Of a DNA stretch of 64,000 nucleotides, positions 1 to 64,000 are shown piece after piece; the first letter of the stretch is position 1, and each line of letters opens with the position of its first letter. The translations under genes and the position numbers were made by a program. The stretch comes from Nakazawaea peltata (lineage: Eukaryota > Ascomycota > Pichiomycetes > Alaninales > Pachysolenaceae): the NCBI GenBank assembly GCA_001599355.1, contig BCGQ01000001.1:623135-687134 (forward strand), in the 5' to 3' direction. Below the pieces are notes generated by a model. That model had not been told where the DNA came from, did not search any database, and worked only from the letters and a program-made list of their open reading frames with translations.

Positions 1-454
1 AGGACTCCATGGGAACCCTCTTCTGGAACATGTTCAAGAGGAAGACATAAGTTACCTAACACGGTAAGTACCCAATATGGAATTCAAAAATCCCAACCTC
101 AACCGCTCAAAATCACGAAAAAAACACAAATTTGTAAATAATTAGCATATAAATACATTTAACGTATCGATACCAACGTTATAGTAGACCACATCGCATC
201 GGCGCTGTTGATTAATCAATTGTAATCAGCTCGTGTTGCCGAATATTGTCAATTGATTGATCTTTCTCCATCGTTTGAACCGTCTTCATTCACACCACGG
301 CTAGTGATTCGCACAGCCCCTGTTTTACCCAAAACATACACTCCACAAAATATTTGGTGTATTTTCCAACTCGAATTTCGATTGTTTTTCAAAGCTTGAA
401 AGTTCGGGATAAGGAGCAGTCTGAGGTTCCATCAGCATACACAGTGAGAAGATA
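1..454. other. 5' flank of SGF73, probable tail of an upstream gene
   Basis: No complete gene is visible. The first 70 bases are open in all three forward frames and could hold the last codons of a plus-strand gene (frame 2 would end at the TAA at 65-67, frame 3 at a TAA at 48-50); the choice cannot be made from here. The rest is the SGF73 promoter and 5' leader. It contains an ACAGCCCCTGTTTTA motif at 313-327 that recurs at 46661, upstream of the DMA-type gene. Confidence 0.5.
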
Positions 455-1942
455 ATGTCCAAGAGGGTACCTGGAGGCCAACAGATAGTATTGAAAGTAT
501 CTGATGATATAATTCAGAGATCATTGGGAGCCGAATCTAACAAAGTAATCACCGATATTAAGTCAAACGACAGCGAGAGAAGTGAAGATATCGAATCATT
601 TTATAGTGGGAAACTCAACTGGAAAGATCTTGGTCTGTTTTTAGAGAATTTGAAAGCCGTCGATAACTCTGATCATAAGAGCATCAAATCCAGTTTACCG
701 GTTGGAGGTTTAAAGAACAACTTATTGACAGCTCCATTGAGCTACAGAATCTGCAAGTCTTGTAAAAAACCCATTTTAGAATCGCATTTATTAGAACATA
801 TAGATATTTGTGAGGAAGTCATGAGAACTAAACAGGCCACGAAGGATCGGTCTAAGTCACTGAAAGCATCTAAGAATAATGTTGATGGTGTTGGAGCCAC
901 AACCAATACCAAGAAGAAGAGAAAGAATGCCGCATCTTCTGCGTATGATACGGCAGGGGAATCCACAAAGGAGAGTACTCCAGTGGCCGGACCAACTCCA
1001 AAGAAACAGAAGAAACTGCCTAAGGAGAAGAAAGCAAAGAAAGAAAAGGCCAAGAGTACACCAAAACCAAAGGAACCAGTTGATGTTGAGAAACAGTGTG
1101 GTGTTGCTTTACCTGGAGGTGGTTTCTGTGCGAGATCTTTGACTTGTAAAACACATTCTATGGGTGCTAAAAGACTGGTTCCAGGGAGATCTGCTCCTTA
1201 TGATCAGTTATTACTGCAATATCAACGTAAAAACCAAGCCAAGATCGCCGCGGGTGCTGCTCTGCTGCAGCTGCTGCAAGATGAGTTACTCCATGGTTCT
1301 CTGGGTCCTTTGGATGAAGATGAAGAGACCCAGTTGGTGATTGAAGGTGTATCGAGATCTTATGCATTACCTCTTGAAAGGAAGGTGATCATGCCTACCA
1401 GATTAAGATCCAAATTCTTGAGAATGAGAGAAATGTTTGCTGGTGCATTATTACCAAGAGTTGGAAATTCATCTTCAAATACCAGTATAGAGGGAAGAAC
1501 TCTGGTAGTTGATGTGGATCGTCCTAATGAATATTTCCATCTGGTAAGACCTCCGCAGAGAGTGGCTATAAGTCAATTACAGCAACATTATCTGCAACAG
1601 CAGCAATTACAGCAGCAACAGTTACAGCAACAACAGCAACAACAACAGAAGCTGAACTCTCTCCAACAACAAGGGCAACTGCAACCTCAACAAGTGCAAC
1701 AACAAATACCCCAGCAGCAGCTAACTCAACAAGCTCAACAGCAGCAAAAACAACAGCAGCAACAGCAACAACAAATGCAACAATTACAGGCATCTCAGTT
1801 GACTCCAGAACAACAGCAGATGTTGCTTCAAAGACAGCAACAACAAAGACGTCTGCAATTACTCCAACAGCAAAGATTACAACAAATGCAGCTGCTGCGT
1901 CTGCTGCTGGTTCTGCAACAGCAACAGCTGAAATTTAGGTAG
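455..1942 (+). CDS. SGF73: SAGA deubiquitinase-module subunit Sgf73 (ataxin-7-like)
   Basis: Sgf73 tethers the Ubp8 deubiquitinase module to the SAGA histone acetyltransferase complex. The 495-residue protein has an early zinc-finger-like segment (CKSCKKPILESHLLEHIDIC, about residues 107-126), a Lys-rich linker, then the SCA7 domain from about residue 217 with CGVALPGGGFCARSLTCKTH and the PGRSAPYDQLL motif. The C-terminal quarter, from about residue 372, is glutamine-rich. CTG codons fall at sites where other fungal SCA7 domains have alanine: residue 241 in KR-x-VPGRS (1175-1177) and residue 254 in LL-x-QYQRKNQAK (1214-1216). The CTG pairs at 1262-1279 turn the following segment into an alanine-rich helix. 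Length is in the family range and the start is the first ATG of the frame. Confidence 0.93.
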   Translation: MSKRVPGGQQIVLKVSDDIIQRSLGAESNKVITDIKSNDSERSEDIESFYSGKLNWKDLGLFLENLKAVDNSDHKSIKSSLPVGGLKNNLLTAPLSYRICKSCKKPILESHLLEHIDICEEVMRTKQATKDRSKSLKASKNNVDGVGATTNTKKKRKNAASSAYDTAGESTKESTPVAGPTPKKQKKLPKEKKAKKEKAKSTPKPKEPVDVEKQCGVALPGGGFCARSLTCKTHSMGAKRLVPGRSAPYDQLLLQYQRKNQAKIAAGAALLQLLQDELLHGSLGPLDEDEETQLVIEGVSRSYALPLERKVIMPTRLRSKFLRMREMFAGALLPRVGNSSSNTSIEGRTLVVDVDRPNEYFHLVRPPQRVAISQLQQHYLQQQQLQQQQLQQQQQQQQKLNSLQQQGQLQPQQVQQQIPQQQLTQQAQQQQKQQQQQQQQMQQLQASQLTPEQQQMLLQRQQQQRRLQLLQQQRLQQMQLLRLLLVLQQQQLKFR

Positions 1943-2003
1943 TATCTAAATGTGTAATAATTCGATAATGTTTGTATTAATATATACAGTTGAGACTAGG
2001 TAG

Positions 2004-3359
2004 TCAGAATTCTTGCCCTGGTTGTTGAGGAAAGAACATCATCACACATCCGAAGAAGGCAGTCATCAATGCGGCATTGTAAATTGCTTTAAAGAGCCCA
2101 TCGAATCTGAAACTCTTACTTTCGGTACGTCTTATGGCTATACTTAATTGGTGAGTCATGGCTTCTCTTGAAAATTTGGATCTTACCCAGGAATTTCCCT
2201 TGGAATAATCAGGATTCTTAGTGATAATCTCATCCATAACCTCGGCCCATAACTCTGGTTTCGGATCTCTCAAATGACCTGTCTCTCCTTCTTGGACAGA
2301 TTCCAACGGCCCACCGAACTTAACAGCCAATACAGGTTTGTTCAGTCTCATAGCCTCCAACGGAACGATTCCGAAATGCTCGAAGAGAGGAGTGTATAAC
2401 AATAAAGAGGTGTTTGCGATCAAGGCATCTTTCATACTGGTCGGAATCGAAGGCATGAACAATACTTTCACAGATCTAGGCATCAGGACCAAACGTCCTC
2501 TGAAAGTGAACGATTGTATATCCAATTTTTTACAGAGTTCTTCCAATTCAATGAGGTACTGGACATTCTTATAGTTTCTAGGATCGAATCCACCCAGAAT
2601 TACCAATTTGACATTAGAAGCTTGATCAGGATGGTTCTCCAAATAGAGGTGGAAGGCATTGATGGCCAATTCGATGTTCTTTGGCTTGTCGAATCTGTTG
2701 ATCGATAAGAAGTACTTGCTTTTACCAAAGAATTCAATGACATCTTTGTTAGCTTGCAGATCACTGTGAATTTCAGTATCAACACAAGGATAGACCACCT
2801 CTGGATCCAAATTAGACAACCTCTTGAAAGTATCCTTGAAGATCGACTTAGTATATAACGAGTTAACGACGATATTGTCGGCGTATCCAGTGGTCATCTC
2901 TTCCAAGTAATCGAAAGGAATTCTATACATAGCTCTAATAAATGAATCATGTGAGGCCAGTAATAAATCCGGATGGTGGCAATAGAACAATACCTTAGCA
3001 TCCTTCTTCTTGGAGAAATGCAAGAATGGTATACAGAAGGACAACTGATCAACGATGAACAAGTCATATTGCTTGATTTCACCTGTAAGGATCAAGCGTA
3101 ACACCAAATAGAACTGTCTCAAGATTGAACATAATATGGCGAACTTATTCATGATCTTGGTAGGTAAGAAGTCTCCATAGACTTCGACGTCCAAAGTGTT
3201 ATTCTTGATCTCTTCAAAGCAATGAGAACGATCACAATGGGAAGTGATCATAGTGACATCATTGTCTTCTTGTTGTAACCCCACTGCGGCATCGACAACC
3301 AACCTTTCGGCGCCCCCAATTCCCAAATCCGGGTGAATAAAAGCTATTTTCAAAGGCAT
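2004..3359 (-). CDS. ALG2: ER alpha-1,3/1,6-mannosyltransferase Alg2
   Basis: Alg2 adds the second and third mannoses to the dolichol-linked oligosaccharide on the cytosolic face of the ER. The protein opens with PLKIAFIHPDLGIGGAERLV, the GT4 N-terminal motif. The donor-site region is GIVPLEAMRLNKPVLAVKFG near residue 360, containing the conserved E-x7-E pattern, and a hydrophobic C-terminus ends at FFPQQPGQEF. I place the start at 3359 because the preceding nine codons of the open frame (to 3386) add nothing conserved. It shares a 0.46-kb divergent promoter with HCR1. Its 3' end is about 60 bp from that of SGF73, so the two genes converge. Confidence 0.94.
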   Translation of the reverse strand: MPLKIAFIHPDLGIGGAERLVVDAAVGLQQEDNDVTMITSHCDRSHCFEEIKNNTLDVEVYGDFLPTKIMNKFAILCSILRQFYLVLRLILTGEIKQYDLFIVDQLSFCIPFLHFSKKKDAKVLFYCHHPDLLLASHDSFIRAMYRIPFDYLEEMTTGYADNIVVNSLYTKSIFKDTFKRLSNLDPEVVYPCVDTEIHSDLQANKDVIEFFGKSKYFLSINRFDKPKNIELAINAFHLYLENHPDQASNVKLVILGGFDPRNYKNVQYLIELEELCKKLDIQSFTFRGRLVLMPRSVKVLFMPSIPTSMKDALIANTSLLLYTPLFEHFGIVPLEAMRLNKPVLAVKFGGPLESVQEGETGHLRDPKPELWAEVMDEIITKNPDYSKGNSWVRSKFSREAMTHQLSIAIRRTESKSFRFDGLFKAIYNAALMTAFFGCVMMFFPQQPGQEF

Positions 3360-3386
3360 TATCTGATGACCTGTTAGTAGTGACAC

Positions 3387-3823
3387 CAGATCCGGAACCT
3401 AAACTATATATAAGTGTATATTCGGAAACTGAGCGGATTAGTGCGGTAGCTGCGCAGATGCAGGCAGTGTCTTTGGAATGGCGGTGATTATTTGCTGAGT
3501 AGGTCAGACCGATAAGACAGAAGAGCAGAGAACGAATAATGGGGGCACAGAGAGGGGGGGGGGTTCGTGGTTTCTGGAACTACTTGAGATGTTCTGCTAC
3601 GGACAACTAGAATCGCCTCTAAGACTCAACAAAATCATCCTGCTTCATCCCTCGAATCCACCCCTCGAGTCCCCCCAGTTACCCCCACCTCCCAGTCAAC
3701 TATCCTCGATGGCATTACCCGGCCTAAATCCCCTTCGCGCCCTTTAAATTTTCCTTCAAGTTAAAATTTTTCTCCCCTTAAGGCTCCTCAGAACGGTAGT
3801 AACAGAGATAGAACGTAATAGAA
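3387..3823. promoter_or_regulatory. Divergent promoter between ALG2 and HCR1
   Basis: This gap holds the start regions of two divergent genes. It shows a pure G run near 3552-3561, a C-rich stretch near 3650-3690, and T-rich/AT-rich sequence just before the HCR1 start. I see no small gene or RNA in it. Confidence 0.6.
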
Positions 3824-4627
3824 ATGTCTTGGGACGACGAAGATTTCGAGGTACCAACCAGCAGTAATGTTGCTGCTTCATGGGAAGATGGACTTGATGA
3901 TGATGAACCAATTTTAGAGTCATGGGACGCTGAATCCGAAGATGAAAAGCCAAAGAAGGCCGCCGTTCCAGCTAAGAAACCGGCTCCAAAAGCCGCCGCC
4001 AAGGGTAAGAAGGCCGCTGGTGCAAGTAAATTGTTGGATATCGACAGAGTCGATGAAAAGACAAGGAAAGAGATGTTGAAACAAGCCGAGTTGGACTCCG
4101 ATTTGAATAACGCTGCTGATCTTTTCGGTGGTTTGGGAGTCGCCGATGAGCATCCAAGAGCTAGACTGCTGCTGAAGGCCGCCGCCACCGCCGCTGAAAC
4201 TAAGACTCCAGCTCTCACTAAGGACACTCCAATCGACGTACATCCACTCTTTGAAGTCGAGACCAAGCAGGACTTTGAGAAATTACGTAAACTGCTTTCA
4301 CCAGCCATCACCAAAACTGCCAACGCCAGTAACCTTTACTATTCGTCAGCTTTGGCTATCGATTTAATTAGAGATATCACCGGACCTTTGTCTGTTGAGA
4401 ACATGAGAAAAGTATTGTCTACATTGAATGTCATTGTTAAGGAGAAAGAAAGACAAGAAAGACAACTGAGATTGGCCAAAGCCGGTACCTCGATTGGAGG
4501 TGCCGGTAAGAAGAAGGCCAAGCCAGTTGCCAAGTCATCTTTGGGTTCTAATTCTTTCAAGAAGGACTTGGACGTTGACACCACTAATTACGAAGATGAC
4601 GATTTCGGAGATGACGACTTCATGTAA
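3824..4627 (+). CDS. HCR1: Translation initiation factor eIF3 subunit j
   Basis: Hcr1/eIF3j stabilises eIF3 on the 40S subunit and also acts in 20S pre-rRNA processing and termination. The 267-residue protein begins with the family's acidic Trp motif ([11 protein letters not shown]), has an Ala/Lys-rich middle, and then the conserved helical core ALAIDLIRD...[16 protein letters not shown] with KEKERQER. It ends in a very acidic [10 protein letters not shown] tail. In-frame CTG occurs as a triplet (4166-4174) next to an alanine tract, at 4292-4294 and at 4466-4468 (RQ-x-RLAKAG). As alanine these give [14 protein letters not shown] and RQARLAKAG, both more typical of the family than leucine. 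The gene is oriented divergently from ALG2. Confidence 0.95.
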
Positions 4628-4680
4628 GTAGAATAAACTTTTATTGCTTTCAAAATATATGTAGTGTACAAGTAGTGAGC

Positions 4681-5019
4681 TCAGAAATCGAGAATTAATA
4701 ACCCCGATACCTCCTTTAGGTGACGCGTATTTAAAGTGTCGTGGGCCAAAGTTTCTGGTGCGTTGGTGGCATTCGATTCTTCATTCATTTCTTCATCTTC
4801 TAAGTTCAGAGACAATGTCACTTCGAGTTGACGTTGACGATCTTCTGCTTCTCTGAGCCTCACCTCGTTTGCCCTTAAAATCGCCTCGCGTGTGAACATT
4901 CTTAAATATTCGGCACTTAACAGAAGAGTTTTCTGGGTGATTCGAGTGTCATCACTGCTGAACGCCACTGTATGGAATAATCGGGCTAGTGTTGCCTCAG
5001 AAAACTTCACTGGTTCCAT
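4681..5019 (-). CDS. MHF2: CENP-X/Mhf2 histone-fold protein
   Basis: This small protein (112 residues) begins with a compact histone fold: FSEATLARLFH, then DDTRITQKTLLLSAEYLRMFTREAILRA. It ends with the hallmark C-terminus GLLILDF, matching LLLDF of CENP-X. CENP-X pairs with CENP-S (Mhf1) in the Fanconi-linked FANCM/Mph1 DNA-remodelling complex and in the CENP-T-W-S-X kinetochore module. Between the second and third helices there is an acidic insertion of about 35 residues (LEDEEMNEESNATN and after) that shorter animal CENP-X proteins lack. It converges on HCR1. The assignment rests on motif order and the C-terminal signature. Confidence 0.8.
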   Translation of the reverse strand: MEPVKFSEATLARLFHTVAFSSDDTRITQKTLLLSAEYLRMFTREAILRANEVRLREAEDRQRQLEVTLSLNLEDEEMNEESNATNAPETLAHDTLNTRHLKEVSGLLILDF

Positions 5020-5197
5020 TCTATGTTCTTGTATAGTCTTAGTGTTTACATTTACTAAGTGTTTATTTAGCTCTTATTAGTTTTCATATTATGCTACTTA
5101 CATGAGAGATCAGAGAATAAATTCGTATTGTGCTACAGTTCAAAATAGGTAATTCCTCACATAATAACTTGTATTACTGTATAAATTGATATTCTGC

Positions 5198-6559
5198 TCA
5201 AGATGACCCAAAGATATCACCGACGTCGATGAGGATCCAGAACCCAAAATCACCAGCCGATGGCGATCTCACACTCACAAAGAATGGTATATGTAGTATG
5301 GAATGGGTACCATAATACTTCCCCTCCAATTGTAAATGTAATGGCAATGTCGTCCAATTGACCCCGGAATCTAATGGCTGGTTACTAGTAGTGATCATGA
5401 GGGGGGCTTTTAGACGATGAAGAGCTGTAGAACGTTTTAGAAGTTCTGCTTTGGCTAATTGAGTTTCTGATCCTTGTAAGTCAACTGTAAGCATTGTGCT
5501 AGCCAAACTATCAAGTTGAGAAACTGCCCCAGTGGGTCTAGGTCCAATGGATACATTAGAGCAGGGTAAATTAATCTTGAGATAACAAGACTCAACACCA
5601 GGAAGAGTCATCTTATCAAAAGTCGATATAGAAACTTGAATCTCATCTTGAGAAGGATTTTCAAAATGGAGTAACAAGTCAAGTTTATTACTGGAAAGAA
5701 TATTTTCTCCCCCAATTAACGTTGTAAGTCGGATATTTGGCACTATATCCAGAGCTATTTTGGTGGCATTAAATTTAGAAGACCGAGGATCTGGATCAAC
5801 TCTTATAATAGCCGAGTTACATTTCTTACAAATAAAGTTTTGTTTAGCTCTGACCTTTTGAAGTTGGGGATATTGCTTAGATGAAGGCACATTCTCTTCC
5901 TCGAGATCCTCATACCGAGCTTCAAACTCAGGTAAACGGTCCGATTCCAAGGTCAATTTAGCTAATTCAATAGATTTTACATTAAAATTCATATCTTTAG
6001 TAGGAGAGCTTCGATAAGACCTTCGAAGAGCCGACTTTTTCTCCTGATATTTAATAAGTTCCCTCGAAGTTTGATAAAACGACATCAAGTCATTGAACAT
6101 CAGAATCTCGTCGACCTCCAGGGCCATTTTACTTTTAATTATCCTCAGTAACGACTGAGGTTTCTCTACAAGTCCAGTATCATACTCAAAATCACAACAA
6201 GGACACGTGAAATGGAACGACTTTCCTATTATTTTAGGTGTCACGTCTTGGTCGGGATTTTCCAGAGGGACGCGCTCGTCATGGGCCTTAATTAACAAAG
6301 AAGAACGACAATTGGGGCAGCTAAAACAACTCTTCTGGCAATTTCTTTGCTCGAGCTTCAGACTCAGCAAACAATGAGGACAGTATTTGGATATCACCTC
6401 CGGTAAACAGCACTGGTCACAACGGATCGACACACATTGAGTACAAAAGAAGAGATCAGGTAATTGATAGGTGGGACAATTGAGGTTGAGTAAATTGGAA
6501 TTGAATTCTTCCGCACTACATGGACACACTATATCCAATGGGAAGTCAAAAATCTGCAT
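5198..6559 (-). CDS. Dynactin subunit p62 (DCTN4 family)
   Basis: The protein (453 residues) starts with several Cys-pair motifs (CPCSAEEF, CTQCVSIRCDQCC, YCPHCL, SCPNCRSSL) typical of the dynactin p62 zinc-binding N-terminus. A further CPCCDFEYDTG lies near residue 128, and a later CKKC pair near 235 precedes a beta-rich C-terminal half. p62 caps the pointed end of the Arp1 filament in dynactin and helps cargo attachment of cytoplasmic dynein. S. cerevisiae is thought to lack p62, while many other fungi keep it. The gene is divergent from HRD3, with about 230 bp between the starts. Confidence 0.78.
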   Translation of the reverse strand: MQIFDFPLDIVCPCSAEEFNSNLLNLNCPTYQLPDLFFCTQCVSIRCDQCCLPEVISKYCPHCLLSLKLEQRNCQKSCFSCPNCRSSLLIKAHDERVPLENPDQDVTPKIIGKSFHFTCPCCDFEYDTGLVEKPQSLLRIIKSKMALEVDEILMFNDLMSFYQTSRELIKYQEKKSALRRSYRSSPTKDMNFNVKSIELAKLTLESDRLPEFEARYEDLEEENVPSSKQYPQLQKVRAKQNFICKKCNSAIIRVDPDPRSSKFNATKIALDIVPNIRLTTLIGGENILSSNKLDLLLHFENPSQDEIQVSISTFDKMTLPGVESCYLKINLPCSNVSIGPRPTGAVSQLDSLASTMLTVDLQGSETQLAKAELLKRSTALHRLKAPLMITTSNQPLDSGVNWTTLPLHLQLEGKYYGTHSILHIPFFVSVRSPSAGDFGFWILIDVGDIFGSS

Positions 6560-6788
6560 GGTACGAGTATTGGTGCTCTTCTTCGCCTGTTCTACACCTT
6601 TGTTCGACAGTCAATCCTCTCCTGTCCCTCCAGATCTTTATCCGCCCGCACCCCCAGCTAACCCCCGCCCGCGCACTTTTTTCCGGCGGACCCTCTAAGG
6701 AAAAACATCTAAAGGACAAGCTGTGCAGATCAAAAAACATCTAAACGCTACCGAGGAGTGAACACTAGGGACTACGAGTCAAGACCAC

Positions 6789-9104
6789 ATGAGGGCAATT
6801 GGCATATTATACTGTTTAGGGGTCATTCTAAGGCTCAGCAGGGTGCTGGCGAACCAGGAAGTTCTAGATCTCACCGATACTCCCTCCGCCACCCCACTCT
6901 CGCCCCTGGAACAAGCCTTACAATTACTCAAACCCTACGAACAAATAGACCAGGAGTACCCTCCTCTTCATTTTGAAGAGGTTTTGTCGGGAAAAGAGGC
7001 CGACGGTAAACCTCGTGTGGACTTATATGTGGATTTCAGTTGGGAATGGGAGAAACGTAGATATAATAGACAAATGAGCCAATTGAAGGACGATCAAAGG
7101 CTGGCGCTAGCTCAACTTGAAGAGGCGCTGGGTCAAAATGACCCCAAATCAACAGAAATCTTAGCCGAAATCAAAATGTTTGGTAACTATTCCATACCGA
7201 GAAACGGATCTGAGTCATTTTTATACTACAAACACCTTGTTGAACTCGACCCATCTAATGCTAATGCCCATTTCATGTTGGCTTTCATCTATGCCACTGG
7301 ATTATTTGGGGAACTGGAGCTTAACCAACCTAAAGCATTATTACATTACGAAGCGGCTCATGAGTTGGGTGATTTAAGAGCCACGTTGGCTTTAGCATAC
7401 CGTCATTTCCAAGGAATATCAGTGCCTAAGAATTGTGAGTTGGCCTTGTTCTATTACAGTATGGTGGCTCAAAAGTCTCTGCAAATAGTCCTGGACGGAC
7501 CCATTGGAGGATTGAATATAGACTCTTATAGTATTAGAATTGCTGATTTCAATGGTGGATTATATGGAGAGAAGGCCAGTGAACAACACTCATCTCTTAC
7601 AAGAACTCTTAGTGAACATCTCTATGAAAGAGATAACCTCTTTGAAGTGGATATGGACCCAGAAACTTATAAACCACTGCTGCTCTATTATGAAGCTAGA
7701 TCTTATTATACTGCAGACTACTTCCATTCAAGAGACTATAAAGCAGCATTTGACCTGTTACAAAGATGTATAGTTGAAGGAGAGCAATGGGCTTCAGAAG
7801 TTGGATCCCTCAATAGAGTATTTGTCTCTAGATGTTATTCATTACTTGGGCATATGTATCTTCGTGGTGAAGGTACTAAACAAGATTATAATCTTGCAAG
7901 ACTGATGTTAAACAATCTGTCTCAATTGAGTAGTAGATCTTCTTATCATACTGATATGGGTCTCATTGTGGAATATGGACTTGGATTAGAAGAGCCTAAT
8001 CTTCCTGCTGCTCAACTCTTGTACCAAGAAGGTCCTTCAAGATTCAATTATGCTCGTACATTATTGGCTACGGGAGAAAATACTAGGAAGGCTCTTGAAT
8101 TGATGCAAGTAGCAGCTTATGGAGGCAATGACGAGGCATTATATCATTTGGCTAAACTGTATGAAAGAGGTATTGGGGGTCGTAAAGCTTGTGAGGATAT
8201 CGTGGTTCCTTATAAACTGTTTGTAGAGAGGATAGAGAACCAATTTCCAATATTGAAATGGTCTTTCAAACAGTTATTTGCTCGTAGATCTGATTTGGCA
8301 TTGATAGGGTATGCTATTGCGGCCGAATTAGGGTATGAATCAGCTCAATCTTCCGCCGCTTACTTACTTTATGCACCTGTACTGATCTCTGAAAAGTTAC
8401 CTAAGATCCCTAAAGAGAGATTTGAAGCGGCCCTCACCTACTACTCAAGATCAGCTAAACAACATAATATAGATTCTCTTGTGTTTTTAGGTGATCTCTT
8501 CTACTATGGAGTTCTCTCCCCAGATCTGACAGAAGATGTCTTATTAGTTGCTCCAGATTATAAAAAACTGTTCAAATACTACCAAGATGCCTCAAACAAA
8601 CATTCCAAACAAGGAAGCTTCAATGTAGGTTACATGTATGAGCAAGGTTTAGGTGTTCCTCGTGATTATCATTTGGCTAAAAGGTACTATGATTTAGCTC
8701 TTTTAGGTAAATCTTCAGATGTTTATTTCCCGGTCCAATTGTCTCTAGTCAAATTGAAGTTCAAAATGTTCTGGAGCAGACTTATAGGAGGAACTTACAT
8801 CGAAGATGAACCTTCAAGGACTCGGACTTGGAGTGATTGGAAGCTGTGGTACCATAGATTAAGAAATGCTAATGATGAATTTTATCGGGAATTACAATCT
8901 GACTCTCACAATGATGGTCATACTCAATACGATCTGATAGACGCAGATCTGGAAGATATCTTGGATTTGATCGTGTTTGGGTTATTTGTATTTATGTTTG
9001 TCACTATATTCGTTGTACAACATTTAAGAAGACGTAGACAACAGGAAGAGGGTGAACAACAAGGGGGGAATTTTCAATTTAATTTTATGATAATTCCGTT
9101 ATAA
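6789..9104 (+). CDS. HRD3: ERAD ubiquitin-ligase cofactor Hrd3 (SEL1L)
   Basis: Hrd3 is the lumenal partner of the Hrd1 ubiquitin ligase and receives misfolded ER glycoproteins. The 771-residue protein has an N-terminal signal peptide (first ~22 residues, ending near VLANQ), then many Sel1/TPR-like repeats. Typical repeat blocks are LALAYRHFQG, LGHMYLRGEGTKQDYNLARL and FNVGYMYEQGLGVPRDYHLA. One transmembrane helix lies near the C-terminus (LDLIVFGLFVFMFVTIFVVQ), followed by a short basic/Gln-rich cytosolic tail. Length and topology match yeast Hrd3. Start: first ATG directly before the signal peptide. Its 3' end faces SEC13. Confidence 0.93.
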   Translation: MRAIGILYCLGVILRLSRVLANQEVLDLTDTPSATPLSPLEQALQLLKPYEQIDQEYPPLHFEEVLSGKEADGKPRVDLYVDFSWEWEKRRYNRQMSQLKDDQRLALAQLEEALGQNDPKSTEILAEIKMFGNYSIPRNGSESFLYYKHLVELDPSNANAHFMLAFIYATGLFGELELNQPKALLHYEAAHELGDLRATLALAYRHFQGISVPKNCELALFYYSMVAQKSLQIVLDGPIGGLNIDSYSIRIADFNGGLYGEKASEQHSSLTRTLSEHLYERDNLFEVDMDPETYKPLLLYYEARSYYTADYFHSRDYKAAFDLLQRCIVEGEQWASEVGSLNRVFVSRCYSLLGHMYLRGEGTKQDYNLARLMLNNLSQLSSRSSYHTDMGLIVEYGLGLEEPNLPAAQLLYQEGPSRFNYARTLLATGENTRKALELMQVAAYGGNDEALYHLAKLYERGIGGRKACEDIVVPYKLFVERIENQFPILKWSFKQLFARRSDLALIGYAIAAELGYESAQSSAAYLLYAPVLISEKLPKIPKERFEAALTYYSRSAKQHNIDSLVFLGDLFYYGVLSPDLTEDVLLVAPDYKKLFKYYQDASNKHSKQGSFNVGYMYEQGLGVPRDYHLAKRYYDLALLGKSSDVYFPVQLSLVKLKFKMFWSRLIGGTYIEDEPSRTRTWSDWKLWYHRLRNANDEFYRELQSDSHNDGHTQYDLIDADLEDILDLIVFGLFVFMFVTIFVVQHLRRRRQQEEGEQQGGNFQFNFMIIPL

Positions 9105-9135
9105 CGACAATGAATGATACTGTGTATTAGAATAG

Positions 9136-9167
9136 AGGTGTAGCGGTGTAGAGGTGTAGCGGTGTAG
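9136..9167 (+). repeat. Short GT-rich tandem repeat
   Basis: Two perfect 16-bp copies of AGGTGTAGCGGTGTAG sit head to tail at 9136-9151 and 9152-9167, followed by a degenerate third. They lie in the convergent 3' region between HRD3 and SEC13. No function is evident. Confidence 0.85.
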
Positions 9168-9367
9168 AGGAGTAGAGTTTTAGTGTTCTGTAGTTTAGTT
9201 TGATCTGTTGGTGTTATGATGTGTTGAAGTTTTGTATGGTTGATTACGTAAGCATTTCAATTAGTAGCACACGACCAATTGAAATGTCATGGATGTTGGT
9301 GGTGAGACGGTCTGATCCTACTATCTACTTATTATAACTCTAATACATATTTTATGTATACAATAAT

Positions 9368-10303
9368 CTATTGATCAACAGTTCCAGCAGATTCCCAGTC
9401 ACCCTTCAAGTTCTCCTTCCATAAAGTAACCTTGTTATCACCTCCAGAAACGGCCAAAATATTACCACTTAAAGACCAACTTGCTCTCCAACAAACATCT
9501 GGGAATTTCTCGGTGGTCAAAAGTTTCTTTTCCCATGTAGAAGAAGAATCATCTTTAGTCCATACAATGACAGTTCTATCTTGAGAAGCAGATGCAATAT
9601 AAGATTTGGAAAGTAAAGATGGAGACCAAGCGACATCTCTGACCCAATCGGAATGTCCTTCAAGGACAGATTCCTCAACATAAGTGTTAGCAGCTTCATC
9701 GAATTTCCAGATTTTGACTAAGTTATCACATCCTCCACTAACAAGTCTTCTTGGAGATGGAGTACCTTGAGCTGTTGGAGCACTTGGAGCCCAAACTGCC
9801 GCATTACATCCGATGGCATGTGCTTGTATGATAATAGGGTTAACGATTCCATTTTCTTTGAATTCTACGATGGAAATCTTACCGTCTGAAGAGGTACACA
9901 GTAAAACAGCACCATATTCATGAGGAGCCCAACTGACACTATTTACTGAGGCTTGATGAACTGCATGCTCGGCAATGATTGACCAAGCACCATTTTGTTC
10001 CTTCCAAATGAACACCTTACCATCATAAGAACAAGAGGCCAAAATCAATCCAAATTTAGGATGAGCCCAACTGACTTGCCAAACAGGTCCATCATGTCCT
10101 TTAAGAGTGTCGACCAACTTGTGTGTTTCACCTTCAACCTCGAAGATCTTGATCGTCTTATCGGAGGAGCAGGTAGCTAATCTCTTTCCATAGTAGTCCA
10201 AGACAGCGTCATGGATCAAATCGTCGTGTGCGTTCCCAATAGTGACCTATACCGCGTTAGTACTCGTTGTTGCAAGATGAATTGATTCGATTGTACTCAC
10301 CAT
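9368..10303 (-). CDS. SEC13: COPII coat and nuclear-pore WD40 protein Sec13 (2 exons)
   Basis: Sec13 forms the outer COPII cage with Sec31 and is also part of the Nup84 nuclear-pore subcomplex. Six WD40 blades are visible, e.g. [40 protein letters not shown] and [11 protein letters not shown]; the protein ends SAGTVDQ. The family N-terminus ([20 protein letters not shown]) is recovered only by splicing. Exon 1 is just the ATG (10303-10301). The intron runs 10300-10247 (54 nt, GTGAGT...TACTAAC...TAG) and exon 2 is 10246-9368, giving 293 residues. Without the intron the protein would start at an internal Met and lose the first 11 residues. Confidence 0.95.
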
Positions 10304-10521
10304 CTTATCCTTGAATCTTTAATTGAGTATCGTCTACGCCTTTGAATTTAAAATTTGCCCTTTTAAACACGTTGAAAATTTGATTTTGTTTACGTTGAGA
10401 ATTGGTGGGGCATGCACGACCAAATGTAAATAGGGGCATGAAGTGCAAAGAGTGATGGGCACAAACTATAGAAGAGAAATGGGCACAAACTACAAAAGAG
10501 AAATGGATGGGCAGGAGTTGT

Positions 10522-11466
10522 CTATATATCGTTGATGGTCAGTGCGAAAATCTTTTGAACGTCCAGAGCAGCTAAGTTGGCATTCTCAAGAACTTCATCA
10601 TGACTAGCCATACCTTCGTCTAATGGTTTAGGATTTTCATCAAAAGCACTAGCTGGAGGTTCAGCTACACAGGCATTGGTGATCAAACTTAAAGCCAATA
10701 CTCTCATATCACAATGTCTCGCGACGATGACTTCTGGGACAGTCGACATCCCAACAGCATCCGCACCTAATGCGCGAAGAGCTCTGATTTCTGCGCGCGA
10801 CTCAAAAGTTGGTCCACATACGTACGCATAAACTCCTTCATGTATAGTTCTATCTAACTTCAACTCCTTCTTGGCCTTTTGGAAGAAGAGTTTACGTAAA
10901 TCTAAGTCATATGCATCAGAAAGAGGTTGGAATCTTGGGCCGAATTGGTCAAGATTTGGACCTTTCAATGGATGGAATCCAGCAAATCCAGGCATATTAA
11001 TATGATCGTTAATGATCATGAGATCTCCTGGTTTATAAGAGGCATTGGCACCCCCAGCAGCATTGGTGACCACCAAAACTTGAGCACCCAATTTTTTGGC
11101 AACTCTGACTGGGAAAGTGGTTTCTCTGAATTCGTACCCCTCATAAAAACTGTCTAGTGTTAGTAAATTGAATCAGACCAGATCAATCATCCATACTTAC
11201 TGAAGTCTTCCAACCATACACATAACAGGGACTTTATTATCCCCAATATAACCAAATACAAGCTTTCCAGCATGGCCTGGAACAGTAGATACTTTAAATC
11301 CCGGGATATCTCCATAAGAAATCTCCACCAAGTCTCCTTTCAAGATATTAACAATGCCCCCTAACCCAGAACCACATATTATGAGAGCCTTAGGAGTAAG
11401 GTCAATTTTGGAGCGGAGATAAGAAACTGCGTCATCAATTGCGGTATAATAATCTTGATTCGACAT
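10522..11466 (-). CDS. PNP1: Purine nucleoside phosphorylase (2 exons)
   Basis: PNP1 cleaves inosine and guanosine with phosphate in purine salvage. Exon 1 is 11466-11201 and starts MSNQDYYTAIDD. It carries the phosphate-binding GSGLGG and the PGHAGKLVFG motif. A 51-nt intron (11200-11150; GTAAGT, TACTAAC, CAG) follows, and exon 2 is 11149-10522. Splicing rebuilds GRLHFYEGYEFRETTFPVR, which matches the family's GR.H.YEGY motif. Exon 2 then has VTNAAGGAN (base/phosphate site) and GADAVGMSTVPEVIVARH. The total is 297 residues, normal for the trimeric PNP family. The gene is divergent from LHS1. Confidence 0.94.
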
Positions 11467-11748
11467 CTTGTAGATAAACCGGATGAGTCGTGGATATAGT
11501 TCTAATGGCACACTTGGGACAAGTGCACCTTTAAACCAAACTGATAAGGCCTCAACGAGACGCGGTCACAAGACAATTCGTAAATCCACAGCAAATATTT
11601 CGTTTCCGCCAACGCATCGCTCGACCTGTAAAGGGGCTAAATCTTAGCATTCTACGAAATCCCCAGAATCTTCCATTGGAAAAAAGCTCTGTAGAAAATG
11701 ACACCTAACTTTAGACCCATCAAGGGTTATAGATCAGTATAAAGAAGG

Positions 11749-14469
11749 ATGAAAGTAGGTGTTGTGTTATCTTTGTCTACTGTTGTGGTGAACCTTGTCG
11801 CTGCGGCTATTGTCGGAGTCGATTTGGGACACGAATACACCAAGAGCGTGCTTGTGGCCCCAGGGATCCCCTTCGAGATCCTTTTAACCGCCGACTCCAA
11901 AAGGAAAGATGTCAGTGGTATTGGGTTCAAACTGTTACCTGATGGTGATGTCGAGAGACTCTATGGATCCACTACCTTACTGCACTGTATCAAGTCGCCT
12001 AAGAATTGTTTATTGAACTTGAAGCAATTGTTAGGCCGCAGTATTGATGATTCCGCCGTCACTCATTACATGTCAAGACACAAGGGTGTGTCTTTGAAGG
12101 AATCTAAGGGTCAAAGGAACACAATTCTGGTCGAGGTTGATAAATTGGGGGCTGTAGCAGTCGAAGAAGTGTTGGCCATGTCACTTTCTGATATCAAAAC
12201 AAGGGCTCTGGCCCATGTTAAGAGTGTCATTTCTACTGCTTATGGTGTTAATGACATTGTACTCACTGTACCAGCTTTCTATACTCAGCTGCAAAGACAA
12301 GCCATCATTGATGGTGCTGAGATTGCCGGTTTCAATGTAATTGGTTTAGTAGATGACGGGTTTGCCGTCGCCATGAACTATGTCTCTTCAAGACAATTCG
12401 ATTCAGACAAGAAACAGTATCATATTGTGTATGATATTGGTGCTGGTTCCACCAAAGCAACCTTGTTCTCGGTTATTGGTAACCAGACTACTGGAGGCTC
12501 AATTGTAGAAGTCGAAGGTTATGGATATGATGAAGAATTGAGTGGTGAAGCTCTTACTAAGTCGGTTTTCGATCTTTTACAAGAACAATTCCTTGAGAAA
12601 CATCCAAAAATCTCTTCTAAAGATTTCATTAACAATGGAAGATCTGTTAATAAGTTATGGCAAGCTGCTGAGAAGGCCAAATTGATTTTAAGTGCTAATA
12701 ATGAGGCCTCTGTCTCTGTAGAATCTTTATATGATGAGATTGATTTCAAGGCGAAGATTACAAGAGAAGAATTCCAAGAAACTAACTCCCATTTGATGAC
12801 TCGTGTCACTAAACCACTTTTAGATATTTTCGAGTCTCCTTTGAACGGTGAACTTTCTGTTTCCATTAAAGACGTTGAGTCGGTCATTTTGACTGGTGGT
12901 TCAACAAGGGTTCCATTCGTACAAAAACATTTGGTTTCTTTGACTGGTGAGGATAAAATATCCAAGAATGTGAATGCCGATGAAGCTGCAGTTCTTGGAG
13001 CCACATTACGTGGTGTTATTCTTTCTGATATGTTCAAAGCTAAGGATATTTCATCTACTGAACGTTCTCCTTCTTCATTTAATATGGGGGTTGGATCAAG
13101 TGTGGTCCCTGTTTTCCCACGCGGAGCTGTCAAAGGAGATCAAGTGACTTTAGAATTACCTGAGATTACAAATGATGAGTTCAGTTTGGACTTGTACGAA
13201 AATGGTCACTTATTCGAGAGTTGGCTGTTCAGTGATATGAAGAAACAGTTGGCTTCATTTAATGAATCTGAAACCGTCAAAGTAGTCGGAGTTTTCTCCC
13301 TCTCACACAGTAATATGTTTAGCTTGGATAAAGTCCAGATTAAAGCTGAAGGTAAGAAATCTGTGATGGAGAAACTCTTTGGAGGATCTGAAGAAGAAGT
13401 AGAAGTCGATCAGGAAGCCGATCCAGTTGATCTGGCTTCTAATTCTACTGAATCGACCCAGAAAACAGAAGAGAAGAAGCCAAGAAAGAAAGCAGTCACA
13501 TTGAAAGGAAAGAAATCATCTGCTTCTTACGTTCCATTGAGTAGTTTCTCTAAAAAACTGGCTATTGAAAGACTCGATGAGTTAGCATCCAAGGACTCCG
13601 CTAGAAAGAAGCGTGAGAGCACAAGAAATAACTTGGAAGCTGCTTTATACAGTTTACGCTCCCAATTAGAAGAAGTCTCAGCCGAGTTTGAATCCAGTGA
13701 GTTGTTTGAATCTCTGGAGAAGTTGATCTCTGAGTACTTGGAATGGTTGGATTACGACAGTGACTCAGCTAGTCTCAAGGAGATCAAATCTAAATTAGAT
13801 GATGTGAAAGTTTTGAAACTGAAGTTGATCGCATACTCTGAGTTCTTACATATCCCTGACGATGAAGGTAGTGTATTCAATAAATTACACAAGAGAACTC
13901 TTCTGTCGATGCATGATATTCAAGACATTATGCTTACTATGGCTGAGGACGCAGCCTCTTTGAGAACCAACTTCACGGCTATCGGTCTCGATTGGGAGGA
14001 AGAGAATAAGAACATCAAATTGACCAACTTACCTCAATTAAACGACAAAGATGTTCAAGATTTATTCATGTCATTGAATGATGACGTGGAAGATCTCATC
14101 TCCAGAAAGCTTGTCCAAACTGAAGACAGTCCAGAGGACAAGACTGGAGACTACGATAAGGACGAATTATTTACTACATACCAGCAAATAAGTGCTAAGG
14201 TTGACAAGTTAGATGAATACAAGGCTCTTTTAGAGAAGGCTCATACCCAAAGAGTCAATGCTTTGAGAAAGATATATAGAAGAAACTTCTCTAAGAAGCT
14301 TAAGGAAGCTCAACTGTCAGCATATGCCGAGGCAGCCAAGGGATCTAAGAGTGATAGTGAGGCAGAGACGGAGAAAGAAACTGGAACTGAATCCGAATCC
14401 GAATCCCAAACCGTGTCTCAATCCACTCAATCCTCCCAATCATCTGACCCATCCCATGACGAATTATAG
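11749..14469 (+). CDS. LHS1: ER-lumenal Hsp70-type chaperone/nucleotide exchange factor Lhs1
   Basis: Lhs1 (Grp170 class) is the nucleotide-exchange factor of Kar2/BiP and helps translocation and folding in the ER. The 906-residue protein has a signal peptide (about residues 1-20) and then the Hsp70 ATPase domain: VGVDLGHEYTKSVLV, VYDIGAGSTKATLF near 227, and LTGGSTRVPFVQ near 381. A long charged C-terminal helical region follows, and the last four residues are HDEL, an ER-retrieval signal. The CTG at 12289-12291 (residue 181, YTQ-x-QRQA) occupies the Ala of the Hsp70 motif D-A-Q-R-Q-A. Its 3' end is 220 bp before YCF1. Confidence 0.95.
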   Translation: MKVGVVLSLSTVVVNLVAAAIVGVDLGHEYTKSVLVAPGIPFEILLTADSKRKDVSGIGFKLLPDGDVERLYGSTTLLHCIKSPKNCLLNLKQLLGRSIDDSAVTHYMSRHKGVSLKESKGQRNTILVEVDKLGAVAVEEVLAMSLSDIKTRALAHVKSVISTAYGVNDIVLTVPAFYTQLQRQAIIDGAEIAGFNVIGLVDDGFAVAMNYVSSRQFDSDKKQYHIVYDIGAGSTKATLFSVIGNQTTGGSIVEVEGYGYDEELSGEALTKSVFDLLQEQFLEKHPKISSKDFINNGRSVNKLWQAAEKAKLILSANNEASVSVESLYDEIDFKAKITREEFQETNSHLMTRVTKPLLDIFESPLNGELSVSIKDVESVILTGGSTRVPFVQKHLVSLTGEDKISKNVNADEAAVLGATLRGVILSDMFKAKDISSTERSPSSFNMGVGSSVVPVFPRGAVKGDQVTLELPEITNDEFSLDLYENGHLFESWLFSDMKKQLASFNESETVKVVGVFSLSHSNMFSLDKVQIKAEGKKSVMEKLFGGSEEEVEVDQEADPVDLASNSTESTQKTEEKKPRKKAVTLKGKKSSASYVPLSSFSKKLAIERLDELASKDSARKKRESTRNNLEAALYSLRSQLEEVSAEFESSELFESLEKLISEYLEWLDYDSDSASLKEIKSKLDDVKVLKLKLIAYSEFLHIPDDEGSVFNKLHKRTLLSMHDIQDIMLTMAEDAASLRTNFTAIGLDWEEENKNIKLTNLPQLNDKDVQDLFMSLNDDVEDLISRKLVQTEDSPEDKTGDYDKDELFTTYQQISAKVDKLDEYKALLEKAHTQRVNALRKIYRRNFSKKLKEAQLSAYAEAAKGSKSDSEAETEKETGTESESESQTVSQSTQSSQSSDPSHDEL

Positions 14470-14525
14470 ACTATTAATCGACTCTTAATTACATTTCCTA
14501 ATCGGGAAAAAAACCGTTTTTTGCT

Positions 14526-14544
14526 GGCCGTTTATATGCACGGT
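14526..14544. other. Small imperfect inverted repeat after LHS1
   Basis: The sequence GGCCGTTTATATGCACGGT pairs GCCGT with ACGGT around an 8-base loop. It sits just downstream of LHS1 and close to an A-run/T-run pair, so it may belong to the LHS1 3' end. A closely related element lies at 35503-35520. Confidence 0.4.
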
Positions 14545-14689
14545 AAAAATAAGCTTAAATAGGAAATTTTTCAAGGCAAATCTAGCCTGACACTTTAAGC
14601 CCAGTTCAATATAATTCACATATTCAAGTAATTTGAGCCGTAGAGTTGTTTCTAACTTGACTGTAGAGTAACTTCTGACTTGATATCTG

Positions 14690-17600
14690 TTGAATATGGT
14701 GTCATTTGGTTCTATGGAACAGTTGGTTCTCGAGGAACCTGGGTGGGTTACTACTGGTAGTGAGTTGGTCGGGTCATCGTACGGCACCAGTACCCAGATA
14801 AGTGGCAAAGTGGTTGCGAATTCTTGTGGTTCATGGTATCCTTTGACGGATGAGTATCTGAACACGTTGAGTCCATGTTTCGTTTGTCTTGTGTTGGCAG
14901 TTCTTGCCCTTCTGACCTCTGTTAGAGCCGTTTTCGACCTTGCTTCTACTAAGAAAAGCTATGGGAAGATTTCGGTCTCAAATTATACTCATCTTATTAG
15001 ATGTAACTCTGTGTTCACTCAAGGATTATTATTCTTCATTGCTGGAACTAGTTATATCTCCAAGGGACTCCCATTGTACGATATTAAAGTCTTAGGTTTG
15101 GGACTCACCACTCTTTTAATCTTAGGTGTCTTATTACCTCTTCATATCATTGAGATTAAGAGTAGAATTATCCCCTATGGTATTTTACTTCTGTATTGGC
15201 CATTACATATCTTTGTTCTTGTGGGCATTTGTGTTCAGCAGTTGTTCTCTGACGTCAAGATCATCGATATCCCATACCTTGACCTTGTCATGCTCATCAA
15301 TTCTACTGCTATCTTCCTCTTGGAATTAAATAGATATGAACCTACTAAAGAATTAGTCCAGCATTATGAAGATGAAGGATTGAATCTTAAAGTTCCTCAT
15401 TTCATCTCCCGTCTTACCTACTCCTACATTTACCCATTGTTGGAGAAGGGAAGATACGGTACTATCACTGAAGATGACGTAGAAGATCCTGTCGATTTGG
15501 ATAATACCGACGAATCTGCCCGTAAAATTGGCTATCATTGGAATTTTGAGATCAATAAAAAGAAACCTAGCTTGGGTTGGGCCGTTTTCAAATCGTTATT
15601 GCCAACTATGATCGGGTCTCTGCTGTTGCAATTGGTAGAGAACTTGTTCTTATTCTTACAACCCCAACTTTTGAGATTTTTCATCCAATTCTTCAATGCT
15701 CCAAAGGAAACTCCTATGATCATTGGATTTGGTCTTGCTTTTGCCATGTTCTTGTGTTCTATTCTTAGAGTTACCGTCTATAATCAGTACTTTATCATGA
15801 ATTTCGAGGCTGCATTCCGTGCTAAAGCCGGTTTGATGGCCTTGATTTATCAGAAATCGTTGAACTTATCTCAGGAAGCCAAAGCTGCTACAACTACCGG
15901 AGATATCATCAACTTGATGTCAGTAGATGTCCTGAGAGTCCAAGATGTGCTGTCAATTTCCCAAGATTTGCTCTCGGCTCCTACCAAGTTGGTCTTGTGT
16001 ATTTTCTCATTACACTCTTTGCTTGGTAATGCGTTATGGGGAGGTATTTTGGTGATGCTGGTGATGATCCCAATCAACACTTTCTTAGTAAAATCCATGA
16101 GAAAGTTACATAAACAACAGATGGTATATAAAGATAAAAGAAGTCGTCTCGTCAACGAGATCTTGACTTCGATTAAAAGTATCAAGCTTTATAGTTGGGA
16201 GAAACCAATGTTGGAGAGGTTAAGACATGTGAGGAACAACGAGGAGATGCTGAATTTACGTAGGATCGGTGTTTTCTCAGCTATAGTGAGTTTCTCATGG
16301 AACTCGGTGCCATTCTTTGTGTCATGTGCTTCTTTCTCTCTCTTTGCCGTATTCTCTAAGACTCCATTAACTTCTGACTTGATCTTCCCGGCATTATCGT
16401 TATTTGATTTGTTAGGGGAACCTATCTTTGCTCTCCCGGCCATTATAACAGCCTTAATTGAGATCAATATCGCCTTGGGAAGAATCAAAGCCTTCCTTAG
16501 AGCTTCTGAGATCGACGATTCTTATATTTCTCATACTCCAGCGGTATCTCATCGTGGAGATGTAGCTGTTTCTATTGAAAATTGTACTTTCTACTGGCAG
16601 AAACCTCAAACAGCCGACGGTTCAGCTGCTGAGGAAGAACATCTCATAGACTCAGGTAAAGTAGCCCTTTCTCATGTAGAATTCCAACTGAAGAAAGGTG
16701 AGTTATCTTGTGTAGTAGGTAGAGTAGGAAGTGGTAAGTCCACTTTTATGCAAGCTATTTTGGGAGAATTGATGTGTTCACCATACGATCCAGATAAACC
16801 GGCCAAGATCACTCTTGCCGGTGATATCGCTTACTGTGCTCAAGTACCTTGGATCATGAATGCCAGTGTTAAGCAGAATATCTTGTTTGGTAAACGTTGT
16901 GAAGATGACTTCTACCAGAAGACCCTTGAGCTGTGTCAATTACTTGAGGACCTTAAAGTGTTACCTGATGGAGATGAGACTCTCGTTGGAGAGAAGGGAA
17001 TCTCTTTGAGCGGTGGTCAGAAGGCCAGAATTAGTTTGGCTCGTGCTGTCTATCGTCGTGCTGACATTTATCTTTTAGATGATATTCTTTCTGCTGTAGA
17101 TGCTCATGTAGGTAAGAAGATTACTGAACAAGTATTGAGTTCTAGTGGTCTTTTGGCTTCTAAGACCGTTATCTTGGCTACTAATTCTGTCCCTGTACTT
17201 TCTCATTCGAAGAACATCGTTTTATTGGACCATGGAGTTATCAAGGAGACTGGATCTTTCGACGAGGCTGTTGCTGCTGAGTCTGCTCTTTATGAATTGA
17301 TCAAAGAGTTTGGTTCTCAAAGCAATGATTCTGAAGAAGATGTCTCTGATACTCTGACCGAGGAAGTTATCATCGAGGAAGTCGAAGCCAAGGATGTCGA
17401 GAATTTGGATCTGGAAAATGTCATCGATGAAATGCCTGAATTGGACAGAGCCTTGTCTCATGTCACTTTGAGACGTCCTTCAACTGCTACCTTCCGTAGA
17501 ATCCCTCTTGTAGTCAATGATAACAGAAAGACTGCTCTGGAAGCCGAGAAAATGGAGATCGGTAAGGTCAAGAAATCGGTCTACATCGCCTATGCCAAAG

Positions 17601-19333
17601 CTTGTACCTACTCTGGAGTAACTATCTTTATCCTCTGTATCATAGCCAATGCCTCGTTCGGTGTCGCTGGTAATTATTGGTTGAAACTGTGGTCCGAAGA
17701 AAATAACAAAAATGGGGGTAACTCCAACGTAGTCAGATTCGTATCTATTTATGTGCTGCTTGGTCTCACGGCCGGTCTTTGTAACTTACTTTGTGCCGTG
17801 GTCATGTGGATTCTTTGTATCATTAAACTGTCTAAATCGTTACATGACGACATGAGTAGATCTATCTTGTCTGCTCCTATGTCTTTCTTCGAAACTACTC
17901 CTATTGGAAGAATTACAAACAGATTCACTAATGATATAAGTAAGGTCGATGAATATATACCTAGAGTTATTTCTGGGTTCTTCAAGAATGGTATCATGAC
18001 CGTCTTCACACTTTGTATCATCGCCTTTTCTATGCCTCAGTTCATTATCATCATGAGTGTTTTATCTGTTTTGTATATTTATTTCCAGAAGTGTTTCCTG
18101 AATACTTATCGTCAATTCAAGCGTATGCAAAGTGTCTCTATGAGTCCAATTTATGCCCATTTGCAAGAGACTTTGAATGGTAGAGATACCATTAAAGCTT
18201 ATAGTGATATCCCAAGGTTTAAATTCTTCAACTCGGCCCATATTGACTTCAATCAAAAGATGTTCTATGGAATCCGGATCGTCAACAGATGGCTTACTAT
18301 GCGTCTTCAATTTATTGGATCTTTGGTTATCTTGGCTGCATCTTCGTTGGCTATTTTATCCAGACTTAAAACTCCACTTAGCTCTGGAATGGTTGGTTTG
18401 GTCATGACATATGCTTTGCAAATTACCGGGAATTTGACCTGGTTAGTTAGAATGAGTGTAGAAGTAGAGACTAGTATTGTTTCTGTAGAGAGAATCTTGG
18501 AATACAGTAAATTGAAGCCGGAACTGGATGCTATTATTGAAGGTCATAGACCTGCTGAGAACTGGCCTTCTGAAGGTGCCGTCAAATTTGTCGATTATAC
18601 CACCAAATATCGTGCCAATTTGGATCCGGTCTTGAAGAATATCAATATCGATGTCAAACCAGAAGAAAAGGTTGGTATTGTCGGTAGAACTGGTGCTGGA
18701 AAGTCCACCTTGACCAGTGCTATATATAGATTGATCGAACCTACTGGTGGTCATATAGAAATCGATGGTATTAATACCAGCGAGATCGGTTTGTATGATT
18801 TAAGACACAAGTTGAGTATTATTCCTCAAGATTCTCAAGTATTGGAAGGAACAGTCCGTCAAAATTTGGATCCTTTCGATGAGTACACTGATGAGCAATT
18901 ATGGGCAGCTTTGAAATTGTCTCATTTAGAGGAGGCCATCAGACTGATGGCAGATTCAGAAGACCCAGAGAATTCAGGTTTAAGACTGAAGACTTCAGAA
19001 GGGGGTTCTAATTTATCGGTAGGTCAAAGACAATTGATGTGTCTTGCCAGAGCTTTATTGAGTACATCCAAAATTTTGATTTTAGATGAGGCCACAGCTG
19101 CTGTTGATGTTCAAACCGATAAAATCATCCAAGAAACCATCCGTTCCGAATTCAAACATAAAACCATCTTAACAATCGCCCATAGATTAGATACTGTCAT
19201 GGATAGTGACAAGATTCTTGTCTTGGACAAGGGAGAAGTCAAAGAATTTGATACTCCACAAAATTTATTGAACGATTCCAATACCATTTTCTATAACTTA
19301 TGCAAACAGGGTGGTTATCTTAAAGACCAATAA
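14690..19333 (+). CDS. YCF1: Vacuolar MRP/ABCC-type glutathione-conjugate transporter Ycf1
   Basis: Ycf1 pumps glutathione conjugates and metal-thiol complexes into the vacuole. The 1547-residue protein has the ABCC plan: N-terminal TMD0, TMD1, NBD1, linker, TMD2, NBD2. NBD1 shows Walker A GRVGSGKST (about 677), LSGGQK (about 773) and LLDD (about 793). NBD2 shows GRTGAGKST (about 1332), LSVGQRQ (about 1442) and ILDEATAAVD (about 1462). The acidic linker between NBD1 and TMD2 contains RRPSTATFRR, a candidate phosphorylation patch as in Ycf1. This gene gives the best genetic-code evidence: CTG at 16688, 16931, 17756, 17828, 18524 and 18986 all line up with alanines of S. cerevisiae Ycf1 as I recall it (FQAKKG, EAC, YFALG, HASK, SEAP, LDAQ). 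Confidence 0.96.
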   Translation: MNMVSFGSMEQLVLEEPGWVTTGSELVGSSYGTSTQISGKVVANSCGSWYPLTDEYLNTLSPCFVCLVLAVLALLTSVRAVFDLASTKKSYGKISVSNYTHLIRCNSVFTQGLLFFIAGTSYISKGLPLYDIKVLGLGLTTLLILGVLLPLHIIEIKSRIIPYGILLLYWPLHIFVLVGICVQQLFSDVKIIDIPYLDLVMLINSTAIFLLELNRYEPTKELVQHYEDEGLNLKVPHFISRLTYSYIYPLLEKGRYGTITEDDVEDPVDLDNTDESARKIGYHWNFEINKKKPSLGWAVFKSLLPTMIGSLLLQLVENLFLFLQPQLLRFFIQFFNAPKETPMIIGFGLAFAMFLCSILRVTVYNQYFIMNFEAAFRAKAGLMALIYQKSLNLSQEAKAATTTGDIINLMSVDVLRVQDVLSISQDLLSAPTKLVLCIFSLHSLLGNALWGGILVMLVMIPINTFLVKSMRKLHKQQMVYKDKRSRLVNEILTSIKSIKLYSWEKPMLERLRHVRNNEEMLNLRRIGVFSAIVSFSWNSVPFFVSCASFSLFAVFSKTPLTSDLIFPALSLFDLLGEPIFALPAIITALIEINIALGRIKAFLRASEIDDSYISHTPAVSHRGDVAVSIENCTFYWQKPQTADGSAAEEEHLIDSGKVALSHVEFQLKKGELSCVVGRVGSGKSTFMQAILGELMCSPYDPDKPAKITLAGDIAYCAQVPWIMNASVKQNILFGKRCEDDFYQKTLELCQLLEDLKVLPDGDETLVGEKGISLSGGQKARISLARAVYRRADIYLLDDILSAVDAHVGKKITEQVLSSSGLLASKTVILATNSVPVLSHSKNIVLLDHGVIKETGSFDEAVAAESALYELIKEFGSQSNDSEEDVSDTLTEEVIIEEVEAKDVENLDLENVIDEMPELDRALSHVTLRRPSTATFRRIPLVVNDNRKTALEAEKMEIGKVKKSVYIAYAKACTYSGVTIFILCIIANASFGVAGNYWLKLWSEENNKNGGNSNVVRFVSIYVLLGLTAGLCNLLCAVVMWILCIIKLSKSLHDDMSRSILSAPMSFFETTPIGRITNRFTNDISKVDEYIPRVISGFFKNGIMTVFTLCIIAFSMPQFIIIMSVLSVLYIYFQKCFLNTYRQFKRMQSVSMSPIYAHLQETLNGRDTIKAYSDIPRFKFFNSAHIDFNQKMFYGIRIVNRWLTMRLQFIGSLVILAASSLAILSRLKTPLSSGMVGLVMTYALQITGNLTWLVRMSVEVETSIVSVERILEYSKLKPELDAIIEGHRPAENWPSEGAVKFVDYTTKYRANLDPVLKNINIDVKPEEKVGIVGRTGAGKSTLTSAIYRLIEPTGGHIEIDGINTSEIGLYDLRHKLSIIPQDSQVLEGTVRQNLDPFDEYTDEQLWAALKLSHLEEAIRLMADSEDPENSGLRLKTSEGGSNLSVGQRQLMCLARALLSTSKILILDEATAAVDVQTDKIIQETIRSEFKHKTILTIAHRLDTVMDSDKILVLDKGEVKEFDTPQNLLNDSNTIFYNLCKQGGYLKDQ

Positions 19334-19516
19334 TATATATTATAATATAAATGAATGTTACCCCCAATTTGGGTAGTGCGGTAAACTCTAATTCCCGAAT
19401 CAGGAAATATCATATTTCGTATTCCGCTCGTCTCTTCTCTTGTCAAAAGATCTCGCGTTGGCTTTTAAAGTGATGGATGAGGGTTAACCACTGTTGAGAA
19501 GAAAGTGAATTTGGTC

Positions 19517-19881
19517 ATGTTTGGATTATATAGTTTGCTTATGAGTGAGTACAGTTGCAGAATTGGGTTTTATTTGATTTATTGCCCCTACTAACGTTCA
19601 GCCTTCATCTTGTTTACCAACTCGGTTGCCGTGTTGAGTGAAGATAGATTTCTTAATAGAAGTAAGTTATATGAATGAATTGGGTTGAGTCTAGGTTACT
19701 AACGGGTATAGTTGGATGGGGTACACAACAAGAACCATCATTTGGTGGGTCGTCACTTGGAGATCAGCCGGGTTTGAAGCAACAATGTATTAGATTTATT
19801 CAACTGATCCGTACAGTTCTGAGGGTTCCATTGATTGCGATTAATTTATTGACAATTGTTTGTTTGTTAATATGGGGATGA
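19517..19881 (+). CDS. YOS1: Yos1 / IER3IP1-like ER-Golgi transport protein (3 exons)
   Basis: Yos1 is a small membrane protein of the Yip1-Yif1 complex needed for ER-to-Golgi transport. Exons are 19517-19544, 19602-19661 and 19712-19881. The introns are 57 and 50 nt, with GTGAGT/TACTAAC/CAG and GTAAGT/TACTAAC/TAG signals. The joined product has 85 residues, the same length as S. cerevisiae Yos1. It has FTNSVAVLSEDRFLNRIGWG in the middle and RTVARVPLIAINLLTIVCLL near the end, matching the family's NSVAVLSEERFL and R-x-PLI-x-N motifs with an N- and a C-terminal hydrophobic segment. The gene would be missed without splicing because only the last exon is a long open frame. Two CTG codons (19804, 19819) read as Ala. 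Confidence 0.93.
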
Positions 19882-20147
19882 TTGTATAGTAGGTATATTG
19901 GAATAGACACTGTAAGGAGAATGAGCAGTAGAAAAGTAGTGTACAGAAACGGCAAAGCAGTAGAAAAGCAATTCACAGAGAAGTTAGAGTAGACAGCTAC
20001 TGTACAGAAACGGTAGATAGACAACTAATGTAAACAAGGTTGAGCAGTAAAGAAACAGTACAGAGTTTAGATTGCCCCACCCGTATTAAGTCTACACCCC
20101 ATAATCATTATCATTATATTATCATTATAAACACTAAGCAATTTTAT

Positions 20148-23003
20148 CTAACAACCAGTATCAAAATCAGATACAAAATGTCTCAAAATATCAATCTTCG
20201 GTTCACGTTGATCTTCGTTATTAATTCTCAAATCCCAATACTTTTCATTTGTAGATTCCACCTTATTTAATTCTCTCCTCAAAAATAACAAAACCGTGTC
20301 ATAAATCATAAGGTATTGCCGAATAGTCTGCACCATACTAATTCTTTGGCGTCTAAAGGTCTCCACCAGGGAAAAAATTGGATCATTATGGAAATCGTCA
20401 GTGTTGGCTGGCTCGTTTTCCTTGCCATTTTTACAAAGGTAATCGATGGTGGAATCGATGGCGCAGAAAGTGCCTGTTCTACCACATCCGGCGGAGCAAT
20501 GTACGATTATTGGGGCGGATGAGTTGGATTTCTTCAAAATCGATTTCTTCAAAGCCACCAATGAAAGTAAATCGTCTTTACGGCTGTAAGATCCGTAGTC
20601 AGGCCACGAAAGTACGTGAAGTTGTAAAATTTCGTGCTCAAATGTCCCATTGATGGTGATTTTCAATCTTCTGATAACTACAGGTACATTTGAGTCTGGG
20701 GTTACCTTAAAATCTTCTTGTTGTTCCAAACACTCCACTGTAATCAAATCTGAAGTCTCACTCTTGTAAGTTCCCGGTTCCCAAAATGGAGCACATTTCT
20801 CAACTCCGTCTTCATTTTGAGCAGTCAATGAAAGAATCATTGGGGACTTATGTGATACAACAAGACTCCAGAAATCTCCAATAGTATCTTTCAATGGGCC
20901 TTGAGTAGCAATATATCTTTGATCTGAATTGGATGATGAAATGTACGAGGCATTGATGTAGTCGCATTCTAAACATTCGTCATGATGAATAGTAGTCAAT
21001 TTAACTCTTGAATGCTCGTATGGAATGATGTCTTTGTATCTGTTCTTGTTACCTAATTCTACACCTGTTGAGATCTTTGGTACTTCTTCTTCTGGGTGTT
21101 GATGGATAGAGAACACCTTCTTCAATCTGTCCCTTTCATTAGTTTCTAAGAAATGGAATTTCTTCAGAATTGAAGCCGATCCATGGTCAGAACTAATAGT
21201 ATTTAACATCCATTTTGGTAAAGTCAGTTTCTCCATTTCAGTGAGGAAGTGAGCCTCCTCAAGGTGAAGACTTGAGTCAGCTTTTGAGGTGAGAACCTCC
21301 TCCATGTGTCTAGTTTTAAATACAGGAACACTACTAGTTGACGAAGGCAATGTGAAACGAGAAAGTGTCGGAGAAGGTGACAGTTTCGACTGAGAAAATG
21401 GAGCCGATGGTGGGAATGCAATGGAAGAACACGACGATAATGGAGATGATGCAGAAACTGGTGATACATTACCAAAAAGACCGTTAGGATTGGTAAGACC
21501 CTCTGGAGATGATAAATCACAATCAGATGATAATTGTGGGAAACTAGTAGAGAAATCCTTGAATCCTCCACGAACAAGAACTATAGGAGAATCCCATTCC
21601 TTATCTTGAGTGAATTTCAAAGCAGTTTTCAGTAATGAGAGTGAAATATTGGACTCAAGCTCTGAACATCCATCGTAAAGAACAACCGTTGGGAGCCCGG
21701 TTGGTCCACAAGGGATTCCATTGACCTCTCCCGACGGGTGGCTAACACCTCCTTCTTTACGAAGTTTGTCCAAATGGCTGGAGAACAACAATTTGTCACA
21801 TTGAGGTAAAGAATCGAAACATCTTTTCAAATCAAAACTTGCTCTTTTCAATAAAGTCGATGAAAGACAAATATTGATCGAGTTCTTGATATGAGATTTA
21901 CAGAATTCTCCGAAAGGACGAACATCAATAATAATCAAGTTCGATAATCCGGTTTCCTTGTCGAAGGTCATGTTACGGAGGTAGTAATTCAATTGGTCAA
22001 TTGAAATGAACGAGGTATCGAGAGGAATTTGGTGTACCATGTCCCTGTTGATTTGTCTGAGGTTTGAGAAGGACGAAAAATTGGAGATATCTTGTGAAAG
22101 AGACATGGAATGTTTAATATGTGGACGTGATGGCGTTGGAGACATGTGCAGAGACCCTTGGGATGCATTTCTCGAGAAAAAGAAGTTCTCTGTTGCTGAC
22201 GTTGGTGTCATGTTCAAGTGATTTGAAGTATTTGGGGATGAGGTCGTTGATGACGAAATAGGCGGAGGTGGAGGTGGTGAAAATGATGCTCCTGATAAAG
22301 AATACGACGTTATTAATCTAGGTGGCTTCATTGGAGAGCCCAACGAGTGACTACTATGCATATGATGAGGTGGTAATGGATCAAATAGGGTATCAGTACT
22401 GTCCATATTACGATGTAAACTGTTTCTCATGAGATGGCTTGGTCCTTCTACTAATGTTTGATCGGACCCGTTCGACTTTATGGAGGATAATGAATTCAAT
22501 TTGGCATGTTGAGCTTCTGATGATCTTACTGATGTCGTTGTAGTGATGGAATCAGAGATCTCTCCTTCAAATATAGTACTAGTAGTGGAATTAAGAGACG
22601 AAGTATGACTTCTTGACACGTTCGTCGTATAATCGAAGCCACTCAACTGCAAATTCTTCATTAGCATCGACAGTTGCAGCAGCAGTACTGCCGCTTGGCT
22701 ATGTTTTTTCATTATATGAGGCAGCTGTTGAGGTGGGGGCAGCAGTTTAAATACAGGTTGAATTTTGGTGACTTGAGCACAGTTTCCAGACTCACGAGTC
22801 TTCACTTCATGTCCCCCATCCGGTTTGCCCGTCTCTTGACATTCTTTCTTTGGCACTTCAAAATAGTCTCCAGCCTTTGAAATATTATGGGGGGACACTG
22901 GAGACGTTGATGATGGGAATTTATAGGCAGGTGGTGATGGTGTATTGGCTGTCGAGGCCGCGCTGGCAGCAGCCGCTGCTAGTGAAGGACCCGATGATAC
23001 CAT
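20148..23003 (-). CDS. Protein tyrosine phosphatase of the Ptp2/Ptp3 type
   Basis: The 951-residue protein dephosphorylates, by family, MAP kinases such as Hog1 and Fus3. The N-terminal half is Ser/Pro-rich and low in complexity. A rhodanese/CDC25-like domain follows from about residue 335 (LIIIDVRPFGEFCKSHIKNS). The classical PTP domain covers about residues 610-930, with KNRYKDIIPYEHSRVKL, YINASYI, WPDYGS and the P-loop VHCSAGCGRTGTFCAID near residue 835, so the catalytic Cys and Arg are present. The rhodanese plus PTP plan fits Ptp2/Ptp3, but I cannot separate the two paralogs. An Ala/Gln stretch near residue 105 contains several CTG codons that read as Ala. The gene converges on YOS1. Confidence 0.92.
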   Translation of the reverse strand: MVSSGPSLAAAAASAASTANTPSPPAYKFPSSTSPVSPHNISKAGDYFEVPKKECQETGKPDGGHEVKTRESGNCAQVTKIQPVFKLLPPPQQLPHIMKKHSQAAVLLLQLSMLMKNLQLSGFDYTTNVSRSHTSSLNSTTSTIFEGEISDSITTTTSVRSSEAQHAKLNSLSSIKSNGSDQTLVEGPSHLMRNSLHRNMDSTDTLFDPLPPHHMHSSHSLGSPMKPPRLITSYSLSGASFSPPPPPPISSSTTSSPNTSNHLNMTPTSATENFFFSRNASQGSLHMSPTPSRPHIKHSMSLSQDISNFSSFSNLRQINRDMVHQIPLDTSFISIDQLNYYLRNMTFDKETGLSNLIIIDVRPFGEFCKSHIKNSINICLSSTLLKRASFDLKRCFDSLPQCDKLLFSSHLDKLRKEGGVSHPSGEVNGIPCGPTGLPTVVLYDGCSELESNISLSLLKTALKFTQDKEWDSPIVLVRGGFKDFSTSFPQLSSDCDLSSPEGLTNPNGLFGNVSPVSASSPLSSCSSIAFPPSAPFSQSKLSPSPTLSRFTLPSSTSSVPVFKTRHMEEVLTSKADSSLHLEEAHFLTEMEKLTLPKWMLNTISSDHGSASILKKFHFLETNERDRLKKVFSIHQHPEEEVPKISTGVELGNKNRYKDIIPYEHSRVKLTTIHHDECLECDYINASYISSSNSDQRYIATQGPLKDTIGDFWSLVVSHKSPMILSLTAQNEDGVEKCAPFWEPGTYKSETSDLITVECLEQQEDFKVTPDSNVPVVIRRLKITINGTFEHEILQLHVLSWPDYGSYSRKDDLLSLVALKKSILKKSNSSAPIIVHCSAGCGRTGTFCAIDSTIDYLCKNGKENEPANTDDFHNDPIFSLVETFRRQRISMVQTIRQYLMIYDTVLLFLRRELNKVESTNEKYWDLRINNEDQREPKIDILRHFVSDFDTGC

Positions 23004-25416
23004 TATATTTTTTAAATTATTAGCTAGTGTAGTCCACTATTTTAGTCTGGTTCCCCAAGTCTCGGTTTCTCTTTGGCCCGTTTAAATAAGAAATCAGCCA
23101 AAGAGATCAAGATGAGATCTAGAATGGTATAGATTGGATAATCACTTCTTTGCGCTTGGATACACCCACTAAACGTGACTTGGTCTAAACCTACCAGTTC
23201 TATCTATATTACAATCTGGGTTTACTAATGCTTTTATCCAAAATCCAAAGGGATGGAGGGAGAGTATTTACAAGAAAAAAAGAAAAGAAGAATTAAGGCT
23301 AAACAATAGAAAAAGTCTGGAATCTTGGAATTTTTGTCCGTTTCGGACTTTTTTTAATCTTAATAAGGCCTGAGCGTATGCAATAGATGCTATTTTTATC
23401 CTACGGGTAATTGAAGGGACCAGGTTGTGAAAAGTTCGGGGAGTTCTCAATGGAGTTCAAGGCTGGTTACAAGGATTAGCTTACTTTGCGTTTGAGTGGC
23501 CCCATCATTTTGACCATTTTTCCAAATCTGATACCCATTTCCCCTTCTTGTATAATTTGTGATGTTCTGTATGCACACAACGGATTTATTACGATGTGAG
23601 AAGATTCGCAGTACTTTTTTTTTCTCTGACCGATTTCCATCCGAATGATTGTCTATTAAAGAGCAAACTAAATTTCATTCAGACAAGATGTCTTACAAAT
23701 ATGGTTGTCAAAATAAAATTAGCATCGTCCCCATCTTTCGACTGTATCAAAATTATTCAAAGTTATCCCTCGTATAGACCTCGTTTTGAGACCCTCGTTT
23801 TCAGTTCTCGATTCAGCCCCCAATCTACAATAATTTCGAGGCCCTTTGTCTTCTCCTTATTTTGCCTTGAGTGTGCGCGCTGTTTTTGGGGTGCCTTTGT
23901 AATTTATCATGTGCAAGTATAAGAAAAAAGATATGTTACGTCATACAATTATCAACAAATTATCAATTTGTGCTTAATTTTTTCGTAATCCAATTTTAAT
24001 TTAAATTAAGAGCACATACACACTTGCGTTTGATATTGACATGTAATATCAAATGAGGTATAATCATGCTGTAGCGAGCATTGACATGACCTCTAACTAT
24101 ACAGTTTCATCTAATTTTAGAATCTTTCACATGGAACCATCTTCACCACAACTTTACCAGTTGTCAATAACCCCAGAAGATTGCCGATCTGTCGGTGGTG
24201 TCTTATAGTTTCTATTTTCTTTATACTCGAAGTTAATAATTAGATCTAGAACTGCAAACTTTAGAGAATAATTAAGCATATACTAGGGGTCGGTAGAACT
24301 ATTGGTGGAAACCCGAGCAAAATAACTCATATTCACATATTTTTTTAACCTGCAGAATTTTTTCCTTTTGCGTAGAAGCATTCCCCTTCGCAGAAGGATA
24401 AACAGGTTGAAGATCCGCTCCTATAGTAAAAGAAGGTCGAAGAATGATGGTCAATGCATTCGCCTTGACATACACAGAGGAATAGAGTGTTAAAGCCTAC
24501 AACTTGACAGTTGCCAACAGACCTATTCAAGCCTGACAGGGATGTACAAGCACCACAACTTATTTATAGAATTTATTTTGACATTTGAAACATTAGAATT
24601 CTAGAATTTGATGCCAGTAATACCTTAGGTATAGTGTCTGAAAGCAACTTGGATACCGGAAATACCTAGAAGGGGAATTCTTACTATTCATTAAGGTGTA
24701 TCTAACCAGTCTTGAGTTTTTAAAAAATACCTCAAACCATTCCAGAATATATAGCAGATCATATTGTAAAAGATAATAGATAAAAATGTATTAAGAGGCG
24801 CGTTTCCAAACTAGGATGATACTAAGTTGTACATCTCTACCCAATACGATCGTACAAGTAAACAGATGGTCTCTATTGAACAATAACCAAACCCCTGGAG
24901 CAGCACAAAATTTAAGATCAGGCAGCACCAATGTTTATTTGTAAATGACCCAAGCGTAAATATGTGGAGGAACATTTGTTAACCTTTGTTAATTTTTTTG
25001 GTCCCGCATTTAATACAGCAAAACACTATAAACACATACGCGATGAGCCGTTCTCTGTGTTAGGACACCTGCTGTTCAACCAATTTAAGACCGGAGCCGC
25101 TACTCAAATTGGCCGTATCCATGATAAAAATCACGCGCTTCTCTGGATCAATCTGGTGAGATCCCCCACCTCACACTATTTTGCCTCCATATTTTCCCCT
25201 TTTCTGTAAGTTGTTCACCGGAGATGACGAAACTCTTGGCGCCGGTTTTATGCTGCTTATTTTCCTTCCCCAACGTCTCAAGACGGCGCAAACTTTACTT
25301 TTTCGTAAAACGATAAATTGCATTATAGCAGGTGGTTGGAGCCACAGTTTGAATTTTGTGCACGACCTTCAATGTTTATATACACGATGCTTATATAGTG
25401 AAGGGATGAGGAAATA
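23004..25416. other. Gene-poor 2.4-kb interval
   Basis: This interval lies upstream of the tyrosine-phosphatase gene and downstream (3' side) of the zinc-knuckle gene. The first ~500 bp should hold the phosphatase promoter. The open frames here are short and without family motifs. The exception is a cysteine-rich frame on the minus strand (24345-24563), listed separately. No tRNA B-box, LTR end pair or TACTAAC-bounded spliced gene was found. Confidence 0.6.
24345..24563 (-). other. Unrecognised cysteine-rich open frame
   Basis: An open minus-strand segment of about 72 codons contains nine cysteines. They are arranged as SCGAC, GNC, LCVCQGEC, STC and SFCEGEC, with two related C-x-GEC blocks about 25 residues apart. 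It has no ATG of its own and no visible signal peptide, so it may be a downstream exon, a remnant, or chance. The spacing of cysteines looks like a small disulfide-rich secreted domain, but I recognise no family. The nearest genes are more than 0.8 kb away. Confidence 0.35.
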
Positions 25417-25878
25417 CTAGGCTCCTATAACTCGCTTCGGACATGTAGCCCTACTATGACCCTCTTGGTTGCAATAGGAGCATGCATATTTCTTCTTCTT
25501 TTTCTTTGTCCTCGTATTTGTCGGATTTGTGGCCAGTATAGTGTCATTTGGTGGAGTCTCTGGCTCCAGTAGTACTACCAGCTCTGGACTGGTCTTGTCA
25601 CCAAGGGGTACGACCAAATACTCTCTGCCTTCTTCATCTTTCCATATGCTTTGTTCTTTATTCACAATTCTCAATTGTAATTCAGATGACTCCGCAATAT
25701 TCTCGGTAGTCACTGTCTTATTCTCTCTCAGCTTTAGCACCTCATCAAGCAGCAGTATCTTCTTATTGTATTCTGCTTTGTACTCATCAAGAGTCTTGGA
25801 CTTCTCCAGGTATTTCAAGGACAACTCCTCGATACTTTTCAAGAACTTTGAATATTCTTCCGGGAGTTTTGTCAGCAT
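25417..25878 (-). CDS. Small CCHC zinc-knuckle protein, function unknown
   Basis: The 153-residue protein begins with a predicted coiled coil of about 55 residues (LPEEYSKFLKSIEELSLKYL and after). An acidic middle with EDEEGREYLVVPL-like composition follows. It ends with a Lys-rich stretch running into one zinc knuckle, CSYCNQEGHSRATC (C-x2-C-x4-H-x4-C), near residues 134-147. Such knuckles bind RNA or single-stranded nucleic acid in splicing and RNA-surveillance factors. I do not recognise the protein. A single-knuckle gag-derived origin is conceivable, but nothing else of a retroelement is nearby. It is divergent from RRN10, with 108 bp between the starts. Confidence 0.7.
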   Translation of the reverse strand: MLTKLPEEYSKFLKSIEELSLKYLEKSKTLDEYKAEYNKKILLLDEVLKLRENKTVTTENIAESSELQLRIVNKEQSIWKDEEGREYLVVPLGDKTSPELVVLLEPETPPNDTILATNPTNTRTKKKKKKYACSYCNQEGHSRATCPKRVIGA

Positions 25879-25986
25879 TTCCAGTTCACCTCATCTCATA
25901 ACAGAAACTTTTAACTAACTAAAAGTAAGAGAAAAAATTTCATACTTTAAATCATTGATTTGTAGATTGAGCTGGACTGAGATCAA

Positions 25987-26442
25987 ATGGTGAAACCAAA
26001 AAGAGATCGAATCAACCTTCAAAGAGGAACTAACACTACTAAGAAGTCCTTGAATGTGTTTGATGCCTGTGAAGGCAAGTACACGGTAGGACCTGAATCT
26101 CGTAAGACCAAACTTCTGTTCGATGAATTGTTACTGCGAGACTTGAAAACATGGCAGACTTTTGAGGAAGTGCCGGTGCGACACAGGGACGAGATAGAGT
26201 TGCCTGATAACGATTTATTGAAGGCTATTCATTACATGATGGCTGTTAAGGCGAAAAGGGTGCTAGGAGATGGAGGCGAAAGGAGACCTCTGGCTTCAAA
26301 ATTCATGGATGAGTCGTCTTTGATCCTGTTGGGGCTCATTATAGAAGGAATGGTGCGGGAGCAGACCAAAGGGGACGTTTTCGGATTGTATATGAAGGAG
26401 AAGGGTGAAAATAATGGAGAACAACGGACTGAAAATATATAG
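25987..26442 (+). CDS. RRN10: RNA polymerase I upstream activation factor subunit Rrn10
   Basis: Rrn10 is part of the upstream activation factor (UAF) that binds the rDNA promoter and commits Pol I. The 151-residue protein resembles S. cerevisiae Rrn10 (145 residues) as I recall it. It has the DLLKAIHYM block near residue 76 (compare DLRVVHYYA) and FMDESSLI-x-LGLIIEGMV near 107-124 (compare FDETSLITLGLLIEKWV). The variable position x is a CTG codon (26326-26328), where Ala fits the small residue of the relatives better than Leu. The basic N-terminus (KPKRDRINLQR) is longer than in S. cerevisiae. The call rests on two motifs and length. Confidence 0.75.
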   Translation: MVKPKRDRINLQRGTNTTKKSLNVFDACEGKYTVGPESRKTKLLFDELLLRDLKTWQTFEEVPVRHRDEIELPDNDLLKAIHYMMAVKAKRVLGDGGERRPLASKFMDESSLILLGLIIEGMVREQTKGDVFGLYMKEKGENNGEQRTENI

Positions 26443-26575
26443 TGGTATACGGTTTAATGATAATAAATAAATTGATAATAAATAATAAATAAAGGTGCTA
26501 GATAACTAACGAATAGCCAGTGTACTAGCAATAAATAAGTAATAAATAGATGAAGTTATGAACAAATTGACTTTA

Positions 26576-26960
26576 TCATTGTTTCTCGTTGTATTTCTTT
26601 GCCGCGTCGTTCCATCTCTTAATGGTATCCTCATCAAACTCTTTAGTCTTATCGTATACACCAGCTTCACTTAAGAAATACAACAGGACGGTTCCTACTG
26701 CCAAAATTCCCAGACCCACCATTGTGTTCAGTCTCCAATTGACAGGATTATGATTCCAACCACCAGTAGGTGAAGAATACCACTACATTTGTATGTTAGT
26801 ATTTAATTGGGGTCCTTATAAGTACTCCAAATCTACCCGAAGAGAGGAAATAACTCACCTTTGGTGGTACGTAATGATGTGATGATCCCTATTATTTGTT
26901 AGTAATTCTTGTTCTATTCACTAATAAGACTGTCTAGCACTGTGACAGCTCACTTACCAT
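26576..26960 (-). CDS. Small single-pass mitochondrial-type protein, probable complex I accessory subunit (3 exons)
   Basis: Splicing joins exons 26960-26958 (ATG alone), 26888-26859 and 26782-26576. The introns of 69 and 76 nt both have GT...TACTAAC...TAG signals. The 79-residue product reads MGSSHHYVPPKWYSSPTGGW at the start. After this come NHNPVNWRANT, a hydrophobic helix (VGAGILAVGTVALYFLS) and a charged C-terminus (DTIKRWNDAAKKYNEKQ). The P-x-GGW-x3-P-x2-W-x2-NT motif before one helix is found in small fungal inner-membrane proteins. I believe these are respiratory complex I accessory subunits, but I cannot name the subunit. Three CTG codons in the motif and helix read as Ala. The gene structure is firm; the function is tentative. 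Confidence 0.8.
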
Positions 26961-27253
26961 TGCAATATACGATGGATTGTTTATCCTTGATGAACTCCTT
27001 TCCTCTCAAATCATCAAGACACCCCACATTTTTTAAACCCCTCGTTATAGTTCGCGGTTATGACAGAAACACGGGCAAATAATAAACTCGATTACCCAAC
27101 TAGGAAGTCATAATCTCTCGTGCGAGGCCATATTTTAGTAGTGCACAAACATACAAAAACGAAAAATTTTTTCAGCAAAATTCTTTCTATATGTGAATTA
27201 ATTTTGAGAATTGAAGATTGAAGAGGAACTGATTGAAACAGCGGGAGTCAAGA

Positions 27254-28324
27254 ATGAGTGCGATAATACGTTTCGGAGGTAGAAAAGGTCTCTCGAGTGT
27301 ATTAGTTAGTAGAAGAAGCTTGGCTACTGTCACTAATGGACTGGGAGCCGAGTTATCGGAGACCAAAAAAGTTTATAGAACACCCAAGAAATTGGATGAT
27401 TTTGGATCGTATGAAAGAACATCATTTGAGACTTTGATCTCAGAGGCAGAACTGGAGTTATCTCCTCCATTGTTGCTGTTGCATTCTAGGTTGAATTTAC
27501 CTAAGGATTATGAATTGAGCACCTTGGCTAGAGCATTGATCTGTAGAAATAAACAAGTGGAGAACAAAGTTGCAGACAACCATGGCTTACTGATTTTTGG
27601 TAAGAACTTACTTGTATACTATGTTACCGAGCATATAATGGTGAACTATCCAAGATTGCCGGTACTGATCTTGAATGCAGCTATTCATGGATATATTGGA
27701 AAATTCTCATTGATGGATGTTGCCAAATCTTGGGGTATTGAAGAAGACACAAGGGATGAGATCGATTTATTATTGTCGGATGAGTCTCCAGAATATAGAT
27801 ATGGTTTATTAAAATATCAGGCGATCCAAAATAACCCTGAATCTGGTGTCACAGAGTTGACTAATAGTACAGGTATCGACAGAGCCAGCCTGTATTCGCA
27901 TGCTGTATGTTCGATTGTAGCCGGATTATATGCTCATCTGGGACCTGAAGCCACCAAGACTTTCGTCAAGAACCATATCCTCTCTAGAAAGTTGGATATT
28001 CTGTCTATGTTCGAGTTCAAAGAACCAGGTAGAGAATTGTCAGTCTTACTTAAGAGAGAGAACATGCAACCTCCAGTTGCCAGATTGATCGCCGAAACCG
28101 GTAGATCTTCTACAAGTCCTGTGTTCGTTGTCGGAGTATTCAGTGGAGAAGAAAAATTAGGTGAGGGACAAGGTGCCTCATTGAGAGAAGCTAAGGTTAG
28201 AGCAAGTGTTCAACTGCTTAAAAGTTACTACTTATATAGACCTTTGGATCCAATTCTTCCAAGCGATGACCGCACTGGATCATATAAACCTGCCTTTGTT
28301 GACAAAGGTGAGGTTGTCGTTTAA
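27254..28324 (+). CDS. MRPL3: Mitochondrial large ribosomal subunit protein mL44
   Basis: Mrpl3/mL44 is an RNase III-like structural protein of the mitochondrial 54S subunit. The 356-residue protein begins with a probable mitochondrial presequence (SAIIRFGGRKGLSSVLVSRR). It then has an RNase III-like helical domain (about 60-240: LSTLARALICRNKQ, NHGLLIFGKNLLVYYVTEHI, SHAVCSIVAGLYAHLGPEA) without the catalytic acidic signature, and a dsRBD-like C-terminal part (GEGQGASLREAKVRASVQLL). I start at 27254 because a clean presequence begins there; the ATG at 27233 would add seven polar residues (MKQRESR). Confidence 0.92.
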   Translation: MSAIIRFGGRKGLSSVLVSRRSLATVTNGLGAELSETKKVYRTPKKLDDFGSYERTSFETLISEAELELSPPLLLLHSRLNLPKDYELSTLARALICRNKQVENKVADNHGLLIFGKNLLVYYVTEHIMVNYPRLPVLILNAAIHGYIGKFSLMDVAKSWGIEEDTRDEIDLLLSDESPEYRYGLLKYQAIQNNPESGVTELTNSTGIDRASLYSHAVCSIVAGLYAHLGPEATKTFVKNHILSRKLDILSMFEFKEPGRELSVLLKRENMQPPVARLIAETGRSSTSPVFVVGVFSGEEKLGEGQGASLREAKVRASVQLLKSYYLYRPLDPILPSDDRTGSYKPAFVDKGEVVV

Positions 28325-28617
28325 TGTATATATCGATGAATCATGTATATAATAGATATCAATCGCATAGAGATAGTAGATACTGTATATGGGATTTCTG
28401 TTTTTGGAAGTCAAAAGATACACAACTAACTTTATTACTCAATCTGGTATTACCATATCTGGAAGTCGTATATTGAACTTTATTAATTTGCTCATTTTAT
28501 TTCCCCTTTTTTTAATATTTTGCCCCCTCACCCTTTTGTTTACTTTTTCATATCAATTCGCTTTTAAAAAACGCGAAATCATCCCATCAATTCAATAACC
28601 TTCCAGATATATACACA

Positions 28618-31600
28618 ATGTCGGGGTATAATGGGGATTTGTTACAATCTGTGATTGTAGGAAGTCAAGGTAAGTTCGATTATCGGTTTTCTCATCAATT
28701 GGACCCCCTTTTTACTAACAGCGCTAAAGATATTTCTGCCAAAGAACAAATCCTCACCGAATTTAAAGCTCATGTCAAGAGAGATTTCGTCAATTTACAG
28801 TATGTTCCTAGTAATTTCGAGACATTGGTGTATGCTATGAACAAGTACCCAAACCATGAGATTCATATCCTTGCTTTTTCCACCATTTGCCACTTAGTAA
28901 AGAGAGTCACAATACAGGATCCCACGGTACTTCGATCGTGTTATTCAAAAGTTGTTCCATGTTTGATTCTGCGGTTATGTGATTCCAAAGCCTCGATTAA
29001 GGCGGCCGCCCGTAAACTGCTTCAAGTTTATTGGAGCGCCTGCTCTACAGAGGTTGATTTGATGATCAAACAAGTGGGATTAATCAATGGAGATGACCTG
29101 ACTAAATGCGCTTGTTTGGCGTTCTTGACCCTGATAGTAGAACAACATCATTCCAGCTTCCTTTTCAAGCCATTCACGTCATCGGTGGTGTCATGTTTGA
29201 AAAATGAACCTACTAGAGAGTCGGCATCTATTTTGTTAGTAAGATTTTTCAAGAGTGTGACTTCGAAAGTCGCTAAGACCGATTTAGTGAGTGAGATTTT
29301 GAAACAAAATGTTCCTAAACTGACAGCTCTTCTGTTGTTGGGAGAAATAGATCCATTGATAGTTACCGAGTACAACCAATTGGCATATTCACAGGTTCTG
29401 CCTCCTTCATTTGCTTCACAAGAACCAATACAAGACTCTATTGAAAGTTTCATCTCTTCGGGGCCTATTAAAGTTACCACCAATACTTCAACGGTTCCAA
29501 CGCTCTCCAGACCAAAATCTCATACCAGTTTGAAACCTAAACTGTCAAAACCACGTGTTATCGATGTTGGATATGATCAAATCATGTCTGATTCCTCTTT
29601 GCATTCAATTTCTAGTCATCAGAAGTATTCTCCTGACTTAGAACTGTACCTCAATAAGCTTCATGTTCTTCAACTTGAAGATATTAAAGCTGTAACTATT
29701 CCCTCGGCCCATAAGTTGAGACAGACTGTCGAAGACATGCTTCCGGTGTTTGCTGACAAAGAGACTGAGTTCAATTGGACTACCAGAGAGAAGCATATCA
29801 TATATCTCCGGTCGATTTTACGTGGGAATTCCCCATTGGAGTTCACTGACGTGTTGTCTCAATGCTTTAGATCACTTTGTGAGGCTATTACCAAATCAGT
29901 TAGCTCATTAAGAACATCTTTGTCATCAAATGGGTGTAGTTTAGTCAAAGAGATGGCTATTTTCATGGGTCTACATTTAGATAACGTTACAATTGATGTT
30001 TGTGCGTCGGTGTTGTTGAAATTGACCAGTGCTACCAAGAGAATTGCCTCGCAAAACGCCACAAATGCCTTCTGTGTATTAATTTCAAACATCACACATC
30101 ATCCAAGAGTATTTAATCAAATCATTAACGCAGCTCATGACAAAAATTCACAACCCAGATTATATTCAAGTTCTTGGCTTCAAATATATATGTTGAAGAA
30201 CCATGATCTGTTGGATTCCCATCTTCTTTTGGATCAGTTGGAGAAAGTGGTCACGAAATGTCTTGCTGACCCAAATGCTTCTGTCCGTGAATCGATGAGA
30301 CCTACGTTTTGGTGCTACTATAAGTTCTGGAGTTCTCAAGCTGAAGTGACATTGGGTAAGTTAGATCTGAGTACAAGAAAAGCATTAGAACGCTCAAGAC
30401 CTGCTGATATTGGTGGGGTTGTGGCTCTGCCAGTTCATAATTCACCTAGGAAGAGACAATCCATTAGAGATTTGATCGTAGCCAAGAACAGGTCAGCTGC
30501 TGCCACTTCGACTACACCTCCTCTTCCTTTCCAATTGCATTCAAGAGCTCATAGTAATAGTAGCCAGTCAAGTAAAGAGCTTGGAAGGCCAATCAGAGTT
30601 GGATCTTCAGGATCTCTGAGTGGAAGACGTATCCCATCATTGAAATCTGCTGGAGTAACCTCCAAACTGAGTCTGAGACTGACGAGCCTGGGATCTAGCA
30701 GTAGTATCAAGGAGATTTTCAATCGTACACCAAGTAATGAACCAGAGGTTGAGGCTCCTACTTCAGAAGAGCCAGTAAAGTCGGAGATTACGACAGAATC
30801 ACCAGTAGTGTCTCATGAATTAAACTCGTCGCCATTACCTCAGCCTCAGCCTCAACCTCAAGATGATATGATCATCAAGCTTCTTAGATCTGAGTCTCAG
30901 GAGATGAGATCAGAAGCTATCTCTATGCTCAGATACGCATTCCTTAGCAACGAAGATATCGATGACAGTGTGAATGATTTGCTTGACTCGGTCAGTATCA
31001 ACGACCCACAATTAATGAAGCCGCTCTTTGATTTCGATATCCTTCCAGATACCGCAAAACATCTCAGCAAGGATAATTTATTACGTTCACTCATTGTGTG
31101 TCATTCCAAGGGACAGTCAGACTTCGATTTATCAATTGACGATCAATTAGTCCATATTTTGGTTGAAGTATTGACGATCGACGAGTTCTATTCATTGTCT
31201 GTGGACTTGATTAACATCACCAATAACACTTCGCTTGTAGTCAACGACAAATTGAAGATGCAATTCATGAGATTCAAGACCCATTTGTATGCTTTTGCCA
31301 ATAGGATCTTGAGGAAGACTGTTCAATTGTATCCTATCACAGACCAGTTATTTAGTAGACTCTTAAGTGCATTATTTGCTTCGTTTGAGTTCTTTGAGTC
31401 TCTTGATTCGGATGATGAGACAAGGGATTATCGTGATTTACTTCAGGAAGCATATGAAATGAAGCCAGATTTATTCGAAAGATCATTAGCTCTCTTCGGA
31501 AATGACGTTTCAGTAGCTGTGATGTCTTTCTGCTCTATCAATAGAATCGAGAAAACACAGTCGATCGATTCTGTAGATATTGTTATGGACGATCCTAGTG

Positions 31601-33042
31601 TGAGATCTCTGTATGAGATGACGATGGTCCAACCGATGGCATTCTCTCGCTCACTGAGTTTGAGTGATATTGAGACATCTCTGAATGATATGACTATGAT
31701 TATGCCTAAATTTGGAAGACGTCGGGGTTCGAGTTCTGCTTCTGAAGTTTCTAGGGATGAGGAAGATCATGAAGATTCGATATTCCAACATCAGGGTCTT
31801 AATTTTGGACAAGCTGCTAAACAAATTAGTGGGGATTTCGATGTGAGAGGAGATGAGATGGAGATTGCCGATACACCACAAATTGTAGAAGACGAACAGG
31901 AGGAAGAGCAACTGTCAGAGCAACCGGTGGAACAACTGCTGCTCACTGAAACTCTGGATGTCAATCCTGAATCTGAACACATTGACAATCCCTCACATCT
32001 TGAAAATGATACCTACGATGTAAAACTGAAAAGTTCATCTCCATATCAATCTCATTCGGAAACTGAAAATGACTCTATTCATGATAAACAAAATTCATCT
32101 CGTGACTTAATTGCAAGTCTTGGAAAAGTGAATATTTCATCACCTCCAGTCGAATCCAAAACAAGTATCGAAAGTATCATCAATAAGGCCGATCCATTCT
32201 CTTCATTGTCAGCTGACAAATCTGTCCAAATTTACGAAGATAGTACTACCGAAACCCCAGCTTTGGAATCAGCTCCTGTGATTCATCCAAGTCTCATCTC
32301 TCTTGAAAACCGTCATAATAACACCTGGTATTCATTCCAGATTGAAAGGTTCTCTTCTGTCACTTTGAATACCCCAATAGAGAGAGCCGTTCTTGGTGAG
32401 TTAGAGAAGATTTGTTTCAGTAGAGAAGGTTCTTCAGATGACTGGTTGTTGTTGCTGACTGTGGTATATCAATCTAGAGAACCACTTATCTCAGTTACAA
32501 GACTTGTCGATTTCTTAAGTACCCAGCAATCACAAGACTACACTTTGACGATATTGAGTGTGCTTGTTCATACATTGTCTATGAGCGAATCCGTAGACAA
32601 ACAAGATTTGGATTCACTTTGGAATCTTGTTCTTTTCAAATTCGCATACAATTGTGAATACTACGCTAATGAGACATGGTTTGCAGTATGTGAATTAATA
32701 CAGGTGTTAGTGAATCTTAACCTGTCAATGGTGGTACCTATGGTGGTCGACACTCCGATGCAGAATCCTAAACAAATCTGTGTTGCATTACATACCATCA
32801 AAGTATTTATTAACGATCATGTCCTGGAGTGTGATGAACAAAGTATCAGGATGATTTCTAAATATTGTTCACAGTACATTAATCATGAGAAAGTGGAGAT
32901 TCGAAAGAGTGTGGTTTCGATTTTCTCAACATTGACTCAACTTGGTAATCAAAATAACTATATAATCTACGATGACACCACTAAGGCCAGTGTCAATGAT
33001 CTGCAACATAGATTGATCGAGACCTACGCGGGTGGAATATAA
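28618..33042 (+). CDS. STU1: CLASP-family spindle microtubule protein Stu1
   Basis: Stu1 is the yeast CLASP, which binds interpolar microtubules and kinetochores and supports spindle assembly. The 1474-residue protein has TOG/HEAT-like repeats at the N-terminus (about 1-230) and again at about 340-590 (ADKETEFNWTTREKHIIYLR, LADPNASVRESMRPTFWCYY). A Ser/Arg-rich microtubule-binding linker follows (about 600-740: PRKRQSIRDLIVAKNRSA, LKSAGVTSKLSLRLTSLGSS). After a long acidic stretch comes a C-terminal helical domain (about 1230-1474). This order fits yeast CLASP and the length is near that of S. cerevisiae Stu1. Its 3' end is 13 bp from that of ECO1. Confidence 0.9.
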   Translation: MSGYNGDLLQSVIVGSQGKFDYRFSHQLDPLFTNSAKDISAKEQILTEFKAHVKRDFVNLQYVPSNFETLVYAMNKYPNHEIHILAFSTICHLVKRVTIQDPTVLRSCYSKVVPCLILRLCDSKASIKAAARKLLQVYWSACSTEVDLMIKQVGLINGDDLTKCACLAFLTLIVEQHHSSFLFKPFTSSVVSCLKNEPTRESASILLVRFFKSVTSKVAKTDLVSEILKQNVPKLTALLLLGEIDPLIVTEYNQLAYSQVLPPSFASQEPIQDSIESFISSGPIKVTTNTSTVPTLSRPKSHTSLKPKLSKPRVIDVGYDQIMSDSSLHSISSHQKYSPDLELYLNKLHVLQLEDIKAVTIPSAHKLRQTVEDMLPVFADKETEFNWTTREKHIIYLRSILRGNSPLEFTDVLSQCFRSLCEAITKSVSSLRTSLSSNGCSLVKEMAIFMGLHLDNVTIDVCASVLLKLTSATKRIASQNATNAFCVLISNITHHPRVFNQIINAAHDKNSQPRLYSSSWLQIYMLKNHDLLDSHLLLDQLEKVVTKCLADPNASVRESMRPTFWCYYKFWSSQAEVTLGKLDLSTRKALERSRPADIGGVVALPVHNSPRKRQSIRDLIVAKNRSAAATSTTPPLPFQLHSRAHSNSSQSSKELGRPIRVGSSGSLSGRRIPSLKSAGVTSKLSLRLTSLGSSSSIKEIFNRTPSNEPEVEAPTSEEPVKSEITTESPVVSHELNSSPLPQPQPQPQDDMIIKLLRSESQEMRSEAISMLRYAFLSNEDIDDSVNDLLDSVSINDPQLMKPLFDFDILPDTAKHLSKDNLLRSLIVCHSKGQSDFDLSIDDQLVHILVEVLTIDEFYSLSVDLINITNNTSLVVNDKLKMQFMRFKTHLYAFANRILRKTVQLYPITDQLFSRLLSALFASFEFFESLDSDDETRDYRDLLQEAYEMKPDLFERSLALFGNDVSVAVMSFCSINRIEKTQSIDSVDIVMDDPSVRSLYEMTMVQPMAFSRSLSLSDIETSLNDMTMIMPKFGRRRGSSSASEVSRDEEDHEDSIFQHQGLNFGQAAKQISGDFDVRGDEMEIADTPQIVEDEQEEEQLSEQPVEQLLLTETLDVNPESEHIDNPSHLENDTYDVKLKSSSPYQSHSETENDSIHDKQNSSRDLIASLGKVNISSPPVESKTSIESIINKADPFSSLSADKSVQIYEDSTTETPALESAPVIHPSLISLENRHNNTWYSFQIERFSSVTLNTPIERAVLGELEKICFSREGSSDDWLLLLTVVYQSREPLISVTRLVDFLSTQQSQDYTLTILSVLVHTLSMSESVDKQDLDSLWNLVLFKFAYNCEYYANETWFAVCELIQVLVNLNLSMVVPMVVDTPMQNPKQICVALHTIKVFINDHVLECDEQSIRMISKYCSQYINHEKVEIRKSVVSIFSTLTQLGNQNNYIIYDDTTKASVNDLQHRLIETYAGGI

Positions 33043-33055
33043 ATAAACATGCATA

Positions 33056-34039
33056 TTATTCTTCGATGTAGACTGGAATTAAATGGACCCCAGACTTATG
33101 CTTGACTGAATTGAAATTATGAGCTAATTTAGAACCGAATTCACTGGGTTGTGACCATGCGATTTGAGATTTGGGTATCACCATGCCATAAATAAAATGT
33201 GAACGGACATGTTCCAAGAGTTGAAGACCAATACCGTTTCGTCTATAATTGCGAGCAACGTAAATACGGGAGATTCCTGCCAGTAATTTGATGGTCTGGT
33301 TGGGGACTACCTTGGACTGTCCGAGTATCATCCACTCACCTTTTTCAACTCTCTCTACGCAGACAAGACCAATGGCTCTTGGTTTGGAGGATTTCAGAGT
33401 CATTTCGGTCACACAGACAAAGATCTTACCGAATTGAATTCCTTGTAGCCATAAACCACGGTCCTTTGGGGCCAGTAACTCGGTATTGACTAACTCGAGC
33501 ATCTCTTTTGTAGCGTTGACCGCAGCTTTATTGGATGGGTCAACTTCTATGATAGACAGTAAGTGTTGATTGGATCTCAATTTGATTTCACCAACTTTAC
33601 GGCCCCAATTGGGAGCCCATTCTCGTCCATTCATTGCTCGTTGGTGAAATTTGTCGTGTATATCTTTATCGGCTTTGATATGAGGCAGATACGCGACATG
33701 ACAATCGGGGCAGGTGATTTTGGATTTGCCGGTATTGAAATAGATTTGAGTTAGTTTTCTTGGTTTTGGTTTGGATATACGTGATGATTGGGATATATGG
33801 GATGATTTGGATATGGGTGATGATTGTGATATAGGATGAGATGATTTGGGCACTGGTTCTTTTGGTGATGAAATGGGAGCATCGAGAGATGACGCGAGGG
33901 ATGACGCGAGATGGTCATCAAAACCTGTATAATTCGTGTCAGCTGGGAATGATCGCACTATTTGATCGACTTTCTCCATTTTGGATCCAACTGTACTGGG
34001 TACAACTTGAGTCTGATCTGTTTCTTTGTCAGTCATCAC
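33056..34039 (-). CDS. ECO1: Cohesin acetyltransferase Eco1
   Basis: Eco1/Ctf7 acetylates Smc3 to establish sister-chromatid cohesion in S phase. The 327-residue protein has a low-complexity Ser-rich N-terminus and then the C2H2 finger CPDCHVAYLPHIKADKDIHDKFH (given here in parts: CPDC, then H-x3-H) near residue 115. The GNAT domain follows, with RNYRRNGIGLQLLEHVR as acetyl-CoA loop and IAWSQPSEFGSKLAH near the C-terminus, ending VYIEE. The N-terminus is longer than in S. cerevisiae and has repeats of the type SSHPISQSSPISKSS. It is divergent from BNA6, with 300 bp between starts. Confidence 0.93.
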   Translation of the reverse strand: MMTDKETDQTQVVPSTVGSKMEKVDQIVRSFPADTNYTGFDDHLASSLASSLDAPISSPKEPVPKSSHPISQSSPISKSSHISQSSRISKPKPRKLTQIYFNTGKSKITCPDCHVAYLPHIKADKDIHDKFHQRAMNGREWAPNWGRKVGEIKLRSNQHLLSIIEVDPSNKAAVNATKEMLELVNTELLAPKDRGLWLQGIQFGKIFVCVTEMTLKSSKPRAIGLVCVERVEKGEWMILGQSKVVPNQTIKLLAGISRIYVARNYRRNGIGLQLLEHVRSHFIYGMVIPKSQIAWSQPSEFGSKLAHNFNSVKHKSGVHLIPVYIEE

Positions 34040-34340
34040 AGTATTCCCCTTATGGTCTCCTTATGCTTTCTCAGTTCTCTTAGTGCTTTCCTTACGTTTA
34101 TCTAATCTGCTCATTTTATATCATTTTCAAGGGTCTTCCCGCTCACTCATCTTCTCATCGTTTCCTGCTCACTATTTCCTGCCCACTTTTTCTCTAATTG
34201 AACTCGACCCCGGAGCGTCACTTTCCCTCACTTTCGCTTGAGCATTGAGCGAATTTTTTGATCTAATTGAACTTTGTCATTAATTTGCGTCTCCAATTGA
34301 ACTTGAGATTGAAAATTAAATAATTGGTGACTCAGCGGTA
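34040..34340. promoter_or_regulatory. Divergent promoter between ECO1 and BNA6
   Basis: The interval holds the two 5' flanks. Repeated TTTCCTGC(T/C)CAC units and AATTGAACT repeats occur. I see no additional gene. Confidence 0.55.
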
Positions 34341-35249
34341 ATGAGCTTCTCAAATCCTTCTCCAAAATATAACCATTTACTCCCTCCAACAGGAGCTTGG
34401 AAACAACAGATAACCGACTGGATCTCAGAAGATATCCCATCCTTCGACTACGGTGGGTACGTTGTTGGTGATAAAGTTAACTCTGCCACTTTATGGTGCA
34501 AAAGTGATGGTGTTTTAAGTGGGGTGCCGTTTGCAAAAGAAGTATACGATCAATGTGGATTGAAACATGAATGGTTCATTGAAGAAGGTGTCTATCTTGA
34601 GCCATCAAAGACAGAATCTGGTAAGATCAAGGTGGCTACAGTTGAAGGACCAGTGAAAAATATTTTAGTGGCCGAACGATTATCGTTAAATATCTTAGCT
34701 CGTGCTTCGGGAATCGCTACTAAGTCGTTTATCACTGTCAAATTAGCTCGTGAGGCCGGCTATACGGGTATTATTGCAGGTACTAGAAAGACTACCCCAG
34801 GTTTACGTTTGATCGAGAAATACTCGATGATCGTTGGTGGTTGTGATGCTCATCGTTACGACTTATCTTCGATGGTGATGTTAAAAGATAACCACATTTG
34901 GTCGACCGGTTCGATCACCAAGGCGGTTGAAAGCGCACGTAAAGTTATTGGATTCTCTACAAAGATCGAAGTGGAAGTTCAGAGCGAGGAAGAGGCCAAT
35001 GAACTGATTGCTGCAGGTGCCGATATCATCATGTTGGATAATTTCGATGGTCAAGGTTTGAAAGTGGCTCTGCAATCCATCAAGGCCAAATGGAATGGCT
35101 CCAACAAACTGTTTTTCTTAGAGTGTAGTGGGGGTTTAACTTTGGAGAATATTTCTACGTATCTTTGTAACGATATTGATATTTATTCTACCTCATCGGT
35201 ACACCAAGGGTGTTCTATTGTTGATTTCAGTTTGAAAATCAATCATTAG
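34341..35249 (+). CDS. BNA6: Quinolinate phosphoribosyltransferase (NAD synthesis)
   Basis: Bna6 converts quinolinate and PRPP to nicotinate mononucleotide in de novo NAD synthesis. The 302-residue protein has the family landmarks: [33 protein letters not shown] (shortened here to [10 protein letters not shown] and EKY), [16 protein letters not shown], the catalytic [11 protein letters not shown] region and [11 protein letters not shown]. The CTG at 35004-35006 (residue 222) sits in NE-x-IAAGAD, where homologs have Ala (EAIEAGAD in S. cerevisiae as recalled). Length is normal. The gene is divergent from ECO1. Confidence 0.95.
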
Positions 35250-35788
35250 CCGCATCCCAGCCGTTTGTCCAGCAGGACCCTCCAGCAGAATCTACCACAC
35301 ACACCCCACCAGTTAACGTTACATGTAGTATTTTTTAACGCTCGCTATGCGCCAGTGCGCACTTCGTACATATATTAAATACTAAATAGGAAATATTTAG
35401 GGAATCTTAGTGTGTAGTGGATTTAGGATATAATGGGTTTAAGTAGGGCTAAGAAAGGTAGGGGATTCGTGGAGATTAGGGGCGGACGAGAGATTCTTGG
35501 CAAGCCGTTTATGCACGGCTGAACTTTGGTAAAGAAGTATAGTGAATAAAGTATATATATTGGTGCATTTCTGGTGTAGTTTCGGATTAGTAAGAGAAGA
35601 AATTTGGGGGTAAACTAAGGGTATGGACCTGTGGCGTTATGGTAGATTTTTGCTGTTGAGAACGATAATAAGTTTGGGGGTAACAGGGGATTATTTTCCG
35701 GATTAGTTCGGGGCTATTTCCGCCGCACTATTTTGGGGGTTATGATAATTCTCTACAATTAAATAAACTCAAACGATTACTATAAATA
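35250..35788. other. Convergent interval BNA6 / OPT transporter
   Basis: No gene is visible in these 540 bp. It includes a perfect small inverted repeat (35503-35520) and several TTTGGGGGTAA-like words (near 35606, 35672, 35730), possibly part of the 3' ends. Confidence 0.5.
35503..35520. repeat. Small perfect inverted repeat
   Basis: AGCCGT and ACGGCT form perfect 6-bp arms around the loop TTATGC. A similar element with two more loop bases and one arm mismatch is at 14526-14544. Both lie just beyond a coding region. Confidence 0.6.
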
Positions 35789-38368
35789 TCAACTCCAAGT
35801 AGTTGGGCCGAAAGATTCGACAGAACTTGGATCCAAAAGAGAAATTTGACCGACCCAACCGTCAATTCCGGCATAAGGAACGGTATTACCCCACCAGTTG
35901 ATGTCCTTCAGGTGATATTGGACAGCAAAGAAGATGATGATAGCACTGAAGGCAACACCTGCATTCAATCCACTGACAAGAACATAATTATACTTCTCGA
36001 ACCAAGCGAGGTATTTATGACGGATGTAGTGCATGAAGATGAAGGCCATGTAAACTCCTGGAATAACATAAGACAAGTTATATGGAGCAAATACATTGAT
36101 GAAACCACCGATAACAACTGTTGGTTGGAAGAAGTTGTTGAATAACCGTGGTCTGAACCATTTCAACAGGATGAACAAAAGAGCCATGAGGAATCCCATA
36201 AGGAAACACCATTTCATCAATGGATAAATTTGGTTGAAGACTCTCTTTGGACCAATGACACCCCAGAATACTGAGGCAGAGTAGTAAGTTCTTTCGTTTG
36301 GACAACTGAACTTTTGAGGTTGTCCTTCTTGACAGAAGTCTTTGATATTGGAGATTTGCCAGTTCATAACACCAAGAACGACAAATACTTGGATGAAGAC
36401 AGCCATTAATTGACCTCTGAAGATGGCCATTGGTGGGATCTTAGCATAATGCAGCATCTTTTGGTCACTAATATAGTTATCAGCTTGACCACCGATGTTA
36501 TAACCTAAAGCCTTCAAAGTCATCAAGGCAACACCATTACCTGGAAGAGCGTAACCAATGACCAACTCGACCAAGACGTTCAAACCCAAAGCGAAACCAG
36601 TGACCGAGTAAATCAAGGCAAATGGAATCAAGAAGACAAAGTTGATAGCAACGGCAAAGAAGATACCCCAAACTGGAGTGTTAGTTGGGTAAACTTCAAC
36701 ACAAACAATGGCCAATACAAGGGAGATGACTAAGATAATAAAGAAGTACCAGTCTGGAACTTCCTTGTACTTGGACATCATCTTGGAATGAGGATCTTTC
36801 AAACCAGCAAAGTTAGAAAGACTCAAGTTTCTCAAGGACTTGTAGATTTGTTTGGAAGAGGAGATGACAGTAGCACGCTCAATGTAAAGAGTGTAGAGGA
36901 AACTGAATGGGTAGATGAGGAAGAAAGCACCGTAGACGACCAAGTTAGCAGCTGTATACAATGGAGGAGAATACAGCTTGTACTTTGTCTCATCCAAGAG
37001 ACCGTTGGTCAAGATTTCTGAAACCTCGAAAGATGCACCGGTGTTGGTGTAAATACCGTTATCGTTGATTGGCAAGTAAGCAGTCCAGTACATGTTGTTG
37101 TAGTAGACACCAATAATGGTGAAGAAAGCGATCATAATACCGGCAAATTGGTTAGCAGTAGAGAACCATGGGTTGGTCAATGGAGCCAAATAGTTGGCAA
37201 TGTTCCAATCGAAAGTTGGCCATGGGTTAAGACCCATACCCAAATCGGAACCGGTGATGTTGGCCAAGTTGAAGTTGTTTGGAGCGATCCAAGTCATCCA
37301 GTTGAAAGTGGACAAGGCTTGGAAAATGTAGTCTGGTAACCAGAAGTACAAGAACATGGTACCGAAGGTGATCCAGAAGAACTTATATTTGGAGATGGTC
37401 CAACCATGAATGGACTCTTTCTTCTCTGGCTTCAAAAGCAGACGGTTTAAGGCCAAAGTTGGCAAGATAGTTGGCCAGATAGATCTGACTGGATAGACAA
37501 CGAATTTTCTTAAGATACCAGCGAAACCAAGACCCATGAATTGAGTGGATAACAGTAACAAGACTTGGAATCCAAAGTCGACCCATTTGTTCTTGTAGAA
37601 AAGCTTCTGGACAATGATATTGGAGTCGACGTAGACACCGGCAGAAGTAACACCGTAACAGATAGTAGCGAACATTTGTTCCTTGTAATTCCAAGGACCA
37701 GCATTCAAAGAATGACGTTTACCTCTGAAGGTGAAACCCCAGTTTGGAACAGCGAATTCCCATAACTTACCAGATGGGTATAACAACATTTGGACGACAG
37801 AACTACTCAAACTAATGGAAGGTTGTCTGTGAGAGAAGAACTCGTTGACACCGGATCCAATGATAACCCAGATGATAATCAAAATATAGGCTCTGAAGGT
37901 CTCGACTGGCATAGTGATATCATCGTAAGGGTCGGTGATGGCTCTGACTTCTGGGTAAGGAGAATGGTACATGATCAAAGCAGCCAACATCTTGATCTCG
38001 AAGTCCCATTCTGGGTCATCAAACTTTCTATCGGCAAGTAAACCTTTAATTTCCTCTCTGTCCAGCTCTGGGAAATTTGGATCATCGTCGTGATAAACCA
38101 AGGCTTCCTCTAAGCCTTCGATGGACTCCTCAATAGTGAGGGAGTTGATCTTGTTCAACATGAACTCTGTTTCTGGAGGCAAGTCATGGACGTCATCGTC
38201 AGCACTGTGACCAGTTTTATACAACAATCTGGAGATAAAACGGTCTTCAAAGTTGCCCATATAGTCGACATTTCCATTGGATGCCAACTCTTCAGTCAAC
38301 TCCTTGTTGGCCAAGACGTCGTCCTTGACTGGCTTCTCCTGGTAGTCTTTTTCGTTTATAGAAGACAT
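35789..38368 (-). CDS. OPT-family oligopeptide transporter
   Basis: OPT proteins import oligopeptides, glutathione or metal chelates with protons across the plasma membrane. The 859-residue protein has an acidic cytosolic N-terminus of about 150 residues, then about 14-16 hydrophobic helices. Family motifs are present in modified form: SLNAGPWNYKEQMFATI where classical OPTs have N-P-G-P-F-x-x-K-E-H, and YAKIPPMAIFRGQL for the K-I-P-P-R block. KYKAYSPPLY (with CTG read as Ala) and the GYALPGNGVALMTLKALGYN region also match. The divergent motifs suggest the Opt2-like branch rather than Opt1. The substrate cannot be told from sequence. Confidence 0.9.
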   Translation of the reverse strand: MSSINEKDYQEKPVKDDVLANKELTEELASNGNVDYMGNFEDRFISRLLYKTGHSADDDVHDLPPETEFMLNKINSLTIEESIEGLEEALVYHDDDPNFPELDREEIKGLLADRKFDDPEWDFEIKMLAALIMYHSPYPEVRAITDPYDDITMPVETFRAYILIIIWVIIGSGVNEFFSHRQPSISLSSSVVQMLLYPSGKLWEFAVPNWGFTFRGKRHSLNAGPWNYKEQMFATICYGVTSAGVYVDSNIIVQKLFYKNKWVDFGFQVLLLLSTQFMGLGFAGILRKFVVYPVRSIWPTILPTLALNRLLLKPEKKESIHGWTISKYKFFWITFGTMFLYFWLPDYIFQALSTFNWMTWIAPNNFNLANITGSDLGMGLNPWPTFDWNIANYLAPLTNPWFSTANQFAGIMIAFFTIIGVYYNNMYWTAYLPINDNGIYTNTGASFEVSEILTNGLLDETKYKLYSPPLYTAANLVVYGAFFLIYPFSFLYTLYIERATVISSSKQIYKSLRNLSLSNFAGLKDPHSKMMSKYKEVPDWYFFIILVISLVLAIVCVEVYPTNTPVWGIFFAVAINFVFLIPFALIYSVTGFALGLNVLVELVIGYALPGNGVALMTLKALGYNIGGQADNYISDQKMLHYAKIPPMAIFRGQLMAVFIQVFVVLGVMNWQISNIKDFCQEGQPQKFSCPNERTYYSASVFWGVIGPKRVFNQIYPLMKWCFLMGFLMALLFILLKWFRPRLFNNFFQPTVVIGGFINVFAPYNLSYVIPGVYMAFIFMHYIRHKYLAWFEKYNYVLVSGLNAGVAFSAIIIFFAVQYHLKDINWWGNTVPYAGIDGWVGQISLLDPSSVESFGPTTWS

Positions 38369-40260
38369 CTCGGGGGGCTAGTATTTAGGGGGGTTACAAG
38401 GTTACTAAAAGATAAAGAATACCCAGAATTTGGCTTGCATTATATATGTATGGTTCATTATCAGTGATAGCACAAGATCGAGTGGAGAGATTCTTTATCA
38501 GCACATTCACACTTGGGCTTAAAATAAAAAGAAATTTCAGTTTATATCGGGAAACAGGTTATGGATGCGATGTGGAAAATAAGCTTTGAGCATCGGAAAC
38601 AGAGTACTAATTTGTGAATTTATGCCCTTTATTGCATATTATTGCCCTTGGGTTAGTAATAAGTGAGTGCTTATCAAGGGTGTCGAAGAGGGCATGGATA
38701 CCCGAGATGTGGGTTGGAGCTGTAAGTTAGAGTCATTCGTAGATCTTCACTGTACCAGAAGACCAACAGACACGGCTTGAAGTATGGGAGAATATGATAG
38801 TAGGGAAGTTTTTTGAAAGCAAGCGATCGGTACTATGGATTAAATTCGGCTCTAAAAAGGGCAAGGAAAAAATTGGATAATAGGAAGATTAGATGGAATC
38901 GATGGGTGACTATTAAAGAGTGCGATCGGGAGTGCGATATGAGTGAACTCTTCTTTGTCACGCTATTTGTTGGTGTTGACCGGGTTAAGTCTCTGTTTTC
39001 ACCGATCCACTCTATACCATTTGGAAGAGGTTGTGTGGCTCCGCAAACGGCATAAAATTCCTATTTGAAGCTCTTCTGCATGATTGAACGGCACGAGATG
39101 CCCTTTTTTAAGCAAATGCATGCCGGACTTAGTTAGTTTAGAGCCACACGCATTTTTAAAGTTTCTGCCCCTGTTGGAGTCATGAGTGTGTGTTTTGAGT
39201 CAGATATTCGGACCCAGCCGCTTTGCGGTAATAAACTTGGGGCTTAACTGAGCAAATAGCCACAGATATGACCTCATATACCCCTCTTAAAGCGATGGAG
39301 CCGTTTAGATGGTAGGGTGAAATTATTATTTTTAAGCCTTATTAGATGAGCAAAGTTGTGGAAAAAGCTAGTGAGTTGTGGAAAGGGCAAGAAAAAGTAA
39401 AAAGTCGACTTGATTCAAAACTCAGATCTACAACATTCAGTCCAATAGGAATAGTTCGTCCTCAGCATGTAGATCTACATCACTATTACTGCTCCCGTAA
39501 TCTCCTTGGCAAACCATCTGATCCTCGTCAAAATGTGAAAATTCCAAATTCAAAGCCCCCACTAGTCAGGGCATTTTAATAATATTGCCCTCTGAAATAC
39601 TCAAGTTGGAGGTTAAGACCGCGCATTTCTCTCGAGAGAAGGGCAAAGAATAAAACCCGCATTGTCTTTGACGGAAAAGTAACCGCTCTCGGTTCGGAAA
39701 AAGGTCAAAACAGAAATAGACTAAAAAATGCTCAACTAAGGCGTTGTGATGAGCACGTAATGATGAGGACCCTGTGCCGTACACTCTTATCAGGACTCTC
39801 TTATCTATATCTGTTATCTCGCTATTACAAACCATGATTCTAGTCTGTATTTATTGCATTTATTGACATTTGGTGACTATTTTGACTTGTAGCATTTACT
39901 TATAGCATTTGACTAACTACTCTTTACGTAATCCTGACACTTGAAGTCTCTATACATCATCTCCATTTGTGAATGGATCTCATGATCTCATTGCATGAGC
40001 CACACCTTCCTATACCCCGATTAAAAGGTGCAGATGACGCCATATCACCCTTTTCAAGCCCCTTCACCTCATCCGCCTTGAGATGATAATACATAATTCG
40101 TACTTTGCTCGTGATATGGTCATCTCAAGACGATATGATTCTATTCGTAATTTGCTCACTTCTTATTTGTGATACGTAGCATTTTACAAATTATACACAA
40201 ATCCCAAATGTAAACAAAGGTTTAACTATTGGTCTACTTCTATATTGGAGCTGTAACATC
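38369..40260. other. 1.9-kb intergenic interval
   Basis: The interval lies between two divergent genes, so it must hold two promoters. Its open frames are short (under 100 codons) and without family features. A TACTAAC on the minus strand (about 38651-38657) could mark a leader intron of the transporter, but no convincing partner donor was found. Two similar words, ATTCGTACTTTGCTC and ATTCGTAATTTGCTC, lie near 40097 and 40146. A long promoter is common for nutrient transporters. Confidence 0.5.
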
Positions 40261-41454
40261 ATGTCAGGTGAAATCGACAGCTCAGTAGTGGCCAGGCTTC
40301 ATCTACAAGACAGTACTGTAGATTTTGGCAAGGATCCATATCCAGAACAGGCTCCTGAAGATGATAGTGATTCATTTTTATACCTTTCTTCAAGGGAACC
40401 GACGCGATCTGAGATGATTCAAAATGAACCCACGATGGACCAGATACTGTTCTTGCTAAGTAAGGCCAAATTATTGAACAGTAAGCATGGAAATGACAAT
40501 GGGACTGAAAACCTTGTCTCTTCTACCCCAGCCCCAACTTCAGGAAAGTATAATTTCAAGCCTTTAGCAGACTTTAAGAACCCGATCTCACAGTCGACTC
40601 CGCTTGTGGTTTCTCATAAATATGAGGTACTAAATGGGAAGAAAAGTTCGTTATCTAGTGCTCTCGCTCATGAACTTGTGAGGTCTGAGACTGAGAGTGA
40701 ATCTGAGACCGATTTCGGTAGTGATAAACTGCCTGAGATTCATACAAAAATTGATAAGGAAACTGAGAATAGAACAGGATTGATTTCTCCGGAAACGACC
40801 CCTCCTACATCTAATGGAAACAAAGAAACGAAAGATCCAGTGCATGAATTAATACAGTTGAAAGAATTCTTAAGATCTTCAGAAGCTGGAAAGAATCTTT
40901 TAAACCAATTTGAGACGGGATCAGAACTGCCAATAATCGAGGATAAGAAACAAGAAGAGAATAAAATCAAGATGGAAGAAATGCTGGATGAAATAGAAAG
41001 ATTACATAAGTTTATTCAAGCAGTGATAGGAGACGAAGTGGACTCTTTTGATAGACAATTCTTAGAGCAATTGGACTGCGGTCCATTATATGAGAAATTA
41101 AAGCTTTCAGAGGTGGACTCTTTGACATACATCGAGCTCCAAAATAAGGTGAAAGAACTCTCAATTGCATTACAAACTCCCCATGATCAACTTGCCGATG
41201 TAGTTTGGATTATGACTAAGTTTTTCCGTGAGGATTACCTCCGATTGATCATCTTTGTCAAGTCTGTTCATGATTCCGTATACAAAGACACCAAGCTCCG
41301 GATCCCGGAACTTTATAAGTTGAATTGGATTGATCTGACTGCTGATATTAAGAGTGAAGATTTCGTTAATATGGAGAAAGATGTTTTGAGGAACTTTGAT
41401 AAATGTCTTAGGGAGTTACTGAAGGTGGTAAAGACACATTTTAGTGATGTATAG
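40261..41454 (+). CDS. Unrecognised 397-residue protein, helical C-terminal half
   Basis: I do not recognise this gene. The N-terminal ~170 residues are acidic and Ser-rich, with likely phosphorylation sites. From about residue 200 it becomes strongly helical (VHELIQLKEFLRSSEAGKNL; KIKMEEMLDEIERLHKFIQ). The last ~140 residues look like a folded helical domain (LADVVWIMTKFFREDYLRLI, VLRNFDKCLRELLKVVKTHF). No membrane segment or signal peptide is visible. Codon use resembles its neighbours. The 3' end is 249 bp before PRP38 on the same strand. A scaffold or kinetochore/cytoskeleton role would be a guess. Confidence 0.75.
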   Translation: MSGEIDSSVVARLHLQDSTVDFGKDPYPEQAPEDDSDSFLYLSSREPTRSEMIQNEPTMDQILFLLSKAKLLNSKHGNDNGTENLVSSTPAPTSGKYNFKPLADFKNPISQSTPLVVSHKYEVLNGKKSSLSSALAHELVRSETESESETDFGSDKLPEIHTKIDKETENRTGLISPETTPPTSNGNKETKDPVHELIQLKEFLRSSEAGKNLLNQFETGSELPIIEDKKQEENKIKMEEMLDEIERLHKFIQAVIGDEVDSFDRQFLEQLDCGPLYEKLKLSEVDSLTYIELQNKVKELSIALQTPHDQLADVVWIMTKFFREDYLRLIIFVKSVHDSVYKDTKLRIPELYKLNWIDLTADIKSEDFVNMEKDVLRNFDKCLRELLKVVKTHFSDV

Positions 41455-41703
41455 TAATGACCATGATAAACTTTGCTTGAATGATGTAGAATTTGTCGTG
41501 GGGACCGTGGGTAAACCCTCGGTAAACCCTCGGTGAACCCCAGGTTTTGCGTGCTTCACCCCCGGTTTACCCTCGGTCTCACTTCCCTGCGCACCCTCCG
41601 TTTTCTTTTCCCTCCCCTCCCATCGCATCTGAAAAAAAATCATTTTAACATCTTAACACCACTTAGTCTCTCCCTTCTCTACACTAACCCACACCTCATA
41701 AGC

Positions 41704-42360
41704 ATGGCCACAGCTACATCGAATAACCCCTCAGTCCCTAAGAAAGACACCTCTATCATCATTGATCGTGGTATTACCCATGGAATTGATAAAATCCATG
41801 GCGTTCATCCCATCTTCCTCATAGAGAAGATCATAAGAGAGCGGATTTTGGACTCAATGTACTATAAGAAGTATTGTTTTGATATGAACTTGCTTACATT
41901 TGTGGAAAAGCTGTCTGAATTGGAGCTCATTGGAACATATGCCAACAGCAATAACACCAAACCCTCCCATTTCATCTGTTTGCTTCTAAAACTTCTACAA
42001 CTTCAACCAGCGAGAGAAATTTTGGACTATTTTGTGGATCAACCTCATTTCAAATACTTGACCCTGCTTCTGTTGGTGTATATTAGACTCACTGGTGATA
42101 GTGTAGATGTGTATAAAACGTTGGAACCCAAATTGGAGGATTATCGGAAGTTGAGGTACAGAAATCCTTACAGTCAACTGGTGGAACTTTTACATATGGA
42201 CGAATTAGTATGGAATCTTTTAGATGACACTAGTAGATTTTCCGATATGCTGTTACCAAGATTACAAAGGAGAAGTGTATTAGAAGAGAATGATGTATTA
42301 GAATACCGAGAGTCGGTTTTACAGGAAGAATTTGAGGAAACATTAGAAGAAGAGACCTAA
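41704..42360 (+). CDS. PRP38: Pre-mRNA splicing factor Prp38
   Basis: Prp38 is a U4/U6.U5 tri-snRNP-associated factor needed to activate the spliceosome. The protein carries the PRP38 domain from near the start: IHGVHPIFLIEKIIRERILD, YYKKYCFDMNLLTFVEKLSE, PSHFICLLLKLLQLQPAREI and FKYLT-x-L-x-LVYIRLTG, where x are CTG codons (Ala). It ends soon after the domain with an acidic tail. I start at the ATG at 41704 (MATATSNNPSVPKK), because the upstream ATG at 41533 would add a low-complexity segment not seen in Prp38. The product is 218 residues. The stop overlaps by a few bases with the stop of the next, convergent gene. Confidence 0.92.
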   Translation: MATATSNNPSVPKKDTSIIIDRGITHGIDKIHGVHPIFLIEKIIRERILDSMYYKKYCFDMNLLTFVEKLSELELIGTYANSNNTKPSHFICLLLKLLQLQPAREILDYFVDQPHFKYLTLLLLVYIRLTGDSVDVYKTLEPKLEDYRKLRYRNPYSQLVELLHMDELVWNLLDDTSRFSDMLLPRLQRRSVLEENDVLEYRESVLQEEFEETLEEET

Positions 42361-43259
42361 AATTTGACGACACCATTATCCAATCTAGATTCAATAAGCA
42401 GAGTAGCTTCACCATTGGTTTGAATGACACCGGCTGTCTTCAATACCTTGGAAGTGCCTATAATATTCTTTTCATAGTCGATTTTCTTGACATCACTAGA
42501 GAAAGTGACGGTCTTTAACCATTCCTTAGCATCTTCCAAAGTATAATCCAAATTGGAAGCAATATATTCGACAGCCTCGTCATGGTGGGCATTAAAGTAC
42601 AGAATACCTTCATTTATAGCATCAAGGAACTTGACTAAATCCAGTTTGGAACTTTCAACATACTTTGTAGATGGGACAATGACCCAAGAAGACCATGGAG
42701 TATAAATTTCACCAATTTTTTTGATCTCTCCAATATCGTAATATCTCTTAGAGGTGAAATGTTCCCACATGAACAGGTCACTTGACTCGACACCTTCTTT
42801 TAAGTTGACGGAATCTCTCAAATTCTTGAAATTGTGCAAGATCTCAAACTTGGAGAACGGTTTGTCGAGTTGGAATTGATTCTGTAACAGTAATACGAAT
42901 GGCATAACGTAACTTCCACTACCAATTCTTGAGATACCAATTGATTTCCCTTGTAATTGTTTCAACTCGGTGAGTTCATCTCTTTGAGCCCCGGTAGAGA
43001 CGGCCCAACAAAGAGGACTCTCGACGTAAGTACCAGCGATACGATATTCTTCATCACCTTTACTGATTCCACCGACAAACAGCTCAGTTAAACCGATGGC
43101 GATATCAATTTCACCACTTTTCAAACTTTGGATCAAATGACCTGAACCAGATGGATACTCGATCAATTCGACATCTAAACCTTTGGAGGTGAAGTAACCT
43201 TTTTGAGTAGCGAACAGGATTGGAGTTGAGAAATGTTCTGGGATGAAACCTACCTTCAT
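42357..43259 (-). CDS. Ca3427-like type 2 periplasmic-binding-protein fold
   Basis: The 300-residue protein has the fold of bacterial ABC substrate-binding proteins of the nitrate/sulfonate/thiamine-precursor group: KVGFIPEHFSTPILFATQKG at the start, then LDVELIEYPSGSGHLIQSLK, EIDIAIGLTELFVGG, LQGKSIGISRIGSGS, and a C-terminal helix that carries LEDAKEWLKTVTF. There is no signal peptide, so it is probably cytosolic. It resembles the Candida albicans Ca3427 family, whose ligand I do not know; it is distinct from THI5/NMT1. I start at 43259; the upstream ATG at 43298 would add 13 residues. The stop overlaps that of PRP38. Confidence 0.85.
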   Translation of the reverse strand: MKVGFIPEHFSTPILFATQKGYFTSKGLDVELIEYPSGSGHLIQSLKSGEIDIAIGLTELFVGGISKGDEEYRIAGTYVESPLCWAVSTGAQRDELTELKQLQGKSIGISRIGSGSYVMPFVLLLQNQFQLDKPFSKFEILHNFKNLRDSVNLKEGVESSDLFMWEHFTSKRYYDIGEIKKIGEIYTPWSSWVIVPSTKYVESSKLDLVKFLDAINEGILYFNAHHDEAVEYIASNLDYTLEDAKEWLKTVTFSSDVKKIDYEKNIIGTSKVLKTAGVIQTNGEATLLIESRLDNGVVKF

Positions 43260-43298
43260 TTTATGTGGTACAATTATATGGACACGATATGAGATCAC

Positions 43299-43893
43299 AA
43301 ATGTATAATTAGAAGTAGTGTAATAAGGGTCCTATGCCGGGGAAATCTGAAAAACCGTTAGTTAGCGGGAGATTGTCTGGGAGTTTCCCGGCAGTTCTCC
43401 GCCTGTTGCCCGTCAGAATCTGCTGGTTTCCTGCCCGCTTCCGCCCAAGCTTGGTGGAACTGACCGTTGCGCGTTCTGCCCTTCCACCTCCCGTCCACCG
43501 CCCACCGCCCACCGCCCACCAGCTGCTTTCCCTCCCAATCTCTCCTATTGCGCTGCTCTTGCCCCTCCAATCTCTTTTTCAGCTCCACAAATTCACCGTT
43601 TCTGCCCTTTTCCCTTCCTTTCCTCCCTTTTTCCCCTACTTTTCCTCCCTCTTGCCCCTACTTTCCTTCCCTTTTTCCCCTACTTTTCCTCCCTCTTGCC
43701 CCTCTGCCCTGTCGTATTTTGCTCTCCAGAAAATTTTTCGACCAAAACCATCCACCTTAAAGACATTCACCACAGTAATAACCAACAACTAACCAACCAT
43801 TATACCCACCAAACACAAGCGGACAACCACAACGGATAACCACCAGCGAAAAACCACCAAAAACCAAACCATTACCAACCACCGCCATCCATA
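43299..43893. promoter_or_regulatory. C-rich promoter region of DCP2
   Basis: The interval separates the divergent Ca3427-like gene and DCP2. From about 43380 to 43730 it is dominated by C/T-rich sequence on the plus strand. This includes short CCGCCCAC repeats near 43497-43518 and a 35-bp perfect direct repeat (43625-43659 and 43669-43703). From 43740 on it is A/C-rich with CCAAC words leading to the DCP2 start. Confidence 0.65.
43625..43703 (+). repeat. 35-bp direct repeat, pyrimidine-rich
   Basis: A 35-base unit beginning CCCTTTTTCCCCTACTTTTC occurs twice without mismatch, at 43625-43659 and 43669-43703 (period 44). It is almost pure pyrimidine. It lies 190-270 bp upstream of the DCP2 start. 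Confidence 0.85.
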
Positions 43894-46650
43894 ATGTCAA
43901 TCACACTAAGAGACGGTTTCATAGGTGAATCCCTAGACAGAGTATTAGAAGATTTACTTGTAAGATTTGTGATCAACTGTCCAGATGAAGACTTATCATC
44001 AATTGAAAGAGTGTTCTTTCAAATAGAAGAGGCTCATTGGTTCTACCTTGATTTCGTAAGGCAATTGGACCCATCTTTCGCTTCATTGAAAATGAAAACT
44101 TTCTCCACCCAAATCATCGAGAAATGCCCCATGATTTGGCATTGGGGGAGCGCTAGTGAAGCCTTATCGAAATTCGGTAAATATAAATCAACTATCCCAG
44201 TCAGGGGAGCTGCATTGTTAAATAAGAGCATGGACAAGTTATTGTTGCTCAAAGGTACAGAATCCAATACGTGGAGTTTCCCTAGAGGTAAGATCTCCAA
44301 AGGTGAAGATGACGTAGTTTGTGCAATTAGAGAAGTCATGGAAGAGACAGGGTACGATTGTTCTCATTTGATCGACCCTAATAACTTTGTCGAAAGAACT
44401 ATTGGAGGGAAGAACTATAAAATATTTTGTGTCGATGGTGTACTGGATGATACCGTGTTCGAGCCGAGCGCAAGGAATGAGATTTCCGAAATTGCGTGGA
44501 TCGATCTTAAATGGTTGAAGAAAGATGTAAAAGTTCATAAGGGACACTACTTTTTGGTCAACACTATGATTGAGCCAATTGCTAGACATGTTGCTAAGCG
44601 TAAGGGAGAAGAGACTGTAGAACAGACAAAGATTAGAGTAGCAAGAGAATTGAAGGAGTTATTGGGTGTTAATGTTGAAGAATCTAGTGAGAAATTGGAG
44701 ATTGATCCTGGAAGAGATCTTTTGGAGCAATTGAAAGCTGCTACTAAATCTTCCGATCAAGTACCACAAGCTCAGCAAACTCAAATCCCACCTCAATCTA
44801 TTCCTCCTTTCAATTTACCTTTCCTGCCTTTCCCAATGCCTCCATTTATGCCATTTATGCCAAATGGAAATATGATGCCTTTTGCTCCTCATATGATTCC
44901 ACCTTATGGACCTCCACCTCATATGGCTTTCCCTCCTATTCATCAAATGCCTCCACAACCTCGTCAAGGTTCTACATTTGCATCTGAGCCTAACCCAGAG
45001 AAATTACATAAGCCTGGTTTCAGTTTGGTTAACCAGAGATCTAAGGAAGCAGATAGTAAACTTCTTTTGGGTGTTTTGAATAAACAGATCGCTTCTAGAG
45101 ATACTACTACTAATGACGATTCAGGATTTGGATCTAAAGAATTAAGAGATCAATCTAAGACTAATTTCTTGAAGAGTTTATTACAAAGGAGTCCTGAATC
45201 TTCAATGGTTCATTCTACTACTATAAATGAGAGTTTGAATGGATCTAATGAGTTATTGTCATTATTGAGAAAGCCACAAGTTGACAAGCCTGTACAGAAT
45301 AATGCACCAGCCAAGACTTTGGAAGAAAGTGAGCAAGAGGAGGAAGAAGAAGAAGAAGATTTTGAGGATTTCGAAGATTTCGAAGATTTTGATTCTCTTC
45401 AAGGAACTAATGGCTCATCTAATGGTGTTAGAAATCTTCTTGATTATAATCATAGTGATGATGAATATGAATATGAGGGAGATTCTGAAGAGGAGGAGTC
45501 AGAACCGGAGTCAGAACCGGAGTCAGAACCGGAGTCAGAACCGGAGCCACAACCTCAACCTCAAGTTCAATCTCAACCTCAAGTAAAACCAGTCGATTCT
45601 CTGCAACCAAAGAGTACTTCTAATCTGGTTCCAAATCTGGGACCAACTATATTAAGGATATTGAAAAGAGAACCTGCTGAGAAGTCAGAACCTACTCAAT
45701 CAAATGGACTGGAATTGTTGGGTTTACTTAAGAAGCAGCCTGAGCCTCAACTGAAAACCGAATCTAATGGGCTGGAGTTATTGAGTTTACTTAAGAAGCC
45801 TGAAACTCAACTGAGCTCTCAATCGAATGGACTGGAATTATTGGATTTACTTAAGAAACAGCCTGTTGAAACTACAGAAAGTCTGTCTAATGGACTGGAA
45901 TTGTTGAATTTACTTAAGAAACAACCTGAGGCTCAACCTCAATCTCAACCTCAACCTAAAACTACTCAGTCAAATGGCCTGGAATTGTTACATTTACTTA
46001 AGAAACCTACTTCAGACTCAAATATTCTGTCTCCAAATGATCTGCAATCAAATGGTCTGGAATTACTCAATTTACTCAAGAAACCTCTGGCCAAAAATGG
46101 TCTGGAGTTTAATGATCTGTCTCCAGTTTCATCCCCATCAAATAGTCAAAACTTGTTATCACTCCTCAAAAGAAGTGATAAATCTCCAAACGAAGGATCT
46201 GAAACTGCTGAAAAATCCGATTCTCTGCATTTATTGTCAATTTTGAAGTCTCCAGTTGAGACTCAAAGTGGACCAGCTCAACTTGGATCTCAACTTGATT
46301 CTCAACTTGATTCTCAATCTGGCTCTCAACAATTGTTATCTTTATTACATAATGATCCACCAAAACTGACTCCAACTGAATCCGGACAAGTTTCCAACTC
46401 TGCATCATTACTTTCCATTCTCAAAAGACCTCAACAACCTCAACTTGATCATCCAACCCCTCTCAATAACTCATCTGGTTCAGCAGAATTACTTTCCATG
46501 CTTCAACCTCAGTCTCCATTCATGGAACCAACTCAAAATTCTTTCACTTCTACACCAGTCGAGCAAGAACTTGGATCTGCTAATAATAATAATTCAAGAA
46601 AACCAAGTGGTGCCTTTGAATTGTTGAATTTATTGAAACGTAATAACTAA
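43894..46650 (+). CDS. DCP2: mRNA-decapping enzyme Dcp2
   Basis: Dcp2 hydrolyses the m7G cap in mRNA decay. The N-terminal regulatory domain (about 1-95) and the Nudix domain are clear. The Nudix box runs from G132 to G153 (GKISKGEDDVVCAIREVMEETG), here split as GKISKGEDDVVCAI and REVMEETG, with its catalytic glutamates. Box B follows. The long C-terminal part carries many leucine-rich helical motifs (LLxLLK) that bind Edc3/Pat1: six copies of NG-x-ELL-x-LLK between 45699 and 46083, each with CTG at x, plus further LLSLL motifs. Other parts are Pro-rich (about 300-355), acidic, and a four-copy SEPE-type repeat at 45496-45543. Length 918. Confidence 0.96.
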   Translation: MSITLRDGFIGESLDRVLEDLLVRFVINCPDEDLSSIERVFFQIEEAHWFYLDFVRQLDPSFASLKMKTFSTQIIEKCPMIWHWGSASEALSKFGKYKSTIPVRGAALLNKSMDKLLLLKGTESNTWSFPRGKISKGEDDVVCAIREVMEETGYDCSHLIDPNNFVERTIGGKNYKIFCVDGVLDDTVFEPSARNEISEIAWIDLKWLKKDVKVHKGHYFLVNTMIEPIARHVAKRKGEETVEQTKIRVARELKELLGVNVEESSEKLEIDPGRDLLEQLKAATKSSDQVPQAQQTQIPPQSIPPFNLPFLPFPMPPFMPFMPNGNMMPFAPHMIPPYGPPPHMAFPPIHQMPPQPRQGSTFASEPNPEKLHKPGFSLVNQRSKEADSKLLLGVLNKQIASRDTTTNDDSGFGSKELRDQSKTNFLKSLLQRSPESSMVHSTTINESLNGSNELLSLLRKPQVDKPVQNNAPAKTLEESEQEEEEEEEDFEDFEDFEDFDSLQGTNGSSNGVRNLLDYNHSDDEYEYEGDSEEEESEPESEPESEPESEPEPQPQPQVQSQPQVKPVDSLQPKSTSNLVPNLGPTILRILKREPAEKSEPTQSNGLELLGLLKKQPEPQLKTESNGLELLSLLKKPETQLSSQSNGLELLDLLKKQPVETTESLSNGLELLNLLKKQPEAQPQSQPQPKTTQSNGLELLHLLKKPTSDSNILSPNDLQSNGLELLNLLKKPLAKNGLEFNDLSPVSSPSNSQNLLSLLKRSDKSPNEGSETAEKSDSLHLLSILKSPVETQSGPAQLGSQLDSQLDSQSGSQQLLSLLHNDPPKLTPTESGQVSNSASLLSILKRPQQPQLDHPTPLNNSSGSAELLSMLQPQSPFMEPTQNSFTSTPVEQELGSANNNNSRKPSGAFELLNLLKRNN
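45496..45543 (+). repeat. 12-bp tandem repeat inside DCP2
   Basis: Four identical units GAGTCAGAACCG encode Glu-Ser-Glu-Pro, followed by Pro-Gln dipeptides. It lies in the disordered C-terminal part of Dcp2. Confidence 0.9.
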
Positions 46651-46660
46651 CGAATGTTAG

Positions 46661-46756
46661 ACAGCCCCTGTTTTATATCTGTAGTTGACAGCCCCTGTAA
46701 TTGACAGCCCCAGTTTTACCTCGATCTTGGCTTTTTGCCCCTACTTTTACAGCCCC
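46661..46756 (+). repeat. Cluster of ACAGCCCC words upstream of the DMA-type gene
   Basis: ACAGCCCC occurs at 46661, 46688, 46704 and 46749; the first copy continues as CTGTTTTA-type sequence also present upstream of SGF73 (313-327). The cluster is 150-250 bp before the start at 46910. It could be a transcription-factor site array; an AACCCTAA word follows near 46802. Confidence 0.5.
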
Positions 46757-46909
46757 TTTTTGTATCTGCCCTTTTTTCCATCCATACACGACCTTCATTA
46801 TCAACCCTAAACGATTCTCCTCAAATCAAAATAATTAACATCCACCCCTATCAAACAAACACCACCATAATAAAAACTGCATCATACAACTGATATTCCC
46901 GCACTGACG

Positions 46910-48382
46910 ATGCCCATGAACAGTTATATCACACCTCAGTCTCCTGATACCAATCAAAGGCTGTCATCGAGTGGAGAATCTCAGCCTGAAATGCAACGAT
47001 TCAATTCACATAATTCATCCAGTTCTCATCTGCATAGCAGTCATTCAAGTCATCAAGTGACGACACTGAGTTCGGTGCCACATCACTCGTCATCACTGGC
47101 CTCGGCGTCTCTGAACTCAGCATCACTGAACGCGGTATCACTGTCTTCAGCACCTCTGTCAGCGCTGCTGCTTCAAGACCGTAGAAGGAGGGGTTCTTCA
47201 TTAGGTAATTTGTTTTATTCACTTCTGACTTCATTAAGAGTCCAGTCATCCAACTCATCTTCATCGTCATTAGTTCTTAATACTTCAACGGCAGTACCAT
47301 CACCATCGAACCACCTGTCTCATCAGACTCCTTCACCTAGAACCCTGCTGCCATCTTTATCACACCATGCTTCTACTGCCACTATCAGACCATCGTTTGG
47401 AAGGGATTCTTCCAATAATAATTTAGGAACAAGTTTACTGATGAGCCCAACTATTGCCGATATCAGTGAGGTAGCTTCTGCTCCAGCTGTCAATAATAAC
47501 ACTAATGATGTTTCCATGACGTCATTAGATCTGTGTCAAGATGAGGCCAGTCATGCGGCATCCAATGATATCGCCATGGGATCGGGATCTGGGACAGATG
47601 AGGACTTAGATCATGCCAGAACAAGACATAATTCAACTGCCGTCGGCACTCAAACACCCGATGAAACCGAAACTGCTGCCAAAAGTGACGCCGATGGAAG
47701 TTACTCTCTCAGACTTACACCTTTCATCGACCATTCCTCTTCGTCTCCTCTGTTATATTTCTCTCCTCTCATCAGGAAATTGAAACCTGGAATGAGAATC
47801 TCTGTAGGCAGATACACTGAGAGAAATAGAGAAGCAGCTCAAGCTCCATCTGGATCGTCAGCTGCGGTCATCTTCAAATCGAAAGTTGTATCGAGGACTC
47901 ATCTGGAAGTGCTCGTAGATGAACATGGAAATTGGTATATCAAGGATTTGGGTTCGTCTTCAGGTACGTTCTTGAATCATATCCGACTTTCCCCAGCTGG
48001 TGAAGAGAGTCAAGACTGCATGTTAACAGATGGAGACATCCTCCAATTAGGAATGGATTTCCGTGGAGGATCAGAAGAGATCTTTAGATGTGTCAAAGTG
48101 AGAATCGAGTTAAACAAATCATGGAAGCGTAAGACTCATAAATTTAACAAAGAAGCACATAAGAAATTACTTGGACAAGAGACTGAATGTTGTATTTGTT
48201 TGAATGATCTTAAAGTTGGAGATAGTATTTTTATTAGTCCATGTTCTCATAGTTGGCATTATAAATGTATTAGGCCGTTGTTGGTGCGGAATTATCCGCA
48301 ATTCCATTGTCCTAATTGTCGTTGTATAACGGATCTTGAGGAGGATGATGATGAGGTGGAGTCTGATGGGTATAGTACTTAG
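46910..48382 (+). CDS. FHA-RING E3 ubiquitin ligase of the Dma1/Dma2 type
   Basis: Dma proteins ubiquitinate septin-ring and spindle-checkpoint targets and are relatives of human CHFR/RNF8. The N-terminal half (about 1-250) is Ser-rich and low in complexity. The FHA domain covers about 285-395: ISVGRYTER, KVVSRTH, GNWYIKDLGSSSGTFLNHIR and DGDILQLGMDFRGG. The C3HC4 RING covers about 427-472: CCICLNDL, CSHSWHYKCIRPLL and HCPNCRC. An acidic tail follows. The CTG at 47903-47905 gives SRTH-x-EV; FHA domains have SR.HAE, so Ala fits. Length 490. I cannot assign it to Dma1 or Dma2, which arose by duplication in Saccharomyces. Confidence 0.95.
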   Translation: MPMNSYITPQSPDTNQRLSSSGESQPEMQRFNSHNSSSSHLHSSHSSHQVTTLSSVPHHSSSLASASLNSASLNAVSLSSAPLSALLLQDRRRRGSSLGNLFYSLLTSLRVQSSNSSSSSLVLNTSTAVPSPSNHLSHQTPSPRTLLPSLSHHASTATIRPSFGRDSSNNNLGTSLLMSPTIADISEVASAPAVNNNTNDVSMTSLDLCQDEASHAASNDIAMGSGSGTDEDLDHARTRHNSTAVGTQTPDETETAAKSDADGSYSLRLTPFIDHSSSSPLLYFSPLIRKLKPGMRISVGRYTERNREAAQAPSGSSAAVIFKSKVVSRTHLEVLVDEHGNWYIKDLGSSSGTFLNHIRLSPAGEESQDCMLTDGDILQLGMDFRGGSEEIFRCVKVRIELNKSWKRKTHKFNKEAHKKLLGQETECCICLNDLKVGDSIFISPCSHSWHYKCIRPLLVRNYPQFHCPNCRCITDLEEDDDEVESDGYST

Positions 48383-48689
48383 GAACCAGGTCCGGCGACT
48401 TGTGAGGAACCTGGGGAACCCATCAGCTTGACTGCGCGGCCCCACCAGAATCTGCCCAGCTTAATCTGCCCAGCTTAGTCTGCCCCGGAAATGGGCAGCC
48501 CATGCGCGAAGCCCATCCCCACCAATTCGGCTAATCCTTCCCTTTGCGCTGCCAATACGCTGCCAATACGCTGCCAACGCTACCACCGATACACTGCCTA
48601 TACGCTGCCTATACACTCCACCCTACTTTAATACCCTACACAATGAGATAACACCTATATAATATGGTATTCCATTCAACTTTTATACA
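48383..48689. other. Convergent interval rich in short repeats
   Basis: It lies between the DMA-type gene and the hydrolase gene (convergent). It contains a 14-bp tandem duplication, AATCTGCCCAGCTT, at 48449-48462 and 48463-48476 with a degenerate third copy. A stretch built from CTGCC(A/T)ATACG units lies at about 48547-48620. No gene is visible. Confidence 0.7.
48547..48620 (+). repeat. Degenerate tandem repeat of CTGCCAATACG-type units
   Basis: Six or so imperfect 11-12 bp units (CGCTGCCAATA, CGCTGCCTATA and variants) run through the interval. It is intergenic. Confidence 0.8.
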
Positions 48690-50339
48690 CTACTCGTAGT
48701 CCTTACTATCCGTCTCCCCCAACAGCCTCAAAATCATATTTTGTAACTGTATTTTTCCCTTCGGATTCTCCCATATTTTATGATCTCCATCACTAATCAA
48801 CCATTCAAGATTATTAGAACTGATCTTGGTCAAACCTCTCTGCCATTTACCCCAATTCAACGAATTTTTGATCATCAAATCTGAACTAACAACCCCAATT
48901 GGAACATTCCCCATATTAATATTCGAGTTATAAACCTCATTATATGATAATATTCCGGCCAGGATTTGCTCTTGTAATTTGGCTCTTAAGAATTTCCCAC
49001 TGTATTTCATATCATCTCCAAAGATTCTCTCTCTGGAACCATGTCTTTTGGTGAGGACATTCTTCCAGCTGATCAATTGATAAGGAGATAACATTCCTTC
49101 AAGCCAAAGCCGAAGCCCCTGTCTAGTATTCATAGGCCTTATACCGATCAGTCTATACAAATCTTCCCATTTATCTTTCGAGCCATTCGGGGTACTGAAT
49201 GGGTCTCTTTTCAAGAGGTTTTCAGCCCACGAATCCACTAAGATCAATGAATGTACTTGAGAGATGTATCTCGATGCAAACACTCTCGAATATAACCCCC
49301 CAATATCAAAGCCCACCAACATGAAAGGACCATGGATATTTTTTTTCCTCAACACTTCATTTAATAAATCAATTGTGATTCCAATTGATAATGGGGAGGG
49401 GGATGAATCACTAAAGGCATAACCTGGACGATCATAGATACAGTACCTATCGATTTTATCCAAATGGTAAAGTTCTTGGATCCAAGAAGAAGACTCTTCG
49501 GCCGATTCCCATTGTCCAGCTTCAAATAAGATCACCGGTTGTTGAGGCTCCAGAGTTATGGTGTCATTGGCATACACATCCCCATAGCAAGAAAGATGAA
49601 TTTTAAACGAATTGTCCTCCACGCCTATTTTCTCCCCCCAAGGGGCAATTCGACTGTCAAATGCGCACAACCAAATGTTAAAGCTGATGACGATGAACAA
49701 AAAGAACAAGAGACATCTGAGCAGATTTCTCACCATAATGACCGAATATTCGTAGAAAGTTCTTCTTGTCTCTGGACGACCAGTCAAACGGATTTCTTCG
49801 TGGATTTTCCCCTGTTCTACCAAATAATCGGCAAACGACCCAAAGATACTGGAAAATAATGTCCATACAAAGGTGAAAATGCCCACAAAATACTGGTCGT
49901 ATCTCAAGCCTGGAATAACCAATACCAAGAACAAATCAAACGCAATTAAGGTCCCTGTAGTATAACCGATGACTCTATCGAGACTGGAAGGCACGGTGAA
50001 GAACAATTGGGACACAAGAGAGTTCAAAAGTGATAATACAACTAAATTAATTTCTAAGAAACTGCGCCCATGGTTATTGAATCCTGGGATGGCCACGAAA
50101 TCTGACACCAATAAGAAGACTATCCAGAGTAGGGAGATGACACTACTAATGGTTAGAATGAGTTTTGCCCATCTGACATTGCGCACATTGAGGGGAGATA
50201 CGCTCGGGTCATCGGGGGATAATAATGGTCTTGATTCTGGGTCGATATTTGACACTTGGGTGGTGTTATTATTTGGGGGGTGGGACTCATCAATTGACTC
50301 AGTAACTGAGCCGTAATTTTCATTAGTTGACTCGGACAT
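48690..50339 (-). CDS. Multi-pass membrane protein with alpha/beta-hydrolase domain
   Basis: The 549-residue protein has about five transmembrane helices in the first ~230 residues (LILTISSVISLLWIVFLLVS, FLEINLVVLSLLNSLVSQLF, LLRCLLFFLFIVISFNIWLC). An alpha/beta-hydrolase domain follows: PVILFEAGQW, RYCIYDRPGYAFSD and the nucleophile-elbow position FMLVGFDIGGLYSRVF near residue 340. A candidate catalytic His lies in SDGDHKIW near residue 525. The elbow reads G-F-D-I-G, with Asp (GAT) instead of the usual Ser. It resembles fungal proteins annotated as mitochondrial or ER integral membrane hydrolases. The substrate is unknown. Confidence 0.85.
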   Translation of the reverse strand: MSESTNENYGSVTESIDESHPPNNNTTQVSNIDPESRPLLSPDDPSVSPLNVRNVRWAKLILTISSVISLLWIVFLLVSDFVAIPGFNNHGRSFLEINLVVLSLLNSLVSQLFFTVPSSLDRVIGYTTGTLIAFDLFLVLVIPGLRYDQYFVGIFTFVWTLFSSIFGSFADYLVEQGKIHEEIRLTGRPETRRTFYEYSVIMVRNLLRCLLFFLFIVISFNIWLCAFDSRIAPWGEKIGVEDNSFKIHLSCYGDVYANDTITLEPQQPVILFEAGQWESAEESSSWIQELYHLDKIDRYCIYDRPGYAFSDSSPSPLSIGITIDLLNEVLRKKNIHGPFMLVGFDIGGLYSRVFASRYISQVHSLILVDSWAENLLKRDPFSTPNGSKDKWEDLYRLIGIRPMNTRQGLRLWLEGMLSPYQLISWKNVLTKRHGSRERIFGDDMKYSGKFLRAKLQEQILAGILSYNEVYNSNINMGNVPIGVVSSDLMIKNSLNWGKWQRGLTKISSNNLEWLISDGDHKIWENPKGKIQLQNMILRLLGETDSKDYE

Positions 50340-50828
50340 ATTCAGTCAATTCAGTCAATTCACTTCAATTCAATCGACTAATTCTCTATTTTTCTTGACT
50401 AGCTCCTGCTCACGTACTTCACTAACTCCTACCCACTTGCTTCACTATTCCTGCTCAATTGCTTCACTCAACTAACTCCCTACTTGTCCCCGTTTCAGTT
50501 GCTGAATGTGATTGCTTTTCGTAGTTTGCTCTGTTTAATTCATAAATTGCTACCTGTCATATCTTCAATTTACCGAAATAGGAAGGTGGATGAGCATGGC
50601 GCAAGCCACCCCACAGAAGGAACAATACGTTTAAATTATGGTGGAGAGGTGCAGTTATACGGCCTAGGTATCTCGGATTCGTTACATTTCACACCTCATC
50701 ATCTCCCAGTCCACACACCACCTCATACCACCATCTCTGAATCTGCAACTACTTGTGCATCTACACTCCTTCTCTACTGCTTCTCTACTTCTTCTCTACT
50801 AAACTACACCTCACTATACTTACAATCA
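50340..50828. promoter_or_regulatory. Promoter region of the membrane hydrolase
   Basis: The interval lies between the hydrolase start and the 3' end of the CMR2-like gene; both are on the minus strand. It begins with short tandem TTCAGTCAA/TTCAATTCA words (50342-50378) and contains repeated CTTCACT/ACTAACTCC words on the plus strand. No gene is visible. Confidence 0.55.
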
Positions 50829-53800
50829 TCAATTAGTCCCAACTGTATCTAACCCCTGCGAACTATACACTGATAAATTTTCTGGAGACTCACTCTGCGC
50901 ATTCTCTTTATTCACCGAAATCTCAATCTCCTTGATCAATTTAATCATAGAATCCTCTCCATAATTGACTCCATATACACTACCAATTGGAAGCTTATTT
51001 TGAACCCAAGCCCTGACGATCTTAGATCTCTGCTTTTCTCCTAATCTGGAAAGAGGGAACGTATCCTTCTTACTGAAAGCCACGATATCAATGATCAAAC
51101 TATGACGACTCAATACACTGTTGATGATAATAGGTACAAGCAGTGATAAATGACTGGAAGTCTTAGGTTCAACCACCAATATCGTATAATCGGCACATCT
51201 AAATAAACAAGTACCGTTTCTGTAGATATTCGGATGACAGGTCTCTACTGTATGTTCGACATCAGTGACAAAATGATGTAAACCCATCACTTCGATTGTC
51301 TCGTTCAATTTACCCAAGACGAAAAGAGGTTGGATCTCCAGAGAGTCGGACTCACTTTCTAAACTGTGTAAAAATCCAAGATCTCCTGTTCTCAAGTAGG
51401 TGAAATCCGGGTTCCCATTCTTGATCTTCAGAGTAAATCTCGATTCCGTATAATGATCTGGTTTTGAATCTATTCCAGTCGTATAAGAGAACACACTAGC
51501 CTCTGAACAGACCCAAATCTCACCATATTCTCCAACTTTACAAAGCTCGCAAGTCTCGGGATTTACAATAGCGATCTGAGTACATACAGGGACCATTCCT
51601 GAGTCTTGGACTTGGATGGCATCAGGACAATTACCCGGATTTACAAGTGATATATACCCTTGTCTCAACAGAACCGGATCCAACCAAAGATCAATAGGTT
51701 CAAACAGCATATATGATCTGGTAGTGACCATTGGATTGAAGTCATGAATGTACACACTGCTGAGAGAAGAAGAAGGCAATGCCACAGGCAGGAACAGTAC
51801 CTTGATTTGGTTCATTAGATCAAGAGCCGACCGACCCTCTGTGTGGATCATCAAATTCTTCAATTCCGACAAATCAAACCCACGGAAATTCATCTTCTTC
51901 ACGGCATGTTTCAACATCTGTGGTGTCACATACGTGTCTTTGATCTTATATCTCGATAAAGTCATGAAGAAGATCGACGGGTTATAGAAATAGTCGACTG
52001 GACTGATCAAGTACGTGGAAGAGCCTAAAAATACTCCCAAGACAGTACTTTGTAAGAACCCGAGACCCGAAATGTGTCTAACACACCCAACAAGAGATTT
52101 AGTACTCTTCATAAGACATGTCTCTTTGACAACTTTACACATACTCATCAAGATTCTGTGGGTCAATGTCACACCTACACGTTTATGGTCAGGAGTCCAA
52201 TAAAGCCAGATCATACAAGTAGTTTGTTCGTTTCTGAAATCGAATTTGGCTTGCCAACGTGCAATTCTAGAGGCCAACACTGCCGCTGTCAATGAAGGCT
52301 TGTTATATTTGACAGTACTCTTGATCTTCGGAGAAAACCGAACACTTTTCAAAGCAGGAGAAACAGGTTTGGATTTCAAAATCGTCTCCACCTCATTATT
52401 GGTGAAGATGAAATTCACTTTGAAATCTTTGATCACCCCCAATAACGCAGGCAAGTCTTCATCCAATCTTTGAGAATTATCCAATGGAGACATCGGAATA
52501 GGAACCAACCCAACTACAAAACAAGCAAAGCAAGCAATGATGAACTCCTCACAGAGAGCGTACATCAAGATCACACGATCTCCTGGACGTAATTTGGACT
52601 TCTCAGTGATATAACAACACAAGGCGGCTACTTTGGTGTCGAATTTCTTCCAAGTCAACGGTTTTGTCTCTTTCATTGATCTGTCGATCACGGCAAATGC
52701 CAATTCATCCGGTTGGTTAGTAGCACGGAACTTCAAAATGTCCACTAAGGTCTTGAAATCCGACAATGGAGCCTTCGTTCTATCATCTACAGACACATCA
52801 CGGTAATCTAAACCGGAATATTGGGTATCAGTGCTCTGTATTAAAGAAGCCGACCGGAGATTTGAAATATATTGAGACCAAATACCTCCAGCTAAATCTC
52901 TTCCACGGGGAATATTACTGATCGATTTCTTGATGTTGAATTTCACATACATGGAGGGAAGAGTTCCTTCACTGAACTTCCTCTTACAAAGCATGTTGGC
53001 TATCTCTGAACGACCACTTCTAATTGTCCTTGGAAGAGTATCAGGTGGGGTCATAAGTACACAGTATAATCTGACATTATGAATCTTCTCAAGCAGTCTA
53101 ATGGCTTCCGAAGAGATAGCATCGAGTACTGTGAGATTGACTTCTCCACGACGAGCTCCTTCGGTAAGACTAGAAGGTTTAGCATCTGGAGTCTCGATCA
53201 CAGCTACAGGCAAATACTCTTTATTGATGAAAATATCAAAGAATGAACAATCCGATACTTGTCTGACGTTCCTAGCCACTGTTCTGACCAAATGCAGTGA
53301 ATAATGATATCTATATTCACTTGTGAGACGAGCTGTTGCACTGAGAGCTCCTACTTCTCTATCTATCCATGTTACTCTCTGTCTTAATCTGTCCTCATAC
53401 AATCCGAGTACATATACTTTACCATTATATTGGAAACCCAAAAGACCGGTTCTTAAGAACTCCAAATCAAGCACACCTTCGTAGTCTTTACATCTCGCAT
53501 GGAATATCAGCTCTGTGTACTTGGAAAGACCCCAAAATCCACCCGAGAGAGATGGACTGTCGATCCAGATCTCTCCCACCTCCATAATCCCACTTAACAT
53601 ATTAGTTTCAGGGTTGATAATCAGAAGAGTGGCATCAGGAAGAGGGTATCCGAAGGCTCCGACACGGATATATTTGGCAGACTCACTTGAAGAATTCTCA
53701 CTGGAAACTGGAGGTGGTCTATCGTTGACGATTTTGACCGAGTTTGTCATTAAAGAATCTTTATCTATAAAGACTTCTGAGAGATCCGACGATCTGTCTG

Positions 53801-55316
53801 GTATATTGGAGAATTTGCATCCCAATTTCTCCTCTTTGCCTATCCAATCTCTCATAGAAATCACCATTCCTCCATGTTCACTCAAGGTCAACATTGGGGC
53901 AATGATATTCCGGGCATCTTTACAACCCAATGGGATGAACCAACGATCAGTTAAGAGCTCATGAAACTCACTGTCAATAGTTAAAGCATTGATGAGACAC
54001 CATCTGACACAAGACAAGTCCACCTTGATTCTTTTATTGAAAGTCCTGGTCAACTGTGGTGAAGACTGGTAATTATAAGTCACCTGTTTGAGTCCTAAGT
54101 AATCTGACAATAAAATCGATACTTTATGACGAGTAATCACATTGGCATAGAGACCAGGAACCTCCATACAAGTTTGGGGCATCCAAATAAGCAGATTCCC
54201 GGTGAACACCGTGAACAATATACCGATAATCAAACCTATGGATTGTCTTGGATCTAAAGTACTTAACATTACATTTTTCGACCTTGAATAAGCGATTTCC
54301 GACCGCTTGAGAGTCCCCTTGTACCCTGGTTTACTGGAAAGAATGTGCATGAAACAGTTCATTTGATGCATTATAGTACGATGAGAAAGCACTACTCCAC
54401 GGAGTTCTCCGGTTGGAGAATTGGAGAACTCAATGTACGCCAAATCTGGCACATGTAACGGTGGAGGATCAGCTTTCTTATGAGGTGGCTGATATGAACC
54501 CATGTCGGTAGTCTTCCACCATTCGACTCCCTTTGGCCAGTCAATCTTATTCTGAGCATTCTGGTTGATTTTATCGAAATGTTTACTGACATGTTCGGAC
54601 ATAAGACAGAGATGTGCCTGGGTATCGTTCATGATCTTGATGAATTTCTTGACTGGGAGTCCAATACTGATAGGAACCAGTACTACACCAGCAAGGAAAC
54701 ATCCCATAAGACTGATAGTGAACTCGATGATCTCTGAGCTTTGATAAATCAAACAAACTCGGTCCCCTTTGTATAAACCGGATTTATTTTTGATATTCTG
54801 AGCGATCTTTTCCGCCTTTAAATAGAGCTTTTCCCAACTGATGGTCTGGGTCTCTTTACCCTTGCTATCGACGACAATGATGGCCAATTCTTTCTGGTAA
54901 GTGGCGGCACGTTGTCTTAAGATGGACGGGAGATAGTCGAATCTCTCTAATTGAGAGAGTTCCGGCAAATCACGCGGGTCCAATGGCTTCTGTAGCACCT
55001 TTTGCTCTTGAGATTCGTCTCCCACTGGATGGTCTAAACTACCATTGTTATGTAGGGAGTATTGGTCAAACAGACTATATGAAGTGGTTTCACTGAAGAT
55101 GGTCTGCAGTAATGAGGGTTTGGATTTGTGTGACGGCACAAAAGTGCTTGTCAGCTCGGAGCTTGGGACGGTACCTGATCCTTGTACACCTAAGATGAGG
55201 GCGCGCTTTTTTATATAGCCTTTATCAGTCAAGAGGCCATCTTCGTAGTCTGAGATTAATGATTTGAGTTCTTGTATGACCAGGTCGGCGAGACCTGGCG
55301 GAATGGATGTGTCCAT
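50829..55316 (-). CDS. Tandem adenylate-forming-domain protein of the Cmr2/DIP2 family
   Basis: The 1495-residue protein begins with a DMAP1-binding-like segment (IPPGLADLVIQELKSLISDY, DGLLTDKGYIKKRA). Two AMP-binding (acyl-CoA-synthetase-like) domains follow: first from about residue 120 (LRQRAATYQKELAIIVVDSK, KGDRVCLIYQSSEIIEF), second from about 860 (LKFRATNQPDELAFAVIDRS, RPGDRVILMYALCEEFIIAC). This order is that of animal DIP2 and yeast Cmr2 (YOR093C), which control selected diacylglycerol pools at mitochondria and vacuoles. The P-loop-like substrate motifs are degenerate in both domains (e.g. FSNSPTGELRGVVLSHR). Length fits the family. Confidence 0.9.
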   Translation of the reverse strand: MDTSIPPGLADLVIQELKSLISDYEDGLLTDKGYIKKRALILGVQGSGTVPSSELTSTFVPSHKSKPSLLQTIFSETTSYSLFDQYSLHNNGSLDHPVGDESQEQKVLQKPLDPRDLPELSQLERFDYLPSILRQRAATYQKELAIIVVDSKGKETQTISWEKLYLKAEKIAQNIKNKSGLYKGDRVCLIYQSSEIIEFTISLMGCFLAGVVLVPISIGLPVKKFIKIMNDTQAHLCLMSEHVSKHFDKINQNAQNKIDWPKGVEWWKTTDMGSYQPPHKKADPPPLHVPDLAYIEFSNSPTGELRGVVLSHRTIMHQMNCFMHILSSKPGYKGTLKRSEIAYSRSKNVMLSTLDPRQSIGLIIGILFTVFTGNLLIWMPQTCMEVPGLYANVITRHKVSILLSDYLGLKQVTYNYQSSPQLTRTFNKRIKVDLSCVRWCLINALTIDSEFHELLTDRWFIPLGCKDARNIIAPMLTLSEHGGMVISMRDWIGKEEKLGCKFSNIPDRSSDLSEVFIDKDSLMTNSVKIVNDRPPPVSSENSSSESAKYIRVGAFGYPLPDATLLIINPETNMLSGIMEVGEIWIDSPSLSGGFWGLSKYTELIFHARCKDYEGVLDLEFLRTGLLGFQYNGKVYVLGLYEDRLRQRVTWIDREVGALSATARLTSEYRYHYSLHLVRTVARNVRQVSDCSFFDIFINKEYLPVAVIETPDAKPSSLTEGARRGEVNLTVLDAISSEAIRLLEKIHNVRLYCVLMTPPDTLPRTIRSGRSEIANMLCKRKFSEGTLPSMYVKFNIKKSISNIPRGRDLAGGIWSQYISNLRSASLIQSTDTQYSGLDYRDVSVDDRTKAPLSDFKTLVDILKFRATNQPDELAFAVIDRSMKETKPLTWKKFDTKVAALCCYITEKSKLRPGDRVILMYALCEEFIIACFACFVVGLVPIPMSPLDNSQRLDEDLPALLGVIKDFKVNFIFTNNEVETILKSKPVSPALKSVRFSPKIKSTVKYNKPSLTAAVLASRIARWQAKFDFRNEQTTCMIWLYWTPDHKRVGVTLTHRILMSMCKVVKETCLMKSTKSLVGCVRHISGLGFLQSTVLGVFLGSSTYLISPVDYFYNPSIFFMTLSRYKIKDTYVTPQMLKHAVKKMNFRGFDLSELKNLMIHTEGRSALDLMNQIKVLFLPVALPSSSLSSVYIHDFNPMVTTRSYMLFEPIDLWLDPVLLRQGYISLVNPGNCPDAIQVQDSGMVPVCTQIAIVNPETCELCKVGEYGEIWVCSEASVFSYTTGIDSKPDHYTESRFTLKIKNGNPDFTYLRTGDLGFLHSLESESDSLEIQPLFVLGKLNETIEVMGLHHFVTDVEHTVETCHPNIYRNGTCLFRCADYTILVVEPKTSSHLSLLVPIIINSVLSRHSLIIDIVAFSKKDTFPLSRLGEKQRSKIVRAWVQNKLPIGSVYGVNYGEDSMIKLIKEIEISVNKENAQSESPENLSVYSSQGLDTVGTN

Positions 55317-55887
55317 GACAATTATAGGGAGGGATGAGTCTAGCGCCGATGGTGTTAGCGCTGATGATTAGCGCTGTTGGGTTGGTTTTGGTTAAGTTTT
55401 TCGGAGAGGTTTGGGGGTTTTTTTATAGAAACAAATGCGCGGGGCAGGGGTTGGAGGGAATGAGGGCAGGAAAGGGCAGAGGAGGGCAAAGGAGGGAGAC
55501 TGCGCGAGAGAGGCAGGGGAAGAGGCAGGGGAAGAGGCAGATGATCCGGTGGAACAGGGCAGATGAACTGCAGGGGGAGGTGGAGCGACAGGTGGAACGG
55601 TAGGCGGAACAGTAGCTGGGACAGTAAGCGGAGGAAATGGAGCATCAGAAGTACTACACTACACCTCCCTACCAACAAACCACTTACCTGACAATCTGTG
55701 GAGAATACCGTGAGATGAGTTCCTCGTTCTACGATCCATCTCCTATCTTATTCCACATATTCTCTTACTCTCTTACTCTCTTACTCTCTTTCTCTTACTC
55801 TCTTTCTCTTACTCTCTTGCTCTCCACTCCCTTACTCCCTTACACTTTCTCTCTCTCATATTTCTATCATATCATATATTCTCTTAT
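55317..55887. other. Purine-rich then pyrimidine-rich interval
   Basis: The interval lies between the start of the CMR2-like gene (minus) and the 3' end of the UBL3-like gene (minus). At 55440-55620 it is very rich in G and A, with repeated AGGCAGGGGAAG units near 55511-55545. At about 55765-55850 it is a CTCTTA/CTCTTT microsatellite. I see no gene. Confidence 0.65.
55765..55850 (+). repeat. CTCTTA-type microsatellite
   Basis: A run of (TACTCTCT)/(TTCTCT) units, e.g. CTCTTACTCTCTTACTCTCT, continues for about 85 bp. It lies immediately downstream of the UBL3-like gene (minus strand). Confidence 0.8.
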
Positions 55888-56547
55888 CTATACTATTACA
55901 CAACATGTCTTTGACGAACTCTCACTCGCCTCCTCTTGTCCTGTTCCCCTGTTTGTTTCTTGCCTTGTTCCCCTGTTAGTCTCTTCCCTTATCGTCCTAT
56001 TCTCATGCTGTGTTTGACTCTTAGGTGTACTAAATAGCTTAGGTGATTCGCTTCTCCTGGTATGTATCATTTCTTCATCATTAGAGGCTCCCTCAACTTG
56101 CAAATTTGTTCTAACCTCCTGCCCCACTGTGACTCCCCCTCCCGTATTGCTATAAGCCGGCTCAACATTACTTTCCCGTCGGGATTGTCCAACTAATTTC
56201 CTTATAATTTTCTTCTTCGTATACGTTGTATTGGTGGCATCATTATGACTTGGGATCATATCGACCGGCTTCACAATCACATGTAAAATCCTCGAAACCT
56301 CCAAATTAAGACCCTGAATCCGTTGCGTAGCAACCAATCTTGATCCTAAATGCACTATCTGAATTTGTTCCAATTTAACAGGTTTTTCTGTACTTTCTTC
56401 ACCAAATAATTGTCCCCAAAAATGAAAGAGATAATTAACCAAATCGTTCACACTGAACTCTTCTAAAGGTGATTGTTGTAACACCGCCTCATCTATGCTG
56501 AACGGCACTCTGGCGCCATTTTGGGCCATCAATAAAGTTAACTCCAT
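55888..56547 (-). CDS. Membrane-anchored ubiquitin-fold protein (UBL3/MUB type)
   Basis: UBL3/MUB proteins carry an N-terminal ubiquitin fold and a C-terminal CaaX box that anchors them to membranes; in plants they recruit E2 enzymes, in animals they act in sorting to vesicles. Here the first ~95 residues fit that fold (MELTLLMAQNGARVPFSIDE, SVNDLVNYLFHFWGQLFGEE, IVHLGSRLVATQRIQGLNLE, LHVIVKPVDM). A disordered linker of about 115 residues then leads to the C-terminus KTCCVIV; human UBL3 ends CCVIL. The last Cys-Val-Ile-Val is a prenylation site and the Cys before it a palmitoylation candidate. The linker holds a short ETNRGT duplication. S. cerevisiae has no clear UBL3. An alternative start is Met7 (56529). 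Confidence 0.8.
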   Translation of the reverse strand: MELTLLMAQNGARVPFSIDEAVLQQSPLEEFSVNDLVNYLFHFWGQLFGEESTEKPVKLEQIQIVHLGSRLVATQRIQGLNLEVSRILHVIVKPVDMIPSHNDATNTTYTKKKIIRKLVGQSRRESNVEPAYSNTGGGVTVGQEVRTNLQVEGASNDEEMIHTRRSESPKLFSTPKSQTQHENRTIREETNRGTRQETNRGTGQEEASESSSKTCCVIV

Positions 56548-56852
56548 TTGACTTATAACGTATCGCTGATCTGTAGATTATCACTTATCGCTTATCACTG
56601 ACTTATCACTTCTCTCCCTCACTGCTTATCGCTATTTCTCAACTTCTTTACCCCCCTTTTCACCTTATCAAATCATGCAATTTCTGCAATTTCTTCCTGC
56701 AATTTCTGCCATTTTCCCCATTGCTGCGCGCCGCAGTTCAACTGGTTTTTTGCTTCACTTGTCTATTTGAGTCACGTGATTGGTTTCAGATTCTTCTTCA
56801 GATCGATACAAATAGAAGCAAGGTGTTGGTTTATCCTAACTATTGATCCCAT
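56548..56852. promoter_or_regulatory. Divergent promoter between the UBL3-like gene and RNH1
   Basis: These 305 bp hold two 5' flanks. TATCACTTATCGCTTATCAC-type repeats (56579-56605) and TTTCTGCAATTTCTTCCTGC words occur, with a CACGTG-containing GTCACGTGAT at about 56772-56781 (a bHLH/Cbf1-type E-box). Confidence 0.55.
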
Positions 56853-57749
56853 ATGAACAGAATGGCTTACTACGCTGTTAGGAACGGAAGAACTAAGGCA
56901 ATCTATAAGTCTTGGGAGCTGTGTAAAGAGCAAGTCCATGGTTTCCCCAACGCCCAATATAAGAAGTTCAATACTTTAGATGAGGCAAAGATGTATATGG
57001 ATGGGACGAGTGTGGCTCGGAAACTGGAGCCTCTGAGACTGGAGCGTCTGGCACAGGAGCCTTCGAAACTGGAGATCGAGCTGGAGTTAGCTCGAATGGA
57101 GGAGCAGTATAAGATGAGATCCAAACCTCGGGTTGTCAGTCTTCTACGGAGGGTAGATGAAACTGATGACTTTAAGGAAGAGGTAGATGAAACCGATGAC
57201 TTTAAGGAAGAGGTAGATGAAACCGATGACTTTAAGGAAGAGGTAGATGAAACCGATGACTTTAAGGAAGAGGTGGACACTTTACATGTATATGCTGATG
57301 GTGCCTCCAGGAGAAACGGGAGTCCCGATCTGAGTTCTCTGATAGGTGTATTCTTCGGACAGGGGGACCCAAGAAATATCTCAGGTAGAATAGCAGGACG
57401 GCTCCAGACAAATCAAAGGGCAGAATTGATCCTGTTGAGGGAAGCTTTCAAAGTAGCTCTCAAATCACCAGAATACTGTATATTTTATACCGACTCTAAA
57501 TACCTGATCCAATGTTTAACCGATTGGAGACGCAAATGGGAGTCCAATGGCTGGATATCGAGCAAAGGAACTCCTGTAGCAAATGAAGAGTTGATAAAAA
57601 CTTGTCTCAAAGAGTATGACCTGCTAAATGAGCGTTATGGTCGCATGGGCTTGAGTTTGAAATTGTTCCATGTCCCTGGCCATAGGGGGATTCCTGGTAA
57701 TGAGATGGCGGACAAACTTGCTAATAAAGCGTTGGACAAGTATCCATAA
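56853..57749 (+). CDS. RNH1: Ribonuclease H1
   Basis: RNase H1 cleaves the RNA strand of RNA-DNA hybrids. The protein has an N-terminal hybrid-binding domain (about 5-55: YYAVRNGRTKAIYKSWELCK, YKKFNTLDEAKMYM). A linker of about 85 residues ends in four tandem decapeptides VDETDDFKEE (residues 101-140). The catalytic domain follows, with HVYADGASRRNG, NQRAEL, FYTDSKYL and PGHRGIPGNEMADKLA, containing the D-E-D-D active-site residues. CTG at 57432-57434 gives RAELI-x-LREA, where RNase H has a conserved Ala. Start may be at 56853 or at Met4 (56862). The final exon needs no splicing. Confidence 0.95.
   Translation: MNRMAYYAVRNGRTKAIYKSWELCKEQVHGFPNAQYKKFNTLDEAKMYMDGTSVARKLEPLRLERLAQEPSKLEIELELARMEEQYKMRSKPRVVSLLRRVDETDDFKEEVDETDDFKEEVDETDDFKEEVDETDDFKEEVDTLHVYADGASRRNGSPDLSSLIGVFFGQGDPRNISGRIAGRLQTNQRAELILLREAFKVALKSPEYCIFYTDSKYLIQCLTDWRRKWESNGWISSKGTPVANEELIKTCLKEYDLLNERYGRMGLSLKLFHVPGHRGIPGNEMADKLANKALDKYP
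57153..57272 (+). repeat. Four 30-bp tandem repeats inside RNH1
   Basis: Units at 57153, 57183, 57213 and 57243 encode Val-Asp-Glu-Thr-Asp-Asp-Phe-Lys-Glu-Glu. Units 2-4 are identical; unit 1 differs by one synonymous base. This near identity suggests recent expansion in the linker. Confidence 0.95.
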
Positions 57750-57823
57750 TATTTCTTTACATCTAACTTACAATTCTTGATTGAAACAAAAACATACTTA
57801 ATCATTTATATAGAATCGAAACC

Positions 57824-59503
57824 CTAAGTGCTGAAGTCAAAGAGCTTGTTGAATCTAAAGTGAAGAATATCGTTAGTACCTTCCTTGACATTCTTCCAGT
57901 TCTCAGCAACAATAGCAGAGGTTGGTTGGGAGAAAAGCATATCAACTTGTTCAAGAGTCTTACCCTTGGTCTCGACCATGAACAACAATTGGTAGAAGAA
58001 ACCTAAGACGGCAATTCCTCCGTAGAATCCCAAAACCAAACCAGTTCTGGTCATCAGAACTTGCATGTCGGCAAAGTTGTATGTAATAATAAAGGCACAC
58101 AAATAAAGAGTAACTGTGGTAATTGTAAGACATCTACTTCTCAGATGGTTCGAGAAACTCTCGGATGGAATAACCCAAGTCAAACAACTGTAAGGACCAA
58201 AGAAGAACATGTACATGATAATACCTGGGAAATAGACACCTTGGACAGCTGCAAGGTTCGACATCGAGATATGGTAAGAAATACCAACGAGAACCAACCC
58301 AATGAAGAATCCTGGCAACATAGTATTGGCCCAGAATCTTCTACCGGTAGTATCCATAAATTTGACCAGGAAAATAGATCCAAGCATTAAACTTCCACCT
58401 CCTACAAGGGACATGAAGGTCAGGTTCTTGTCGTCAAATCCAATGTAAGTCAAAAGAGAACTCAAGTTGTACATAACCAGGTTAATACCGGTGAATTGAC
58501 CAAGGAAGATCATGATAGTAGCATAAACCAAGGCTCTTCTGTCTCTTGGGTTGGTGAAAATATCAACCCAGATTTGGACTGAGGTCTTGACCTCGGCTTC
58601 TTCTTCTTCCAGTTTTCTTGTCTCAACCATGTCCATAAATTCCAATTTATTTTCAACTTGATCCATGTCTCTTAATCTCTTCCAAATACCATACAGTTTA
58701 CCGATACGACCTTTGTGGACGTGGAATCTTGGAGATTCTGGAAGAGCAAACATGGCAACCAACAAAATAGTAGAAAAGACAAGAGAACTTCCTAACATGA
58801 ATCTCCAGTTACCTGGAACACTAAGGAACATAGCAGCAATTGCGTAACCAAGAACCTCACCAAAGGCAATCATTAATTGATACAAAGAAACCATATTACC
58901 ACGGACCTTGGATTCACAACATTCAGAAACATACAGAGCAATAATAGACTCTAAACCAATACCAATACCCAAGATAAATCTACCAGCGAACATCTGTGGC
59001 AGTCCCATAGCAGAACATTGTAAAATAGCTCCGATAGTGTAGAAAATACATGAAATGACAATAGTATACTTTCTACCCAAACCTTCAGCAAATGGAGTCA
59101 ACAAGAGAGCTCCCAGGACACCCCCCAAAGGCATAAGAGCACTGATCAAACTTTGGTCGTGTGAAGTCAAGTCCAAATCTTTTGGCATAAAAAGGGATGC
59201 ACCAGAAATGATACTTTGATCGATACCAGAAAGAATACCACCGAAAGAGGCAAAAGCTCCAATCATGTAATTGACGTGCTTCTTGTTCTTGAAGTTCACT
59301 TTGAACTCCAAATCCAAGATGTTTTCCCATAAAGTGGTGTTTTGTAAACTCTTTTGGTATAATTGTTCGTAGTGTTCAAATTCACGGTCAAGATTTATGT
59401 CGGCTCTAGAATAGTCGACAATTTTCTCGGCCTTGTGGTCATCCAAGAACTCGACAGAGTCGATGCTCTCCTTCTCCATAATATGTTCGTCACCAGTAGT
59501 CAT
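57824..59503 (-). CDS. MFS sugar/polyol transporter
   Basis: The 559-residue protein is a 12-helix major-facilitator of the sugar-porter family. Motifs: GGILSGIDQSIISGASLFMP in helix 1, GRKYTIVIS after helix 2, PESPRFHVHKGR at the end of the N-half, GQFTGINLVMYN in helix 7, DTTGRRFW between helices 8 and 9, and VETKGKTLEQVD at the end. The N-terminus is long and acidic (about 80 residues). It resembles fungal transporters annotated as myo-inositol/polyol or general sugar carriers; the substrate is not evident. It converges on RNH1 (about 75 bp). Confidence 0.92.
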   Translation of the reverse strand: MTTGDEHIMEKESIDSVEFLDDHKAEKIVDYSRADINLDREFEHYEQLYQKSLQNTTLWENILDLEFKVNFKNKKHVNYMIGAFASFGGILSGIDQSIISGASLFMPKDLDLTSHDQSLISALMPLGGVLGALLLTPFAEGLGRKYTIVISCIFYTIGAILQCSAMGLPQMFAGRFILGIGIGLESIIALYVSECCESKVRGNMVSLYQLMIAFGEVLGYAIAAMFLSVPGNWRFMLGSSLVFSTILLVAMFALPESPRFHVHKGRIGKLYGIWKRLRDMDQVENKLEFMDMVETRKLEEEEAEVKTSVQIWVDIFTNPRDRRALVYATIMIFLGQFTGINLVMYNLSSLLTYIGFDDKNLTFMSLVGGGSLMLGSIFLVKFMDTTGRRFWANTMLPGFFIGLVLVGISYHISMSNLAAVQGVYFPGIIMYMFFFGPYSCLTWVIPSESFSNHLRSRCLTITTVTLYLCAFIITYNFADMQVLMTRTGLVLGFYGGIAVLGFFYQLLFMVETKGKTLEQVDMLFSQPTSAIVAENWKNVKEGTNDILHFRFNKLFDFST

Positions 59504-61639
59504 TTTTTTAACTACTATAAAAGTTTTAGTTGATAATAGTAAAGAAGGGGGTAAATAAAATGCAAAACTGGGAAATTCTAACCCCCTTTTATATCACGTA
59601 CCCCAGCTAAAATGAATCAGGGGTCCCCAAAAGATCAATTGCGGAGTATTCTGGGGATTCCATGACTGCATACCTTGACTCTGCAGAAATGGAATGACGA
59701 AAGGAACATTTACAGGAAAAATTATTTTAGCCCTCTTTAAAAACCACGAGAAGTAGGCAAAAATGCAAATGTACAAAGGGGCATGCTTACATAAATGCGG
59801 GGTGGGACAATATCAAATTGTTGAGAAACTAGTGTGAAATAGTGAATTGATAATTTCTGGAGTTTGTCGCCAGAGGCCGCGACGAGTTAATTTCAATTTA
59901 TTTCGGATCTTAACTATTCAAATTGGGGATAATTTCCGAGGTAGATATTTATATTGTAAAGAAAGATCTCGAGACCTAGATTATATTTGCCGACAAGAAT
60001 TGTCGAATTTAAGCAATGAGGCATCCAGGATATCATCAATCCCTTTCTTCGTTGTTGTTGGGCAACCTCACAATTTCTTAATAATCAAAACTACACCGCC
60101 AAAAAATGACTCTACAACACTTGCAGATCGGCAAGGAGGAAAAATTTTTGCAGTTTTTCCTTTCATGCTGCATGATTTAAACTCGGCACGCAAAGGATTG
60201 CACATAGAACTAAAATTAAACTTTGAAGCGCAAGGGCATAAACTACGAAAAAGGGCAGACTAAATACCAACAGAGTCTTTATGTTTAGCTGAACCGCAGC
60301 AACAGAACGTGACTGAGTATTGTGTTTAGTTAATAACTGCAATTCATGCAATCGATGATTAACGTACAACGCTTAGTTTTTTTTTATTGAAGAGATCTCG
60401 TCTCCTTCTACAGAGTCAACAAAACAATTAATTTCGCAATTGCCCCTCCTTTGATGCAAGTTTGTTGTGGTGCGCTCAGATTTACTAGTCAGCCTCACTT
60501 TTCTATTAACGAACAAACCTTTGTGTGACGTCGTTGAACAAAATCTTCATCGTCTGCCGATATCAACTTCAAGGTCGAAAGCATACAGTGGTATTAATCG
60601 ATATCATCGATAAGAACATTTCCATTGGATACTTTTTTAACTCTCCTAAAAATAACTTTCATTTGTCCCGTATGTATGTTTTTCCTGAAATTTGGACGAA
60701 TTTTTTACCCCGGAGTCTCGCAGCCACTCAATTTTTCCTAGAGCCAAACCTAAAAAAGTGATTTTTTCCGGGGCATGCAGTTGTAGTCATGCACCTTTTT
60801 CAAGATAAGGAAAATAATCCTCTTCGTGGGAAACTCCCGCAATCATACGAATTCGTTTAGAATCTTTCTTCTGGAAACAGCACAAGAGTGCGAGTGCAAA
60901 CGATCGGATGAATAGCATATTTATTTCCGTTGAAGAACAATAGAATTCACTATAGCAATGCTACTGACCTTCCACTGCAGTCTTTTGTGGTGCGCGCGTC
61001 AGTCAGTATCAAAAAAATCTTTAATTGGAGTGTTCCATGTCCCTCTTCCGAGGCAGGCCCGAACTTGCATAATTTGAAGTACAATGTAATTTTCTGGGGT
61101 TGCGATCCATTGGTGTGGCTAGAGTGACAACAAGTGTTGAGTACAAGAGCTGCGTGAAAGAGCTGAGTGCAAGAGCTAAGTAACATATATCATATCTGAT
61201 ATCGTCACTGATGAACGAACAGATCTTCTAATATATGGTAGTAGAACAGTATTTTCCAGTCTTCCTATGCTTGCCCTTTTCTCACCTGACCAAATAAATA
61301 TATAAAATATAAAACTAAATTATCCGGAAAAATAGGAAAATTAGAGAGAGGTCTATTGTCAAAAGTCAAAGATCCTCAAAAATAAAAAAACTATATCCAG
61401 AATGACCAAACCCAACTCAATCCCATTTTATCTGTAGTTATTGGTTCTCTCAGGTCCGTATCATCCACCATCTCCTCCACCTCATCACATCATCTCATCG
61501 ATCTTCACCTTGCCCAATTTTGCTCAGTAAAAATCAAAAAACTTAAACGTAAACACAAGTGGAAAAACAATAGAATAGGCGTGTTTAAAGGAGAGAAGAC
61601 ACGACGAGATCCTAGTATGCTTGAGAGGAGACTTTGAAA
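59504..61639. other. 2.1-kb gene-poor interval
   Basis: The interval lies between the divergent MFS transporter gene and the four-exon gene. Its open frames (the longest 138 codons at 59847-60263) lack any family motif or good codon pattern. TTGTGGTGCGC occurs at 60465 and 60984 and, with one difference at its first base, at 62674 before RPL16. A loose C/D-snoRNA-like pair (TGATGA near 61209, CTGA near 61288) lacks a terminal stem. It probably holds the transporter's long promoter. Confidence 0.5.
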
Positions 61640-62550
61640 ATGCAGGGCTATCAGTCGCAACAACTTCCATTAGATATACTACTGAACACAGTAGTTCTTA
61701 TCGAGACGGACCAACAAGATGTTGCCGCCCAACTAGTAAGCTCACCTTTGTCAGATTTCCCTTAGGTCATCGATGACAGTTTACTGACATTAAATTCTAG
61801 GTAGTTTGGAATGTGTTGCTCCGACAGTTCAACAATGGTTTCATGAAGAGGTCAATGTTTTTGTCAGCTCAAAGTAAATTTTCAGTCCAATCATTTCAAG
61901 AATACATGGCTAATATTAGCCTAGGTAGTTCTTCTCAAACTGATTTACAATTGGAGCTACGGAAATTGAAACAGATGACGATGAGTTCAATGCAGATTAA
62001 GGACCAATTGAAATCATTACAGGATATTTTGGATGTATTATTGAGTGTGGAACTCAATATAAAGGAAGGTAAATTTCAAACCCCCCTGACAATAATTATT
62101 CAAGAATTGACTTATCAGATGAGTCTAGAAGCATCAAAAAATTTCGCTAAAGGCAAGTATTACTCTTGAAGGAAGTTTATATAGTTGTCTATTACTAACT
62201 GAACTGTAGCCCACTCAACAGCGGTGGATATTCTCATGACAGCGAGAAGATTGGTCAAAAATTATCAATTGTCGATCATTGTAAGTAAAGCCAATTCCCA
62301 ACTATAATCATCTCAGCTACTAACAGTTATAAAGATTTATGAGAGCTCCAATATTCAGTTCAAAAAGTTTGCATTGTTCAGGGATCCCTTTTGCGATTAT
62401 AAAGTAACATTCACTACCAGTGAAGCCACGACGAGTTATGTGGTAAAAGACCTTGGCCATAATTTCCTCGGTTTCAGCAACCCCGTGATACCTAAAACAC
62501 TCTCAGAAGGTTGCATTCTAGATATCAATGATTTATTTGTGATTGACTAG
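61640..62550 (+). CDS. Unrecognised four-exon gene
   Basis: Exons are 61640-61735, 61801-62152, 62210-62280 and 62335-62550. Introns show GTAAGC/TTACTGAC/TAG, GCAAGT/TTACTAAC/TAG (a GC-AG intron) and GTAAGT/CTACTAAC/AAG. All joins keep frame and give 244 residues; using the CAG at 62356-62358 as third acceptor instead gives 236. The product starts MQGYQSQQLPLDIL, is mainly helical (FMKRSMFLSAQSKFSVQSFQ, LELRKLKQMTMSSMQIKDQL, STAVDILMTARRLVKNYQLS), and ends with a beta-like part (FRDPFCDYKVTFTTSEATTS, EGCILDINDLFVID). No membrane segment is seen. I considered a Rav2/Rogdi-like protein from the C-terminal motif, but the match is too weak. Confidence 0.7.
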
Positions 62551-62594
62551 ACTTCTGGCTGTCAAATGGGGGTTGTCAAAAATGACATGAAAAG

Positions 62595-62614
62595 GGGGTA
62601 CCCCTTTAGGGTTT
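62595..62614 (+). promoter_or_regulatory. Palindrome and Tbf1-like site upstream of RPL16
   Basis: GGGGTACCCC (62595-62604) is a perfect 10-bp palindrome. It is followed directly by TTTAGGGTTT (62605-62614), whose reverse strand AAACCCTAAA matches the Tbf1 core (AACCCTAA) used in ribosomal-protein promoters of many non-Saccharomyces yeasts. It is about 320 bp upstream of the RPL16 start. A TGTGGTGCGC word lies between them at 62675. Confidence 0.5.
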
Positions 62615-62928
62615 GATGCCCTGGTGTAACGATGTTAATATTCGACAGTCACATACAAAGCCTAAGAAAATTAATGTGGTGCGCAATGTGAATCCGGTGC
62701 AGGTAACCGATACACGACCTTTTCTCTTCTACGCAGTGAAAATTTTCCCTCTCCATATAGGCAGTTTGTTTGTGAAGAGTAAATTTTCCTAGCCAAAAAT
62801 TTTTTTCACTTAACCAAATTCTAAGAGTTTTTTTTCAGAAAAATTTTTTCTTTTAAAAAAAAGTTCATATTATTTCTTGAATACTTTCTCAATACTAGTT
62901 CATTAAGAAACATACAATATCAATCATC

Positions 62929-63902
62929 ATGAGCACTTTTGAACCAGTTGTTGTTATTGACGGTATGTTCATTTAGGATAGAGAGGTCTACAGATCATCA
63001 AGGAGGGTGTTATTATATTCAAGTCTAGAAGACGTGGGATGAGGATTCATCTGTAGCATAAGTCATTTAAAGATACATTTAGGAAGGATAAATGAAGAAT
63101 ATAGTGGATTTGAAATGTGTGAGAAGAGCTTGTCACAGAGTCATCAGAGGTAGTTTCATCGTCTTGGATCTTTTAGATGTTGCATGGGCTACCATACCAT
63201 TTATTATGAAATTATCGATTCCTAGGTCATTACTTGACTATTGTGTCCCATGCCAGACTAGATATATACACCCTTTTGAGATTTGAAGTGATCACATTTT
63301 CACTCTTGACATTATACTAACTATATTAAATAGGTAAGGGACACTTGTTGGGTCGTTTGGCTTCCATCATTGCCAAGGAGTTGTTGAACGGACAAAAGGT
63401 TGTCGTTGTCAGAGCTGAGGCTTTGAACATTTCTGGTGAGTTCTTCAGAAACAAGTTAAAGTACTACGACTACTTGAGAAAGGGTACCAGATACAACAAG
63501 ACTCACGGTCCATTCCATTTCAGAGCCCCATCTAGAATCTTGTACAAGGCCATCAGAGGTATGGTTGCCCACAAGACCCCAAGAGGTAAGGCTGCTTTGG
63601 AGAGATTAAAGGTCTTCGAGGGTGTTCCACCACCATACGACAAGAAGAAGAGAGTCGTTGTTCCACAAGCCTTGAGAGTCTTGAGATTGAAGCCAGGTAG
63701 AAAGTACACCACCGTTGGTCAATTGTCTGCTGCCGTTGGTTGGAAATACGAGTCTGTTGTCGAGACCTTGGAGGAGAAGCGTAAGGTTAGATCTGCTGAA
63801 TACTATGCCAAGAAGAAGGCCGCTGCTAAGAAGATTGCTGCTGCTAAGGCTTCTTCTGCTGAATCTGATGTTGCTAAGCAATTATCCACTTTGGGTTACT
63901 AA
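62929..63902 (+). CDS. RPL16: Cytosolic ribosomal protein uL13 (2 exons)
   Basis: uL13 (Rpl16) is a large-subunit ribosomal protein. Exon 1 is 62929-62962 ([12 protein letters not shown], last codon split). The intron is 62963-63333 (371 nt; GTATGT donor, TACTAAC at 63315-63321, TAG acceptor), and exon 2 is 63334-63902. The 200-residue product has [60 protein letters not shown] and an Ala/Lys-rich C-terminus, all typical. No in-frame CTG was found in its exons, in line with avoidance of the reassigned codon in highly expressed genes. The intron is much longer than the others in the window; I found no snoRNA in it. Confidence 0.97.
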
Positions 63903-64000
63903 GGAAGAGATTAATGGTTTCCTTTTTCTTTTTTGCAAATTGTGTATAATGTTTGACAGAACTAATTGATTTACAGATAAAAAAATACATATAAAAATAG
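63903..64000 (+). other. RPL16 3' flank
   Basis: A T-rich stretch (TTTCCTTTTTCTTTTTTGC at about 63920) and AT-rich TACATATAAAAATA sequence follow the stop codon, as expected for a yeast 3' end. Nothing else is seen before the window ends. Confidence 0.5.

Follow-up and report, generated by a model that had tools for sequence, protein, structure and literature searches.

A Nakazawaea peltata genome window in which CUG is very probably read as alanine

The reassignment of CUG to alanine in budding yeasts was reported in 2016, the clade that carries it was set out in 2018, and the code is NCBI table 26 (PMC5951914). The stretch of DNA studied here (the window, 64,000 nucleotides) resembles this CUG-Ala clade (Pachysolen, Nakazawaea, and Peterozyma) in several respects: CUG occurs at alanine positions, alanine identity elements are present on a tRNA(CAG) of the genome, YCF1 groups beside that of P. 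tannophilus, and CTG leans towards less conserved sites. As the code is already known, the window would add one more genome to a clade that has been described. The CUG-Ser1 and CUG-Ser2 clades (Candida; Ascoidea and Saccharomycopsis; table 12) are similar in that the same codon is affected, a tRNA(CAG) reads it, and the synthetase is indifferent to the anticodon; the tRNA(CAG) of the window genome also shares G37 with CUG-Ser1. The window differs from both clades in the amino acid, which is alanine, in a short-armed tRNA with G3:U70, and in its position in the tree. The Leu2 Pichiaceae (Kuraishia, Ogataea, and Komagataella) are relatives of the window; however, CUG encodes leucine in these yeasts, as in the standard code (PMC5951914).

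Judging from the sequence data, the window is very probably nuclear DNA of a budding yeast of the CUG-Ala clade, in which CUG is read as alanine (probability roughly 0.97). The original prediction had made this assignment (table 26), and it is borne out by the CTG columns, the tRNA(CAG), and the placement of YCF1 beside Pachysolen. The prediction had offered 13 CTG sites as examples at which homologues carry alanine. All 13 positions are CTG codons in the frame of the ORFs to which they had been assigned. At 11 of them, alanine is either the commonest residue or the residue of the closest match; the two that did not hold up, YCF1 17756 and SGF73 1214, are not alanine sites. Among 22 named standard-code homologues of YCF1, alanine is found in all 22 at 16688, in 19 at 16931, in 16 at 18524, and in nine at 18986, where it is the commonest residue. 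Position 17828 has alanine in 10, glycine in eight, and serine in four of these homologues, and 17756 has leucine in eight, alanine in seven, and phenylalanine in five. In the single alignment shown for SGF73, 6tb4_C has alanine at 1175 and valine at 1214. Alanine is also present at BNA6 35004 in 3c2r and 3c2e (two chains of the same enzyme), at RNH1 57432 in three RNase H1 chains, and at HCR1 4466 in two eIF3j chains. The support is mixed for LHS1 12289, with alanine in two of three Hsp70-type chains (BiP) and serine in Hsc70, and for 47903 of the FHA protein, a CTG that follows the SRTH motif of the FHA domain: of the two FHA alignments shown, the better match has alanine and the other leucine. 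Because the 13 sites were hand-picked, a decisive test must take every CTG. The genes and their CTG codons are listed in Table 1.

Table 1. Window ORFs with their CTG codons, and the tRNA(CAG) gene (positions refer to the window except for the tRNA gene)
Feature	Position	Strand	Observation
YCF1-like ABC transporter ORF	14696..19333	+	21 CTG; Ala commonest at 16688, 16931, 17828, 18524, 18986 (22 named homologues)
YCF1-like ORF, other CTGs	17537, 17687, 17756	+	Gln, His, and Leu/Ala/Phe, respectively (22 named homologues)
Sugar transporter ORF	57824..59503	-	10 CTG codons
Sugar transporter, Ala-type CTG codons 130, 270, 298, 342, 379	5' bases 59116, 58696, 58612, 58480, 58369	-	Ala in 41, 65, 43, 63, 64 of 65 homologues
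Sugar transporter, other CTG codons 361, 483, 168, 190, 454		-	Homologues: mostly Ser at 361 and 483; Phe at 168; Val at 190; Leu at 454 (65/65)
HRD3-like Sel1-repeat ORF	6789..9104	+	20 CTG; codons 114 (7128) and 594 (8568) each Ala in 9/10 homologues
SGF73 ORF	455..1942	+	23 CTG; 1175, 1262, 1265, 1271, 1274, 1502 vs Ala in 6tb4_C
SGF73, other CTGs vs 6tb4_C	1214, 635, 1301, 1541, 860, 1016	+	1214 Val; 635 and 1301 Gln; 1541 Ser; 860 Met; 1016 Leu; rest in Gln-rich tail
HCR1 (eIF3j) ORF	3824..4627	+	CTG 4166, 4292, 4466 vs Ala; 4169 vs Leu; 4172 vs Gln
BNA6 (quinolinate phosphoribosyltransferase) ORF	34341..35249	+	CTG 35004, 35070 vs Ala; 35109 vs His
RNH1 (RNase H1) ORF	56853..57749	+	12 CTG; 57432 vs Ala, 56919 Glu, 57330 Pro, 57339 Gly, 57504 Thr
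LHS1-like Hsp70 ORF	11749..14469	+	12 CTG; Pfam score prefers Ser
FHA-RING (DMA-type) ORF	46910..48382	+	18 CTG; FHA score Ala 54.8, Leu 52.4, Ser 50.7
ALG2-like glycosyltransferase ORF	2004..3359	-	5 CTG; Pfam sum prefers Ala
OPT transporter ORF	35789..38368	-	7 CTG; Pfam Ala 581.7, Ser 581.1, Leu 573.0
STU1/CLASP-type ORF	28618..33042	+	29 CTG; Pfam CLASP_N Ser 298.1, Ala 296.9, Leu 289.6
tRNA(CAG) gene	C4:81426-81498		G3:U70, A73, and 5-base variable loop, i.e., alanine identity

A codon-by-codon decoding test was performed on three window genes (YCF1, the sugar transporter, and HRD3), with 48 of 51 CTG columns aligned and 52 codons tested. In these genes, 51 of the 52 codons returned their standard meaning, and CTG was the sole departure. 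Summed over the 48 columns, the CTG score was best for alanine (+15.4 bits), with serine second (-19.0) and leucine below -54, i.e., alanine leads serine by 34.4 bits and leucine by more than 69. When all homologues were kept, the margins were 34.6 and 52.6 bits, respectively, and CTG was again the only deviant of 52. The preference of the CTG columns for alanine over both other residues was one of the checks proposed with the original prediction, which had called leucine odd and serine poorer than alanine at its example sites.

The conserved columns were also counted. CTG makes up seven of the 64 codons in columns with at least 80% alanine in homologues, one of the 118 codons in columns with at least 80% leucine, and none of the 46 in columns with at least 80% serine, the last of which speaks against a reading of CUG as serine (as in the CUG-Ser1 or CUG-Ser2 clade, NCBI table 12), as does the lead of alanine in the decoding test, in which serine nevertheless came second. 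Two observations on the columns count against the alanine reading. The mean alanine fraction is lower at CTG sites (0.28) than at GCN sites (0.45), and a single CTG, transporter codon 454, lies on a column in which 65 of 65 homologues have leucine. The latter fits a standard code, in which CUG would be leucine and the alanine pattern a product of chance; however, CTG contributes only one of 231 codons to columns with at least 50% leucine, and the deficit of leucine in the decoding test is also at odds with this explanation, which we consider exceedingly improbable. In the HRD3-like ORF, the CTG columns other than the two in Table 1 are mostly weakly conserved.

Pfam scores were compared under the three translations. 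For 17 window genes, the bit sums are 3994.5 with alanine, 3954.4 with serine, and 3912.9 with leucine, and for eight genes outside the window they are 1333.5, 1313.9, and 1236.8, respectively; these sums are over non-overlapping families picked after the scores were seen, and the overlapping families that were omitted include TPR_17 (HRD3) and HEAT (VPS15-like protein), both of which score best with serine. Nro1 (contig 3) alone gives 404.2, 384.4, and 360.8 bits in the same order. Leucine scores below alanine in 23 of the 25 genes and is best in one, PTP. Serine is best in five (LHS1, STU1, an ankyrin protein through Ank_2, a PH/SAM/SH3 protein, and a GT15 enzyme), as a serine code would have it; nevertheless, alanine exceeds serine by 40.1 bits in the window set and by 19.6 bits in the outside set. 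In the ankyrin protein, Ank_2 prefers serine over alanine by 22.4 bits and Ank_KRIT1 also prefers serine, whereas Ank, Ank_3, Ank_4, and Ank_5 prefer alanine, and LRRK2 is best with leucine by 0.3; the top family, Ank_2, was retained in the sum. The L023 protein matched no Pfam family under any translation and lies outside the 25 genes.

A genome search for a tRNA(CAG) with alanine identity, also suggested with the original prediction, found one, with G3:U70 and A73. A DNA search with this copy as query returned no second one. Against the alanine reading, bases U6 and U67 of this tRNA are mismatched, and the D arm is nearer to that of tRNA-Val/Gln than to that of tRNA-Ala. In a comparison with 21 tRNAs, a set that leaves out, e.g., Val-AAC and Val-CAC, it matches Val-TAC and Leu-AAG (the latter in a gapped alignment) at 51 of 70 positions outside the anticodon, and Ala-AGC at 49. 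The tRNA(CAG) of the CUG-Ala clade is reported to derive from tRNA-Ala via an anticodon change (Krassowski et al., PMC5951914). A near match to the 3' end of tRNA-Ala on contig 9 (94059-94079) is not a tRNA according to ARAGORN. A short-armed tRNA with G3:U70 does not agree with a serine code. In the CUG-Ala clade, the ancestral leucine tRNA for CUG has been lost. Three pattern scans, which fall short of a complete tRNA census, found no leucine tRNA with anticodon CAG or UAG in the window genome, which is a further argument against the standard code; the leucine tRNAs seen have the anticodons CAA (five), UAA (two), and AAG (one), in a list for which 63 of 608 candidates were scored. Because these scans found no CUG-reading leucine tRNA, CUG is taken as alanine throughout.

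We propose that CUG would be read by this tRNA(CAG) with its alanine identity elements, and that the alanyl-tRNA synthetase, which is indifferent to the particular anticodon bases, would charge it with alanine. CUU, CUC, and CUA would be read by Leu(IAG). The proposal presumes that the tRNA(CAG) is transcribed and that leucine is fully absent at CUG. With regard to the last point, CUG might be mostly alanine plus a small share of leucine, like the mixture of serine and leucine reported for Candida. The tRNA(CAG) carries A73, A35, and G37, which are bases used by leucyl-tRNA synthetase, and its G37 is unlike the A37 in both types of tRNA-Ala seen. Krassowski et al. (PMC5951914) link G37 in the tRNA-Ser(CAG) of C. 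albicans to mischarging with leucine at a level of 3%. In contrast, the tRNA(CAG) is without the long variable arm found in the leucine tRNAs of the same genome. The single CTG among 118 codons at conserved leucine columns and the outcome of the pattern scans also oppose a leucine share, although all three observations are compatible with a few percent of leucine. On this evidence we consider such a share unlikely, and full decoding as alanine is the reading we retain.

In a phylogeny of a single gene, YCF1 (27 rows), the window, one further relative, and two copies from Pachysolen tannophilus group together at 100/99, and a third P. tannophilus copy joins this group at 83/91. The window is placed apart from the CUG-Ser rows; together with the codon and tRNA data, this leaves serine hardly any probability as the meaning of CUG. 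P. tannophilus is the best named YCF1 relative; at 54% identity, the window is not P. tannophilus itself. The best named homologues of the sugar transporter are from Kuraishia and Ogataea, and no named Nakazawaea or Peterozyma protein was among the matches listed in the YCF1, sugar transporter, and HRD3 searches. The killer-plasmid DNA polymerase (PF03175) gave no match, but the control genomes gave none either, so this search is uninformative.

The further relative in the YCF1 tree is 52-74% identical to the window proteins. It has leucine at 10 of 34 window CTG columns where leucine is below 10% among the other sequences, compared to 48 of 1939 columns elsewhere. This excess is as expected if the CTG codons are shared and the standard code was used for its translation. 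Some CTG-alanine sites are apparently common to both, and the spread of CTG would therefore be old.

In clades with a changed code, CUG tends to be relatively rare (Krassowski et al., PMC5951914). The window genome seems to differ in that CTG is common. In the sampled ORFs, CTG occurs at 17.8 and 20.9 per 1000 codons and constitutes 26-30% of the alanine codons; with 788 occurrences it is the second most used of these, after GCT (903) and before GCC (479), GCA (337), and GCG (86). Four of eight elongation-factor-type ORFs (two EF-1A-like, one EF-2-like, and one EF-Tu-like) contain no CTG; in the remaining four, its frequency ranges from 10.6 to 22.4 per 1000. We lean towards the interpretation that the reassigned CUG is well beyond the stage of a rare leftover, that it is kept from highly expressed genes, and that its use is now set by expression.

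With CUG as alanine, a standard-code translation would be wrong at about 2% of the residues per protein on average, and tools that assume leucine or serine for CUG would mislabel the proteins of this genome. A genome that uses the changed codon often but leaves it out of certain highly expressed genes would provide a direct test of codon re-use after capture.

Every CTG codon in three window genes, encoding a sugar transporter, YCF1, and HRD3, was masked as X, about 5.8 billion proteins were searched with the masked sequences, and the listed homologs were aligned. For each codon with at least eight aligned sites, we determined which residue the alignment columns favored. Columns less than 60% filled by weight were excluded, which cost the first homolog set 3 of its 51 CTG sites. 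This first set was limited to named taxa known to use the standard code (65 of the 120 listed matches for the transporter, 22 of 120 for YCF1, and 10 of 37 for HRD3); the second contained all listed homologs (120, 120, and, after a length filter, 33 of 37). The standard meaning was recovered for 51 of 52 codons in each set, the sole exception being CTG. In the first set, CTG scored 15.4 bits for alanine, -19.0 for serine, -50.9 for valine, and -54.0 for threonine, with leucine below these; in the second, the scores were 12.9 for alanine, -21.7 for serine, and -39.7 for leucine. CTG supplied 7 of the 64 codons at first-set columns with at least 80% alanine, 1 of 118 at 80% leucine columns, and 0 of 46 at 80% serine columns. 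Tabulated against presumed standard-code orthologs, the CTG columns thus favor alanine over serine and leucine, as the original prediction held. At transporter codon 454, a CTG falls on a column that is leucine in 65 of 65 named homologs; alanine there would genuinely alter a conserved position.

All 13 codons on which the prediction was built are CTG and in frame. Alanine is the commonest residue, or the residue in the closest match, at 11 of them; the remaining two sites, and additional CTG codons of SGF73, are listed in the table. YCF1, BNA6, RNH1, SGF73, and HCR1 were named through PDB matches and the remaining window genes through Pfam; HRD3, LHS1, ALG2, STU1, CMR2, DCP2, and DMA are presumptive names read from Pfam families. 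The window has a GC content of 40.6%, and ORF calling without introns gave 28 ORFs with a minimum length of 150 aa, some of them overlapping; the assembly comprises 11.63 Mb in 11 contigs.

Translations under tables 26 (alanine), 12 (serine), and 1 (leucine) were compared by adding Pfam bits over hand-chosen, non-overlapping families. The sums were 3994.5, 3954.4, and 3912.9 bits, respectively, for 17 window genes, and 1333.5, 1313.9, and 1236.8 bits for eight genes outside the window (one from contig 1, six from contig 2, and one from contig 3; a ninth had no family). Alanine scored highest in 14 of the 17 and 5 of the 8 genes. In the window, LHS1 and STU1 scored best with serine and PTP with leucine; outside the window, serine was favored by the Ank_2 score of one gene and also scored best for a PH/SAM/SH3 protein and for an enzyme of family GT15.

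Patterns placing a CAG anticodon at tRNA spacing gave 93 matches (50 with the reversed pattern), among which one, on contig 4, was tRNA-like by eye. ARAGORN returned it as a 74-base cloverleaf, with a "Leu" label that derives from the anticodon alone. The acceptor stem of this tRNA(CAG) reads G1-C72, G2-C71, G3:U70, C4-G69, U5-A68, U6xU67, and A7-U66, followed by A73. Alanyl-tRNA synthetase recognizes its tRNAs chiefly by G3:U70, and G3:U70 and A73 are common to tRNA(CAG) and both types of tRNA-Ala found (AGC and UGC). The variable loop is short compared to those of leucine and serine tRNAs, and a ten-T run, as for RNA polymerase III, lies eight bases past A73. The tRNA that was sought, with a CAG anticodon and predicted alanine identity, is therefore present; a DNA search found no second copy. 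Contig 9 carries all six of the tRNA-Ala genes identified, four with AGC and two with UGC anticodons.

Leucine tRNAs found with a D-arm pattern (at most three mismatches) carried the anticodons CAA (five), UAA (two), and AAG (one). Anticodon-to-T-loop patterns gave 67 matches for CAG and 42 for UAG (58 and 91 in the reversed-pattern controls); by eye, the only real tRNAs among them were Leu(AAG) and Ser(AGA) genes that had already been identified. Hence these pattern scans, which are not a complete tRNA census, found no tRNA able to read CUG as leucine.

Krassowski et al. (PMC5951914) describe the Ala-clade tRNA as a tRNA-Ala with a changed anticodon. The variable loop of tRNA(CAG) matches that of tRNA-Ala at 5 of 5 positions, and that of tRNA-Met equally; the T arm matches tRNA-Ala(AGC) at 14 of 17, and Leu(AAG) and Glu(UUC) to the same extent. 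The anticodon loop equals that of Leu(AAG) except at base 34. The D arm matches tRNA-Val(UAC) at 17 of 19 positions and tRNA-Gln at 16, against 13 for tRNA-Ala, and a pattern search with it retrieved Gln genes (four), a single Val gene, and tRNA(CAG). These matches, judged against an incomplete set of tRNAs, could reflect divergence or a mixed origin.

The best YCF1 match among those listed was a protein from another assembly (59% identity), followed by Pachysolen tannophilus (54%). In a tree of 27 YCF1-type proteins, 26 of them hand-picked out of the 120 listed, the window sequence groups with this nearest relative (support 100/100), then with two P. tannophilus copies (100/99) and a third (83/91). 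Because of this tree and these identities, the window is placed, by its YCF1 gene, within the CUG-Ala clade and distinct from P. tannophilus. Given the published composition of the clade (Krassowski et al., PMC5951914), Nakazawaea or Peterozyma would be probable genera. The nearest relative has leucine at 10 of 34 window CTG columns where leucine is otherwise below 10%, versus 48 of 1939 other columns (Fisher p 1.7e-8); 18 of these 48 are leucine codons in the window. On a plain reading, the nearest relative would share those CTGs, its protein having been translated by the standard code. Three matches from assembly contigs (P0004, P0124, P0244) may all come from a single additional CUG-Ala yeast whose proteins were translated under the wrong code.

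Features of the window and of the wider assembly (window coordinates unless a contig is named)
Feature	Location	Observation
Window	contig 1, 623135-687134	
YCF1 CTG	17756	Leu/Ala/Phe mix
SGF73 CTG	1214	Val in 6tb4_C
SGF73 CTGs, not previously cited	1262, 1265, 1271, 1274, 1502	Ala in 6tb4_C
SGF73 CTGs	635, 1301	Gln in 6tb4_C
SGF73 CTG	860	Met in 6tb4_C
SGF73 CTG	1016	Leu in 6tb4_C
SGF73 CTG	1541	Ser in 6tb4_C
Transporter codon 454	58142-58144 (-)	CTG
ORF	42357-43259	match to Ca3427-like / NMT1-like binding-protein families
DCP2-like C-terminal tail	45600-46650	many copies of leucine-rich short motif, type NG-x-ELLxLLKK; CTG at x in several, GCN alanine at like position in copy GSAELLSML
RNH1 repeat	57153-57272	ten-residue acidic unit (VDETDDFKEE) x4, head-to-tail, between N-terminal and RNase H domains
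tRNA(CAG)	contig 4, 81426-81498	
EF-1A-like ORFs (L056, L057)	contigs 1 and 10	459 codons each; CTG 0, GCN 33 each; identical tallied counts
EF-2-like ORF		709 codons, cut at locus end; CTG 0, GCN 60
EF-Tu-like ORF		433 codons; CTG 0, GCN 33
Other four EF-Tu-domain ORFs		CTG 14/767, 19/849 (cut at locus end), 7/661, 11/648

In 79 non-overlapping, uncurated ORFs of at least 200 aa, sampled from 20 stretches around tRNA genes, CTG accounts for 788 of 37,751 codons, or 20.9 per 1000, and for 30% of alanine codons. The 23 window ORFs selected by the same criteria gave 260 of 14,599 (17.8 per 1000) and 26%. The CTG share is lower in conserved columns (48 CTG versus 178 GCN aligned sites, and 7 versus 47 at 80% alanine columns). 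Genes for elongation factors of the EF-1A, EF-2, and EF-Tu type are highly expressed. Among the best 8 of 33 places with an EF-Tu GTPase domain, the four ORFs that by eye resemble these factors contain zero CTG in 126 alanine codons (one EF-1A copy counted; P <1e-16 at a 26-30% share).

Krassowski et al. state that CUG is relatively rare in code-changed clades and found at poorly aligned sites (PMC5951914). The present data agree on the poorly aligned sites; set against their statement on rarity, the frequency of CTG looks different here. CTA is rare in the window (29 of 14,599 codons in the 23 ORFs), as it is in CUG-Ser yeasts according to LaBella et al., whose 2019 codon-usage study excluded five CUG-Ala genomes (PMC6701816). 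A search of the reassignment literature, not aimed at expression, found no account of expression-dependent CUG use in the CUG-Ala clade.

The codon test, the Pfam sums, and tRNA(CAG) bear out that CTG encodes alanine in this genome. The CUG-Ala reading is right, and the code was already known; its discovery is reportedly due to papers from 2016. What this adds is modest: one more genome from the CUG-Ala clade, together with codon counts showing frequent CUG-alanine use that is perhaps stratified by expression.
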